A DNA stretch of 64,000 nt, taken from Apostichopus japonicus. Lineage: Eukaryota > Echinodermata > Holothuroidea > Aspidochirotida > Stichopodidae. The translations under genes were made by a program, and so were the position numbers. Shown here one piece after another: positions 1-64,000 of the stretch. The DNA is taken from positions 3,992,001 through 4,056,000 of the forward strand of contig NC_092579.1 of assembly GCF_037975245.1 (NCBI RefSeq), in the 5' to 3' direction. Position 1 is the first letter of the stretch. Each line of letters begins with the position of its first letter. The notes below the pieces were generated by a model. The model was not told the DNA's origin. It saw only the letters and a program-made list of their open reading frames with translations, and searched no databases.

Positions 1-866
1 AAGTTAGGCTACCATCTGAATCTCGCATGCAGTATACAACTAAGGAGTAGTCTTCGTTACCCAGCCGCCGCGCATTCTCACCTTTCGGACTCTTAGTTAA
101 ACGTGTAACAGCTTTGCAGGAATTACTGTGTCACCTGTAACACATGTTACCGTGTTGCGAACACAAACGAGGCATCAAAATGACAGCATAGAAACAAACC
201 TTCAAATGTTCACTTACGTAACCTTAACGTAAATTCCTCAAACAAAATGTATAGGGCGAATGCTCTCGTGGTAGGCTAGAAATGAGCAAAATAAGAGTAA
301 GATTACACGGTATATGAAAGGAAACGACAAGTCTCTATCCCACTCCCTTCGGGTTATGTCACTCCCCACCCCTCGTTTTTTGGGGGGGGAGAGGGGCACA
401 TTTCCTGGGCTACTATAGAACTGACTTGTTCGGCTTAATATTAAGTTTATATGATAAGAAGATATGGCAGAATTTATTCCTTTTTTAAAATAATTTAATA
501 AACTAGGAAGTTCACCAAACTATAACACCAAACTTTAAATTAACACTATAGCTAAATATTTCATATATTAATTCATAATATACTAATCCAAATCTTTACA
601 GTGTTGGTTTTTCCATGCATATGGCCTAGGCCTGTTATGTGTTTTTTTTTTCAACTTTGGACATGGCCATCTCTATACCGTAGAGTCAGGCATGCTGCTA
701 ATTCGGCAAGACGAGACAGAGCGGAGTCAACAGTGATTTTATCAGCAGGTTACCATTTCATTCATTTCATTTATTTCCAGTATAAATATAAATATTTATA
801 AAAAGGACATCAAAAGTGAGTATGTAACAAGAAAATATTTTAAAATGTTAGTGTACAAAACACAAA

Positions 867-906
<40 letters not shown>

Positions 907-3000
907 ATATACACATATGTACACATATCTACACATACATACATATACATATACCACACGTACAAGTGCAGCTGTCTACAATAAATTTTCCAGATTACCA
1001 TTTTGTAAATAAATAGCAGCACGATCAATAAAACTATTTCTATACACATTAGTTCTGAATTTTGGTGTTATTGCTTTGTTTCTCCACGACTATCACCAGC
1101 GGTGTGTGTCAGTATAAGGTCAACGAGCACACTGTACATTTAATATGGATTATATAATATAATTATACCTAAATTAGAGAATGAAATAAAAAAGGTAGTA
1201 ATATATTCAGTTAATTTTATCTTTCGGTTGACCCCTTGTGAAATATTTCAAAATAATCTCTAATGAAACACGGGTCCTCAATCACCATCAAGACTTTTAA
1301 TGTGCAATCAAGAACAGCTAGAATACTATATGAATTAATCCAGTGCAAAACTAAATTGTTCAATTCCACAGATCTATATCCCTTGAATTTAAAAGACACG
1401 CATCGGTCCAACACCCAGTGTAGCTCCATATCTGTTGATTAGAACACAGGAGCGCCAAACTATTAAATCACTAAACAAGGAGAAGGAGGTCCAGTAGGGA
1501 ACTCTAGTCATGGCGGTGAAGTCAGCCATTACATCCAGTTGTGAGCAATAACTTATTGGTTGATTAACAGGTCTTCTGTATCTCGTAATTAGTTGCATTT
1601 TGTTTCTGGTTTCCTTGGAAACCTATGACGTTGCGTTTCTTAATGCGGGTTAAATTATCGGAATCGAAAGTACAACTCTAGTTTAGCATTGAAATGTCTT
1701 ACTTTGATTAATAGATGAGAAAATAATGACTGGGATCGCGATAGCTCACAGTGCAGAAGCTGTAGAGCTGCTAGAAAAGATACTCCGGGACACGTAGGTT
1801 GGCTACTTCACTACTACCATATATATGGTTCATTGTGTGGTGTTTAAAACAAAGCTGGAAAGAGCATACCAAAAACAACCAAACAGTGTGAAAGTTTGAA
1901 TGCAGTAATTTAATAAATGTGACTCCCAGAGAACTGACACTCGTTTTAATGTTTTGATTTTAATGACAAAAAAATATCACCACCTCGTTTTATTTAAAAC
2001 TGGATTACTAACGATAGATCCACATGCCAGAATAACATGGGTTGACGATTATGATGTCATGGGCTTATGATCACTAACAATTCAATACTAGGAAAAAAGG
2101 CTTATAGCCTAACTCAGGCCTATGTACGTTGCCTTTCCTTTAGTCTAACTAAGGTTAGCCTAGGTAATAACTCAAGCCTAGAATATTTCAGTCTATGAAC
2201 ATAGCTCCATGTAGAATTATATAGAAATTCATACAAAGGCTCTATTTTGCAACATATTCCCAACACTGTAAATTTGGCAAAAGGACATAAGCAGTTGGTA
2301 TAGGACTAGCCAGTAATCTGAGTTTTAAACATTTGTTAACTAACCCAAAGATATAAAATTATGCAGGCTACTATTTGGTTTGGGCGATACTCACTGACAA
2401 ATACAGTTAGCTGGCGTGACTTATTTGTCTGCCTGATAGCGTTTGGATGTGTTGGTATAGATGGTGCACTAGGCTGGTGACTGGTGACAAATGTAGGGAT
2501 CCACTAAAAGGAGAGAACGCACTTACGCCTGTTGGTAGGAGGAACAAAGCGGAACCAAGATGCAGCTTGAAACTTGTCAAAATGAAACAGAAAAGTGTTG
2601 AAGTATGCAGATTAATTTTTGACGGTATTAACAAGGACGGTCTACGAAATGGGAACTAACTTGTAAGGTCGGTTACACCCAAACTAAAGCTGGGTTCGTC
2701 GAGCATTTTGAATGAGTTAGCGTTATTGCCGTGAATAGTCATTGTGAGTCATTCCAGGTGAAAAATATGTTTGTTCTTCACATGAATACGGACCACGACA
2801 AGCAAAATGCCAAGTCTTTATCATTCAGAGAGTATTCTACACTGCATAGGACATATAAATAATAAAAGCCAACGCGCAATCACATATGCAGGGAGGAAGT
2901 AGCAGTAACTGGTCCGAAGTGTCGCATTCTACTCACAGCAGTCAACAAATAACACTGTAGTCGCGTGTCGATCAAATGAAAATCTCTTGGTCAGAAAACA
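1..3000. other. gene-poor flank
   Basis: No exon with convincing protein-like composition and paired splice sites was found. Short open frames near 1217-1598 on the minus strand are not clearly protein-like. The stretch is AT-rich with one microsatellite. Confidence 0.5.
873..955. repeat. TA / ACAT microsatellite
   Basis: A pure TA run (about 12 units) passes directly into an imperfect CATA/CACATA run. It is a compound dinucleotide/tetranucleotide microsatellite with no associated gene. Confidence 0.9.
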
Positions 3001-3054
3001 CATTTTTTCACATAGGCCTATACATGTAACATGTACACTATGTTTGTTTCATAC

Positions 3055-3125
3055 CAGTCTACATTCTCCAAGCAATTGGCTGGCATTACGTCATTGACTG
3101 CTGCTTCGTCCTGTATGGTTGTCAT
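3055..3125 (-). CDS. candidate first coding exon of a gene running left
   Basis: The reading starts MTTIQDEAAVNDVMPANC and continues to a potential donor (GTATGA) after the second base of a Trp codon, so the exon would end in phase 2. The composition is protein-like, and a perfect CRE palindrome lies about 215 bp upstream. No matching phase-2 acceptor exon could be identified between here and the left edge, the frame stays open upstream, and no family is recognised. It may be a chance open frame. Confidence 0.25.
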
Positions 3126-3339
3126 CGTCGTCAGATTAATCTGTTTTTGATTCAAATATATAGGGTTGTGTGTCTCCCTGAGGTGAAAATTCGAAATTTG
3201 AAAGCTGCTAAGTTTTTGATTGATAGATGTTTCCAATGATTTAGTCACCACACGTTAAGACAACAAAGAAAAAATAAAGACAATCCACCATAGAAAAGGA
3301 TTTGTTTGACTGTATTTCTGCAATGTAAAGTGACGGTGA

Positions 3340-3347
3340 TGACGTCA
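3340..3347. promoter_or_regulatory. CRE palindrome TGACGTCA
   Basis: A perfect full-site cAMP response element, the binding site class of CREB/ATF bZIP factors. It lies upstream of the candidate minus-strand exon at 3055-3125. The match is exact, but promoter activity is inference. Confidence 0.35.
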
Positions 3348-3662
3348 TAACTGTAACCGAGTAACCACGAGAAGAATGTGCGATTACTCGACTACAAAAT
3401 AAATAGTCGAATATCAGCACTACGTAACTATTTCATACATTTCAAAGACTTTGAATACATTTTTCATTCTGCATCAATGTTAAAATATTAAGAGATGAAC
3501 TGTAATATGAAAGTTTATTTCAAACCTTTGCACTGTCTCTACTATTTGCACTTGAAATTTAAAATTCCTTCCAAAGCATCACAATGTAACTGTGTAATTG
3601 CCCTAATACTTACTCAAACTAAGTTAAAGTTAGACCACATGCCTAGGCTAACGATCGCCTAG

Positions 3663-4775
3663 CAAGGGCGGCGGAACCGGGGGGGCACAGGGGGCACGTT
3701 CCTCCCACTTTTCCTCAGGTTAAAAATGTGCCCTTTTTTCTACATGAAAATTGTACTCTTGATCACCTTATTAGGTCAGCGATATTTCAGTAAGAGATCT
3801 AATCCTAATTTAGAAGTATTAATGAATTTCTGTGGGTCAAACTCAAATGTTTACTACCACAAGGTTTCTAACATTCTGGTGAGTGCTATTCATAGGCGTA
3901 GGAGCCCAGTTTGATTGGGGGGGGGGGGGGCTTGCCCGGAAAATATAACCAAGATTGTTCGCGCGCTCCGCGCGCGTTCAACATGTTAATGTGAATATCA
4001 TATAGGCAGGCATCGGTTATTACATCGCATGCCAATAACATACAATCGTTTGCCGTGTTATTACCCTTCCATATTGGTTAGAATTATTGGGGAAGTCTTT
4101 ACAATAATAATGATCATAATAATATCAGGTTAACCATTGAAAAACACATTCGAATTATTTTTCTTTCAGTAGGTGCCCGAAAAATTCTCAGCATATATTG
4201 CCCGAATTTTCACAAACATTTTTGGTTGGGGGCTGCAGCCCCCCCCCCCCCCAGCCCCACCCCACCCCAGCCTCCTACGCCTATGGTGCCATTATGCATA
4301 TTCAATTTGCCAAAAAATTCCTAATGCATTTCCAAAAATGCATTGCTATATTACATTGTGACTTTGTAATAAGCAGAAGCCATTTATAGCCTACTATGAA
4401 TAATGAGTATAGTTTTAATATCCCATAACCTACCCCATCCTTTTGTATTTTGACAGTTCATTTGCTTTCATGCATGTATTAATCGCGTCTGCAGGGACTT
4501 GGACTTTATAATGATTTCACCTCATTTTGTCTCGAAAGAAAATTTGTTCCTTGTTTCCCAATTTGCACATATTGCAGTGCTAGTATGCATTTTTTCCTTG
4601 AAGGGGGGGGGGGGCGTTAATGGAATGATGTGTATACGCAAATAAGATAATACAATAAGAGTTATAAATGGTACTAAATATGAGGCTGCATCAGTCCTAT
4701 CGAATTTCTGCAAAGTGCCCTTCGACGTCGGTGCCCCCCCCCCCCCCCAGATTAAAAGTGCTTCCGCCGCCCTTG
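3663..4775. mobile_element. non-autonomous hAT element (outer), 1113 bp
   Basis: Perfect 14-bp terminal inverted repeats CAAGGGCGGCGGAA / TTCCGCCGCCCTTG are flanked by an exact 8-bp duplication, TCGCCTAG, at 3655-3662 and 4776-4783. An 8-bp target duplication with TIRs of this form is the signature of the hAT superfamily. No transposase frame is present. A G-run follows the left TIR and a C-run precedes the right TIR. A second hAT element is inserted inside it at 3891-4285. Confidence 0.92.
3891..4285. mobile_element. nested hAT-type MITE, 395 bp
   Basis: Perfect 14-bp inverted termini CATAGGCGTAGGAG / CTCCTACGCCTATG are flanked by GTGCTATT (3883-3890) and GTGCCATT (4286-4293), an 8-bp target duplication with one mismatch. 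It sits wholly inside the 3663-4775 element, so it inserted later. A run of more than 10 G follows the left end and a run of more than 10 C precedes the right end. No coding capacity is seen. Confidence 0.9.
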
Positions 4776-4783
4776 TCGCCTAG

Positions 4784-5386
4784 GCCTAACTTACCATAGG
4801 CTAGGGCAAATAGGGGAAATAAGTTAGGGCTTGGATACTTAGGCCTAGTAACTTAAACTGTAGCCTAGTTTGTCGGCCTTAGTTCGGCCAACTCAGTTCT
4901 AATCCAACTTAAGATTTAAAGTGAGTTGGTTAGTATCACTGGTTTAAGTCTCACTCGGATCCGGACCGGGTGTCATAATTTGCACTATACAGCTGGATAA
5001 TAGTTTGGCATCGAGTTAACATTGGATAATAGTGTGGCATATGTTATGGATTTCAAACGTTGTGCTTGTGAATAGTTATTGGTAATTGTTATTTGTATCT
5101 GTGTGTACATTTTGTCGTTGCATTTCAATGTTTTATCATTATTTTGATATATGTTGTATTTGTGAATGATTATTGGTAATTATATGTATAGTGATAGTGT
5201 AAACGGAGAAGAAAATGATATTCTTCATTTGTCTTTGCTTGTTTGTTATGTCGCTGCATTTAAATCACGGATTATTATGACAAATAATAATGGTGATAGT
5301 GTTAATAGTAGGAATATAAAACATTTCATTTGTCCCCGTGTGCGTCAAAGTGATATAATTACATATGAACGAAATGAATACAATAA
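4784..5386. other. no feature seen between transposons
   Basis: AT-rich spacer between two hAT insertions. I see no exon, tandem repeat or structural signal in it. Confidence 0.5.
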
Positions 5387-5394
5387 ATCATGAC

Positions 5395-7109
5395 CAGTGG
5401 CGTCGCCAAGGGGGGCCAGGGGGGGCGTGCCCCCCTGGAAAACCTAGTGCCCCCCGAGTGCCCCCCCCCCCATCTGAGATTTGGGTTGGTAAAAATATAT
5501 ATATATTTTGTTATATTCAACTCCCATCATCTGAGTTGGTTTTTCATAAGGACAAAGAAGCACAGTAATTCGTATTTTCTTCAAATGAGCTGCGAAAAAA
5601 AATGAAAAAGTTTATCCTTGAACGTCGGGTATCGAAGTCGTAACCCGCGCCATCACAACAGGTGTCGATATTTACATTGAATGTGTCAGTGCTCACGCCA
5701 TACCAGCGGATATACACGTCCGCTTCGCGAGCTACATGACTGTGAGAAGGGAGTGTACTGCAATATGTTGCCTTGGTCTGAAGTTGACAGGTTAGGAGCT
5801 GACGAAATGTGAGAATGTGAGGGTCCGCAGGCACCATACTTGCCTACATTTGTGGACCCATATATTAACCCTGTTGTGTAGGGGGTGCAGAGGTCATTTG
5901 AGGTCAGATGCTTGTAGGAACAAATGGCGAATGTTCACACCTGCATACTGAGCCATACTCGATGTGTGATCAAACTTTGGATTGCATGGTGAGATCCCTA
6001 ATAGGAGCCAATAACGATGCTGGAACCTGTTACATCTTAATAGATAATGGGCGAAAACGAGGACAAGAAAGGAGTCGGGGGTCATGCACACATTAATTCA
6101 ACAAATGTAGGTTCTATTTATACAGGGTTAGGCATAATATCGACAGCATGTGGTTCATATCCTCTGCAAAATTCTGCGCCATGTTAAAATCATTACCTCA
6201 AAAATAGCAAGTTCTGGAGATATCTTCAGATCAAATTTAGCATCAAATGTGGCAGCAATTTGCATCTAGCCCATCCTCCGTATGCGAAAATTTTCCAAAG
6301 GGGAGGGGGGCAGTGGCGGCGGAACTGGGGGGCTCAGCCCCTAATGAAAAAGTTGAAGGGGCAAATGCATGATACGCCCCACCCCCCCCCCCACAATATT
6401 TACCAAGGCTCCGAAACGTGCATGTGCCCATTTTTCAATGCATTCTTGTCGATCTGTCCGATGCACACGTATACTATATAGGTGTAATAATTTTAGTAAA
6501 TGCTGGGGGGACCCTCGGCCCGTCCCCTGGCTATAGACCACATTGTCACCCAACCGCGTCTTCACGCCCCGTGAAAAGTGGAAGCAGTGAGTGTGAGTAC
6601 CGGTAAGTGCAACACAAATTCGTCTTAGGCCAATGACTTGCTTCATTTCAGCCAGTTCTCCAACATCCCCTTACTACACTCAAAAACGTCTTTCGAGTAC
6701 ACTACGAGTAATAGCTACTCTCTTAAAACACCATCGAATATACAAATTACAATGTTTTTACAGACTTTTACGTGCAATCTGAGAAATTGCAGGCTTGATA
6801 CCCATATTTTAGGGCTAGGTATTCGCAGCATAAAACACTCGGGAAGTGCCGTTTCCGGCCATCTGGGGGTTTCAAAAAAACCCAAATTTTCTTGTACGAT
6901 CCGCGCCAACCGATGGTGGCGCTCCGCTTAGATAGTCTCTATACATTAGCCTCCCAAATAATTTTCCCGTTCCGCCGCGCTTGGAGGGGGTACCCCCTCC
7001 CCTTAGACCCCTCCCCCAGGACGGCGATCCGTATCCACCTAAGTGCCCCCCATCAAATGCTGGTGCCCCCTGTGCCCCCCCCAGACTGAAAAGTCTGGTG
7101 ACGCCACTG
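5395..7109. mobile_element. non-autonomous hAT element (outer), 1715 bp
   Basis: The termini CAGTGGCGTCGCCA and TGGTGACGCCACTG form imperfect inverted repeats. They are flanked by an exact 8-bp duplication, ATCATGAC, at 5387-5394 and 7110-7117. CAGTGGCG is a typical hAT end. The left arm begins with G-rich blocks and the right arm ends with C-rich blocks. No transposase is encoded; open frames inside are short and compositionally driven. A related element is nested at 6311-6983. Confidence 0.95.
6311..6983. mobile_element. nested hAT element, 673 bp, internally deleted
   Basis: The left end CAGTGGCGGCGGAAC and right end (inverse CAAGCGCGGCGGAAC) are flanked by GAGGGGGG (6303-6310) and GAGGGGGT (6984-6991). 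It shares its left ~360 bp and right ~310 bp with the nested element at 40850-42292 but lacks about 765 bp of that copy's middle, so it is a deletion derivative. The TIR also matches the outer 3663-4775 element (CAAGGGCGGCGGAAC). Confidence 0.85.
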
Positions 7110-7117
7110 ATCATGAC

Positions 7118-9660
7118 AGAGCCTGGTTAGGGAAGCTTTATGCGATTACGATGTTCCTTCCTATTCTGCTAATACTGTAACAAGCCAGAACCTTTATAAC
7201 TGCAGTGTCTGAATAGGTTTATACGCCGATTGGGTCCATCAATGTCACCCATAAAGCATATGTTATTAACAATATGAAAAGCGAAGGTTCCTTTCTGCCA
7301 ATAACTTGGACCAGTGGTATGTGTATTTGCCATAAGTCAACAGCTGGGCTTTATCAATCAGCTATCAACTAATCACTAAGCAATACAGCGACGATATCCC
7401 TTTAGAAATATACTAGTCTTCAGAGAGCAGTATTGAGTGTAAGGTCAACGGGCAATGAGTGAGAACAATGGCTTTTACAGGCCATCAAATTCTCAGGAAA
7501 GGGAATTCGTTCCTCCCCTCAAACATGCCAAATGAAAATATTACTCTGAAAATGTAGAAATTAGTTTTATTTCCCACATTAACATATCCAGACACGAGCA
7601 ACAGTCTGCAAAACCCACAACCACACAATGCAACAGAAGCAATAAATTCAGTAAAACTGCTATGTGAGGTACACACAAACTATACAACCTACACACAATA
7701 AGACACATCCCTCTCTAATTATAATGAGGCATGATCCTTTTACTAGCATTTGGCCTAAGGTATCCCGCAGAATTATCCTTGAATCCATGACCTGACGTAA
7801 GACAGCTAAAGCTTAGGAAGGCATAACCTAACAGACTAAGCGTAACCCTACAGGTAGCATACGCCCATTAAAAGCCGCATTGACTCACACACAGTATCAC
7901 AAATGTAACGTGGTCTCTATGTGGTAATGTGGTCTCTATGTGTCTACACGAAAGTTTCCATTAGCTAAACGCTACCCATTTGTGGATAGCTGACAAGTTG
8001 GCCTTTCAGGCACCATCAATCTTCCGTACCATGACCGCGCATTTTTTTTTGCTATTTTGTCACTTGTAAACAAACTGCTTCACTCAGTAGTAAACAATTT
8101 TTTGAAATTGAAATAGTCAACTTGAAAGAAAATAATACATGTCAATGGGTACTGGATTACAATAGCGTAACTCCCAACATTGATGGACATTTGGTTCTCA
8201 AGTTATTGCAAAATACTAGTTTTTGACCACTTATTGACCTTTGTTGACCTTGGATCACATGACCGTTATGTTTGGAAACGATCCCTGACCCCATTCACAA
8301 ATACTTCCAAAATATCAACCATTTCGGACCCTGTCAATGGGAGTTGTTGCATTTTTAATGTTTTGCATTTTTTGACGGCATTTTCCCGGGATAGCCATGG
8401 CACACTGATTGGAGAACTCAAATAATACAAGCAAGAAAAATGTTTGCCACGTACTATTCAGATACCGGAAATGACACTTTTTAGACATTTAAAGTTGCAT
8501 AAAACACTCCACTTGCTCGATTTATTAGAGGCGAAAAACAAGTTTTCAAAGTTGGTTCTTAAGTCAGGAGTATAGAGCTTACCACCTGATCGCTATAACA
8601 TGTCTATGTTGTGGAAAGTACACCTACTTTTTCAAAAAAAAACGGGTAATATCAAATTCAATTTCAAAGTGGAATTTGCAATGTATATATGTACAACGCA
8701 AAGCGCCCTCACTTTTTATCAAGGCTTCACTGCTGAAACACACGGTGATACACTGTGTCAGCATTCTTCATAGTTCAATTTCTATGGGCCCAAATGACCT
8801 ACGCTAGGGTCTAGCCCTAGTTTGATAGTTTACACCTAGATGTTGGCTGGACCATAGGCTAGGCCTTAAATTTGGTGTCTAATACTGACGGCCATTGGGC
8901 CTAGGGAGCAAAAATTTACAATAGTCACAACTCCACAAAACGTATGACATATCTCATGTCTTGGTGATATCGTGTCTTCAAGATTTTCACAATTTGGCCC
9001 CTAGTGACCCTCAATGACCTTTGACCTCACCAAAAACAAAGGGATCTTGAAATCAACTTGCCACAACTACATACTAAATATGAAATTGGCTTCCCTTCTT
9101 GAGATATCATGTTTACAAGGTTTTCACAATCTGACCCCTAGTGACCCCAAATGACCTTTGAACTCCTCTAAAAACCAATAGACTTCTTTTCCTCAATGTG
9201 GTACTCCTACACACCAAATATGAGATTGGTACAAGCTCCCCTTATTGAGATATCATGTTTAAAAGCAAGACGTTACATGCACATACACATGCACACACTC
9301 ATCCGCCTGAATGACTACAAAGGTTACGATTACCATCAGAAACGAAAATGTTTGTTTTTTAGAGACTTCTACAGAAAATTTAATACTGTCATGAAATGAA
9401 TTAACATGTACAAAAAAGAAAAAAACACTTGAGCAACTTGTTCACCATGTGGCCTGACGAAAAATATGTTGTCAATATATCTGTAATATTGTTATGGCTT
9501 AAGCGTAGAAAATGATAGCTTTTCCTATTCCAATCTGTGAATAAATATGTTTGTGTACTATGCTGCTAATTTAGTGCTCATAGCAACTTGTTAACAAGCG
9601 AGAACTCCCTCATCATAAATCTATTATTGACACATTGCTGCTGAAACACAGTATTGTTTC
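7118..9660. other. intergenic, with dispersed repeats
   Basis: No gene is seen. About 8180-8380 matches repeats in the death-fold gene's second intron (about 30640-30780, 30930-31050, 31560-31690), sharing a GACC-TTGGATCACATGACCGTTA block and the word CAATGGGAGTT. About 8930-9280 holds copies of the repeat built on TGACCCCAAATGACCTTTGACCT followed by GAGATATCATGTTTACAAG. Confidence 0.6.
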
Positions 9661-9772
9661 TTCTGAAATCTCTGACAAGTCTTGCACATCTTTCGGTTTC
9701 TTTCTCTGTCAGGGCTTTTTCTAATTTTGTGATGTTTGTGAAGAAATCAGTGAATTTTCGGTCGGCATCTGT
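9661..9772 (-). pseudogene. broken copy of the death-fold gene's last exon
   Basis: On the minus strand this stretch aligns with the 3' half of the terminal coding exon (10396-10697), sharing blocks such as CTTGTCAGAGATTT and CACAAAATT. The segment keeps the frame of ITKLEKALTEKETERC but has a one-base deletion upstream relative to the parent exon (ATTTCTTCACA against ATATCTCCCACA). The 5' half of the exon is missing. It lies about 0.6 kb beyond the parent stop codon and is best read as a decayed tandem exon copy. Confidence 0.75.
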
Positions 9773-9775
9773 GTA

Positions 9776-10010
9776 GTTACATCATGATACCAAGATTGAA
9801 CTGAATCGGACATAGGCTTGAAGAGATATTGACATTTTATGAGTTTCATATTAAAGCCCGCCCACTCATAAATATTCACTAGATGGGAACCACAAACAAT
9901 CGGGCACATATACACATCATGGTGCAACTCCTTACCCAGCATAACAATGACTTAACTTGTCGTTGTTGAGATAACATGTTTACAATCTAGCCGTCACATC
10001 TACACACACA
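9776..10010. repeat. dispersed repeat, copy A
   Basis: Matches 12120-12330 in the same orientation: both contain GCCC(T/G)CCCACTCAT, then AGATGGGAACCA, GGCACAT, ATCATGG, ACTTGTCGTTGTTGAGATA-type and TTTACAA blocks in order. It probably belongs to the GAGATATCATGTTTACAAG repeat family seen at several other sites. Confidence 0.65.
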
Positions 10011-10235
10011 ATCATCATGACTGCATTGATTATGATTCTCATCGAAACCAAAACTTACAGCATACACAAACACACGCTGACATGAATGTATAAGTTACTT
10101 GTAATTGTTTGCTTATCAAAGCCAAGAATAGAGTATATAGTCACATAAAGTATTTACATAGATAACTATGTAAGAGGGGGAGAAGGATATTGTATATAAG
10201 TCACTCATACAGGTGTAATTAAGCATATAATCCTG

Positions 10236-10241
10236 TTTAAT
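10236..10241 (-). terminator. possible polyadenylation signal ATTAAA
   Basis: On the minus strand this reads ATTAAA, the commonest variant of AATAAA, about 155 nt past the stop codon of the death-fold gene. No canonical AATAAA was seen closer. A hexamer alone is weak evidence. Confidence 0.3.
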
Positions 10242-10395
10242 AAGCTCAAACTGTAATTAACAGTGATTACAGAAAGACTTCCTAACTTCCTCTGCCCCTC
10301 TCAAGTAAACAAGTTCCTGGTTAGTGTTACATCATCACTGGTGATATGTTCATATCATTACTTGCCTACAATAACCCACAATATGATTTCAGTCA

Positions 10396-10697
10396 TTATT
10401 CTGGGCACAATGTTGCTTGAACTACAGGATTTTTCCATCTAAAATCTCTGACAAGTTTGGCACAGTCTTCATTTCCTTGTTCTGTTAAGGCATTTTCCAA
10501 TTTTGTGACATTTGTGGGAGATATCAGTGAACTTTTGGTCAGCTTCTCTAACAAAAGAGTTCCTGGCGTTTTGTGCTTCTTGATATCAGTAATTCCTTCT
10601 TCAGGAAGTTGGAAAATATTTGCCAGCAGGGTAGATTGGTCTACATCAAGATGTTCTGATAAGTTCTGCTTTAGCTGATCAAAAGATTTGATGATGG
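10396..10697 (-). CDS. terminal exon: C-terminal death-fold domain
   Basis: Encodes 100 codons ending in TAA (10398-10396). The pattern is that of a six-helix death fold: LANIFQLPEEGITDIKKHK, then TPGTLLLEKLTKSSLISPTN, then LENALTEQGNEDCAKLVRDF. The middle Leu-Leu-x-x-Leu helix and the final basic/Leu-Val helix are DED-like. It follows the second UPA, the usual place of the death domain in UNC5 and PIDD. A broken copy lies just downstream at 9661-9772. Confidence 0.75.
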
Positions 10698-13600
10698 CTG
10701 TAAGGTTGTAAGAGAATGAAATTTCGACTCTACATAAAGTGAATTAAACTAATCCTGTTTTAGGGAAATAATATCCAGAAACGTGAGACAACATAGATGT
10801 GTTTCTTACACTCAGGGGCAAAATAAACCTGAAAGCTCAGAGTTTTCAATGAGACTAAAAAGGAACTCTGATTTAACTCACAGAATACATCTTTAAAGCA
10901 GGTGACTGAATTTCATTAATTGTTGTTTTCCACTGCAATATGACTTGAATACAGTATCAATACTCAGTCTAAGTGTGTTGCTTTGGTATCGAAACTGATG
11001 TTTAAAACCAAAGCAAACACCAATACTTAACATACTTTAGAACTGCAATCCTTTTATATGAGATGTGTACATGTACACTTTTTTCTTACATCAACATTTT
11101 ACATACTGCCGACAATTCCTTACATATGAGATTTGAACACCTGATCCCACTTTGCATAGAGGAGTCCAGGCTGCAGTTGTCATTTCAACTTGTGGACTAT
11201 ATGTAACTATCAGCTATTTGCAATACTTGATATTGAAGAAACTGTTCTAGTTCACAAATCTGGTAGTGAGTACAACATGGTAATGAAACATCTTCAGCTG
11301 CATTAACATGCTAAAATAATTAATTACTCACATTCGGGTAGAATGAGCTGAAATGGAGATGTGATTTGGTCAATGTGTCGTAACTTTTCAATCTGTGAAG
11401 AGGAAACAGAGGAAAGCTTTATGATTGCCCTAGAAAATAAGTTTGTGCATATTTCACCTCTATCAATTAAGAGTATGTCTCCAGAAGCAGTTTAACTAAT
11501 ACTTTAAGATGTGCAAATTAGGACTATTTTCTATACATTTGTGATCTGAAGACAGCTTGTCATAAGATTTTCTTCTGGCATTGTAAAATTATAGTTCAAA
11601 CCTTTATTAATGAAAATCAGTTCATCAACTAAGACCGACAGAGTAGAAAATCAATAGATGATGCCTAAACATATACATAGTGTGGTAAGCCATACATATT
11701 AATATTCATATACTTGTGCACGGCCAAATGAAGAGGATTGTCCATTGACTAATGCTGTAACATAAAAAGGAATGAGTTATCATGTTGAGACAAACTATAA
11801 AAACAGAAAAAACCTCATAAGCATTTATCTATATACTTACATCATATTATCCAAGTACATATGTAAAGCTAATTAGACATACTACTTCAAAGATATCTGA
11901 TTAAGAATTTAATGTTCACTGAATAAAATTCATGATATGCACACAAAAAAAACAGAAAAAACAACACGGTTGATTGTATGAATGTAGTGTGACAAACCTA
12001 ATATGTCAAGTTGGGAAATCATGAAACATTTCGTTCTTGTCATGTGTTAAAACTACTTAAAAGCCATTTCTTGCAATATGTTGAATATTAATGACATGAA
12101 GTTGGAGACATCATGAAAATGTGCTCATTGTGCACCAACATGACCATACCAGTATGAACCAAAGTTCATGTTAAGCCCTGCCCACTCATTACTATTCAAG
12201 AGATGGGAACCAAGAAAAATGGGGCACATCTACTCATCATGGGGCATATATCTCCCAAATATAACATTGATTCAACTTGTGGTTTTTGAGATATCGTATT
12301 TACAAGCTGTTTTTGACAATTTTCCACTCATAAATATTAATGAGGTAACATTGTTGTAGCAAAGAACATGTACATAATATGTAGTTACAGCACCGTACCA
12401 AGTATGAACTAAATCAGACATACTCCTCATATTCAAATCTTTCTTTCTGCTACATTAATTCAAAATCAAGTTACCTGCAACTGAATACTAAGCTGGAAAA
12501 GATTCTTCCTAAACTTCCCATATCTTGCTTCTATTTCCAGATTGAACGTATCTTCGATCCCTTTATACTGAAGATGGAATTCTATCTTGTGTCTGTTCTT
12601 TAACCATATGGTTTCCGTGGCAACATCCTTTGAAAGAGAATAATTAGAAGTTGACATTGAAGTGGTTGAAGTTAATGTGTTAACATTCTAAGGATTACAG
12701 GTTCCAGTCCTGCACAGATGTTTAATCTGTGACCTTGGGCAAGGCACTTATTCCAATCAGCCCCTCTTCACCCAGATGTATACATTTAAACCTACGAGGT
12801 AACTTTCACCGTACTCTGATACCCTCATTGAGTATCATTACAAATTGAGAAGAAAGAGTTTCAATATTACAAATGAAATGTTGATTTGTAATCAATGTAG
12901 TAAAAGAGTTTACAATACAGCAACATATGCTAGCATTATTACATACTACTCAACAGGTGCATAAAACTATTCTTCCAACAAATAGAAATTACCTGTGGAA
13001 CAGGAATTACCTGCTTTCTTTACATGTTGACATAAAATAAATAAGAACATTTGACAGACATTACTAACCACTTTTCTTGGGTTACACTGTGAGGTACTGG
13101 AGTTGGTGCTAACATGTAAAGTTGAAGTCATAGACTTGAGTTGAACAGACACAGGATCATGAATTATGGAACCCTTTTGCTGATAGATTTCTTCATTGAT
13201 AAGGCTCTGTTAAAATAGAAATGAGACAATATTACATTATAATTAATGTATATTTAAACATTACCATAAATGCATACACCCATTGCATTGTCCCATGTAT
13301 GAGCAGGAAGCAATAACAGCTCCCTAGTATGACCCTCTCATTAAAACTGGTGTGGCCTTTAATTGGTAAAACAAGCAGCTACTATAAATATCTGATACAT
13401 GGAGTGCAATAAGGTCTAACTCTCTGTACAGATTTTCTGCCTAATCTCTTGTCTGGCTGATTAACTGGACCAACTAATGTGTTATCAAACACTGAGCTCT
13501 GTTATACAGCACAAGCATGTGACTTGAATCCCCACGTAATGAGGGGAATATAAACTGAAATCAGGGAGCTGTTATTATTATACATTGATTGTCTTCAAGA

Positions 13601-16600
13601 TACATTATCAAAGACCATTCATAGTCTCACGGCTTATGTTCTGAAAAATATAAACTCTTTACTCTAATATTGGACAAGGTGTACGTGTTTACAAATGTGT
13701 CTGTTACAACAATTGTTGTCAGTTGTCAATGACCACAGACCAAAAAATATTGAACATGCAATTTTTGTTTAGGACATCTGGTCAGTGTGTTTTGTCGACT
13801 ACAAGGTTATTTTCGACCATCAATGACCACAGACAGCCTGAACCAGCTAATCTTACATTGAAAAGATTCCACCTTTTGAGTTAAAATGTTGAATTGGAAG
13901 CCACCCGAAGTGTAAGTTGTAATCCATAAGCCCTTGCAGGTTTCTCCCAAATTTGTGGTCACTTAAGTGACGTAAAAATAACTGCTGTTTATTATTATTA
14001 TTAAGTAACTCTGACATCAATTAAGTTTGAATTAAGGCAGATGACTGGAATCTGTGAGATCATTTGCAATACCACTTGAGCTGAAAAAAAATCTACTACT
14101 TACTTTATGTTCCAGTGAGTCATCATTATGAAACCAAAGATGAATTGTCAATTGATCCCCCGATTCAGAAACTCTGTTCACAATTGGTAAGACGCAGACA
14201 CGTTTCAACATCTTGGGTATGAAAGGGACGTGAAGACCAATGAGACATGGTTTCTCAGCTTTAACTGCAAAGTGCTGACTATTCATAGAGCAGCTGAGAT
14301 ATTTCCTTTCTTGGCTCCATTTGATAATTTTATCTGAAGAAGATTTAAAAAACTATTTTGCTAGATAAGTATTTATAACATGGTGAAAGGTAAAACACCA
14401 AGCCTAAAATATACCATAGATGATTTTAAATTGACAGTGTTGTGTTAGAAAATGCAACACTGCTTACAAAGAACATCAAAACAGTACAACATCTTGTTTT
14501 TCACTTAATGTATAATTGCAATGTTGCCAAATAAATTGTGTTGCTAACTACAGCCTGCCATAGCTTGAGGTGCTTTTTCCTCCTTTAATAATCTTGTTTA
14601 TTTATCCCTTAAGGTTGGAACAAATGATTGAGGTCATCAGGTCAATGTACTACTGAGAAGAGAAGGGTTCCTTGAAAAACATGTTGGCTTTGTGATTCCT
14701 TGCCATACAATTTGCTCAAACTTCCACATACCTATCAGACTAAGGTAGAGCAAGTGAGTTAAATTTGTCTATGAACTAAGTGAAAGCCAGGAAAGAAATC
14801 ATGTTATTATATATATATATTATATACATTAGCTTTTATTATGTGTATATTTTCCCTTTTTTCCTACCTATATCAAAGTTTACCAAGCAATAGCAAAAAA
14901 CCACACATTCTCAGCAAAAGTAGGCATTTCATCGGGATATTTGAAGTTTTCTAATACAAAACCTTCAAAACTTAACTATTTTACTACCAAAATCTACTAC
15001 TTTTGGAATTCTGTTTAGAAATTGAAAGTTTAACAGCTGTGTCTGCATGGAATGTAAATGAAATTCATGGAAACTTTTTTGAGTCATTGTGTTAAGAAAT
15101 GTATCAGAGTTTGCCTGCTACATAAAAAGGAGGATACTTGTACATTTTTAATATGGAACCACATACTAAATGTCAATTTACACCATTATGCCCTTGAGGT
15201 CATGGTGTTAATAAGCCAATAGGGGTGACATACAAAAACACACTAACTCATATACACACCTTTGTTGATACAACAAATTTAAGTAACTAAATATAATTAT
15301 CAAAGGAATCAATAAACACAATGCAAAAGAAACAGAAACACACCTGTTTGTAATACACCAGAGTACACATCAAGACCCGTCTGGTCAGCTGGAGTAACAG
15401 CACAGTGTGGAATAATCAAGGTGACAGGCTTGTGTAAGGTAAGGCTCTCAGGACCAAATTTCACAAAAGGGGTCAATCTTAGACTCTTCTTTGAGAAAGG
15501 TTCATTGATGGCAGGTTCAGTAGAAACCCATAGACTAACAATCCTTCCAGTGTGTAGTGCACCAGCTGGTACAAGGAGATTAACACCTGCTATAAACATC
15601 TCTCCTCCACGATGATCAAAGTACTGCTCTTTATAAAGATTGGATCCTGGGAACAAAGGAAGTGTCTCTGGAGGAGAAAAGTAATATATTTCAAGTGAAA
15701 GGAAAGTGATTTTGCCACTTCAATGCTTATTCAATGCATTAACACATTTAATGAAAATAGTCTTTTTAACACAAACTTGTTTCACTTTCTACTTGTAGAA
15801 ACAAAATAATTAAGAATCACAATAAATTTTAATTTTTGACTGAACATCAGATATGAAATAATTGACCTGATTGATGAAAACAGATCTAGAAGAGAATATT
15901 TCGTTGAAAGTAACACGAATTACTTTTATTTCAGGTATCTAGATCATATTCCTATGATGTAGCTATTTTGTGAGTAATTTTCCTAAAATAAATAAAAATA
16001 CTTGTTCTTCCATAAACACTGAAACAGCAAGGGCTTGAAATGTATTCCTAGAGTGTGTTATAACAAGGAGGTAAATTATATCACGTAGAAATATTAAAAG
16101 AAATACCCATGTAGCTAAATACATAGGGTATCTTTACCATGCTCTTCCTTTGCAAGTAGCAATATCCGTCTTCCCAAGTCCAGTTTTCCATTAGACAATT
16201 TCAAGGCTCTTTGGACATCCAGTCTCTTGTAACCCTCTTCTATCAAAATTGTGTAATTTACTGACAATTTTGATTCCCTTTTTGAGATTACTTCCTGTTT
16301 CTTTGGAATTTTTACCTGAAACAATGTTGAAATATTACAATTTGTTTATCAAATCTACATTTTTTTATCATACTTTCATCATGATATTCAACTAATTACT
16401 GCATTTGATTTGGCTTCAGTGAATATTCTACACAGACTTTCTGTACACTTGATCTCTACAAACATAACTTTATGTAAGCAGAAATAATCTAAACCATTCT
16501 AAGATCCTGATGTTATGCAAAGTAACCATTCTTTGGCTTCAAGCTTAAAGTTTCAAAGTCTTGACAAGTTATTGCAAAGCACAAACCATTTTGTTAATTT

Positions 16601-19600
16601 CTTTTCCCCCTTCGTTTTCCTTTCCATTCTTCTCCTGTAACGTATCGATGTACTCCAGCACCATTCTTGCCACCTTGTTAAAGTCAATAGCTTTCAATCC
16701 TTCATACATTCCAATCATTCTGTTTGGCATGATGAGCTCTCTTTCATCCAATATTTTCATCAGCATCTTTCCAGATTTTGCTGCTTCCTGAACTGTATCC
16801 TTTTCTGCTGGCTTCAGATCAAAATACATGCCTAGCTTTGCGCAATGTTGTTTATCCAGAAGCTTTGCAATGTCTCCTCTCAACTTTTCATATTTGTGTA
16901 AGCCTGAAAGTGAGGACATAGCATCCACTTGACATTCGAAGGAATATAACAAAGGCTAGATATCACATGTAGAAATAAGAGCACCTGAAGCACATGCCAA
17001 TGGAGTGGCAGTTATGAACAATGAGCAATGTTCACAGCTTACATGCACAAGTACACAACAGGCCCTCAAGAAGCATGCAACCTGTGTGGAGAACGTTGGT
17101 ATGCAAATCAACCTCTGGTGCATGCACACATTAATTATTGGTTTTATACTGTCCACAACTAGCATACAACTTTTCTACTTTAAGCCCTTGTCTTGTGCAT
17201 AAATTCTGGTCTCATATACAGCTTCACCTTCATGGTTGCTTTGAGCTACCAAGTTGGAAGTGAGCATACTAACTAAAAATGAAAGCGTGCAAATTGAACT
17301 TAGAAATGTTTTGGGTTCAGCAGTATGATTAAATTTCTTGCCATCAAAAATGTTTATGTTGATGAAATATTTCCCAATAAACAATGTTGATATAAGTAAC
17401 ATTTGGTGTCTACTGCTAAAACCAAATGCTATTACCTTTTCACCTCTTCTTAGACACTCACCTGGGTCCATGTACTCTACGTCTGCTTATTTTTTCATCT
17501 TCACTAATACACACTTACCTGGTGTATGTCTACGAATAATAAGCATTCATTTTTCTCTAGCAACTGCACTTAGATGCAGGTCAGGGTGGACATCTAAAAC
17601 TAGCTAAGTCCACCCAATTGTTCCACTTCCACATAAAAACTCACCTGGGTGCAGAATTTTCTGGCTTTCTGGAGATAAGAGAATGTCTTTCACCTAAAGG
17701 AAAACAAAAAAACAAAATTATATGACTAATGAAAACTTTAAATGTAAGAATATTTAACATACAATTATGCAGGCTATCTACCTTACCCCTGTGAATGGTT
17801 AGATTTAAAGTAGGAATGTAATGCAGAAACATATGGCAGTAACAGACATGGAACAACACATAATAAACGTGTGAAATCCAAAAAGAAAAAGGAATGCTGA
17901 TGACACTTATTTATGCAGTATTCATTCATTTATACCTAAGATACCCCACAAAACAAAGTTACTTAGCAGAGAAATGAGCAGATGGGAGAAGATGCCGCTT
18001 AATATTATGTAATGAAGAGACATATGAGAAGACAAATAGGTCAACAGATATAACTCACCTTCGATTGGAGGATAAGGGCTGTCTGGTTCATTTCATGTTG
18101 TGTTACTTTTAACTTCACATCAACCATGTCAGTGTCTCCATCTTTGTCCCTTGTAAGTCTAAACTGATGAGAAACTCTACTGGCAGCACAGAGGTAATCA
18201 ATGTCTACATGCTAATGGATAAAAGATAATGAAATCAATGTACTTTGGATGCATAGAATGATTGTTAAGTATTTAAAGAAAAGGTGCCACATATAAGAAG
18301 TAAGAATTAAGGAAAAGCTGGTAAGGAACCAAGACATGTGGTCATGTACAAATCCTCACATTTCATGGGCAGCTGGTGAAGATTATACTTTCCTATTATA
18401 TTAAGAATTCCATGACATAATTTAGGTTTAGATCATTACCAGGGGTAGCAACTCTACAGAAACATATTCGAGTCATAGGTATTCATGTCATTCTGGATAA
18501 ACACAGACTTATATTTATCAATTTCTGTTTGATGAGTGTTTAGAGATTTTCTAGGCAGACATGTAATTGTCTCAATCGTTCACGCTCTCAGGACAGCCAC
18601 TTAATCAAAATCCCAATCCAAGAACTGAGAGTGTGCCACAATAACTGAACACTGCCTCAGATACAAATGGAGGTGAATTATATACACCAAAAGTAAAGCC
18701 ACGGTGAATGGAGCTATTCGCAATACCGTACGAAAGAACATAGGACCAAACTTAACTTCCTTATAAATTCACAACCCAGGAATACCAACTCACACAAGAT
18801 CCTGCTCAGCAACACTGCACAGCAGAAGGTTGCCTATATTGTGGTTCCTGCTGGGATATTGAACCAGAAACCACATAGTTGTAGGGCGACACTCTAACTG
18901 TTACACAATTTAATCCACTTCAAGTAACCAATCCTTAACTACAAGTCTTGTAATGTTAAAAGAAAAACTTTAATAGCATTGGCAATTACAAACCTTTGTT
19001 GATTCTTCCTTTGTTAGATGGTAACCATCACCAGGTGATGACATGATCAGATCAATGTAAGAAACATGGTCTCTGACGTCATTCAATGTCCGGGTAATTT
19101 GAAATGTTGTATAGTTTCCTAGACACAGTTTGGGATGGTGGTCCTCTAACAGCAACTAAACCATAAGAACAAGAAGATTTAAATTGCAAAGAAACACACA
19201 GAGAGTTGATTATACAATTTGTTGTGCCTTCACTCTGTACAGAGAGATCAATACTGCTATAGCAAGTAACATCGTCTTTGTTTCCATTATTTGCTCACAT
19301 TACCAACGTTGCTTGTTTCTTCGGATCCTCCCACCCTCTTAATCCTTGTTGTGAGCCACAATAAAAATTTGGGCCATCTGCATATTTTGGAGGTGAACCA
19401 CATATTTTGTAAGAAAATGAAATTTTAACCGAAGAAATAAATAATAATGTTAGTAAAATACCATGATCCATTCTCTATGAGACTATCAGCATTCTTCCTT
19501 TATGACTATGGGGATACTGTCAGTTTCATTTCAGTACAAATACTTTTGATAGAAACATGTTTTAAGTTAACGTCAAGTTTACATTTTTTCATTTATAATT

Positions 19601-22600
19601 TCAGATTTTTCTTTTCGATGTGCTACGATGAATCAACAAAATTATGTCACACAAATACCTTTAACAAAATCACTTCATAATTTGCCAGTGAAGCATGATA
19701 AAAGTCACTAAACAAATAAAGTAACATTGCCAGTACTCGACTTACAAATCACAATATAAGCCAGAACTGACCTCTAAGCTACTACAGATATCACCATGGT
19801 AACAAGAGATTATCCTCACCTTGTACTCTTCATCACTGTCCTTACAGAAACAAACAGTTATTAAGACATCATCTTTGGCATCTAGTATCCCATTAATAAA
19901 TGGAACAATACGGAATGTATGCTTCTGTTCTGTTTCTTGGTTGACTAGATTAACAAAGACGTAGCTCAGGATGTTAATATCAAGACTGATTTTCTCCGGG
20001 TCTAGCTTCCAATCAAAAGATTTTTCTTCAGTCCAAGTTACTTCACCTATAATAAATAATATTATATATAAAGTATAGTATTGAGTAAACTTAAAAACAG
20101 TATATATCAAGAGCCTATTTGATAAGATATATATAGAATTCAACAGAACTGATTCTCAGCATATAACTCATTGTACTTCTCCTGGTACATTAGTCAATTG
20201 CATTTTAAAGTGCTAATTGGTTACCATCTTTACCTTCTTGTAAATTTTCTTTGTTTTTCAGACCAGTGAAGATGTTAACATCGTGTCGATCTGGCTCAGG
20301 GATAATAGCCGAGTGAGGAATAGTCAGCTGGGCTGGCTTGTCGAGGGTGAGCCCTTCTGGCTCTAGATTTATCAGAGGTGTCATTCTGCCCCTACGAGCA
20401 CTGCCAGGGAGGTGTATGGTGGGATCATAGATCACTTTAACAGCAATTACACGATCAGAGGATAAAGCACCTTCAGGAATAGTCAGATGTACCCCCATGA
20501 TGCTAATAGTCCCACCTTCATACGTGATCCTGTGTTCAATGTATGAATATTGGTGCCTCATTTCAAGTACTTGTGAATCTTTCCTTTGTTTTGGTAGGTC
20601 TTCTCTCTCCATCAAACTTTCCTTACTACGGTCATGATCATCCTCTCTTTCATCAGAACCTTGTGATGAAGTTGATTCATCATCAGGGTCAAATTTGACT
20701 TTTTCAACTGAAAATAGAATAATGGAAACACAAACACCATTAAATGAAGCTTTTACATCTAAAAACCAAATCTGCCATACTGAGTCACATTCATCCCTAA
20801 TCAGAGAATACTGTAGTTAAGTGTTCAAATTTTGCTTAGACTTTTGTCTTCTAAAAGTACTATGGACAAATTAAATTATTCCCTGCTTCTTAAAAGTTCA
20901 TCATTAGAAATGCTAAGCAATTGATTTATAAAAGAGGCATTATTGATGGCATCATAAAATAAAATGCAATAAATTTGTAATACAAAATAACAAATTGCCT
21001 GAAAGCCAAATATTAACCCCTGACTCACACACATTTCTAGAGTTTGTATTGTACTGTATTAGTTTGATTTCATCTATTCTGATAACATCATTTTATTCAT
21101 TCTTACCAGGCCAGTCAAGTAGTTGCGGTACTTGGTTTTCTTCAAACTGAAAGGGGTCAACTTCAGACTGATATGGAGCTAAGTGATATTCATTTGTTCG
21201 GTTTAGCTGAATATGAACCAAACCCTTCTGTAGGTTAGTGACATCATACATATTGATGATGTTTCTTGTCTTCATGAAGTTAATCAAAGTGATTCCTGGT
21301 GTCTCTATCAGAGAAACCCGGCGTAGCATATCAGTTTCTGCTGGTGGTAGACGGAACAGAGTTGCTAATTTCAGAGTGCTGTCTAGAGTAAGATCTTGGG
21401 CAACGTTGACCATTAATCTGCTGTAATCAGCTGAAAAATAAATAAAAGTAACCAAAAATATAGTTCAGGATCTCACTCAGCACAACAAACCAACTGATAA
21501 AACGGATTGATAAATAATGGATGACATCACATTTTCCTATTTTTCACTTGATGATTAGATTGTTTTCTATGTATTTATATATATATATCAACAAAATACA
21601 TTTCTTTTAAATCAGTAAATTTTCTTTCTGTGGAATCTGAATAAAAATGAATTCCTAGTAGCATATTCAGTCAAGTTGGCGTGTGTGTGTGTGTGTGGGC
21701 GTATGTGCTTTTATTTTGTATTCGGATTGAGGACTTGGACAAACAAATTCCAGGTTCTCGGATGTGACTTCTAAAGTATCACTATGCCTTTGCAAGAATT
21801 CTATAGTTAAGTGGTACTATTAAAGTTAGGGTATGTACAATGATGTCCTTGGACTGAATGTAAAACACAGCTGTGCGTGTGCGTGTGTGTGTGTGTGTAT
21901 GACGCCCACGCTTGTACACATAATATCTCAAGATGGTTAACCTCTGCATAATTAGTACAAGAACCCGATTGTTTTGGGTGAAGGTCAGCAGATGTAAAGC
22001 GGTGGAAATCTCAAAGCGCTGTATCTCCAGGACAAGAACATCAAAGGAGCTCATAAATCCAAGGTAGGGTAGCCGTATGTAATGTAAGGTTTAAATATAT
22101 CCAGATGGCAGATAGGAAATTGTACTGTATATTATGCATGTTACTTCCCTATGAAAAGTACAAAAACCCTATTGTTTTTGGTGGAGGTCAAAGGTCATTT
22201 GCAGTTAGCAGAGAGAAAAATGGGAAAATCACAAAAATGCTGTATCTCCAGAACCTAAACATCAATGGAGGTCATATATGCATGATATTCATGATTGCCT
22301 TACATAGTGTAGTAAAGTTTTTGCATAATTTGGTGTAGGTCAAAGTTCATTCAAGGTCACCAGGGGTCAAAATTTGAAATCCTTGTAAATATAACTCCAG
22401 ATGGGAAACTTCATTGGCTCTCATATTTATCATGTGGCTTCCCTATAATGAGTTCAAGACCCCTATTGTTTTGGTGTCATCATAGGTCACACTCTGTAAA
22501 GCCTTATAAACACAAACCTTGTAAACAGGACATCCCAAGATAGGTTTCATGACATGGCTCATACTTTGCATGTGTGTTTCTTACAGTGAGTACAATAACC

Positions 22601-25600
22601 TTATTGTTTTGGGTGAACGTCAAAGGTCTTGGGGTCAGCAGAGGTCCAGGTGTCAAACTATCAAATGGATCACATCAGGTCAAGTATTAAAAATGTAAAG
22701 TCAGCTCTTTGTTGTTAGAGTGAGCATGCAAAATGAATTACCAACGACAAGCAATGTCCCTCTGGCTTTCTTTTATCGTTGTGGTATTATGTTACACAAT
22801 TCCCTGTCATCAAACCGTGTAAGCACTGACTCTATTAAGATTTATACTGCTCTCCATATCCAGTACAAACAGGGTTATTAGCGTGTAAATACTCTTGCGC
22901 TACGTATATATGTATCTAATTATGCAAGTAACTGCTTGGTGGGTTTCCCTCTGGCTAAAATACTGTTAATGTAACGACTCATCTACACAACAAGCATCAG
23001 TGTTACCATAGCAACTTTAACTGTCACTTTTTTAAAACATAGCAACGGCCTTTCCATGATATTGAAAAATGATTTAAAATCATAAATATACTCTTCAGAT
23101 TTTAGGGAGGTGTGATGTACCTCACTTGATGACATGAGAGTAGTTCACATTATAAGGCGAAATTAGGTTAAGGCTTTTATTTTCTACATATTTCACAAGA
23201 AATACATTGGAGGTGTTGATATGCTTTTATGTTATTTGCTTGTTGACCCCAGTAAACTTTGTCAGAAATTGAATGAGTTTCTTATCCCAAAGAATGCCAC
23301 TACAACAGACATTGACGGTGCAATTAATATTAATTGCTCTGGATGAAGACGATGTTGAAATTTATTTTCTCTGTGTTAAGAAAATGCTTCATCTGCATTT
23401 GTGAAGCCATGTATTAAGGCAACTAGATTTGCGTTGCTATTAAAGGAACAGCGAATCCTGTCGTCTGCTACTTATATCAATGTACATTATGCATGCACTG
23501 TCCTGATATGCTGTATGCATTTCATATGCAGTCCAATCTTTTTAAAGGAACTAGCAACTTTGCAATTGCAAAATTGCAGTAAACATTGATACTTGCATCA
23601 CTTAGCTAAAATTCTGTGGAAGGGATACATTAAGACAAGGTGTAGGATCGAAGTTAAGTGCTACCGTGGAGCACATCACATGACCCTTCATGGTTTTTAT
23701 CTTTATTTTCACACATCTCCTAATTGACATACTCAAGCTTGTCTAGTCTCCTGGTTAAATGTGTCTATGATCGATTCCCAAATGACCTTAGTTAAATTGC
23801 TATAAATTTGTTTCAGATATAGAACCGATACCTAGATGTGTTAGTTTGCTTGTATTAGATAGTGATTACATGACTACCACAGGGGTATGTTTAATAGTTT
23901 GTTTGTATTAGTTTGTATTAGATAGTGATCACATGACTACAAGAGGGATATATTATTTTGTTTGTATTAGATAGTGATCACATGACTAGCAGAGGTGTTT
24001 GTTAGTTTGTTTGTATTAATAGTGATTACATGACTACAACAGGGGTATGTTAGTTTGTTTGTATTAGATAGTGATCACATGACTACAAGAGGGATATATT
24101 AGTTTGTTTGTATTAGATAGTGATCACATGACTAGAAGAGGTGTTTGTTAGTTTGTTTGTATTAATAGTGATCACATGATTACCGAAGGGGTATGTGCTT
24201 TTCTGTACACCATGTCCTTTCACAAAATGTCGTTCTGAAACCAAAAGCTTATTACTGACCACATCCCTAACTAGAAAGAAAGGTTTTCAGAAATTAAATT
24301 CTGCTAGCCTTCAACAACCATTGACTTGTAGCAACTTAGAAGTCCCTCTTGAAAAGGAAAAAATATCCAGCTATAGTGCTTTTAAGGTTTATACAAGTTT
24401 CCCTTTGCTGAGCTCAAATGACCTCTGACCTTCACAATGAATAACTGGGCTCTTGAACTCATTACTGGAAAGTCATGTCACTATGACATCTGATCAAGCA
24501 CCTATCTTATGATGTCATGTTTATAATTTCCAGAATGTAACCTCTGCTGAACCCAAATGACCTGCACCCTCCACCAAAAACAATAGGGTTTGTGCTCATT
24601 ATAGAGAAGCCATAGCCATATATACCAGCCACTGTAGTTTTCTTGAAATATCATATTTGCATAGTGTTAATGTTTTCACACCTGGTGACCTTAAATGCTT
24701 TCTGACCTACATCAAATTATGTACAAACTATACAATACACAAGGCTATCATACCATGCATGTATGAGCTCATTTTACGGTTCTGGAGATTTAGCACTTAT
24801 GATATATTCACATTTTGCCCTCTACTGACCCCAAATGACCTTTTACCTCGACCACAAACAATAGGTTTTGCTGAACTCATTACAATAAATCCCGAAGCCA
24901 CATATAAGAATTGAACACGCTACCTTCAATGAGATACCATGTTTACAAGATTGCCACTCTAGTCTCCCTCTGTTGACCTTTTACATTCACGAAATACATT
25001 ACAGATCGTCTGCTCACCCTCGGTAAGCTACACGCCAACTTTCAACTACCTGAAACTTCCACTTCTTGAGGTGTTGTGCAAACAATGCTTTCAGAATTTG
25101 ACCTCAAATGACCTTTTACCAATACCAACAACAACCCCAAACCAGTTCTATCTAAGGGGAACCTACATACCAAATATCAAATGTACCCCAATTATCCTTC
25201 TGCAGTTAAAGCTTTTACGAGCAAGTGTCATATACACATACATAATACACAAGCAATCATCATCGCATAGATTCCTTCTACCCTCGGCAAGGAATAAAGA
25301 TGATTTTAACCTGTTTCCATGATACTCTTGGCTTTATTTACACCTCTGACGAGCTCACTTGACTGTTCATATCTTAATATAATTGATAGTTTGACAATCC
25401 ATCCTACACTACTTAAATTGACTCAAGTCAACACCCCCCCCCCACCCCCCTTCTAAAATCTCCCCTGACAGATTTGAAAAGTTGCAGGTAGGACTATTTA
25501 AGGATAAACAGACTTTACAGAAGGAAATATTAGTCTGGAAATTGACAGCAAGCAGCAGCAATGATCTTTTCATTGTTACCTACCTGCCAAAGTTGATCCC

Positions 25601-28600
25601 TGTGATATGTCTAGAGTTTCACGTTCTCCAAGCAATGTTTCATCCTCTATAACAGAAGCGGAGTAAGCCTGCAAATAAACAAAACAAGAAAGATATGTTA
25701 CTTGGTGTACTGACACATTAATGAAATAACCTCAGTTTTCATGTCTGTCACCTGTCAAGTTACACCAATTCAGTCTTTAGCTGATAAAAGCAACTGATTT
25801 TAGTATAGGTGAATGTACTCATTACTCACTTCACACTATTTGTAATCAAATGTAGCTTGACTTTGATCATTTTTTTGAACTCCTTGAACTATTTCTGTAA
25901 AGCTCAAGATTATGTTGTTACTTGTAACACCTTTAACAGTGGAGCCTTCGATCATAAATTCAACACAGTAATGGTCTCGTCACAATATTTTGACACTTCT
26001 TTTGCTACTAATGATATACTGGCTACAGATACACACTGTTCTATATTCATAATTCACTTACTATATACTTAATCATATTTACCAATTGTTGCTGATTCAA
26101 GGCTTCCCTAGTCTGCTTCAGGACCTCTTGTAAAGCCATGGATTCTTTGGCATATTCCAGTTGAGACTTCACAAGTTCATCTTTTGTAGCTCTCAGACTT
26201 GATTTAGCTTCTTCATGCTCCTGTCGTGTAAACAACACAGTAAATGAGACAAGAAGGATGCACCTCCCAGTAGTTACTTGCAAAAAATTACAGTTTATAC
26301 CAACATTGAAGTTGCCAGTGTCTGAAGGGAAACATTTTTCAAGTAGACACATTTCTTCACACTTATTTTTAGGCAGGCTGCAATGATAACCTTTTGACCT
26401 TTACTTGAGGGTGTGACTATTGCAAAATGACTACCTTGCTCAGAGAAAATCACATGTTCACAACAGTTTAGTGCTGAAAATTGTGACCTAACCTTCACAC
26501 AAAAAAACTTCCAGGAACTGTGGAACTACTGTTCTAGAAAAAGGAATGTTAGGCCTATCACATTGAAGGACAGACGATCAATTATATCAATTAATTACAT
26601 TTTTCAATGTCTTAAGCTTGTTTTCAGTTGTATTCAATCCATCTCTGAAGTATTGTCTTTCTTCCTCTGTTGTCTTTAGTCTTCCAGTCAGCCGTTGTCT
26701 TTCCTCCTCTGATTTCTTCAGTCTTCCAGTCAGCTGTTGTCTTTCTTCCTCTGTTGCCTTCAGTGCATCTTTGAATTGCTGTCTTTCCTGCTCTGTTGTC
26801 TTAAGTCTTGCACTCAGCTGTTCTCTTTCCTCCTCTGTTGTCTTTAGTCTTGCACTCAGCTGTTGTCTGTCCTCCTCTGATGTCTTTAGTCTTCCAGTCA
26901 GCTGTTGTCGTTCCTCCTCTGGTTTCTTTAGTCTTCCAGTCAGCTGTTGTCTTTCCTCATCTGTTGTCTTTAGTCTTCCAGTGAGCTGTTGTTTGTTTTC
27001 CTCTGTTGCCTTCAGTGCATCTTTGAATTGATGTCTTTCCTGCTCTGTTGTCTTAAGTCTTGCATTCAGCTGTTCTCTTTCCTCCTCTGTTGTCTTTAGT
27101 CTTCCAGTCAGCTGTTGTCTGTCCTCCTCTGATGTCTTTAGTCTTCCAGTCAGCTGTTGTCTTTCCTCCTCTGTTGTCTTTAGTCTTCCAGTCAGCTGTT
27201 GTCCTTCTTCCTCTGTTGCCTTCAATGCATCTTTGAACTGCTGTCTTTCCTCCTCTGTTGTCTTTAGTCTTCTAGTCAGCTGTTGTCTTTCTTCCTCTGT
27301 TGCCTTCAATGCATCTTTGAATTGTTGTCTTTCCTCTTCTGTTGTCTTCAGTCTTCCAGTAAGCTGTTGTCTTTCTTCCTCTGTTGCCTTCAATGTATCT
27401 TTGAATTGTTGTCTTTCCTCCTCTGTTGTCTTCAGTCTTCCAGTCAGCTGTTGTCCTTCTTCCTCTGTTGCCTTCAATGTATCTTTGAATTGTTGTCTTT
27501 CCTCCTCTGTTGTCTTCAGTCTTCCAGTCAGCTGTTGCCTTTCCTCCTCTGTTGTCTTTAGTCTTCCAGTCAGCTGTTGTCTGTCCTCCTCTGATGTCTT
27601 TAGTCTTCCAGTCAGCTGTTGTCTTTCCTCCTCTGTTGTCTTTAGTCTTCCAGTCAGCTGTTGTCCTTCTTCCTCTGTTGCCTTCAATGCATCTTTGAAC
27701 TGCTGTCTTTCCTCCTCTGTTGTCTTTAGTCTTCTAGTCAGCTGTTGTCTTTCTTCCTCTGTTGCCTTCAATGCATCTTTGAATTGTTGTCTTTCCTCTT
27801 CTGTTGTCTTCAGTCTTCCAGTAAGCTGTTGTCTTTCTTCCTCTGTTGCCTTCAATGTATCTTTGAATTGTTGTCTTTCCTCCTCTGTTGTCTTCAGTCT
27901 TCCAGTCAGCTGTTGTCTTTCTTCCTCTGTTGCCTTCAGTGCATCTTTGAATTGTTGTCTTTCCTCCTCTGTTGTCTTTAGTCTTCCAGTCAGCTGTTGT
28001 CTTTCCTCCTCTGTTGTCTTAAGTCTTCGAATCAGCTGTTGTCTTTCTTCCTCTGTTGCCTTCAATGTATATTTGAATTGTTGTCTTTCCTCCTCTGTTG
28101 TCTTCAGTCTTCCAGTCAGCTGTTGTCTTTCTTCCTCTGTTGCCTTCAATGTATCTTTAAATTGCTGTCTTTCCTCCTCTGTTTTCTTTAGTCTTCCAGT
28201 CAGCTGTTGTCTTTCTTCCTCTGTTGCCTTCAATGTATCTTTGAATTGTTGTCTTTCCTCCTCTGTTGTCTTTAGTCTTCCAGTCAGCTGTTGTCTTTCT
28301 TCGTCTGTTGCCTTCAGTGCATCTTTGAATTGTTGTCTTTCCTCCTCTGTTGTCATTAGTCTTCCAGTCAGCTGTTGTCTTTCTTCCTCTGTTGCCTTCA
28401 ATGCATCTTTGAATTGTTGTCTTTCCTCCTCTGTTGTCTTTAGTCTTCCAGTCAGCTGTTGTCTTTCCTCCTCTGTTGTCTTAAGTCTTCCAATCAGCTG
28501 TTGTCTTTCTTCCTGTGTTGCCTTCACTGTATCTTTCAATTGTTGTCTTTCCTCCTCTGTTGTCTTCAGTCTTCCAGTCAGCTGTTGTTTTTCATCTTCT

Positions 28601-31600
28601 GATTCAATTAATTTGTGAGAGAGTTCCTGCCTTTTGCCTTCTAATGCCTGTAGTTGATCCTTTAGTTCTTTCTTGGTAAACTTTGAATCTGAAACAAACA
28701 TATACTGTAAGATGCAAATATGGATAAAGATCGTCTTCCACCCAAGAGATATATTTATGTAAATAAACTCAGTTCAATATATCATAATTTATGCAGTAAA
28801 AACTTCCAGGAAAATATTGTGACAAACTTGCCATAACTTAGTGAGTTCCCATTTGGGTCCAACTTTAGCATGTTATTTGAGGTGACCATGCAAATCTCTC
28901 ACAAGGTGTTGACTTTGGCCCTGCTTCTGAGCAATTGAACAAAGTCATGACAAGCCCCTTTAATGAGTCTTATGTATCAAGGATATTAAATTACAAAATT
29001 TCAAAAGGAGAGGAAATTCCAAATTTTACCAATCTTGTCTGATATACCTCAAATGGAAACTTTTGAGTATATCCCATTAGTTACAGTCTTATAGAAATAT
29101 TTGACTTTAATGTAAGACCTTGACATTGAATGAACAAGTTTTCTTGCCAACTTATTTATCAGATTATTTGTATCAAACGGTGGTATTAATGGAGAATCCT
29201 TCTTCTATCAACCATGGGTTAATTAACTTAAGTTAATACAGTACAATGGTATTACCTCAAATCGCATTTGTTGACTTTGTAGGGCAACACATTTGCATGT
29301 TTTGCGATTCATAACATATTTAACTTGTTAAGCTCTGTGATATAAACATACCTTGAGCTTGTTGGAAGACAGTCAATACTGCGACCAATTTACTCAGTCC
29401 TTTTTCAGAGCATGCTGTCATTAAATAGTTGATATCATCAAAAGAAACCTTCCCTGCCTCTCTGAGATGGTGGACAAGAGATGAAAAGGGTGTGTCACTC
29501 TTAATAATGTCCTTTGATTCCTTAGCTGGAACTTTAAGGTAGTCAAGTAGCTTCTGACAGTCATCTTTCTCAATCAATGACTCTGTGTGGATCAGGCAGT
29601 TATCAAAGGTAAAGATGTCACTCTGTAACAAAAAGACAACGAAAAGAAAATCAAATAAATATACTGGTTGTAGCAGACTATAAAATAGGTTGAGGCATTG
29701 AAACAGCACACATTCAAAGGGAGGGATTAATTTTAATATGAAGGTGTGAATTCTGTGCTGTGATTCACCTTAGTCCCTTCAACTACAATATTACATATTT
29801 ATTTGAGATAAATTAAAAGAACTTAATAGTGGAGAATTGGTTTGATTGATTTTTAGGACTATGCATTCTTTTATACATGAAGCTGTATCAGGCAGATTAT
29901 TGTAGATTGAATCTTGATGCCACCACCTTATAATTACTGTATATATAGTTTAATTGCCTTAACATTTTATTCTCCAAATTTAACCAATAAACACTACATT
30001 GTTACCCATGTTTCTGTGTGAAAGTAATCTTTGACTTAGAACTACTTAAAGTGTCTTTAATTCTGGGCAATGTAGGTGGTCAATAATACAGCTAAACTAC
30101 ATGTGGTGCAGCTCAAATGCTTGAAGAATCAAAGTCCATATGCATTGCACTGTGAAGTATTTTCAAGATTGGTGTATATACACTCAATCATACAGTGCAG
30201 AGCTACTACACTATGAGCTACAGTATACACAGCTTCATGACAAAGAATTCATGTGAAACATTTAATTATTGTGATATGTGCAGTTATCAACTAAAATGCT
30301 ATTGAACCAAGTCTCCTGGGTTACTTTGAGGTTAGACATAATTTAGTAGTTTATGGTGTGGCCAAAATGACATGTAAAAACAAGAGCATAAGGGCACTGT
30401 GGTCCCTTGCGTAGGCATATATGACATAATATTATCATAGCAAGATGGGGCTCAAATAGTCCAAGTAATTGTGGTCCTACATGTACCCATTAAGTAACCA
30501 ACACTATAGCCAACACTTTTGTGATCACAAATTGTGATCGGATTTTTGATTGGAAGGCACTTTTGAGATCTGAATATGGCGTTGAAAATGTAAGAAGATA
30601 AGGTCACCTACAAGCAGGTCAACAGATATGATAACATTGGTGACCTCAGATCACATGACTGTTAAGTTTGAAAATGTTCCACCACCCCATTCACAACTTG
30701 TCCCAAAATAGCAATCAGTGTCAGACCTTGGCAATGGGAGTTAATTGCATTAAATGTCTAAACATTAATTTTGAACTTGTATAACTTCACAAAGGTCACC
30801 CGGGGTCAACCCATTGACATTTTTGATCGATGAGACCTAAATAGAGCATCAAAACTGTAGAAATTCAAACATTTTTCTTTGCCCATTTTCTCCCCCCAAA
30901 ATACTATATATTTTTTTATTAATTGACCTTTGGTGTCCTTGAATCACATGACCGTTAAGTTTGAAAACATTCCTCTATACCATTTGCAATTTGTCCCAAA
31001 ATATCAACCTTGTCACACCTTGGCACTGGGAGTTATTGCATTAAATGTCTGAAAATTAACTTTGACCTTCTATAACTTTACACACTAAGGTCACCCAGGT
31101 GTCAACCCATTGACATTTTTGATCGAAAGGTACCTTTGATATCCAAATCTAGCATCAAAACCAAACATTTTCTTTTTCGCCCGTTTTCTCCCAAACTAAG
31201 CACATTTTTTCTAATTAATGTGACCTTTGGACCTTGGTCTCAAATGAAGTTTGATCTCCTGATTCCAAATATCAACACGACAAGTCTGTACAGCCATCCT
31301 AACTTTGACACCATATAAATTCGCACACAAAGGTCACACAGGGGTCAACCTATAGATATTTATAATCGGAAGGTACCTTTGACATCTGAAAATAGCATCA
31401 AAACTATTAAAATCCCCAAAACACTTAAAGGTCACCAGAAGTCAAATTGAGGTCAAAGGTCACCCAGATGTGGGTCGACAATTGGATTACATTGAAGCAA
31501 CTCCCAACCCTACGGACAATTCGTTATAAAGTTATTGCAAATATACTTGTTTCTTAACATTAATTGACCTTTGGTGACATGACCATTTAATTTCAAAATG

Positions 31601-34600
31601 TTTTCCTAACCAATTCACAACTTGTCCCAAAGTATTAACCTTTTCGCACATTGGCACTGGGAGTTATTGCAGTTCTAGTATTTTGGGTTTTTGGACCATA
31701 ACTGACCTTTGTGGGCACCAAAAACAACAGGGTTCATCTACTCACTATGGTCCACCCACACACCAGGTTTGATCATGATCAGTCAATCCCTTGTTGAGTT
31801 ATCTTGCATACAAGCTAAAGCGTCACACACACACACACCCATGTTTGTGTTTCATTCAGACCGAGGACCCCATTGTATTTTCCATTTTTCAAATCCATGT
31901 ACCGTAACATTAACAATACCCCATACAATAGAATTCTTCCGAGGACGTGGTGATTCTTTAGAAATCACAACCGAGGACCTGAAATTCTTTTGTTCAAGTC
32001 CTCGGTCAGATAGCAAAACAAACGCACACACGCACACACGCATCCATGCAAACCTGAATACATAGGTTCCTTTGCTTTAAGCAAGGAACCATAAAGCCTT
32101 TTACAGGAAGACCATTATTCTTACAGTAACACTGGTTGACATGTGGTAATGCTTTCTCATGCATGGGTAGCAATGATTAGGGAGTTCGTAACAACTCCCT
32201 GAAATGATCATGTTAAATCCATGTGCATAGCTATTGCATACATTACACTGTGTGCTTGGTGACAGATAATGAGTGGGAATCTTTACCACAGTTAATTAGT
32301 GTATTGGGTATTAAGACAATTAAGCAGGATACTGTGTATCATCATTTACACACAGTAATGTCTATTTCGTTACTGTCACAAACTTGACAGAAATACACTG
32401 CAGTAATACATTACTTTCTAAGTTTTTCAAACACAGAAATCAACATAATTTTCAAAACAGTTAATGTTTTGCCTCATTTCTCCTGCTTATTCCCATATCA
32501 CCTACATTATGAGTGTAGTACAGCTAAATTGTACCTACTTAGCATTGTCAGGAATTAATCCAAAATCTGTTACTTATTGTTTCTTATAAAGACTATACAC
32601 TGTGCATTCTTCATATTTATGGAAATCACAAGGCCATCAGTGAAATTAACCACTTGAAGAGAACTGACAAGAAGACTGTCAACTGACTCAATGCAATCCC
32701 TATTAAAGTAAAGCCTGTACTTAGCTACAACTTTCTCTCCTCAGAAGTAATGAAAAATGATTTCAATAGCTTTGTGAATTTTGCAGCCTTTACTCTGTTG
32801 ACAATGTAAAAATAGTACAGTAAGGCTAAGGTCACATTTTCCCTTCTTTTTCTGCTTTTTTGACTAATTTGGACCAAAACAAACCACCCCTACATCCCAA
32901 AACAGAAGCAAGCTTGTGTTATACCATTTTATCAAGACTTAAATACTGTGATCAAATCAAGGTATCACCACTGCAGTATGTGCACTAGTGCAAAACTAAG
33001 CACTATGGCCTTAAATTAAGATAAAACATATTGCCCTTAAATTTTCTTGAATTTTACCTCATTGCAAGGAAAATTGCACCTGTTGTATACTTAACAATAG
33101 TTTGCATTGATTTTTGTCAAATTTGAATATTTTAGCAGACTTTGACAGCCAAAATTAATGAAAAAGGAACTACACTTTTTTAGTCTGAGCTGTTTCGCCA
33201 TGAACCATTCATCTTGCATCAATTTGCAAAGAAGTTTTGACCTAGAATACAAATCATTACCTAAAACATAGCACTTATTTTTATTTGATTTTTTCCAGCA
33301 CTTGAGTGCAACAAGCTTCCAATGGCCTAAATCTTTTATAAAATATTGTGCTAACTTTTCCACCATTTTGATCTCCCTCTTAACGAACAAGTAATAGTTG
33401 TGTTCTTAATAAAATTCTGCATTCACTAAACCAAATTTGTAGAAATTACCAGCTCTTAAGCTCAAAAAAATAAGAAGAAATATTTTCAAAAGTTTGTGTG
33501 TTGCTCTATTATTGGAAAGTGCTACAAGCTACCAATGGCCTAATATTTTCATAAAAATTTGCCCTTACTTTTCCACCATTTTGATCTCCCTCTTAACAAA
33601 CAAGTATTTAGTTGTGTTTTTAATAAAATTCTGCATTCACTAGTACCAAATTTTTATAGCATTAGCAGCTTGTTAGCTCAGAAAATAAGAAGAAAATTTT
33701 TCCAAAATGTGTGTGTTGCTCTAATACTGGAAAGTGCAACAAGCATCCAATGGCCTAAACTTTTCATAAAATTTTGCCCTTACTTTTCCACCAATTTGAT
33801 CTCCCTCTTAACAAACAAGTAATAGTTGTGTTCTTAATAAAATTCCGCATTCACTATTACCAAATTTGTAGAAATTAGCAGCTTGTAAGCTCAGAAAATA
33901 AGAAGAAATATTTTCCAAGTTTTGTGTGCTGTTCTAATATTGGAAAGTCCTACAAGCTACCAATAGCCTATTTAAAAAAAAAAAAATTTCTCTAAATTTT
34001 CCACCATTTTGATCTCCCTCTTAACAAACAAGTAATAGTTGTGTTCTTAATAAAATTCTGCATTCACTAGTACCAAATTTTTATAAATTAGCAGCTCGTT
34101 AGCTCAGAAAATAAGAAGAAATATTTTCCAAATTTTGTGTGTTGCTCTAATATTATAAAGTGCTACAAGCTACCAATGGCCTAAACTTTTCATAAAATTT
34201 TGCGCTTACTTTTCCACCATTTTGATCTCCCTTTGAACAAACAAGTAAAAGTTGTGTTCTTAATAAAATTCCGCATTCACTAGAAACAGTTTTGTCTACA
34301 TTTGAAGCTCGAAGACTGAGAAAATAAGGAAAACCAATTTTACTTTAACATTGACAGAACAAATCACTTCCATGACAACCTTACCAAAACCAACATATCC
34401 CAAGGAAAAAAATGTCCTTATTTTTCTTTAAATTTTGCAAGGTAGATCTCTAAACATCTAAAAGTGTCTTCTTCACACTTGTTCGCATTGAATGAAACCA
34501 AATTTGTTGATCTTCATTCAAAGGATTGTTTGAACAAAAGTGATAAAAAGTCCTAATTTTTACCAAAGGCCTATATATCCTGTATTAGTACTTACTGTGT

Positions 34601-37600
34601 GATATTCATAGACTTTTCCAGTTGTCTGGGTCACCAAAAACAATCTGTTTATGTTATTATTGATCCTGATTCTCATGAAATTATCAGGAACTTTAAGAGA
34701 AGCCAAGATATGACCCCCAGAAATGGACGAATGACCCCCAGAGATGGAAGAATGACCCCCAGATAAAGAGTAAACAACAACTTGTCTACCCTCACCACCA
34801 AGCCATAATATAAATATTAATCCTTTCTCTTCACTGACTGCTATACTATGGGCATATCTGTACTGTTTGTGTGTATATTTCTGTTCTATTTCTCCCTCAC
34901 TATTATACATTAAAGCTCTCCTACCATTGAATGTACAGATAAACAGTTTATCATTACTAACTGCTATATCAATGGGACAGTCTAATCCTACTAATCCTGT
35001 TAAGGTGATTGTCTTCTTTATTCTCAATTCTCTCGAATCTAAGACAATCACCTCATTGGAATCTAAACCGACATAGACTAAACCATCTCTGGTTGTCATA
35101 CACCAGGCGTTATCGTTAAACTTCCCTTGATTGACCAGACCGCCATTACTACTATCGTACAACGCTATCGTATTCTTCGTCGTCGTTAAAAACAGACGAT
35201 CATCCAGTAAGCAAACAGTCCGCCATGATGAACCAAACTCGGTAAATTCCTCAGAATAATAAGGTTCTGACGTCAATAATAACGGTTTTTCTGGAGAATC
35301 AGGATCAAATTGTAACATAAACAGATCGATAAAGCTGCAGTTTGTATTGTCATTATATCCAGCGACAGCCAAACGGCCTGTGTCTAGCACGTCCACCTCC
35401 GACACCTTGTAACCGTCTTGTACAGTGAATCGTGGTATCGTTGTATACACTCTGTGTGTGTGGAAGGCAAAAAGTGTAAAGTTAGGTCAAGGTTGGAAGG
35501 TTGTATCCATGGTAACGAAGAATTTAGAGTGAATTTTGATCGAAGGAATGATGAACAACATATCTCAGACTGCGAAGTAGCCTAGGCAGATCTTGCAAAC
35601 GGTACTGAATTAATTTATGCATGGAATTACAATGTTGTGACCACATTGGAAGATGTCCAGAAAAAATTAATTCAAGAAAGCTAACTTTGTTTGTGAAAGG
35701 CTCAGGTAATCATTGAATGATGGCGCTATTCAAGAAAGCCAACTTTGGTCTAAAGTTTTCACGGGGTAACTTCAGAGAGAAATTTAGTCTTGAGTTCTTT
35801 GACATATTAAGTCCAAGAAAAACAAAGGACAAAGTTGACTGCTAGTAATAATGTTTTCTATAGCTACGCAGCTTTCCACTTATATTAACCTCCTGACCTT
35901 ATACTTACCTTCAAAATATGCTTAAACTCTGGAATGCTCGGGTCTAGAGATCGATGCATCGGCGCCTCAATGCGATCCTAAGTCTTTATGTTAATCCATT
36001 GCTTAGAAATTCTAATAACTCCACCAAAACATGTTCTTTTATCTGCCTAGAAGCAAAACACATCCTTGGATGACGTTTAACACCTTTTTACACGACAAAT
36101 TTGCAATGCATCTTAATATATTGCATTGGAGGCAATAAAAGTCTTCACAGTGAATCTTGTGTTGTATCAGAGAAACTAATCTAACGGTATTTGTATGAGA
36201 CTAAATACGGTCCAGTCACTTCAAAGTGATGAACTTCATTTGTATAAAGGACCATTGCTTTAAAATGAAAATTGTTATAGACTTCCAACATGGGCTGATA
36301 GCAGAGTATTTTAAAAGTCTACAAAACCTTAGGTTTATTTTGCATTTAAAGTAACCCTTTATGTCTACCAGGTTAAGCTTTGACATTGTGTCATATCCAT
36401 GGGCGATTGACCCGATGCGGGGAATCCGAGGATTCAAGTTCCTCCTGTTTTGTAACAGAAACGGTAAGAAGTGCCCCGTTTCGTAGATTAGAAGTGCCAA
36501 TTTTTGACAAGTTCCGTTCTTTGTTATTCTTTGTTATTCTTTGTTATTTAAAACGAGTCATTTCGTTTAGACATTTAGGAAAAGTGTAATCAAGAAGTGC
36601 CTTTTTTGCTGATAAATTGAACTAATCAATTGAACGGTCCTATATCGTTGAAAATAATGGAAATAATGGAATTCGTGGCATAGAATGCAGAAAGGAATTT
36701 ATTTTATTGGCGTTTTGAGATGGCTTTGTACTTTACCTTCTCAATTCAACGCCACCGTGATGTCCTACCAATCTTAGGAGTTTTTTACCACGCCCATCCC
36801 ACCCCTACCCCACCCCTTCGTCACTGAACCCTTTCCTCTATTTCAAAAGTTATCTGAGGAACGATCAGCCCGGTTTGTGAAAGATTTTCAGTATTCAGCA
36901 TTGCTTGTATATAGATGAATGTAAAATAAACAAATAATAAATATTTTTCTTATACTGTCATGTATAATCGCCTGGTATAAACACATTTGAATCTTTTATA
37001 AAACAAGAAAACAATAGTAAATCTTACGAGGTTTTTGTGGCGGCCATTTTGAAATGTGCTTAATTAGTTCTGAGAAATTATTTTTATGCAGCGGGAGTCC
37101 TGATCTGCGGATAAAATTAGAAAAGTCTTAAGAAACAAATACTACTTTCTAAAATATATTCTTATCGAGGAATATAGAAAAAAAAACAGAGATCAGTGGA
37201 ACGGAAAGAAGACTTCTTTTGGGTGAATGCTGTGGCCTTTATGATCCTTAATCAACAATCTTGCACTTAATGATGTGTGAAATGATGTTTTTGGTCATCA
37301 AGAAAGGTTCCCTGGACATACTCTTTAATTTCAGCTATCTTTAGTTCATGCTGGATTGAGAAAAAGACGACGAAATCGTGACAAAATAGTTTAAATTTCG
37401 TAAAATTAATGAATTGATATATACGATGGTGAAAAGAGGAAATTTTGTTTAAAGAAATTGATATTTTATTTAAACTGTCCCGTATAAGCATGTTGTACAA
37501 TTGAGATATACTTCCCTATACTGGAATGCTGCTAATAAAAATTCATAAATGTTTTCTTTTTACTTACAATAATAGACGTCTCTGTAAGATAGGTGCAGGT

Positions 37601-37743
37601 GAGGAACAGATAATATTCTTCAATAGGTCTTGAATATAACCTTGTTCTTGATATAATTCGATTTTCTTATGCTGAGTTGTTGGCAAGTCAACAATGTGTG
37701 AAGTGATAACACAAATTTCAAACAGATGGCCCTTTGAGATCAT
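10396..37743 (-). CDS. propeller/death-fold/coiled-coil/double ZU5-UPA scaffold protein, 20 exons
   Basis: Coding exons in transcript order: 37743-37568, 35451-34596, 29622-29352, 28688-26599, 26220-26083, 25668-25584, 21430-21107, 20707-20234, 20046-19820, 19155-18994, 18211-18059, 17693-17645, 16903-16587, 16315-16138, 15667-15344, 14333-14104, 13206-13069, 12627-12475, 11392-11332, 10697-10396. They total 6,708 nt (2,235 residues), and every junction has GT/AG ends with matching phase. The start ATG has an in-frame TAA 18 nt upstream. Domain order (approximate residues): N-segment 1-58, propeller 59-344, death-fold 345-434, coiled coil 435-1177, death-fold 1206-1313, ZU5-UPA 1314-1668, death-fold 1669-1774, UBA-like 1775-1833, ZU5-UPA 1834-2115, death-fold 2136-2235. 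No signal peptide or membrane segment is seen, so it is probably cytoplasmic. Known ZU5-UPA-death proteins (UNC5, PIDD) act in apoptosis and signalling; a similar role is inferred. One gene rather than two is supported by phase, but the 5-kb second intron leaves room for doubt. Confidence 0.8.
11332..14333 (-). CDS. second UPA region, four exons
   Basis: Exons 14333-14104, 13206-13069, 12627-12475 and 11392-11332 follow the second ZU5. The first reads from DKIIKWSQERKYLS through SQHFAVKAEKPC to LTIHLWFHNDDSLEHK. Later exons contain beta-rich segments such as IEFHLQYKGIEDTFNLEIEA. The exon series parallels the first UPA (227/162/153 nt against 230/138/153 nt). The HFA triplet sits where PIDD-type proteins carry the HFS self-cleavage motif. 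The last 61-nt exon links to the final death fold. Assignment as UPA rests on position and resemblance to the first copy. Confidence 0.65.
12120..12330. repeat. dispersed repeat, copy B (intron 18)
   Basis: Same repeat as 9776-10010, in the same orientation, inside an intron of the death-fold gene. A short further stretch about 12370-12425 (AGTATGAACTAAATCAGACAT) matches the flank of copy A near 9790-9815. Confidence 0.65.
12690..12800 (+). mobile_element. CORE-SINE-like fragment
   Basis: A box-B-like GGTTCCAGTCC is followed by CTGTGACCTTGGGCAAG, which matches the conserved central word of CORE-SINEs such as vertebrate MIR. The tail is AT-rich and not well defined. It is old and truncated. 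Confidence 0.5.
13858..14003 (+). mobile_element. SINE 3' body, 5'-truncated copy
   Basis: Shares TTGAAAAGATTCCA, AGTTAAAATGTTGAATTGGA, GTAAGTTGTAATCCA and GGTTTCTCCCAAAT, in order and with the same spacing, with the SINE at 56868-57144, and ends in the same (TTA)n tail. The tRNA-like head is absent. It lies in the intron between coding exons 16 and 17 of the death-fold gene. Confidence 0.75.
15344..15667 (-). CDS. exon 15: second ZU5 domain
   Basis: A 324-nt phase 1-1 exon. It has the ZU5 hallmarks: a GGEMFIAGVNLLVPAGAL opening strand pair (compare G-x-L-x-I-P-x-G-A-L), SLRLTPFVKFGPESLTLHK and the closing VTLIIPHCAV, which matches the LTLHHCA strand of UNC5. ZU5 domains pack against UPA and death domains and mediate assembly. 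The exon sits between the UBA-like exon and the second UPA. Confidence 0.85.
16138..16315 (-). CDS. exon 14: UBA-like three-helix segment
   Basis: A 178-nt exon with the stretch ILIEEGYKRLDVQRALKLS followed by GKLDLGRRILLLAKEE. This has the UBA layout: a first helix ending in a (M/E)-G-(F/Y) loop, a second helix with D-V-x-R-A-L, and a third with A/G-R-x-I-L-L. UBA domains usually bind ubiquitin. The match is by eye over about 40 residues. Confidence 0.55.
16587..16903 (-). CDS. exon 13: third death-fold domain
   Basis: A 317-nt exon encoding about 106 residues that follow the first UPA. Helical pattern: KYEKLRGDIAKLLDKQHC, LGMYFDLKPAEKDTV, MLMKILDERELIMPN and NKVARMVLEYIDTLQEK, ending in a charged Lys/Glu/Asn tail. 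The L-(M/L)-K-I-L-(D/E)-E-R-x-L-I helix and loop resemble DEDs. The donor is the weak GTTTGT, as in the 18994 exon. Confidence 0.7.
17462..17482 (-). CDS. possible 21-nt cassette microexon
   Basis: Between exons 12 and 13 the minus strand has an AG, then 21 nt, then a strong GTGAGT donor. In phase 1 the 21 nt add seven residues (DVEYMDP and part of the next codon) without shifting frame, and mimic the Pro end of exon 12. The upstream polypyrimidine tract is poor, so use is doubtful. Confidence 0.2.
17645..19155 (-). CDS. first UPA region, three exons
   Basis: Exons 19155-18994, 18211-18059 and 17693-17645. They carry ITRTLNDVRDHVSYIDLIM, then a beta-rich pair (RVSHQFRLTRDKDGD and VDVKLKVTQHEMNQTALIL), and a short linker ending Pro at a phase-1 donor. 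The pattern follows the UNC5 UPA, whose last strands precede the death domain. Two further sequences resembling this 3' junction lie just downstream (near 17519 and 17462). Confidence 0.65.
19820..20707 (-). CDS. exons 8-9: first ZU5 domain and start of UPA
   Basis: Exon 20707-20234 starts with an acidic, Ser-rich linker (DPDDESTSSQGSDEREDD) and then has ZU5: GGTISIMGVHLTIPEGALSS, RMTPLINLEPEGLTLDKPA and LTIPHSAI. Exon 20046-19820 carries WTEEKSFDWKLDPEKISL and ILSYVFVNLV, which aligns with the UNC5 stretch ending L-S-T-Y-A-L-V. Two donors 9 nt apart (20234 or 20225) are both in phase and would add or drop three residues. The site equivalent to PIDD's HFS is not conserved. Confidence 0.85.
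21107..21430 (-). CDS. exon 7: second death-fold domain
   Basis: A 324-nt exon. It shares with the terminal exon the pattern LATLFRLPPAETDMLRRV, then TPGITLINFMKTRNIINMYD, then LQKGLVHIQLNRTNEYHLA, so the two are homologous death folds of one subtype. It follows a short linker exon (25668-25584) and precedes the acidic linker of the first ZU5. Confidence 0.75.
21675..21900. repeat. two GT microsatellites in intron 6
   Basis: GT runs of 8-10 units at about 21681-21698 and 21876-21898 lie about 190 bp apart, next to GGGCGTATG and TATGACGCCC, which are inverted relative to each other. No gene function is evident. Confidence 0.7.
22060..22700. repeat. dispersed repeat array with AGGTCA direct repeats
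   Basis: At least three diverged units share: 'CCTATTGTTTTGG', 'AGGTCAAAGGTCA', a gap, then 'GTATCTCCAGAAC' or 'AACTCCAGATGG'. Two DR1-type sites lie at 22185-22197 (AGGTCAAAGGTCA) and 22337-22349 (AGGTCAAAGTTCA). Located in intron 6 of the death-fold gene; inverted relatives lie at 24400-25200. Confidence 0.65.
23840..24190. repeat. 49-bp minisatellite, seven copies
   Basis: The unit TTAGTTTGTTTGTATTAGAT, then AGTGATCACATGACTAC and a short variable spacer. Repeat starts are spaced 63, 49, 48, 49, 49 and 48 bp apart. Located in intron 6 of the death-fold gene. Confidence 0.9.
24400..25200. repeat. dispersed repeat, reverse orientation copies
   Basis: Several units contain TGACCCCAAATGACCTTTTACC, a run matching 'CCACAAACAATAGG', then 'GAGATA(C/T)CATGTTTACAAG'. 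They are the reverse complement of units at 22060-22700 and resemble 8930-9280. Intron 6. Confidence 0.65.
25584..26220 (-). CDS. exons 5-6: end of coiled coil and linker
   Basis: Exon 26220-26083 continues the coiled coil without the 14-residue repeat (EHEEAKSSLRATKDEL, then KESMALQEVLKQTREALN). Exon 25668-25584 is a polar linker of 28 residues (SVIEDETLLGERETLDI). Phases 0-0 and 0-1 fit the neighbours. This non-repetitive coil probably reflects the ancestral state of the segment. Confidence 0.75.
26599..28688 (-). CDS. exon 4: 2.1-kb coding minisatellite, 14-residue coiled-coil repeats
   Basis: One exon encodes 696 residues, of which about 640 are some 46 copies of a 14-residue unit, consensus TEEERQQLTGRLKT alternating with TEEERQQFKDALKA. 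Fourteen residues equal two heptads, so each 42-bp unit keeps the coiled-coil register. The flanks (KKELKDQLQALEGKRQEL at the start, YFRDGLNTTENKLKTLKN at the end) are non-repetitive. A block of about 340 bp at 27110-27450 recurs at 27572-27912, exactly 462 bp (11 units) away. The long plus-strand frames opposite are a by-product of the 42-bp period. Confidence 0.9.
29352..29622 (-). CDS. exon 3: first death-fold domain
   Basis: Ninety residues: LIHTESLIEKDDCQKLLDYL, ESKDIIKSDTPFSSLVHHL, REAGKVSFDDINYLMTAC and KGLSKLVAVLTVFQQAQ. The middle L-V-x-x-L-R-E-A-G-x-V-(S/D)-x-x-(D/N) run and the final L-(S/D)-K-L-V-x-V-L helix fit a death-effector domain. It starts in phase 0 after TTACAG and ends in phase 1 before GTATGT, matching the coiled-coil exon. 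Confidence 0.75.
30530..31830. repeat. dispersed repeat units, intron 2
   Basis: At least three tandem-like units of about 300-450 bp. Each carries GACCTT(T)GGTG, ATCACATGACCGTTAAGTTT, AACTTGTCCCAAAATA, TGGCACTGGGAGTTATTGC, a phrase around TGATCGGAAGGTACCTTTGA, and AGCATCAAAACT. A DR1 element AGGTCAAAGGTCA lies at 31450-31462. A single unit also occurs at 8180-8380. Confidence 0.75.
33290..34330. repeat. 214-bp satellite, five copies
   Basis: The marker AACAAACAAGTAATAGTTGT occurs at 33382, 33595, 33810, 34023 and 34236, so the period is 213-215 bp. Units also share CCACCATTTTGATCTCCCTC and CTCAGAAAATAAGAAGAAA. Located in intron 2 of the death-fold gene, just downstream of the propeller exon. 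Confidence 0.9.
34596..35451 (-). CDS. exon 2: beta-propeller domain
   Basis: A single 856-nt exon (phase 2 to phase 0) encodes about 285 residues. It has repeated blades of NHL/WD type: GLVYVGLDSNEVIVLDSREL, CPIDIAVSNDKLFICTFNG, YAHSIAVSEEKGLIFILW and NNNINRLFLVTQTTGKVYEY. About six blades of 45-50 residues are likely. A short direct repeat (SGGHSSI, three times) lies in the loop at about 34700-34760. The acceptor is CACACAG; there is no start ATG in the exon, so it must be joined to an upstream exon. Confidence 0.75.
35452..37567 (-). other. intron 1 of the death-fold gene
   Basis: Between the start exon and the propeller exon. It contains a small direct repeat of TTCTTTGTTA at about 36520-36548 and no clear exon. 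A weak possible exon lies near 37330-37362 (minus, HELKIAEIKE) with a GTATGT donor; it would also end in phase 2, so it could be an alternative, but it has no start codon. Confidence 0.45.
37568..37743 (-). CDS. exon 1 of the death-fold gene with start codon
   Basis: ATG at 37743-37741, with TAA in frame 18 nt upstream. It encodes 58 codons plus two bases, MISKGHLFEICVITSHIVDL onward, with a predicted helical stretch IELYQEQGYIQDLLKNII. The donor GTAAGT in phase 2 matches the one-base opening of the propeller exon. A TATA box lies about 155 bp upstream. No domain is recognised. Confidence 0.7.
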
Positions 37744-37897
37744 TGAAAAGACAACAAATTGTTATGGCTTTGATCAGAGCACGAAAGAAATTCTCCACAG
37801 AATAATCGATAATAAACACTGAAGCGTGGATCACGAAAGAGGTAATGGAGGGTTGACTGCTACAGCAAGAGAGGAGTGCAGGCTTGATCTGATCTGG

Positions 37898-37905
37898 TAT
37901 ATATA
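37898..37905 (-). promoter_or_regulatory. TATA box for the death-fold gene
   Basis: TATATATA (minus strand CTATATATACC) lies about 155 bp upstream of the ATG. Transcription would then start near 37865-37875, giving a 5' UTR of about 125-130 nt. It is inferred from position and motif only. Confidence 0.4.
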
Positions 37906-37919
37906 GCAAATGAGTAAAA

Positions 37920-40483
37920 GACTAAATTACGCCCACTAACCCTTGACCTCTTTGATATAAACCATATCGCGTGATTTTTAAGTCACTATTGAACTTAAAG
38001 CAGTTCGTTGATGTTGTCCTTCTTGTTTGTTTGAACCTATTTGAATCTTACTTGGAATGTTATGTCGTACCTTCAAGTACTGCATAGAAATTCATTCTCG
38101 ACAAGGGAGGGGGAGGAGGAGGGAGGGGGAGGAGGAGGGTGGGGACTGGCTTAATATCAATACAGGTGGTCTTCCTGTAAAGTCTACATATCATTGAGAT
38201 AATCACTTAGCCTGAGATATCCCTATCCCTCAATCTAACTTCCATTGAGTAAGTGAACCACCATATTTGTCTCTCTAACCAATCCAACATAAGTCTGTAA
38301 AAGGCGAATACAGCTATAGCGTCTTTCAAATAGTTACGGCGGACGTGTGTGGTCAACGGTCCTATATAGTCGTATCTAATGGCGGAATATTGGGAAATTC
38401 TCTACTAGTTTCCGTTATTATTCAAAATAGAAACCTGACAAAATAAGGAGATGAATTATTTCACATCAGAGTATATTGGGCAGTTTAGATTAGTGGGGGA
38501 TGTAGTGAAGTTGGGGGTTCAGACGGGAGTAAATAGGTTGGATGTAAATATGTTCTAAAATCGGTTCATCGTGTGTGTTAGTGCACATGCATGTAGGCGA
38601 AAGATGTTGAGCTACCTGTATGAGCTTCGTTCTTCTTTGAGTCAGCCTTAATTAACTTCCATTCCCATTGGAACATGCATACACTTGTTCAGTGCATAGC
38701 GGTGTAAGTTAAGAGAAACCTTAAATACATATACTGTACTGCTTAAATACTTAATATCAAGAGTAGTTAGCTTATATGGCTATACAAGATAATGACTTCC
38801 GACACTGCTGTTCCAATGCATTGTATATAACACAATACCCTATGCACATGGCACCGTTTATGGAAAGTTCACGACGAAGTTTCCTCATCCTGTATCTATA
38901 GCGAGGCCTTTCCCACACTTTGCGTGTACAAATGAAAACATCGGGATAAAGGTGAACAATGGCGTAGATATCTTTTTGACATCGGTTGGGAGGGGAGCGA
39001 AGGAGGATGAGGTTATCCATATATTTTGAGATGAGGGGTACGGTAGCGAACCAAGAGCAAAGTGCAAGTGAGATTCCCGGGGAAGGGTATGAGAGGAGGG
39101 TTGTCCGTTAACATCCTACCAATAATGTTTCGCCAAGGACGCGATTACCAACTCTTCCGAGCTACAGGCACAGTCATAGCGACATAGACACGTACAATTA
39201 CAGTATTTACGTTCAACTTTCTAACGATGTAACATATTTGTTAGGGTCTATATATAACATGGGGGAGATGATTAGACGGGTCATCCCCTCGCCCCCCCCC
39301 CCTCAGTCAGATGAGGGATATATCCCCATTTCCCCGATTTTGTAACCTTATTTCAACATTAAAAACCCTATTAAATGACCACTCTCTCTTTAATTAATCA
39401 TTATTTTCCATGTGGAGAAAACCTATACTATCTGGCACACGCATATACATAACATTGGGGTAGGGGTGGATGATTACATGGACCTTCCCCCTAGTCGAAT
39501 GTTTGGGGGATACATCCCCCATCCCCCGGGTGCACGACAATAAAGGTTAATATTGACAAAGAACCTCACCATGGAATAGGAATAAATCTTACCCTTCTCG
39601 CTGTAGCCCAAGGGTTCCCTAACTGGGGTGCATAAATCCCCAGGGGGTGCGTGAGTCCATCCCAGGGGGCTCGTGAGACGTTTCTGAAAGTGAAAACTAG
39701 AGTGCTTTTTGCACATATCGACAGACTCTTTTCGCGTTCCATACGCAAATGTTGCCATAAAAGTAGGCTACCGTAACGTGCATGTGATAAATAACTGAAT
39801 TATTCCAGACACAGGCCGCGTGACTTTGGTGAAGTTGTTGTACGCATGACAGTACGTCGTGAAGATAAAGAGCTGATCTGATCTTGAAGTTTACAAATAA
39901 ATATTTGTTCATCTCTTGTCTATTTTCATTACAATATTACACTATGAACTTGATCTTTTACGAAGCACTGTTATGCGTATTATAGTATAATAATGACTCA
40001 GATCTTGTCTCGAAATGTTGTGGGTTCGTGGACAACTCTGACATCCACAGGGGGTTCGTGGGGAGGGGATAAAGTAAGGGAATCTCTGTCCTACACCGTA
40101 CTAAAAATGCTAATCGATTCAGCTAAAGCAAGCAGAAGCCAACTCCCACTGAAAGATTCCACAGAATTACATATTCCTTCATTTTGGATTATTTACTACA
40201 TTTTTCAAGTTGGATACGTTGTTCGGTACGAGCTAGACATCTTAAGCCGTTTCCCAGTACCACTGCTCTGATAAAATACACCTTTGCATACTTGACACAA
40301 TAACATACTCTATCAGAGCAGGCCTAAAAATCACCAGATGACGGCGTATGGGTTGGTTCGATTGTTTCATGTCCATTAAGCCATCCATATTCGATATGAT
40401 AACATACAAGTCTCATTTAACGAAAAATTGTGTTTCTACCAAAGTATTCTCTTACTGGGGATCGATTTGATTACTCTAGACAC
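37920..40483. other. intergenic stretch between divergent genes
   Basis: No exon is supported. It holds a purine-rich tract at 38104-38145, and two diverged direct copies of a G/C-rich unit at about 39255-39345 and 39455-39540, sharing the order AACAT-GGGG..GATGATTA..CCCC..GATA(T/C)ATCCCC. A segment at 39608-39680 (GGTTCCCTAACTGGGGTGC) resembles a hAT terminus but has no visible partner. Confidence 0.5.
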
Positions 40484-42709
40484 CAGTAGCGTAGCTACGG
40501 GGGAGGGGGGGGGGCCTGGGGCCCCCCATGAAATCGGCTCCCCCCACTGGCCCCCCACTGGGAATGGGGTAAAAGAAATGTTGTAAAAAAAAAATTGAAA
40601 AAAAAAACACTCATCAGTGCGATTCACTAATATTTTTTATTCAATAATTTGGGAAATAGAGTTACACAATTTTCTCGTCTGCACCTGGCAGAATAAGAAT
40701 AATACAATATCTGGAGTAATCATGAGAATGGTCACACAGCATGGCATGGCAATGGTCGATGCGACGATTGCGACCATACACCAAGAACCTTGTGCATATG
40801 CTGCGCGATATCGATATCTACTGAAAATATGTTCAGTGCTTCCACCTAGTGGCGGCGGAAACGGGGGCTTGGGGGGGGGGGGGGCTCAGCCCTCAATGAA
40901 AAAGTTAAGGGGGCAAATGCATGATAAGCCCCCCCCCCCCCAATATTTACCAAGGCCCCGAAACGTGCATCTGCCCATTTTTCATACTTGTCGATCTGTC
41001 CGATGCACACGTAAACTATATAGGTGTAATAATTTTAGTAAATGCTGGGGGACCCTCGGCCCGTCCCCTGGCTATAGACCACATTGTCACCCCAACCGCG
41101 TCTTCACGCCCCGTGAAAAGTGGAAGCAGTGAGTGTGAGTACCGGTAAGCGCAACACAACTTCGTCTTAGGCCAATGACTTGCCTCATTTCAGCCAGTTC
41201 TCCAACATCCCCTGAAGGATATATCCTTCTAATGGTAGCACATTTCCCATGGATATATCCTGCATGTACACAAAAAGATCGCAGCATCAACTGGACGAAA
41301 GAATCACTGCGAGAAAATTCATCAACGGCGTTGATCGACGAGAGTGCTACCTCGGGAAACGTTAAAGTCTAATGGATGACTAGATGATGACTATTTGGTA
41401 TTTTGGACTTTTTGGTACTTTCTACATTGAGGAAATCTAATCTCTGTTCTGAAAGAATTGCAGTCGATACGAGGGTAAAAAACAATGGGATAGTGGGATG
41501 GTGGTGGTCTAGGTAAGGAATCACAAAAGGGGTGGGGTGGGGTGGGAGTGGTGGGGAGAAGGGAGAACATGGGGGGGATGGGGGTAGGTGCGGAGCATTG
41601 CAGCCAGAGCATTCAAACGATATGATATTTGATTGTCTGTATCATGCCTCATCGAATATTAGTGTTTTAAATAAGAGTGTAATAAGCTAAACGCTACACT
41701 CATCAAAATTTGAGTTTACACTACGAGTACACGCAAGGCGTTGAACATGGCTCTATGTTTAAACGCAATCAATTATTAAACGAACAAAAACACAATATTA
41801 GCATTTCACCTGTACTGTATAGGGCACATGCATTCGTGACATTGCTTGGTTCATAGAAATTTGTTGGCAACTGTACATGGTTTTGGAATTACCCATTTGT
41901 TAACATTAAGAAATGCTTTCTGTTTTTCCTTATGACATTTATTTAATTATTGCATTTAATTGCAAGTAGTAATTAACCACACTCAAAAACGTCCTTGCGA
42001 GTACACTACGAGTAATAGCTACTCTCTTAAAACACCATCGAATATACAAATTACAATGTTTTTACAGATTTTTACATGCAATCTGAGAAATTCAGGCTTG
42101 AGACCCATATTTTAGGGCTAGGTATTCGCAGCATAAAACACTCTGGAAGTGCCGTTTCCGGCCATCTGGGGGTTTGAAAAACCCAAAATTTTCTTGTACG
42201 CTCCGAGCCAACCGATGGTGGCGCTCCGCTTAGATAGTCTCCACACATTACCCCCCCCCCCCCCCAATAATTTTCCCGTTCCGCCGCGTCTGCCACCTAG
42301 CGCAATAATCTATCAAAAGATTGGCTCCGTTTGTACTGAGCCGAGGTATCAGGTATTCATATATTGCCTAGAGTCAAATGAATAAGGCCTTCACACCTTG
42401 AAACGATAAATGATGCCAACTTCCCTCAAGTTAAAAGTCTGGCTGAGTTGGCAAGGCCAATCAGCATGAAAGAGAAAAAACTTTTTTGCATTTCTGTCAC
42501 CAAAGTTGCACATCTTTTTGGTTGCTATTTTGCCTCACAGGTGCCATCTCCTGCGATCTGGGGGGGTGCTGAAATCTCAAATTTTCTCTGTACGCTCCGC
42601 GCCAACCAAGGTGGCGCTCCGCTTAGATAGTAACCTCCGCCCCCCCCCCACAAGAAAGAACAGCCCCCCATGGCCCCCCCCCCACTCAAAAATCCTAGCT
42701 ACGCCACTG
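40484..42709. mobile_element. non-autonomous hAT element (outer), 2226 bp
   Basis: The ends CAGTAGCGTAGCTACG and CTAGCTACGCCACTG are near-perfect inverted repeats flanked by an exact 8-bp duplication, CTAGACAC, at 40476-40483 and 42710-42717. G-runs follow the left end and C-runs precede the right end. The right arm carries GTGGCGCTCCGCTTAGATAG, also found in the inner element. No transposase is encoded. A second hAT is nested at 40850-42292. Confidence 0.95.
40850..42292. mobile_element. nested hAT element, 1443 bp, fuller copy
   Basis: Flanked by an exact 8-bp duplication CCACCTAG (40842-40849 and 42293-42300). The left end TGGCGGCGGAAACGG seems to have lost the leading CAG; the right end inverts to CAGACGCGGCGGAACGG. 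It is the longer relative of 6311-6983, with an extra internal segment of about 765 bp (about 41214-41978). That extra segment has no long open frame, so it too is non-autonomous. Confidence 0.88.
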
Positions 42710-43434
42710 CTAGACACTTATAAACGTTTGAAAGATGTAAGGCATATCTATTTTGAAGCAGTATTTTGCGAATAATGTTCAGTGTTCAACAAATCTACCA
42801 ACCTAGTACAGGCCTACTGTTAAAAATATGATGACACTCTCAGATCAAAGAGAGACACATTGCACTTTTAATTTGACAAGTTTGGCGCCCAGAAAGAAAC
42901 GTTGCAAAATTTGACCTTCATTATTGAGTCCTATAACCGATGAGTTCATTACAAAGGGTTGATTAAGGGAATAAAATACCAATTTCTATGCTTGACAGCA
43001 TCGTTTATGAAACAGTTGGGTGAATAGTTTCCTTGTATATGATGTGCTACCTCAATTTTTTAGTTGTTACGAAACTCCCTAAATCTCGAGTGTTTCAAAC
43101 TTACTTTATGCATGTCGACAAAATATAATTTTCCATCGATTCTGTGGGTAATTTAAAATAAAAATTAAAAATGAGGGAAGATTTATCCTATGTTATGAAC
43201 TAAAAACATTAAAAGTTATTTAAGGTACTTGTTTGTACGAGCCCCAAGTTCAAGACCAAGGAAAGACCAAAACTTCTGAGTTGGAACGCTCAGGGTTTAG
43301 GGCCATGCCGACGTACCTTGCTTGGAGAACATACGAGACGACTGGACTGGAATCGCATGTACCAGCGGCATATGTATACTTAGTGAACTAAGATTAGCTG
43401 GAACTAGCCAATTTTAGAATATATACTACTTAAA

Positions 43435-46400
43435 ATGGGTAAACATAAGAGGATCAAAGCGATTGACCCCTTTCTCACGGGACCCAGAAGAGATAAACGA
43501 GTCCGGTAATTAAGATTTGTTTATGGCCCATCTGATGGAGAAGCTAATTTTACAGAAGCCTCATTTTAGGGAGTTCGAACGTTGTAATATTTCGTGGAAG
43601 TGGTTTAACCTACCCTGTATCCCATTGTTTTGTACAGTAGTTGTCTTTGCACTCAACGAAGTTAGGTCGTTAGGGTTTTGCGGTTGTTGTAAAATACCCG
43701 CTCATATCGAGTGTGTACGTCGAGATTTCCAAGGTTTCCCCGTGAGTGGCTACATTGGCACCATTAAGAAGAAGTCTATTGTTATGCGAGTTTACTGAGA
43801 AAGTATGAAACTAATTTCTAAGTCTAAAGCAATCCTGTGGAGTGGCTACACAAACTCTGCCAAAAAGTCATCAAAAACCCTTGCATTATAATGAGAACGA
43901 CCCATCATTAAACCCAATCGTTTTCTATGCGAGTTCAATGTGAAGAATGTTTTGAAATTATTTTTTAAGTATCTATAAAGGAACATAAAATCTATTTTGA
44001 AATTTATACATCGCCACTACTGTATATTGTAGGCTATGTGAAAGTTCTGCCATATTGGTTCCAATTATAGCACGGTATAGCTAGAAAAGTTTTGTGATTA
44101 CGTAATCGACATGCCACAGTTGTAAATCCACCTCAGGCAGTCTAAGATTAGCCTGCATAGCTTCTTAACAACATTAGGTTATTTGTGTAAACACTGTGTG
44201 GAAATATGTTCATGTTTACAGTGTAGTTTATCATACAGCGTTCACATAAAGACCCTCACACAAGAAAAAATATGTGGCAGGCCTTGCAGACTAATTGGTA
44301 AAAAGAGGTCATTTTAAGACAGGTCGATTATGTTATCTCAAGAAACTTTTTCGTGATAGCATGCTATAGTTGTGGTCTATACAGAAGACCTTAAAGGTAA
44401 TTGTCACCCTAACCCTAGCATCTTAGAAAAGACATAACTATGTCTTGAAAAAAAGTGGATTTACTTAAAGTTCTTAATGCAGACCCATTTCTGGAAAAAA
44501 AAATTAGGTTTGAGATAATCCCATAAAATTAGGAGAGATGTGAGATTGCCTTTAAAAACTGGAAGACACCTTGTTAAACTGGCTTACTGGCAGCGTTAGC
44601 AAGTACAGTATGCAGTCTTAACATTTTGTGTTCTTATAATCTGCATACATGTAATTTGTGTCTATGATATTACACATACAGATGGTAGCTTGCATTCACT
44701 CTGTATGTGTTCCCAAATGTCCTGTGAACATTGACTAGTTCGGTTTTCTTTTACAGCGAGCAAAAGCGATGGGAAGAGAAACAGGATGTGGCACCTATCA
44801 ATCCTGGAGAACAGTCTGCACCTAATAGTTTCAAGTCCATGCTGGGAACTATTGAAGATGCAAAGAAAACAAAAGCAGAAAAGAAAAGGGAGAAGGCAGA
44901 GAAGAGAAAAATTGAAATAGCTGCATTGGAAGAGGGTAAAATGTTTTTGTTTTTAGATGAGCATGTAAACAAATGTTTGTGAGTCTGCAAACATCGTGAC
45001 AAATAATCCATGTGATCAGATTTGTCATCAATACATCATCATCATCAATTAAAATACCAATTATTTCATAGATATCTATTGTTCTTGGATTTTTTTTAAT
45101 GTAGTGGGAATAAAGCCAGTTACTTATCCTGAGGAAGGTGAGAAAATGGATGCATTCGTCCAGCGAGTTTCGTCATCGGCGAATAAGAAAATCAGAGAAG
45201 AGAGGATGAAAATACTTGTAAATAGTCACGATGAAAACAGCGATCGAAAAACGAAAGTATCGGACAGTAACAAGAGGTAAATACAATCACAAAATAATTT
45301 TAAAAATTTTCTTGTTTAGTTTTGGTCTTGAATTATTCCTCATCTGATTTTCTTTACTGCAAGTTTATATTCTAAAGATAAATGTGCATGTTTTATGACA
45401 TCTCAAAGTTTAACTTAAATTTTGAAGTATGGAAATTTTTGAACCCAAGTTTGTTGAGTTGTGTAAGATTATGTCGTTGTTGTGTCACATCATGACACAC
45501 TTTGGTCATATTTTGAACATAATATCTCTAAAATTGTCATGAAATGTGTTGTTACTTTCATGCATATAAGTTTTTGGTCAGAAGAGATGTTTAACACTTG
45601 AAGTTGGGAATTTACCTTCTTTCACAGAAAATGTGCAGAAGTTTCTACACCTTGCCAAATTTGTAAAAAAGAAAAGTCTTGTCAGAACTTGTTATTATTA
45701 AGTGGTGAAGGCAGTTACAACCTGATCATGTATTGTTGTTTGAGAAGAAATACTGTATGGCATCCAGATCAACTCAGTAGTTAATATTTGAATGAAAATA
45801 CATCTTTTTTCCGGTTGGGGGGGGGGAGGGGGGAGGGGGGAGGAGAGACAAGGTATGTTTCTATTGTCATGGTTGTACATTTTAGCAATTTGATAAAAGT
45901 TAAAAGTACCTAATTACCAGTTATGTTTCCATCTTCATTAAAGCAATGGTTTCCATTTCATGATTTTGTTTCCTTTCCCATCAAATTCACTCATACTGCT
46001 ACATGGTCTATGCTAACTCTATGTAATATATCATCAAGTTCACTCGTACTGCTACATAGTCTATGCTAACTCTATGTTATATATCATCAAATTCACTCAT
46101 ACTGCTACATGGTCTATGTTAACTCTATGTTATATATCATCAAGTTCACTCGTACTGCTGTATAGTCTACGCTAACTCTGTGTTACATATTATCAAATTC
46201 ACTCGTACTGCTACATGGTCTATGCTAACTCTACGTTATATATTATTTGACCACAAAAAGAGGAAAGTTACATTGTTTTTATAGAGATATATCTTAAAGT
46301 AGTGAAGAGTCAACAAGTTGCTTTTAGTTTCTTCATGGAATCTGAGACATTAAACCTAATTTTCTTAGTTAGCTTATATGTTTTATATTTTTGTTGATGA

Positions 46401-49010
46401 ACACCCCAAAACAGCTAAGAAAATAAGTTATGAAAGAAAAACAATATTTGAAGCACAAGTGGCATGAAGATGCCACATTTAGACTTGCTCAAATCTTCAG
46501 CCTGTTATATGAAGGAACATTAAATCTCATTGATATCACTTAAAAAGGAATGAGCCTTTTTGTTTCAGTCATGACCTTCAGGTATTGCCTTCTCCTTAAC
46601 TTAAAACGTCATCTGTTGTAAAGCTTTAACGTTTTGTATCACTTTTCTGTATTCTGCAGAAGACTGGCGCTACTAAAGAAGAAAGCCGAACACAAGAAGA
46701 TAGAAAAGAATCTAGATCAGTTGGAAAAAGATTTTTTCACAGGTAGAACATAATATATTTAATGAAGTTCATGTAAAGATGATAAGTTATTTAAATTATA
46801 TCATATACATTTCTTTTTTAAATTCCCCCCCAAAAAATGCTCCAAGCAAGTTTCTGTTTTGAAAGTAATGGAGGTGATTGGTGACAAAAGGCTGCTGTGC
46901 TATTAATAATTTACCTGGTAAAGCAAGATCATGAAATTTTTGCACAATTGCAAAGAATTTTGAATCCACAGATTTGTAGTATTTTCATTATTCTACTGTC
47001 AACAGGATTCAGTAACATAAAACTTGCTTTAACAAATTCAAAACAATTCATTGTCCCCTGCTTTTAATTTGTTTAAATTTTATCATGATTTATATTAAAA
47101 CATGGAAGGAAATGTCTGTAAGTTTTACAAAGAGCTTTTAACCATATGTGCTATTATTAGGACATATGAACCCAGGCACTAAATAAAGTTGCAAAAGTTA
47201 AAAAATTTGTCAAACTGGTAATAATCTTGAAAACCACTACAGCAAGATAATGTCAATTCTGTTTTTGAAAAAATATCTTTGCAATGTCATGTTTTCTCTT
47301 TCTGGTACAGTCATTAAATCTAAAGAGATATTATGTTTGTGTAAAAGTTGGCCTGACATTTCGATCCTAGCAGGATCTTCTTCAGAGGCTGTATGACAAG
47401 TAACAGTATAACAGAAGGGACAAATACAAGCAGAGAATACAATACAGACATGTTGATGAGCAGGGTGAAACACAAAAGAGATAGATGTAAGAGGATTAGT
47501 AGACAAGGGATGGAGCGAAGAAAGAAACCAACAGGGGGAGGAGGAGAGGTAGGAGATAAACTGTAGAGAGACAAAGAGAGGACTAAGGGAAGATATTATG
47601 TTTGCAAAAGTTAACTGTATCAAGTTTTTACTATCAGTAATGTAAAGGTTACCCTCATATTTGTGCCTTCATATTCACTTCTAGAAAAAATTGCTTTTGG
47701 TGATGTGGCAAGATGTCCTCCACAGTTTACAGCCAAACCCAGAGGAGGGAAAGCCACAGAAAAGGTAAGTTTCAAACCAGAAAGAAGTTAATATGGCTCT
47801 TGATTGACATTAACTAGTGCTGCAAACTAAACAAAACACAACCTCTTGTCTGTTATTATGCGATAGATTAAGAATATTTCTATGTATGTATGTGGTGATA
47901 AAATGGTTCAGATGGATTCATTGTTTCTTGACAGTTCAAATGGTAGATTAATCACATATTACATATGGTATTGTTTTATAAACAACAAGAAATGGCTTGC
48001 AGTAGTATCACCTAAGGCTCAATATGTATAATTTTGATAAAGATACATATTGCCCGTTAGGCAACAAAGAATTTTTTTACTGACCATCAAATCACAAGTG
48101 ACCCACAAAGAGTACCTACTGCAACATGAAAACTTCATCTTAAGATCTTGTTGCTCTTAGCTCAAGATATTTAAATGTGACATACCTTAATTTGTAGTGT
48201 CCAATGAAACCGCCAAGTGTTCATGCTACTTTGGTTTAATCAGTGACATGCGCCCCTGGTATTCAAGGTGGGGTCGCTACCCCTGTTAGCGTCATCAAAC
48301 GATTTTGGAGGTTCATCAAAAACAAAGCAAAAACAAACTGAATTGCTGCTATTCGTGGCAAAGAAAAAGGTGGAAAGTCTTGAACATAAATTGCTTGAAA
48401 ACAAAAGTTGTAAATTTCAACACCCTTTGTGCAACTGAGCACCTTCATAGTCATATAAAACTTTTTCAAAAGGTGGAAAGTCTTGAACACAATTGCTTGA
48501 AAACAAAAGATGCAAATTTCAACACCATTTTGCAACTGTGCACCTTCATATTCATATTAAAAAGGTAGTGGTTACCTTCTCCCCATAAACCACCTTCCTA
48601 ACATCTGCGGGAGGGTTGCCAAGCTCAAGAAGGTGAAAACTGGGGTCAATAGGCCAAAAAAATGTTTGAATACGAGTGACCTCCATACTTTGGTAACTCT
48701 CTGATCAGATTCATCGTTGTTGGTTAAGTCATATGTTTCTCTTTTGGTAAGCCATTATTATTATTATTATTATGATTTATTTTTCTTAAATTTATAGAGC
48801 GGTAAGAAGCAACTTCATCTGAGTGCAATGCTATCAAAGAACGCTACTGCTCCTGCCAAACACCAAGAAAGCAGTTCCTCCAAGTACAAGAAACGGAAAG
48901 CCATGACTCTATACGAGAGGAAGGCGTTCGACGAGAAACAGAGTGCGGCTATAGAAGCCTACAGAAAAGTTAAAATGCAAAGGATGTCAGGAGGAGGGAA
49001 TCGAAGGTGA
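43435..49010 (+). CDS. CCDC137: CCDC137 homologue, six exons
   Basis: Exons 43435-43505, 44757-44935, 45105-45276, 46660-46742, 47685-47764 and 48798-49010 total 798 nt (265 residues); phases and GT/AG ends all agree. TAG lies in frame upstream of the ATG (43405-43407). The protein is very Lys/Arg-rich, with coiled-coil stretches (KKTKAEKKREKAEKRKIEI). Features shared with human CCDC137 (289 residues): a block around AFVQRVSSSANKKI, then IAFGDVARCPPQFTAKPRGG (human F-G-E-V-x-x-x-P-P-E-L-T-A-R-P) and a C-terminal AAIEAYRKVKMQR (human RAVQAYRALKQR). CCDC137 is a nuclear/nucleolar, RNA-binding, chromosome-periphery protein; a similar role is inferred. Confidence 0.88.
44050..44375. repeat. palindromic MITE-like repeat, copy A
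   Basis: The outer arms are imperfect inverted repeats: TATAGCACGGTATAGC..GAAAAGTTT..GTAATCGAC on the left, and the complement of TATAGCATGCTATCACG..AAAAAGTTT..ATAATCGAC on the right. The body matches 51190-51430 in opposite orientation. No clear target duplication was found. Located in intron 1 of CCDC137. Confidence 0.7.
45815..45842. repeat. G-rich tract in CCDC137 intron 3
   Basis: Runs of 3-9 G separated by single A over about 28 bp. It could form a quadruplex on the coding strand of the intron. No TIR was recognised next to it. Confidence 0.6.
45979..46245. repeat. 53-bp minisatellite, five copies
   Basis: The unit CATCAAATTCACTCATACTG, then CTACATGGTCTATGCTAACT and CTATGTTATATAT. Copies start at about 45979, 46032, 46085, 46138 and 46191, a constant 53-bp spacing. 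Intron 3 of CCDC137. Confidence 0.92.
47340..47580. repeat. dispersed-repeat-like block in CCDC137 intron 4
   Basis: GCCTGACATTTCGATCCTAG, then CAGGATCTTCTTCAGAGGCT, followed by a purine-rich stretch of GA/GAGG runs. I recognise this word as recurring in marine invertebrate repeats. The class is uncertain (Penelope-like 3' tail or SINE). The minus-strand open frame over it is not taken as a gene. Confidence 0.35.
48366..48562. repeat. tandem duplication of about 104 bp
   Basis: Two adjacent units share AAAGGTGGAAAGTCTTGAAC, AATTGCTTGAAAACAAAAG, AAATTTCAACACC, and GCACCTTCATA-TCATAT. Intron 5 of CCDC137, just before its last exon. Confidence 0.85.
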
Positions 49011-51698
49011 TGGATATTCATGACTGGTATATGGATGGAAGAGAAACGCATGTTATGCCCTTTACTGCAGAGGAAAGAGGATCAGATGGATGGAAACGAC
49101 CCCCATCAGAAGTAAAGGTTCCTAGCATCTGGGAGGCCGTGGGTTTACCACACACGTCAGTCAAGATTAAAGCATGTTGCTCTTTCGGTGTCATTCCCTG
49201 AATTTCTGCATCAAAAGTGATCCTCCAAATTATAAAAGAATTCTGCATTACAGTTAACCTGTTAATGGACAGTATTAAGTGGATTTAACAATTGAACTTG
49301 CTGCTGTAGCTTGGTGGAATGCCTGCATTCCAGGTGGATCATTAACATAAGTTAGAAACAAATGGGGATGAAGAGCCAGACATTTAATGCAAACCAGCTA
49401 TTGATGCAATTGACCATAAGGAGACAAAGGGTTACAGCCTGCAGGTGGAACGGGCTGTAACCCAAACTGAAACTTTTGCGCCAGTTTTACCAAATAAGGG
49501 TAAAGGCATCTTTAGTATTTTTTAAACCTAAACTTAAAATTTGAGTAATTGTGAAGATTGCATAAAGACAATAAAAGAGGAAAAAAGGAAAGTGAGCACA
49601 TACTTCCGTTTACCGACCCCCGAAATATTGCATGGGCCATTTGTCAATTGCGTCTCATGGATTGTATAGTGTTATGTATAATCCATAGAGAGGTTTCCTT
49701 TGTTCTTGTCACGTACATTTAAAGGAGTGTTTGCACCTCATCATTGATAGATTTCTTAGCAGAACGTTTTACTTTAATGTATTCTATATGATATTGTGCA
49801 ACCTAAAATGGTTTTAACTCCCAGTGGATCCCTCTCTATGTGTATTTCTATGTATCTCTGAGTGATTAAAAGTAGCCTTACTAGACAGGGGGCCGGTCTG
49901 GCAGTATCAACAGGAAAAATTTGGAAAGCCATAAACCAAGTATGCAAAAAATTTTATCAAGATTAGGTTCTTAGGAATACTATTTAAACGACACTATTTA
50001 AGCAAGAGATCAAAAGAAAATAAGTTGGAAAATGTTAACATATTTTATTAGGAGAACTTTTGGCTTAAGCTAGAATTAGATTTGAAGCAGGGACCTTGAT
50101 GGTTATTTCTGACCAGCACTCGCATCCTAAGTTAATATGGGCAGCTTCTTAATGTAGAATGGATGGCACAAGGGTATGGTGTGCAACAAGGCTGTATTCC
50201 TGGTCTCACTGTTTCAAATCTAATTATGATTTATATCGTTTTATTCTATTAAACTGATATTTATGATGCAAGATCTCATTTAAACTTTTTTTGAAGATTC
50301 TCTAGGTTGTCATGGATTGTGTTGAATATGAGTTGCATTAAAATGACAACTGTTGAACACTTAACCTTCTATTTACAAATAAATATGTAAGTGAAAGCTA
50401 AACATCAAGTGTGTTTATTCTTTTGAGTATTTTCCCCTTCATTTTTAAGGCTTACAAGTTCCAATACCCCTCCCCCCCCCCACCTCCACCAGTATCCGCA
50501 CATCCATGGCACTCTTCTGTATCATGCTTGGATTAAATTGATATTACTATGTACGGTATCTGAACATTTTCATTGACCTCCACCCTAGCTGCTAGCAGCA
50601 AATATTTCACCTTTTAGTTTCGAATCTGCGTAATTTCTTAGAAAGAGACAAAGAATCGAAAGGAAAGCAAATTATGTGAAGACTTGTGTGTGTTCTGAAT
50701 CAAAATGAAAGAATCGTTCAATAGAACAGTTAGTGTTCTCAGAAACTTATATAGGATCGTGCACCCTCCATCAGATGAACTTCAAAAATTTCCACGGTCT
50801 CAGAATCTCAGTGAAGGTAAGCGTTAGCAATAAAAATGGCTTTAGTGTATTATGTAAAATCAAAGATATCGTTTCATATGATGTAGATTTTGGCCCTCAT
50901 AGTTTTGTCTCATTGGCAACTTGGCAAGTATGAAGCAGCTACAGAAATCGCCATTCATGAACATGATGCAAGTGTAGAATGTAAACCAATGCTAGTACTA
51001 GTTCCGCTAAATCTCCACAGTGCGTATCCACTATAAATGTCATACTCATAGACATGTGCAGGCACTCCCAACGATACGTTAAATTTTGAATGTGTGATAA
51101 AATATAAGCAGAAGGTTAGGCCGATCGACGACTCCAATTCTAAGTTCACAACATAACAAACTAAAATGTCAGCATTAATTAACCATCAATTAGTCTGCAA
51201 CGCCTGCCACATATTTTTCTTGTATCAACTAGGGTCTTTGGGTGAACACTGAATGATTAACTACACAGTAGACATGAACATATTTCAACAAAGTGTTGAC
51301 ACAAAGAGCCTTATAGTATGAAGAAGATATGCAGGCTAATTGTTGAGCCTGAGGTTGGTTTACAACTGTGGCAGGTCAATTATGTAATTGCAAGTCTTTC
51401 CTATCTATAGCATGCTATAATTAGAGCCAATAAAGCAGGTCTTTAAATCCCATTACCCTGTTTTCAAGAAGCAGATTCTGTGTCTATATTACACCTTATG
51501 GATACTTAAAATGTTTGCTAGACTTTTTGTAAGATTTTTTGCTGAATGGTTCAATGCTCAGTGAATTTTTGTTCCAATTTATTTGATTAATTCAACTTGC
51601 ATCAGAATTTATGGAAATAAATTTCAGTTGAGTTGTTTTAAATTGAAGTCTAATATTCTTACAGTACCAGTTTGATATGCTCCATGTTTACCTTTCAG
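49011..51698 (+). other. 3' UTR of CCDC137 and intergenic spacer
   Basis: Possible polyadenylation signals AATAAA lie at 49570-49575 and 50378-50383; the second is followed by a GTGTGTTTATTCTTTT element about 30 bp on. A sequence at about 50716-50816 ends at a good donor (GAAG/GTAAGC) and may be an upstream non-coding exon of the EEF2KMT gene. A repeat lies at 51190-51430. Confidence 0.35.
51190..51430. repeat. MITE-like repeat, copy B (inverted)
   Basis: Reverse-complement relative of 44050-44300: both have CTGCAA-GCCTGCCACATATTTTTCTTG, AACATGAACATATTTC, ATGCAGGCTAAT, TTTACAACTGTGGCA and ATGCTATAATT-type blocks in the same order. The second arm present in copy A is missing. About 300 bp upstream of the EEF2KMT start. 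Confidence 0.75.
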
Positions 51699-51735
51699 GA
51701 CATTCAAGACTACTGTGACACTTATCATGTAGAGG

Positions 51736-54700
51736 ATGGATCCTGAACAGCCAAATAGAACTGCTCAATTCAAAGAGGTTCAAGTCTGCTTTTTCCAAAA
51801 AGTGCCCGCTAAAGAAATCTTTAAAAAAGTCAGTGTGAGCAGAATTTTGCAAATTATAAGCAACAAATGTAAAATTTAGATTGCCAGATCTGGCTCATGG
51901 CTGTTCCGTTTGTAGCCTACATGTTTCCATCAGCCAAATTCATTGAACAAAAGTGAAAGGTATAATAAATTAAATAATGTATCCTTTCAATTTAGCACTG
52001 TAATTTACAGTGCTATGAATTCTATGTAACTGTTTTACCATAGATATATAGAAAACCAGTCTTCTCCAATTTAATACAAGACGTTTTATCACTTGATCAC
52101 CTGTACCCCAACTGGAATTCATTTTTACAGTATATATTTAAAGGAATGCATGACTCCACTGTTCATGTTTTCAAGTCTCGCCTTACCAACATACTTGGCT
52201 TTTTTTCTTCGCTACCATATTGTAAAACTCATATGCAGCTTGAAAGAAACAGGTTTATGTGAGTAATGGTAAAGATTAAACACACATTGACAATGGTTTA
52301 TTCATTACAGGAATCAGAATGGATGAAGAAATTAACAACCAGAGAACAAGAGGAAATTCTTCATTTGGTGAGTATTTGGTAGAAATTGTTCTCCCACTCT
52401 CCTGTCCAGTTTTCAGAAACAGCTCTCCCACCATCCTGTAAAGTTTATTGATACATTTTCCCACCCTCCTGTCCAATTATAGAAACAGTTCTCCCACCCT
52501 CCTGTAGAGTTTATTGACACAGTTTTCCCACCCTCCTGTCCAGTTTATTGAAACAGTTCTCCCACCCTCCTGTCCAGTTTGTGGAAGCAGTCCCCCCCCC
52601 CCGCCTGTCCAGTTTATAAAGCAGTTCTCCCACCCTGTCCAGTTTATTAAAAAGTTCTCCCACCCTCCTGTCCAGTTTATAGAAGCAGTTCTCCTCCCCC
52701 CCTGTCCAGTTTATAGAAGCAGTTCTCCCACCCTGTCCAGTTTATTAAAAAGTTCTCCCTCCTGTTCACCCTCCTGTCCAGATTATAGAAGCAGTTCTCC
52801 CTCCCCCCCCCCCTCGTTCCTGTCCAGTTTATAGGAGCAGTTCTCCCACCCTTCTCTCCAGTTTATATGAAAATTCCTCTTTTTAGATGTTAAGAATATG
52901 TACATTACATTATTATTGTTATTCAGATATGCCCATACAGTAGCTCATTTATCTTACTTATTCCTCTTCACCAGGTCAAACATTTTCCACAACTATCCCA
53001 TTCACATTCCCTGTCATATTTTTGGAAGCAGACAAATTGTTTCAGGAAATAATTTATCCAGTATCGCATCGCCCGACTGCTACAACAATTGGTCACGCTG
53101 CTTTAAAACTGTAAAGATCTATAGCAGTTTCTACACACTACACAGGAACTATAGTCTTGAACGAGAGAAATAATTCAGAACCTTTCCAAAATGCTACACA
53201 AAAATTTGAACACTAAATTATTCCCTGGGATTGTGCATATGAGAAAAGTTTAGAATTAAAGTTTGTTTGTAGTATAAAAATGTTGTTATTTTTGCACACT
53301 GTAACAGTTTATTTGTATATGCCTGGTGGTCCTAGACATAATAAGACCCTCATTAACTCTTGTCTCTGATTGTCTTTGATCCCCCACAATCCCTGATTCA
53401 GCTGGGTATGACATCCATATTAATGGTATTCATTTTTCTTTTGTCCCTTTCTCATCTTCTTAAAGCTGACCAGTGCCAAGTCTGGCTTTACTCAATTCTT
53501 TTATCTCCCTGCAGACTGTTCTATCCGAGATCAATGAAAACTTTCCTATAGCCTTGGAACACCAAAAGAAATTCTTGAAAGCATTTATTCAACTGGTAAG
53601 AAATATTGAATGATTTTGGGTGTGGGAAGAGTGTATTGTCAGGGCAGGGTCAGGACACTTTTGGTTTGGAAGCTAAAATTTGCAGTTTCAGATTTTGTGA
53701 CTCATCAATCAAGTTGAGTCGAGTCAGGAGTTTATCTGGCTTGAGTGATATCCTTGGTGGAGATGCTGTAGATAAAAAATTGTTTGCTATATGATAATCA
53801 GTGTATAATAGAAGTAATTAATTATGCATAACATATTTTGGGCTTCTTAGCACTTTCCATAGTGTTAGCAATACGGCAAGATGTCATTGTAAAACGTGCC
53901 GCTATGGATCTTGGGAATTATATTGCCATTTTACAATATTTTTTTAATACCCTACTATTCAGTAGGAAACAATTTTATTGTTTGTTTTAAATTACAAATT
54001 ACCTGATATTTGTAATGTATTAAGAGTTTTTAGATTTCCTGTCTAAATTTGACATTTTGTGTTACCGGATTACTCTGAAATATTTGTTCTTCTGTTCCAG
54101 ATGGAAGATGCCAATTTGGAGGTAGCAGATGCTTTATATGAATCCTATGCTGCTCTGATATCCTCCGTGACCATCCAAGAAGAGCTCCACTTCAAAACGT
54201 TTATTCTGGTAGGTACCAATTAGTAACTAGTTCTGAGCGGAATTATTTCAAGAGTACAACAACATGCGTATGAGTACAGTACCAGTGGAATTCTCCTTGC
54301 TATCAGTACAAGTACACCGCTCAATGCATGAGTACCAACACTGAATCTAACCATAATTTTATTTCCTTATTCATTATTCTAGGAAGAAGGTGGGATGTTG
54401 ACACTAGAAGAATCAACAAGGATGTTGTCTCATGGAACAACGGGACTACAGATCTGGCCTGCTGCTCTGTGGTTAGCTGAGTGGATATTAGAGAATCCCG
54501 ATGTCTTTGAAAATAAGTACGCCCTCTAAGCTACATTGATAGCATTTCTAGTATTGAATGGTAATATTTGTACTATTTCTTCATACCTGATATTGTTACC
54601 AGTCCTCAAAACATGATCACTTATGGTGTCCAAGAACTTAGCTTTTCAAACACACTTTTTTCAATATTTTGTAAATTTAGCCTGCATTAAAAAAAAAGAA

Positions 54701-56714
54701 GATTAGTTTGAAGGATCATTGATCTCATTGCATCCAACGTTTAGTTTGCTAAAATTTGCTTAAAGTTGTCAAAAGGTGTGGAGAGGGTGGGAGGTGGTGG
54801 TGGAGATAAGAAAATATGATATATTTGGTTATTGAGATTAATATTGAGACTAATGAGACAACAAACTTTCTAATTGAACAATATAAATTAATGAATTAAA
54901 TTATGATGATTAAATATATCCCTATTTCCATTTCTTTTAGATCTGTCCTCGAGTTAGGCTGTGGTGTAGGATTCACTGGATTATTCACTGCATTGACTTG
55001 CAATGTTCAACAGTACGTCTTCACAGATTGGCACAGAAAAGTTCTGCAGTCGCTATGCCGTAATCTGAATTTAAATTTGAAACAGAGACGAGATGCTAGG
55101 CTCTGCAGAAACTGTTTGGATAATTTTGATAATCCTGATTCTGATTCTGACATAATTTGTACAACATTGAGATATTCAGCTGACACTTTAAGCGTTGGAT
55201 CTTGTAAGCAATTGAAGAAATCTGGAAGAGATTGTGTTGAAAGATGGCAGGATTCCTCTAAATTAGAGAGCTGTAGTTGCAAATTAACTCTGGGCGAACG
55301 TAAAGACAAAAGAACTAAGGTTGATAAATCAAGTTATGGTCCAGAAGGAATAGAAATAACTGGGGGTGAAAACACTTCTCTTGATGGTATGGAGGAGGAG
55401 GAGGAGGAGGAGGAGGAGGATCTTCTGGAAGTCATCGGTGATGGCAAAGAGGATGGAGCTGGTGGAACTGTCCATTTAGCCTCCTTAGACTGGGAGCAGG
55501 CGGACTGTGAAGTCAAGAGATTTGTGAAGCCAGATGTTGTTTTAGCTGCTGGTAAGATCTATTCTCTGTGGTTTTGAAAGAAACTAACAAGTCATTTTAT
55601 AACAAGTTTAAAGGTACTATAAAGTGAGGAAGTGTACTCGGTGGTACAAGGACAGGAATTTGGTTTCGATTGTCAGTGTGGTAATCTAACTAACTCATTT
55701 ACAGTATGTAGGCCTAGATTAGACTATTTAATTTTTATGAGTGGTTGATTTACATGAAATTTCAACAGTTCACAGATGCAAATTGATGAATATCTATATA
55801 TATATTTAACAAAATTATGCATCATTCCAACAAGGACATGATCAATAAAATAGTCCCAAAGACAGAAACCGATGAAAGTTGTAAGTAAAAGACCTCTCTC
55901 TGTAAGTGCGATAGTTTGATGAGGTCTATAACCACAGAATGCTCATGTGTGTGTGAGTGACAGGACAAGAGTTATAGCACAAACAGTTGCTTTATGCCAA
56001 AATAACTCAAAACCAACATCTCTAACTTTCTTCAAAGATGTTATTTTTGAGCCAAAGTTATTACCTTCCTTGGCGGAGACGCTGAAAATGTTCCTTAACA
56101 ATCAAAGAGGAAATGAAGTCACTGCCTACATCGCTTCTTCTGTTCGAAACGAGGAAACTTTTGCTCATTTTCTGAGCGAAATAGGTGAGTGTTGTTCCTG
56201 GCTGCATGTAAAGCCAATATATGTGAGTGTCCACTGGGTCATCAGGAAAGGTTTTTAGATAACTCAAATGGAGAAAAAGTCTTGTTCTGATGTGGAAGCT
56301 CGCAAAAATTTCCTTTAGAAACCAGGCCAGTTGTTGAATGTGTTTTGCCCTCCTTTATGGTCTTGGAAGGTGGTTTAAGTTTACTGTATACAATTCCTGT
56401 GGCTTTTTATTCTTTGTATTTATTTGAACTACCAAACGAATTTCTAATTGTTGTAATCATACTGTATCAGCAGAAAGATAAATTTACTGAGAATCACCTC
56501 TCCCCTCCAATCCCCTTCCCACCCCCCCCCCCACTCCATAAAAATCAAACAAAATGGATTGACCAGAGTTCAGACTTATCAGCATTTGCAATGTTTTTTT
56601 TTTATAGATTCATCTGAAATTGAAGCAGAAGAAGTAAATGGTCCCTCGAAAGAAATATTCCATTTCGATAGATCCTGTCCTATGAAACTTCTGAAACTTT
56701 ACTCCAGAAAATAG
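51736..56714 (+). CDS. EEF2KMT: EEF2KMT (FAM86) eEF2-lysine methyltransferase homologue, eight exons
   Basis: Exons 51736-51834, 52311-52367, 53515-53595, 54101-54208, 54383-54516, 54941-55551, 56038-56184 and 56608-56714 total 1,344 nt (447 residues) with phases agreeing throughout. TAG lies in frame 6 nt upstream of the ATG; an acceptor at 51698/51699 shows that a 5' UTR exon precedes. The N-terminal FAM86 region (SHGTTGLQIWPAALWLAEWI, close to human SYGTTGLVTWDAALYLAEWA) is followed by the SAM-binding motif LELGCGVGFTG at about residue 163, a DWE..KPDVVLAAD motif, and AYIASSVRNEETFAHFLSEI near the end. The enzyme trimethylates a lysine of elongation factor 2 in the cytoplasm using S-adenosylmethionine. 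Odd feature: an acidic insert of about 110 residues after motif I makes it longer than human (330). Confidence 0.93.
52380..52870. repeat. 33-35-bp minisatellite, about 14 copies
   Basis: The unit TTCTCCCACCCTCCTGTCCA, then GTTTAT(T/A)GA(A)ACAG, with units shortened in places and C-runs of up to 10. It begins directly after the donor of EEF2KMT exon 2 and is intronic. Confidence 0.92.
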
Positions 56715-56867
56715 AAAAGGAAGCCGGATGCCTTCAGGCGAAGCTTACAGTATCAACATACCAGCAGACTGCATATGTGAGACTTGGATGGGATAAGAAA
56801 CTGGACAAAATCAAAGAAACTTCTGGCTAGAATGAGATTCAAACCAGTGATATCAGATCACAAGCGG

Positions 56868-57144
56868 TCGGTGATGTGGCCGAGTGGGTGAAGACGATGG
56901 CATTTGAAGCAATGAGGCTTCGCAATCGGGAAGTTCTGCGTTCGATCCCCGGCTGGGTCATAGTAAGGTGGGTTTTTTCATCCAAGGGCAATCTACGATT
57001 TTCCCCTCTGAAATTACTTTCTAAATTGAAAAGATTCCAAATTAGAGTTAAAATGTTGAATTGGAAGCCATGTGACATGTAAGTTGTAATCCAGTTGCCC
57101 TTGCGGGTTTCTCCCAAATAACTGGTGATTATTATTATTATTAT
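56868..57144 (+). mobile_element. tRNA-Ser/Leu-derived SINE with (ATT)n tail
   Basis: The head has an exact class II tRNA box A, TGGCCGAGTGG (about 56877-56887), and box B GTTCGATCCCC (about 56939-56949), the pol III promoter pair. The body matches 13858-14003, and the tail is (ATT)5. Unlike a real tRNA gene, the acceptor stem does not pair and the sequence runs on into a repetitive body. Confidence 0.85.
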
Positions 57145-57238
57145 GGGCTCTGCTTACTGAGATATCCAGTCCTCAGTTAGATGTTCCAATGCTTTGATAG
57201 TGTTGTACTCTACATTAGGTTATTTACATAAAAAATTA

Positions 57239-57244
57239 AATAAA
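57239..57244 (+). terminator. possible polyadenylation signal AATAAA
   Basis: About 525 nt past the EEF2KMT stop and beyond a SINE. If used, the SINE lies in the 3' UTR. Confidence 0.25.
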
Positions 57245-57796
57245 TAATTGTTTAAAACATTTTCATGTGGTATCTATTTTGTTAAGAATAATTTTTTAAT
57301 GATTGAATGAAATTCTTATCTCACAGTACCTGAGTCTTCCCTCTTAATCCCACTTACTCTGCCCCCATCCCCCCCCCCCCCCATCCCCACTTACAGCCAT
57401 ATTGAGATCTTGCCTATGAATAAGGCCTCTTTTCTTGTCATTGTTTTACTGTCTTTATCCATACAAAAGAATATTAATATATGGTAAACAAATTTCCTTG
57501 AAGGACATTTTGTGTGGAGGTTGCCTCTTTGCTTGACCTTTTTTTTTAAACCTTAAGTCTCCGTCGTGTAAGAGAAAAAGATGAGACTCGACTTAATATC
57601 TTATCAAATAACTGAATCTCATATTTTTGTAAGTTCTTGTATTGCCTTTGATTATTTTGGTTTTCCGCTTTAAATATGTCAAATTTTTAATCTCTTGGTC
57701 ATTGAGGGGGTTAATTCAATGATTAAATAACATTTTATTCCATGACTTCATGGTTTGTGACTTTTTTTTCCAAATCCAAGCTTAAAACTTTCATCT

Positions 57797-58137
57797 TTAT
57801 TAGCAAATATAATATAATACATCATGGAATCTAATTATTTTTTATAAATTTTTATGGACCTTATATAAGCAGTCATCTAAAGTGAATGTCATAAGTCTGT
57901 TGTTTTAAACCACAGACGTTCCTTGTGTTTTGGAGATGACAGTGTAATAATGTCCAAGTGTCATCTTATTAGAAAATATAACTTAATACATCATGGATTT
58001 CTGATTTTCGTATTTTCACTTTTATGGACTTTGTACATATGCAATCATCTAAAGTGAATATCAAAAGTCTGTAGTTTTAATCCACAGAAGCTCCTTGTGT
58101 GTTAAATAAAGATGACAGTGTAATAATGTCCAAGAAG
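57797..58137. repeat. tandem duplication of about 168 bp
   Basis: Two units share TATTAG(C/A)AAATATAA, AATACATCATGGA, TTTTATGGAC, CAATCATCTAAAGTGAAT, CCTTGTGT and GATGACAGTGTAATAATGTC in order. No coding potential is seen. Confidence 0.88.
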
Positions 58138-58139
58138 CG

Positions 58140-61100
58140 TCTGTCACTCTGTTTAATACTGAAATCTTGTGGTGATAACTTTATGTTAGCTGATTTATAT
58201 TGACATAGTCCTCTAGCATGTGATTTGGATGAACTTATGGTCACCGGATATGTCCTCCTTCCTGTCTCCTGTGTTATGTGACCCTCCAGATGAATTATCT
58301 AAATAGAAGATCAACAACTGTTAGATCAGACAATAAAGTGGAAATACTTTCTCAATATTCATGTGATCAACTAGCTAATCCAAATATGAGCACAGAACCA
58401 CAAATTGTCAATCGTAACCATCAACCCTTCAACCATATCTGAACTTACAAGGCATAAGGCATATTGTAATTTTGTTGAGTTGCATTTTGGGTACCCCATG
58501 GAAATAAACTTTGTTTGAAGAAAGGAATCCTTCAACTTAGATTACCACCCTTGGCCATAAACAACTTGTTCTTCTTTTGTCTAAAAAAATATTTCTAAAT
58601 CTAGCTCTATAATTTTTTTTAAATGTATCATGATATGTTATGGTAATAATGGTATGTTACCATATATGGTACAGTATATGACATATATGTTATGTACCAT
58701 TTTGAATTAGTTTATCCAAGATGGAGAAGGGGGCAGGAGGAGAGAGGGTTGGGAGGGGAGGGTAGAAGTTGTTATATGTCAGAATTTACAATAGAAATTA
58801 GCAGAATTCTTTTCTTAACTTTTATGAAATAACATTTATTAGAAAAGATATCTCAAATAAATATTTAAATCATAGATAGAATAAAACGTTAAAGGAATAT
58901 AAATGACTTTGGATATTAATGAAACAGATCTCTCGAGAGCAAAAACTCTCATTGCACATCAGTAGGTTTTGTGTGATTTAAATCTTACTCTAATATAATA
59001 TTTACAGAATACACATATATAGTATATGCTAATTTAATATAAATTAATGATTATATCTGTTTAAAACACATCTGCATATAAAGAGAAAGAAAATATTCTA
59101 CCATGAAAAATACTTAAATAGTTGATATATATTCTTCACTTTTTATATAAAAACAAAATGAAGTATATTATTTATTAATAAGCCTATGAATTAGTAAAAA
59201 ATAACACAGGGATTAAGATATGGTAATCTAAAAGTAAAACTTGTACTCGAAGATATATTTTGTCCTCGGACATTTCTGTAATGGTTTTATATTTTTCGTG
59301 GGCAGCAAGTTTTACCGTGACTCTTTTAGTAACCTCTCGTTTCATAGTTTTAAGGGATTAAGATGGGCAGAACAACTTAGGCAGATTGAAGTTGAAATAA
59401 TTTCATTAATACAAGGTCATATATTGAAAGTAAGAGGCATTTACTATAGAGAATAAGTACAAAGTTACCAATACAGTACTAATTTTAGTCAATGTATTGA
59501 ATTCTATTCTATGAGTGTCAAATGAGTAATTAAAGTTTGAAACTTGGTTTCACAATGCATTTGTCAAATAACATCACCATATTCCAGTTCACAAGCAAAT
59601 TTACCCAAATTAGTGTTTAGACATTATAAATGCATGTGAAGTATTTATTCCTTCTGAATTTTGAATAGGTGTAGGTAGTTTCTTATAGAAAGGCTACAGT
59701 AGGTTTACTACTTGCAGCATTAAAAATTTGATAGGCAAGGCTTCCACATCCTCATTAATGCAGGTGTTTTAGATTGGTCTGCAGTTTTCATGAATCCCTA
59801 GCAATTATTACTGGAATTGAAAATGGATGGACCATTTGCAAGATGTCCTGCAAGGTTTCCATCTGTCCCTGATTAGAATTAATCCCATGTAGAAAGCAAA
59901 CTGTAAAATTTCTAAAAATTTGGACTTCATTTACATTATTTGAAATCAAACTTGATTGATGAAGTTAATGGACTACGTTGCTACGGAAACTGTCAGATCA
60001 GATAGCATTGACGAAATATATGAACTGAAATAGGTGTCTTATTGTAACAGGTTAAAAATATACTTTCTACTGCAAGATTATTTTGCATGATATGTTTATT
60101 GAATGATTTTGGTCACTTTATTTGAGATATTTGTTTCCTACATTAGATTTAATTCTACAAGCTAACATTCCAAACCTGTACTTTCAAACTTTTGTCTTGC
60201 AGATCCCAGTTGTTCTTTCTGTAGGGCTAGCACTAAAACCATAAATTTGTAGGGATAAAAGCATTGCCCAATATCTATACTCCCTGGTGATTAATTTGAA
60301 TACTACTTACTGATTGCATAAATTTGATAAACATTTATTACAACTTACTTAAAATCTTCCATTTATTCTTCCATTTATAAATATTGTATCAAAAGTTTTT
60401 AAACAAATCACTGTGTGACAATGAGGAATGGTAAATGCTATTCCACTGGAAACATGTTCAATGATCAAACATGGCTTGTGACTCACAGCAACTCATGTTT
60501 TTGGGGTCATATCCCACAGTTTTAAAAGAGTTGTTCTAAACTTTCTAATTTCTGAAACACTATATTCAACACATTGATACAGAGGGCATCAATGTCAACT
60601 GTCAAGTTAACTTTACAAAAGCCTGACATATTTTCAAGAAAATAATATCAGATCAGCAAAGTGAGTCCATGTCAAACTCTAATCGACAAATAGTATAAAA
60701 TCAATAGTTTCTCGTCTTTTCTTCCAATAAAGGGACTGAAAAGTGAAGCCCGACCCCCCCTTTAAAAAAAAATCCAACAGTATCATTTGATGGTACCAAA
60801 CTTTAGGGCAGACTTTCTTGATTACATTTTATGACCAATCATGGAAAAATTCTGACCAAAAAAATTGTCACAAAAGGATGATTACCTAAGCGACTATAAA
60901 TTGCATAACTGTCAATACATACATGGGCATGCCAGGATGTGGTTAATAGTTTCTGAAATGTTACCACTTTGGCATATGTAGCCGATTTGATATTGTCCCC
61001 TCTACAGATCATCAGTATCGCTCCCAAATTATTTTATTAATTTTCCTATTTCGGCACTCCTCGATGGCCGGGGAATAATTACAAGAATGTCGAGAGTGTC

Positions 61101-61500
61101 TAGAAAAATACTTTTGAAGACTTGCAGCAAGTTTTTAGTCTGCCAATCATTTTGGGCCAAAAACCGATTACCTTTTAAGCACAACAGGAACCAAATATTT
61201 GACAGGGCAGTGTAACATGAATTGCAGAGTAGGAATTAAGAGAAAACACTTCAAGCAGTTACTCAAGCATTATACTTTGACTAAAAGGGCCTGACCTACA
61301 CCAGGGAGAGGTTTGCCAACAGTCTCTTCACAGCCAGCAATGATTTTGACGTGAAAAGGTGCCGTCACAGCTTGACCACCAACAAACATGGTTTCTAATT
61401 CTTCCTCTCCTCCCCCATTCAGTGAATCCATTGCAGAACATTTTGTCCCTTAACTGCCCTTCCCCTCCCCTTCCCACCAAGATATAACTCTTAATGTCAC
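58140..61500. other. no gene seen
   Basis: AT-rich with short open frames of non-protein composition; a C-run lies at about 60755. No paired splice sites, tandem repeat or RNA structure stood out. Confidence 0.5.
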
Positions 61501-61521
61501 AAATTACCCCATTTCTAAATA

Positions 61522-61694
61522 TCAGAGTGGACTGGGTTTTTCTTCCACTTCCCAGGGTGCGATTAGGTTCTGCTTCGGTTGTATAGGAACGCTGACAACG
61601 AGAGAGGTGGAGCGAGAATCGCTGACTTCCAGACTCGAATCTGACATCCTGCGAGGTGGGACGTCTATCGTTGCGACCGTCTTCTTGCCTCGGG
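61522..61694 (-). CDS. candidate terminal exon of an unknown gene
   Basis: After a pyrimidine-rich acceptor (CTCACCTTTCAG) the frame reads GKKTVATIDVPPRRMSDSSL, SDSRSTSLVVSVPIQPKQN and IAPWEVEEKPSPL before TGA at 61522. The composition (Ser/Thr and Pro-Glu rich, no bias from repeats) is that of a disordered protein C-terminus. Upstream exons would lie to the right; none could be linked. No family recognised. Confidence 0.4.
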
Positions 61695-61755
61695 TCCTGA
61701 AAGGTGAGACGGTTTGGAATGTTCCGATTCTGCAAGAAGTGGAACGCAACAGGGG

Positions 61756-61828
61756 ATCGTGAATAAACAGACAGTCGTGAATAAACATAGAGTCGTGAAT
61801 AAACATAGACGGTCGTGAATAAACATTA
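61756..61828. repeat. short tandem repeat, four units of 18-20 bp
   Basis: GTCGTGAATAAACATAGA repeated four times with small changes, just right of the candidate exon. Confidence 0.9.
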
Positions 61829-61859
61829 ACTCTTTTGTGCATCGATAGACAACACAAGT

Positions 61860-62460
61860 ATTTGAAATATCAATATGAATCTACTGCCGTAGACTAATAC
61901 CTGATTTACTCCGGAAACAGGCCTGTGATTATAATGCAATGGCATATGCTCAGATTATCTTCATGGCTTGCAACATTTTAGCATATAGCTTCTTTTGAAT
62001 TCACAAAAATTGCTGTGAATTAAAAAAATATTCCTGTGATTGATGCAATCACTGTGGGAGACACTGATTTGATACTTACTAACTATTTCGATACAAAGGC
62101 CATTTAGTATTTGTCACAACATTGTATCGTTTGCCACTGCAAAATTTTGATTACAGATCTAAACAGAATAATTCCACTGTGAGTACAGCATTTGTGTGTT
62201 TGACACATCAACCTAGTTGTTTGCTGTATTTCGTGATAAGATCCTGCAAATTGAGGGGTTTGAAGTTTATTAAAAATCCAGTATAAATATATGAAAGTAC
62301 ATATTTATATATAGGATATGAGAAACAGATATGAGTTATAAGGCTAAAAATAGCATGTACTGTATGTACAAATAATAAATCAAAAGTTAATAAATGAATT
62401 TAACTAAGTTTTCTGGAACAACACCCTGAATAAATATGTCAGCCCTATAAACGAAAGAAT
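61860..62460. other. no feature seen
   Basis: AT-rich stretch without exon-like frames or repeats that I can support. Confidence 0.45.
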
Positions 62461-62462
62461 TT

Positions 62463-62669
62463 TTAAAATGTACATGCAGTTTGAAATTTTGGCGTGATTT
62501 TCCAATTAATTTTAGTCTGTGTAAGAAGTGACTTCAGCTCGTTATGGAGTGGGTGTTTCTCGTCTCTATTAATTTTATGAGAAATCCTGTTAAAGTCTCT
62601 CATGGCTGAATTGTTTACTTGATTAATACGGGTGTTAACATCTGGGCTAAAAACACTGAAATCTATCAA
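62463..62669 (-). mobile_element. possible LINE ORF2 3'-end remnant
   Basis: The frame reads VNNSAMRDFNRISHKINRDE and KHPLHNELKSLL before a stop. An Arg-x-Phe-x-Arg-Ile helix followed by HPLH-x-x-L is common at the C-terminus of non-LTR retrotransposon polymerases. The match is short and made by eye. Confidence 0.3.
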
Positions 62670-62886
62670 TATCTCAAAATATTCCTTTCATGAGAATGTG
62701 AAGACAAAGCTAATAAGACACTGTGTTCGAAAGAACAGCTGCAGCAGCTGGTTAATCCCCTGCAGCTAAGCTGAGTCAATATAAAACAATACTAGAGATT
62801 ATCTACACAGACCAGCAGTGCCTATATTGTGTGAACATGCACTGCTGCACGAAAGATTGGGTCCTACACATACAGCGCCTGGCTGC

Positions 62887-62940
62887 AAGATGCTTAAAGG
62901 GGGCTGGCTGCAGGATGTTGCAGCCCCCTTTTAGCATCCT
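62887..62940. other. 20-bp-stem hairpin
   Basis: The arms 62887-62906 (AAGATGCTTAAAGGGGGCTG) and 62921-62940 (CAGCCCCCTTTTAGCATCCT) pair at 18 of 20 positions around a 14-nt loop that itself repeats part of the arm (GGCTGCAGGATG). It may be a microRNA-like precursor, a MITE remnant, or a small inverted duplication. Confidence 0.75.
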
Positions 62941-63487
62941 ATTTCTGACATGTGTGCCTAAACTCTCGAATTTTTACTGTTCCTGACAAAGTATGTTAAT
63001 CGACAGAATAAGTAACGATCTCATTAAAATAAAGAATCATCTGAATATCATAATTATTCTCATTTGTGACAGTCAATACTGCTGTGTGTACTATGTCGCC
63101 TATTGTTATTCCTGAAACCGAATGAACGTACGATTGCTGTATCAAACAGAACGAAACCAGTGTCTCGTCTATTTGAGTGGCACATAAGATACACTCATAG
63201 AAATGCTCTCAAAGTAGAAAGAAACGATCAAAGTTATCTTTGAATAATTCATTTACTCAAGGAAATCATGAATATTTTCTCCCTTTTCGATGCCTGATGC
63301 AGTCAAGAGAATGGGATGTGCATTAAGCAATGATTATCACAGGCGACATGACTCACATGAAAATCTACTCAATTGCCTTTGCAAGTTGTAATAGCCAAGG
63401 GTAAATTTGAACCTGTGTATATATGTTTATAGAACAGAGTGTCTTAAGTGTGATAATTTATCTAGGGAATAATATGTCCCATTTCGC

Positions 63488-63757
63488 CAGGCGCGTAGCC
63501 AGGGGGGGGGGGAGGGGGCGTCTGTTCCCCCCTTGAGCATATTTTTTTTGTATGTTTTATGATATCGCTAGTAATTTCAAGCTAAGATGCAACTTACAAG
63601 GCCTGGGAAGTGCCATTTTCAGCAATCTGGGAAGCCTTTTCAGCCAAAATCCAACTCATAGTGGCGCTATGCTTAGATAGTTTTTGCAGAATCTACCGCT
63701 CTGATAGTTTGCCTACAGGTTCTCCCCTCCCTTGGCAAATTCCTGGCTACCCGCCCT
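63488..63757. mobile_element. degraded hAT-type MITE, 270 bp
   Basis: The ends CAGGCGCGTAGCCAGG and CCTGGCTACCCGCCCT are inverted repeats (14 of 16 paired). Flanks CATTTCGC and CATTTTTG agree at the first five of eight bases. The inside carries GTGGCGCTATGCTTAGATAG, the diverged version of the subterminal motif of the elements at 5395, 6311, 40484 and 40850. A G-run follows the left end and C-rich blocks precede the right end. Confidence 0.75.
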
Positions 63758-64000
63758 CATTTTTGCATCTATAGCAAAAATGGCCGAATAGTTGAACAAA
63801 TACAACAGTGTACAGCAGTTCTTTAAGACATACACATATAAAAGTATTTTCTAAACAGAAGTAATGCAGTAATTCAGAGCCATAAAAATTGCTAGACAAA
63901 TTATTTATTCACTGCCTTCTGATGTGAAACCTTGCGAATAGCTGTTATCACTCTTCTTTAAAAAGAAAGTGAGAATAAAAACAGAAGAAACATGAGCTTT

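What the first reader, a model, noticed from the sequence alone, without database searches (positions are those of the whole stretch)
10396..37743. New domain order: propeller + death-fold + giant coiled coil + two ZU5-UPA-death modules in one protein
Twenty exons join without a single phase conflict into about 2,235 residues. Known ZU5-UPA-death proteins are simpler: UNC5 has one module behind a receptor, and PIDD has LRRs, two ZU5, one UPA and one death domain. Here there are four death folds, two full ZU5-UPA modules, a UBA-like segment between them, a propeller in place of LRRs as the putative sensor, and a long coil able to oligomerise. A signalling scaffold that could assemble an apoptosome- or PIDDosome-like complex is the inference.
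Basis: partly seen in the sequence, partly recalled or inferred. Interest (0 to 1): 0.88.

Follow-up and report, generated by a model that had tools for sequence, protein, structure and literature searches.

The report
Sea-cucumber propeller and death-effector protein family
A real sea-cucumber gene joins a sensor-like propeller, a long coil, four death-effector folds and two ZU5-UPA modules; it is one of many such genes, some labelled as nerve-guidance receptors, that may instead be internal sensors of non-self.

Summary
Twenty minus-strand exons join without phase conflict into 2,235 residues. [quoted passage not shown]

Two corrections. Exon 1 is more likely 37047-37028 (MAATKTS; 2,183 aa), as in paralogs. 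The death folds are of the death-effector (DED) type, best shown for DED3.

It is not a one-off. Of 72 retrieved proteins, 26 (22 A. japonicus, 4 Holothuria leucospilota) show all ten domains in order; the two species expanded the family separately. No hit with a named organism lies outside sea cucumbers.

New evidence on function: among paralogs, variable residues of the NHL-type propeller concentrate in the loops of one face (1.26 against 0.55 bits; 0 of 276 rotations), and again in Holothuria. Fungal allorecognition receptors diversify the same loops.

Many relatives are labelled 'Netrin receptor UNC5', and the 2017 genome paper reads 234 'netrin receptor' genes as a nervous-system expansion. 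This protein shows no Ig, TSP1 or membrane span. Cytosolic non-self sensing is the better reading; no experiment tests it.

The parts
37028..37047 (-). preferred exon 1, MAATKTS, donor phase 2
   Evidence: in phase with exon 2; 21 of 31 retrieved proteins with the I-x-RF motif near the start begin M-x-x-x-[KNR]-T-S-V, and all 31 have the motif within 15 residues of the start
   Evidence: open, phase 2 donor; also used by predicted protein P0001
34596..35451 (-). exon 2, NHL-type beta-propeller
   Evidence: NHL 19.3 bits, just under the cut-off of 20
29352..29622 (-). exon 3, DED1
   Evidence: helical bundle in the P0058 model; profile links to DED2-4
26599..28688 (-). exon 4, coil, a coding repeat of 49 units of 14 residues
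26083..26220 (-). exon 5, end of coil
25584..25668 (-). exon 6, linker; last exon shared exactly with P0001
21107..21430 (-). exon 7, DED2
   Evidence: helical bundle, profile links; no Pfam match
20234..20707 (-). exon 8, ZU5 of module 1
   Evidence: 37.1 bits against 21
19820..20046 (-). exon 9, UPA of module 1, first part
   Evidence: alignment with module 2
18994..19155 (-). exon 10, UPA of module 1
18059..18211 (-). exon 11, UPA of module 1
17645..17693 (-). exon 12, UPA of module 1, end
16587..16903 (-). exon 13, DED3
16138..16315 (-). exon 14, UBA-like segment
   Evidence: profile match to CBL UBA chains, E 0.001-0.006; no Pfam match for the exon alone
15344..15667 (-). exon 15, ZU5 of module 2
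   Evidence: 52.1 bits against 21; UNC5B
14104..14333 (-). exon 16, UPA of module 2, first part
13069..13206 (-). exon 17, UPA of module 2
12475..12627 (-). exon 18, UPA of module 2
11332..11392 (-). exon 19, UPA of module 2, end
10396..10697 (-). exon 20, DED4 and stop
   Evidence: helical bundle; weak Pfam DED, 13.7 bits against 35.9; profile links

Best explanation
The gene encodes a cytosolic sensor and scaffold. Shown: an NHL-type propeller, a DED, a coil, then DED-ZU5-UPA-DED, a UBA-like segment and ZU5-UPA-DED in one predicted protein; the same order in two sea cucumbers; a propeller whose variability among copies sits on one face. Inferred: that face binds foreign or altered-self ligands, different ones for different copies. 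Binding, helped by the long coil, gathers copies together, the ZU5-UPA modules open or self-associate, and the DEDs seed filaments that recruit DED adaptors and caspase-8-like proteases, giving cell death or inflammatory signalling. The UBA may dock the protein on ubiquitin-marked targets. This copy probably does not cut itself, because the F-S motif is lost in both ZU5-UPA modules.
For: Architecture. Order: 26 of 72 retrieved proteins show all ten domains in order, 22 A. japonicus (isoforms included) and 4 Holothuria; the propellers of P0005, P0020 and P0039 are partial. Separate expansions: 34 A. japonicus and 15 Holothuria rows split with 100/100 support. Variable face: with DSSP strands alone, top-face loops 1.26 bits, bottom loops 0.55, strands 0.62; 0 of 276 rotations at flank 0 and at flank 2; per-loop one-sided p 0.0004. 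With two hand-made strand splits: 0, 1 and 1 of 276 rotations at flank 0, 1 and 2; of the 30 most variable positions 24 lie in top loops +-2, 2 in bottom loops, 4 in strands. Replicate in 8 Holothuria propellers: 3, 0 and 0 of 249 rotations; 21 of 30 top, 5 bottom, 4 strand at flank 2. Fungal HET-D/HET-E propellers are under positive selection in the d-a loop and the b-c turn (PMC1805685, abstract and passages). Parts are exchanged: propeller-DED-coil-Death (P0060); a different ZU5 and a Death domain in the second module (P0032, P0033). No membrane span in the window's model (highest 19-residue hydropathy 1.33).
Against: No transcript, protein, ligand or phenotype was seen. The variability is protein entropy across paralogs, not dN/dS; relaxed constraint on one face would also raise it. 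The loop labels were set after the entropy profile had been seen. The face is assigned from strand order, not from coordinates. Two top loops (12-20, 77-84) are unremarkable (0.57 and 0.70 bits) and one bottom loop (147-151) is variable (1.10 bits). In Holothuria at flank 0 only 15 of 30 positions are top (13 strand). DED3 is as divergent as the propeller (76.8 against 77.1% mean identity). Of 72 relatives 17 exceed hydropathy 1.6; 13 of these stretches lie in folded domains, but P0046, P0056, P0063 and P0064 have one outside them. NACHT in P0050 and P0056 may be annotation fusion.
Confidence: 0.6

Rival explanations
1. The gene is a netrin receptor of the UNC5 type, serving axon guidance, as the 2017 A. 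japonicus genome paper proposed for a 234-gene family.
For: Relatives carry the label from NCBI or UniRef (P0037-P0045 and P0052 in Holothuria; P0053, P0054, P0055 in A. japonicus). UNC5B is the best structural match for ZU5-UPA.
Against: No Ig or TSP1 match in ten window exons, in five relatives or among the 25 of 26 families listed for 20 full relatives. No membrane span in the window's model. DEDs instead of a death domain; a propeller at the N terminus. How many of the 234 genes belong here was not counted.
Confidence: 0.04
2. It is a PIDD-like scaffold that cuts itself at its ZU5 domains and builds one fixed complex such as a PIDDosome.
For: ZU5-UPA next to a death-superfamily fold; some relatives keep F-S at the cleavage column (P0038 C-F-S and Q-F-S, P0033 N-F-S, P0032 H-F-S).
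Against: The window's modules read I-L-S and K-P-C there. No leucine-rich repeats or death domain were found, and paralogs vary on one propeller face.
Confidence: 0.1
3. It is an internal structural or trafficking scaffold, ankyrin-like, whose propeller binds endogenous partners; copies diverged by drift after duplication.
Against: Plain drift does not predict variability on one propeller face in two separately expanded lineages, though drift with weak constraint on that face would.
Confidence: 0.16
4. The model is a chimera: a propeller-DED-coil gene and a ZU5-UPA-DED gene, or exons 1-6 normally use another C-terminal copy.
For: P0001 joins exons 1-6 to another copy of exons 7-20. P0058 and P0059 end after DED1 and coil.
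Against: Ten-domain order in 26 predicted proteins of two species and agreeing phases. Since all are predictions, a shared annotation error is not fully excluded.
Confidence: 0.1

Closest known systems
UNC5B cytoplasmic region (PDB 3g5b)
   Different: no ectodomain or membrane span found; UPA is followed by a DED; two modules; propeller, coil and UBA-like segment added
PIDD1 (PIDDosome scaffold)
   Same: putative sensor, then ZU5-UPA and a C-terminal death-superfamily fold (PIDD from PMC3210808 passages)
   Different: propeller instead of LRRs, ZU5-UPA twice, DED instead of death domain, HF/S lost
NLRP1 / CARD8 FIIND
   Different: no SF/S motif in this copy; no NACHT found in the window exons; propeller added
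Fungal HET-D/HET-E (HNWD) allorecognition receptors
   Same: propeller diversified at the d-a loop and b-c turn, in pairs around a fixed residue (PMC1805685)
   Different: WD40 rather than NHL-type propeller, NACHT core; similarity is convergent at most
DED-TRADD-N-WD40 expansions of amphioxus and oysters (PMC8195603)
   Same: marine, lineage-specific, DED plus variable beta-propeller (passages)
   Different: contain TRADD-N, with the propeller at the C terminus in the passages seen; ZU5-UPA fusions are mentioned only briefly there
TRIM-NHL proteins (Brat, TRIM2, LIN-41)
   Different: no RING or B-box match; propeller at the N terminus

Membership tests
UNC5 netrin receptor | Ig and TSP1 ectodomain with a membrane span | tested here: not met
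   no Ig/TSP1 match in ten window exons or among the 25 of 26 families listed for 20 relatives, P0001 included; highest 19-residue hydropathy of the model 1.33
UNC5 netrin receptor | ZU5-UPA fold | tested here: met
UNC5 netrin receptor | C-terminal death domain | tested here: not met
   last exon matches DED weakly and not Death; it groups with DED3 at 97.5% profile probability
PIDD1 | HF/S autocleavage motif | tested here: not met
   I-L-S and K-P-C in the aligned column; cleavage itself was not assayed
PIDD1 | N-terminal leucine-rich repeats | tested here: not met
   an NHL-type propeller instead
NLRP1/CARD8 (FIIND) | SF/S autocleavage motif | tested here: not met
NLRP1/CARD8 (FIIND) | C-terminal CARD | tested here: inconclusive
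Death effector domain | fold closest to known DEDs | tested here: met
Death effector domain | Pfam match above cut-off | tested here: not met
   best window match 14.9 bits against 35.9; best of 20 relatives E 0.00039; DED profiles found no DED of known protein among solved structures at E up to 1
Death effector domain | RxDL motif in the last helix (recalled) | tested here: not met
   read by eye from the translation
NHL propeller | NHL-type propeller fold | tested here: met
NHL propeller | Pfam NHL match above cut-off | tested here: not met
   19.3 bits against 20
TRIM-NHL | RING and B-box | tested here: not met
   not among the 25 of 26 families listed for 20 relatives
NLR | NACHT domain | tested here: not met
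   none in ten window exons nor among the families listed; present in P0050 and P0056
UBA domain | UBA sequence profile | tested here: met
   E 0.001-0.006 to CBL UBA chains with the family profile; no Pfam match for the window exon alone

The most novel reading that the evidence does not exclude
Sea cucumbers carry a large, still diversifying repertoire of cytosolic receptors that sense with the hypervariable face of an N-terminal NHL-type propeller and signal through DEDs on tandem ZU5-UPA modules: a NACHT-free animal counterpart of the fungal propeller allorecognition receptors, hidden at least in part behind the published 'netrin receptor' expansion. C-terminal signalling cassettes are exchanged between copies and perhaps chosen by splicing.
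Probability: 0.4. Interest if true: 0.9.

Novelty: new variant of a known kind. Interest (0 to 1): 0.75.

Why it matters
[quoted passage not shown] It would add a ZU5-UPA-DED arrangement, twice in one protein, and a propeller sensor with a variable face to the known death-fold signalling designs. It also suggests that fungi and animals independently diversified the same face of a propeller for recognition.

Tried and rejected
Rejected: netrin-receptor identity for this gene (no ectodomain or membrane span found). Rejected: PIDD-type self-cleavage for this copy (motif lost). Rejected: a single odd gene (26 of 72 retrieved proteins with the full order).

Led nowhere: profiles of DED1-DED4 against solved structures found no DED of a known protein; the only DED-named row was chain 7lxc ('DED1ch') at E 0.32. 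Rfam and tRNA scans of the window found nothing. The C-terminal model is of low confidence overall (mean pLDDT 62.9, pTM 0.32), so UPA of module 1 rests mainly on alignment with module 2. The coil's 3.5-residue peak is a harmonic of its 14-residue repeat, so coiled-coil formation is only suggested. Differences between coil units are 79, 67 and 129 at codon positions 1, 2 and 3, a mild sign of coding constraint. No codon-level selection test was possible, because coding DNA of the paralogs was not at hand. Absence outside sea cucumbers is limited by the search: only proteins of a set length range are candidates, and only the 7981 and 7998 candidates sharing most words were scored. Hydropathy is a crude test; no membrane-span predictor was available, and the cut-off of 1.6 is recalled.

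Papers: PMC5638244, section 14 in full and passages, supplementary tables not seen; PMC1805685, abstract and passages; PMC8195603 and PMC3210808, passages; PMC4503460, PMC11244903 and PMC13228809, passages; PMC7794386, start of abstract in a listing. That this architecture is not in print rests on searches in an open-access library only.
Full report
Observation. Reading the minus strand from 37743 to 10396, I rebuilt 20 exons with 19 GT-AG introns, agreeing phases and no internal stop: 6,708 nt, 2,235 aa. A search with residues 1206-2235 returned 38 proteins, 36 from Apostichopus japonicus and two from Holothuria leucospilota. One of them, P0001, is also 2,235 aa long; it is identical to the model over residues 1-1208 and 86-96% identical in the later domains. 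P0001 uses another copy of exons 7-20, which is not in this window. Either the gene can splice to a second C-terminal cassette, or the annotation mixed two near-identical copies; no transcripts were available to decide.

Exon 1. Paralogs begin MATTKTSV..TIPRFT or close variants. The window holds such an exon at 37047-37028, followed by a GT donor. It joins exon 2 in phase and gives MAATKTSVYTTIPRFT and a protein of 2,183 aa. Of 31 retrieved proteins with the I-x-RF motif in their first 40 residues (30 A. japonicus, one unnamed), all have it within 15 residues of the start and 21 begin M-x-x-x-[KNR]-T-S-V. The exon at 37743, which P0001 uses, is an alternative or a mistake.

Family. Three protein searches returned 72 proteins. 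Twenty-six show all ten domains in order, 22 from A. japonicus (isoforms included) and four from H. leucospilota; the propellers of P0005, P0020 and P0039 are partial. The other 46 lack one or more domains, some being short or truncated predictions. On a tree of 49 rows of the DED2-DED3 region the two species separate with 100/100 support on both sides, so each expanded the family on its own (midpoint root). No hit with a named organism was from outside sea cucumbers, within the limits told under Tried and rejected. Relatives exchange parts: P0060 is propeller-DED-coil-Death; P0032 and P0033 have a different ZU5 and a Death domain in the second module; P0050 and P0056 carry NACHT domains, which may be fusions made by annotation.

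Variability on one face. In 30 propellers (the window and 29 retrieved proteins), column entropy averages 1.26 bits in the d-a and b-c loops, 0.55 in the a-b and c-d loops and 0.62 in strands, with strands taken from DSSP alone; 0 of 276 circular rotations reach this contrast, and the per-loop comparison gives one-sided p 0.0004. With two hand-made strand splits the counts are 0, 1 and 1 of 276 at flank 0, 1 and 2. Of the 30 most variable positions, 24 lie in these loops with two flanking residues, two in the opposite loops and four in strands. Many come as pairs around a steadier residue, for example 121/123, 204/206 and 262/264. Eight Holothuria propellers, a separate expansion, give 21 top, 5 bottom and 4 strand at flank 2, with 3, 0 and 0 of 249 rotations at flank 0, 1 and 2; at flank 0 the count is 15 top, 2 bottom and 13 strand. 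Exceptions: top loops 12-20 and 77-84 are quiet and bottom loop 147-151 is variable. In fungal HET-D/HET-E the positively selected residues are likewise pairs around a conserved residue, in the d-a loop and the b-c turn, on the interaction face (PMC1805685). The propeller types differ, so this is convergence at most, and entropy is not a selection test.

What it is not. Names from NCBI or UniRef call many relatives 'Netrin receptor UNC5'. [quoted passage not shown] The window's protein has ZU5-UPA, but no Ig or TSP1 was found in its exons or listed for 20 relatives (25 of 26 families shown), and its highest 19-residue hydropathy is 1.33. Among the 72 relatives 17 exceed 1.6: 13 of these stretches lie in folded domains, while P0046, P0056, P0063 and P0064 have one outside them, the last two as a hydrophobic tail after the propeller. 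How many of the 234 genes belong to this family was not counted. In PIDD and NLRP1/CARD8 the ZU5-UPA boundary cuts itself at HF/S or SF/S (PMC3210808). In the aligned column the window reads I-L-S and K-P-C, P0038 C-F-S and Q-F-S, P0033 N-F-S, P0032 H-F-S. This copy probably does not cleave, while some relatives may.

Mechanism. The best reading is a cytosolic sensor: ligand on the variable propeller face, clustering through coil and DED1, release or self-association of ZU5-UPA, and DED filaments that recruit death or inflammatory effectors. UPA-driven self-association is described for NLRP1/CARD8 (PMC7794386, start of abstract in a listing); the closed ZU5-UPA-death-domain form of UNC5B is recalled. 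Each step beyond the anatomy and the variability is inferred.

Novelty. None of the papers listed in searches was seen to describe this order. Expansions of DED with TRADD-N and propellers are known in other marine animals (PMC8195603). I therefore call it a new variant of a known kind, with an open case for a new receptor repertoire.

Noticed in passing
window 54900-56255 (+): Two ORFs that look like parts of a lysine methyltransferase; the first matches Pfam Methyltransf_16 (24.7 bits against 21), the second has no Pfam match. Resembles EEF2KMT/FAM86 (recalled).
   Followed up: partly
window 9641-9739 (-): A lone fragment resembling the DED4 exon (64% over 33 residues) downstream of the gene, perhaps a trace of an earlier duplication.
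   Followed up: partly
P0001 residues 1209-2235: The database model joins this gene's exons 1-6 to a second copy of exons 7-20: alternative C-terminal cassettes or an annotation artefact.
   Followed up: partly
P0050 (Holothuria), P0056 (A. japonicus): Predicted proteins that join a NACHT domain to the ZU5-UPA-DED part of this family, one in each species.
   Followed up: partly
P0032 around residue 1329: Replacement second module with an H-F-S motif and a Death domain: a candidate self-cleaving relative.
   Followed up: partly
P0063 and P0064, C-terminal ends: Two short propeller-only predictions end in nearly the same hydrophobic 19-residue stretch (hydropathy 2.54 and 2.29): a membrane anchor or a read-through artefact.
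   Followed up: no
window 34700-34765 (-): Short repeat GGHSSIS in a propeller loop, with different copy numbers among paralogs.
   Followed up: no
window 24826 and 9142 (-): The phrase GGTCATTTGGGGTCA recurs in intron 6 and downstream of the gene, part of dispersed repeats.
   Followed up: no
[quoted passage not shown] it may deserve the same re-reading.
   Followed up: no
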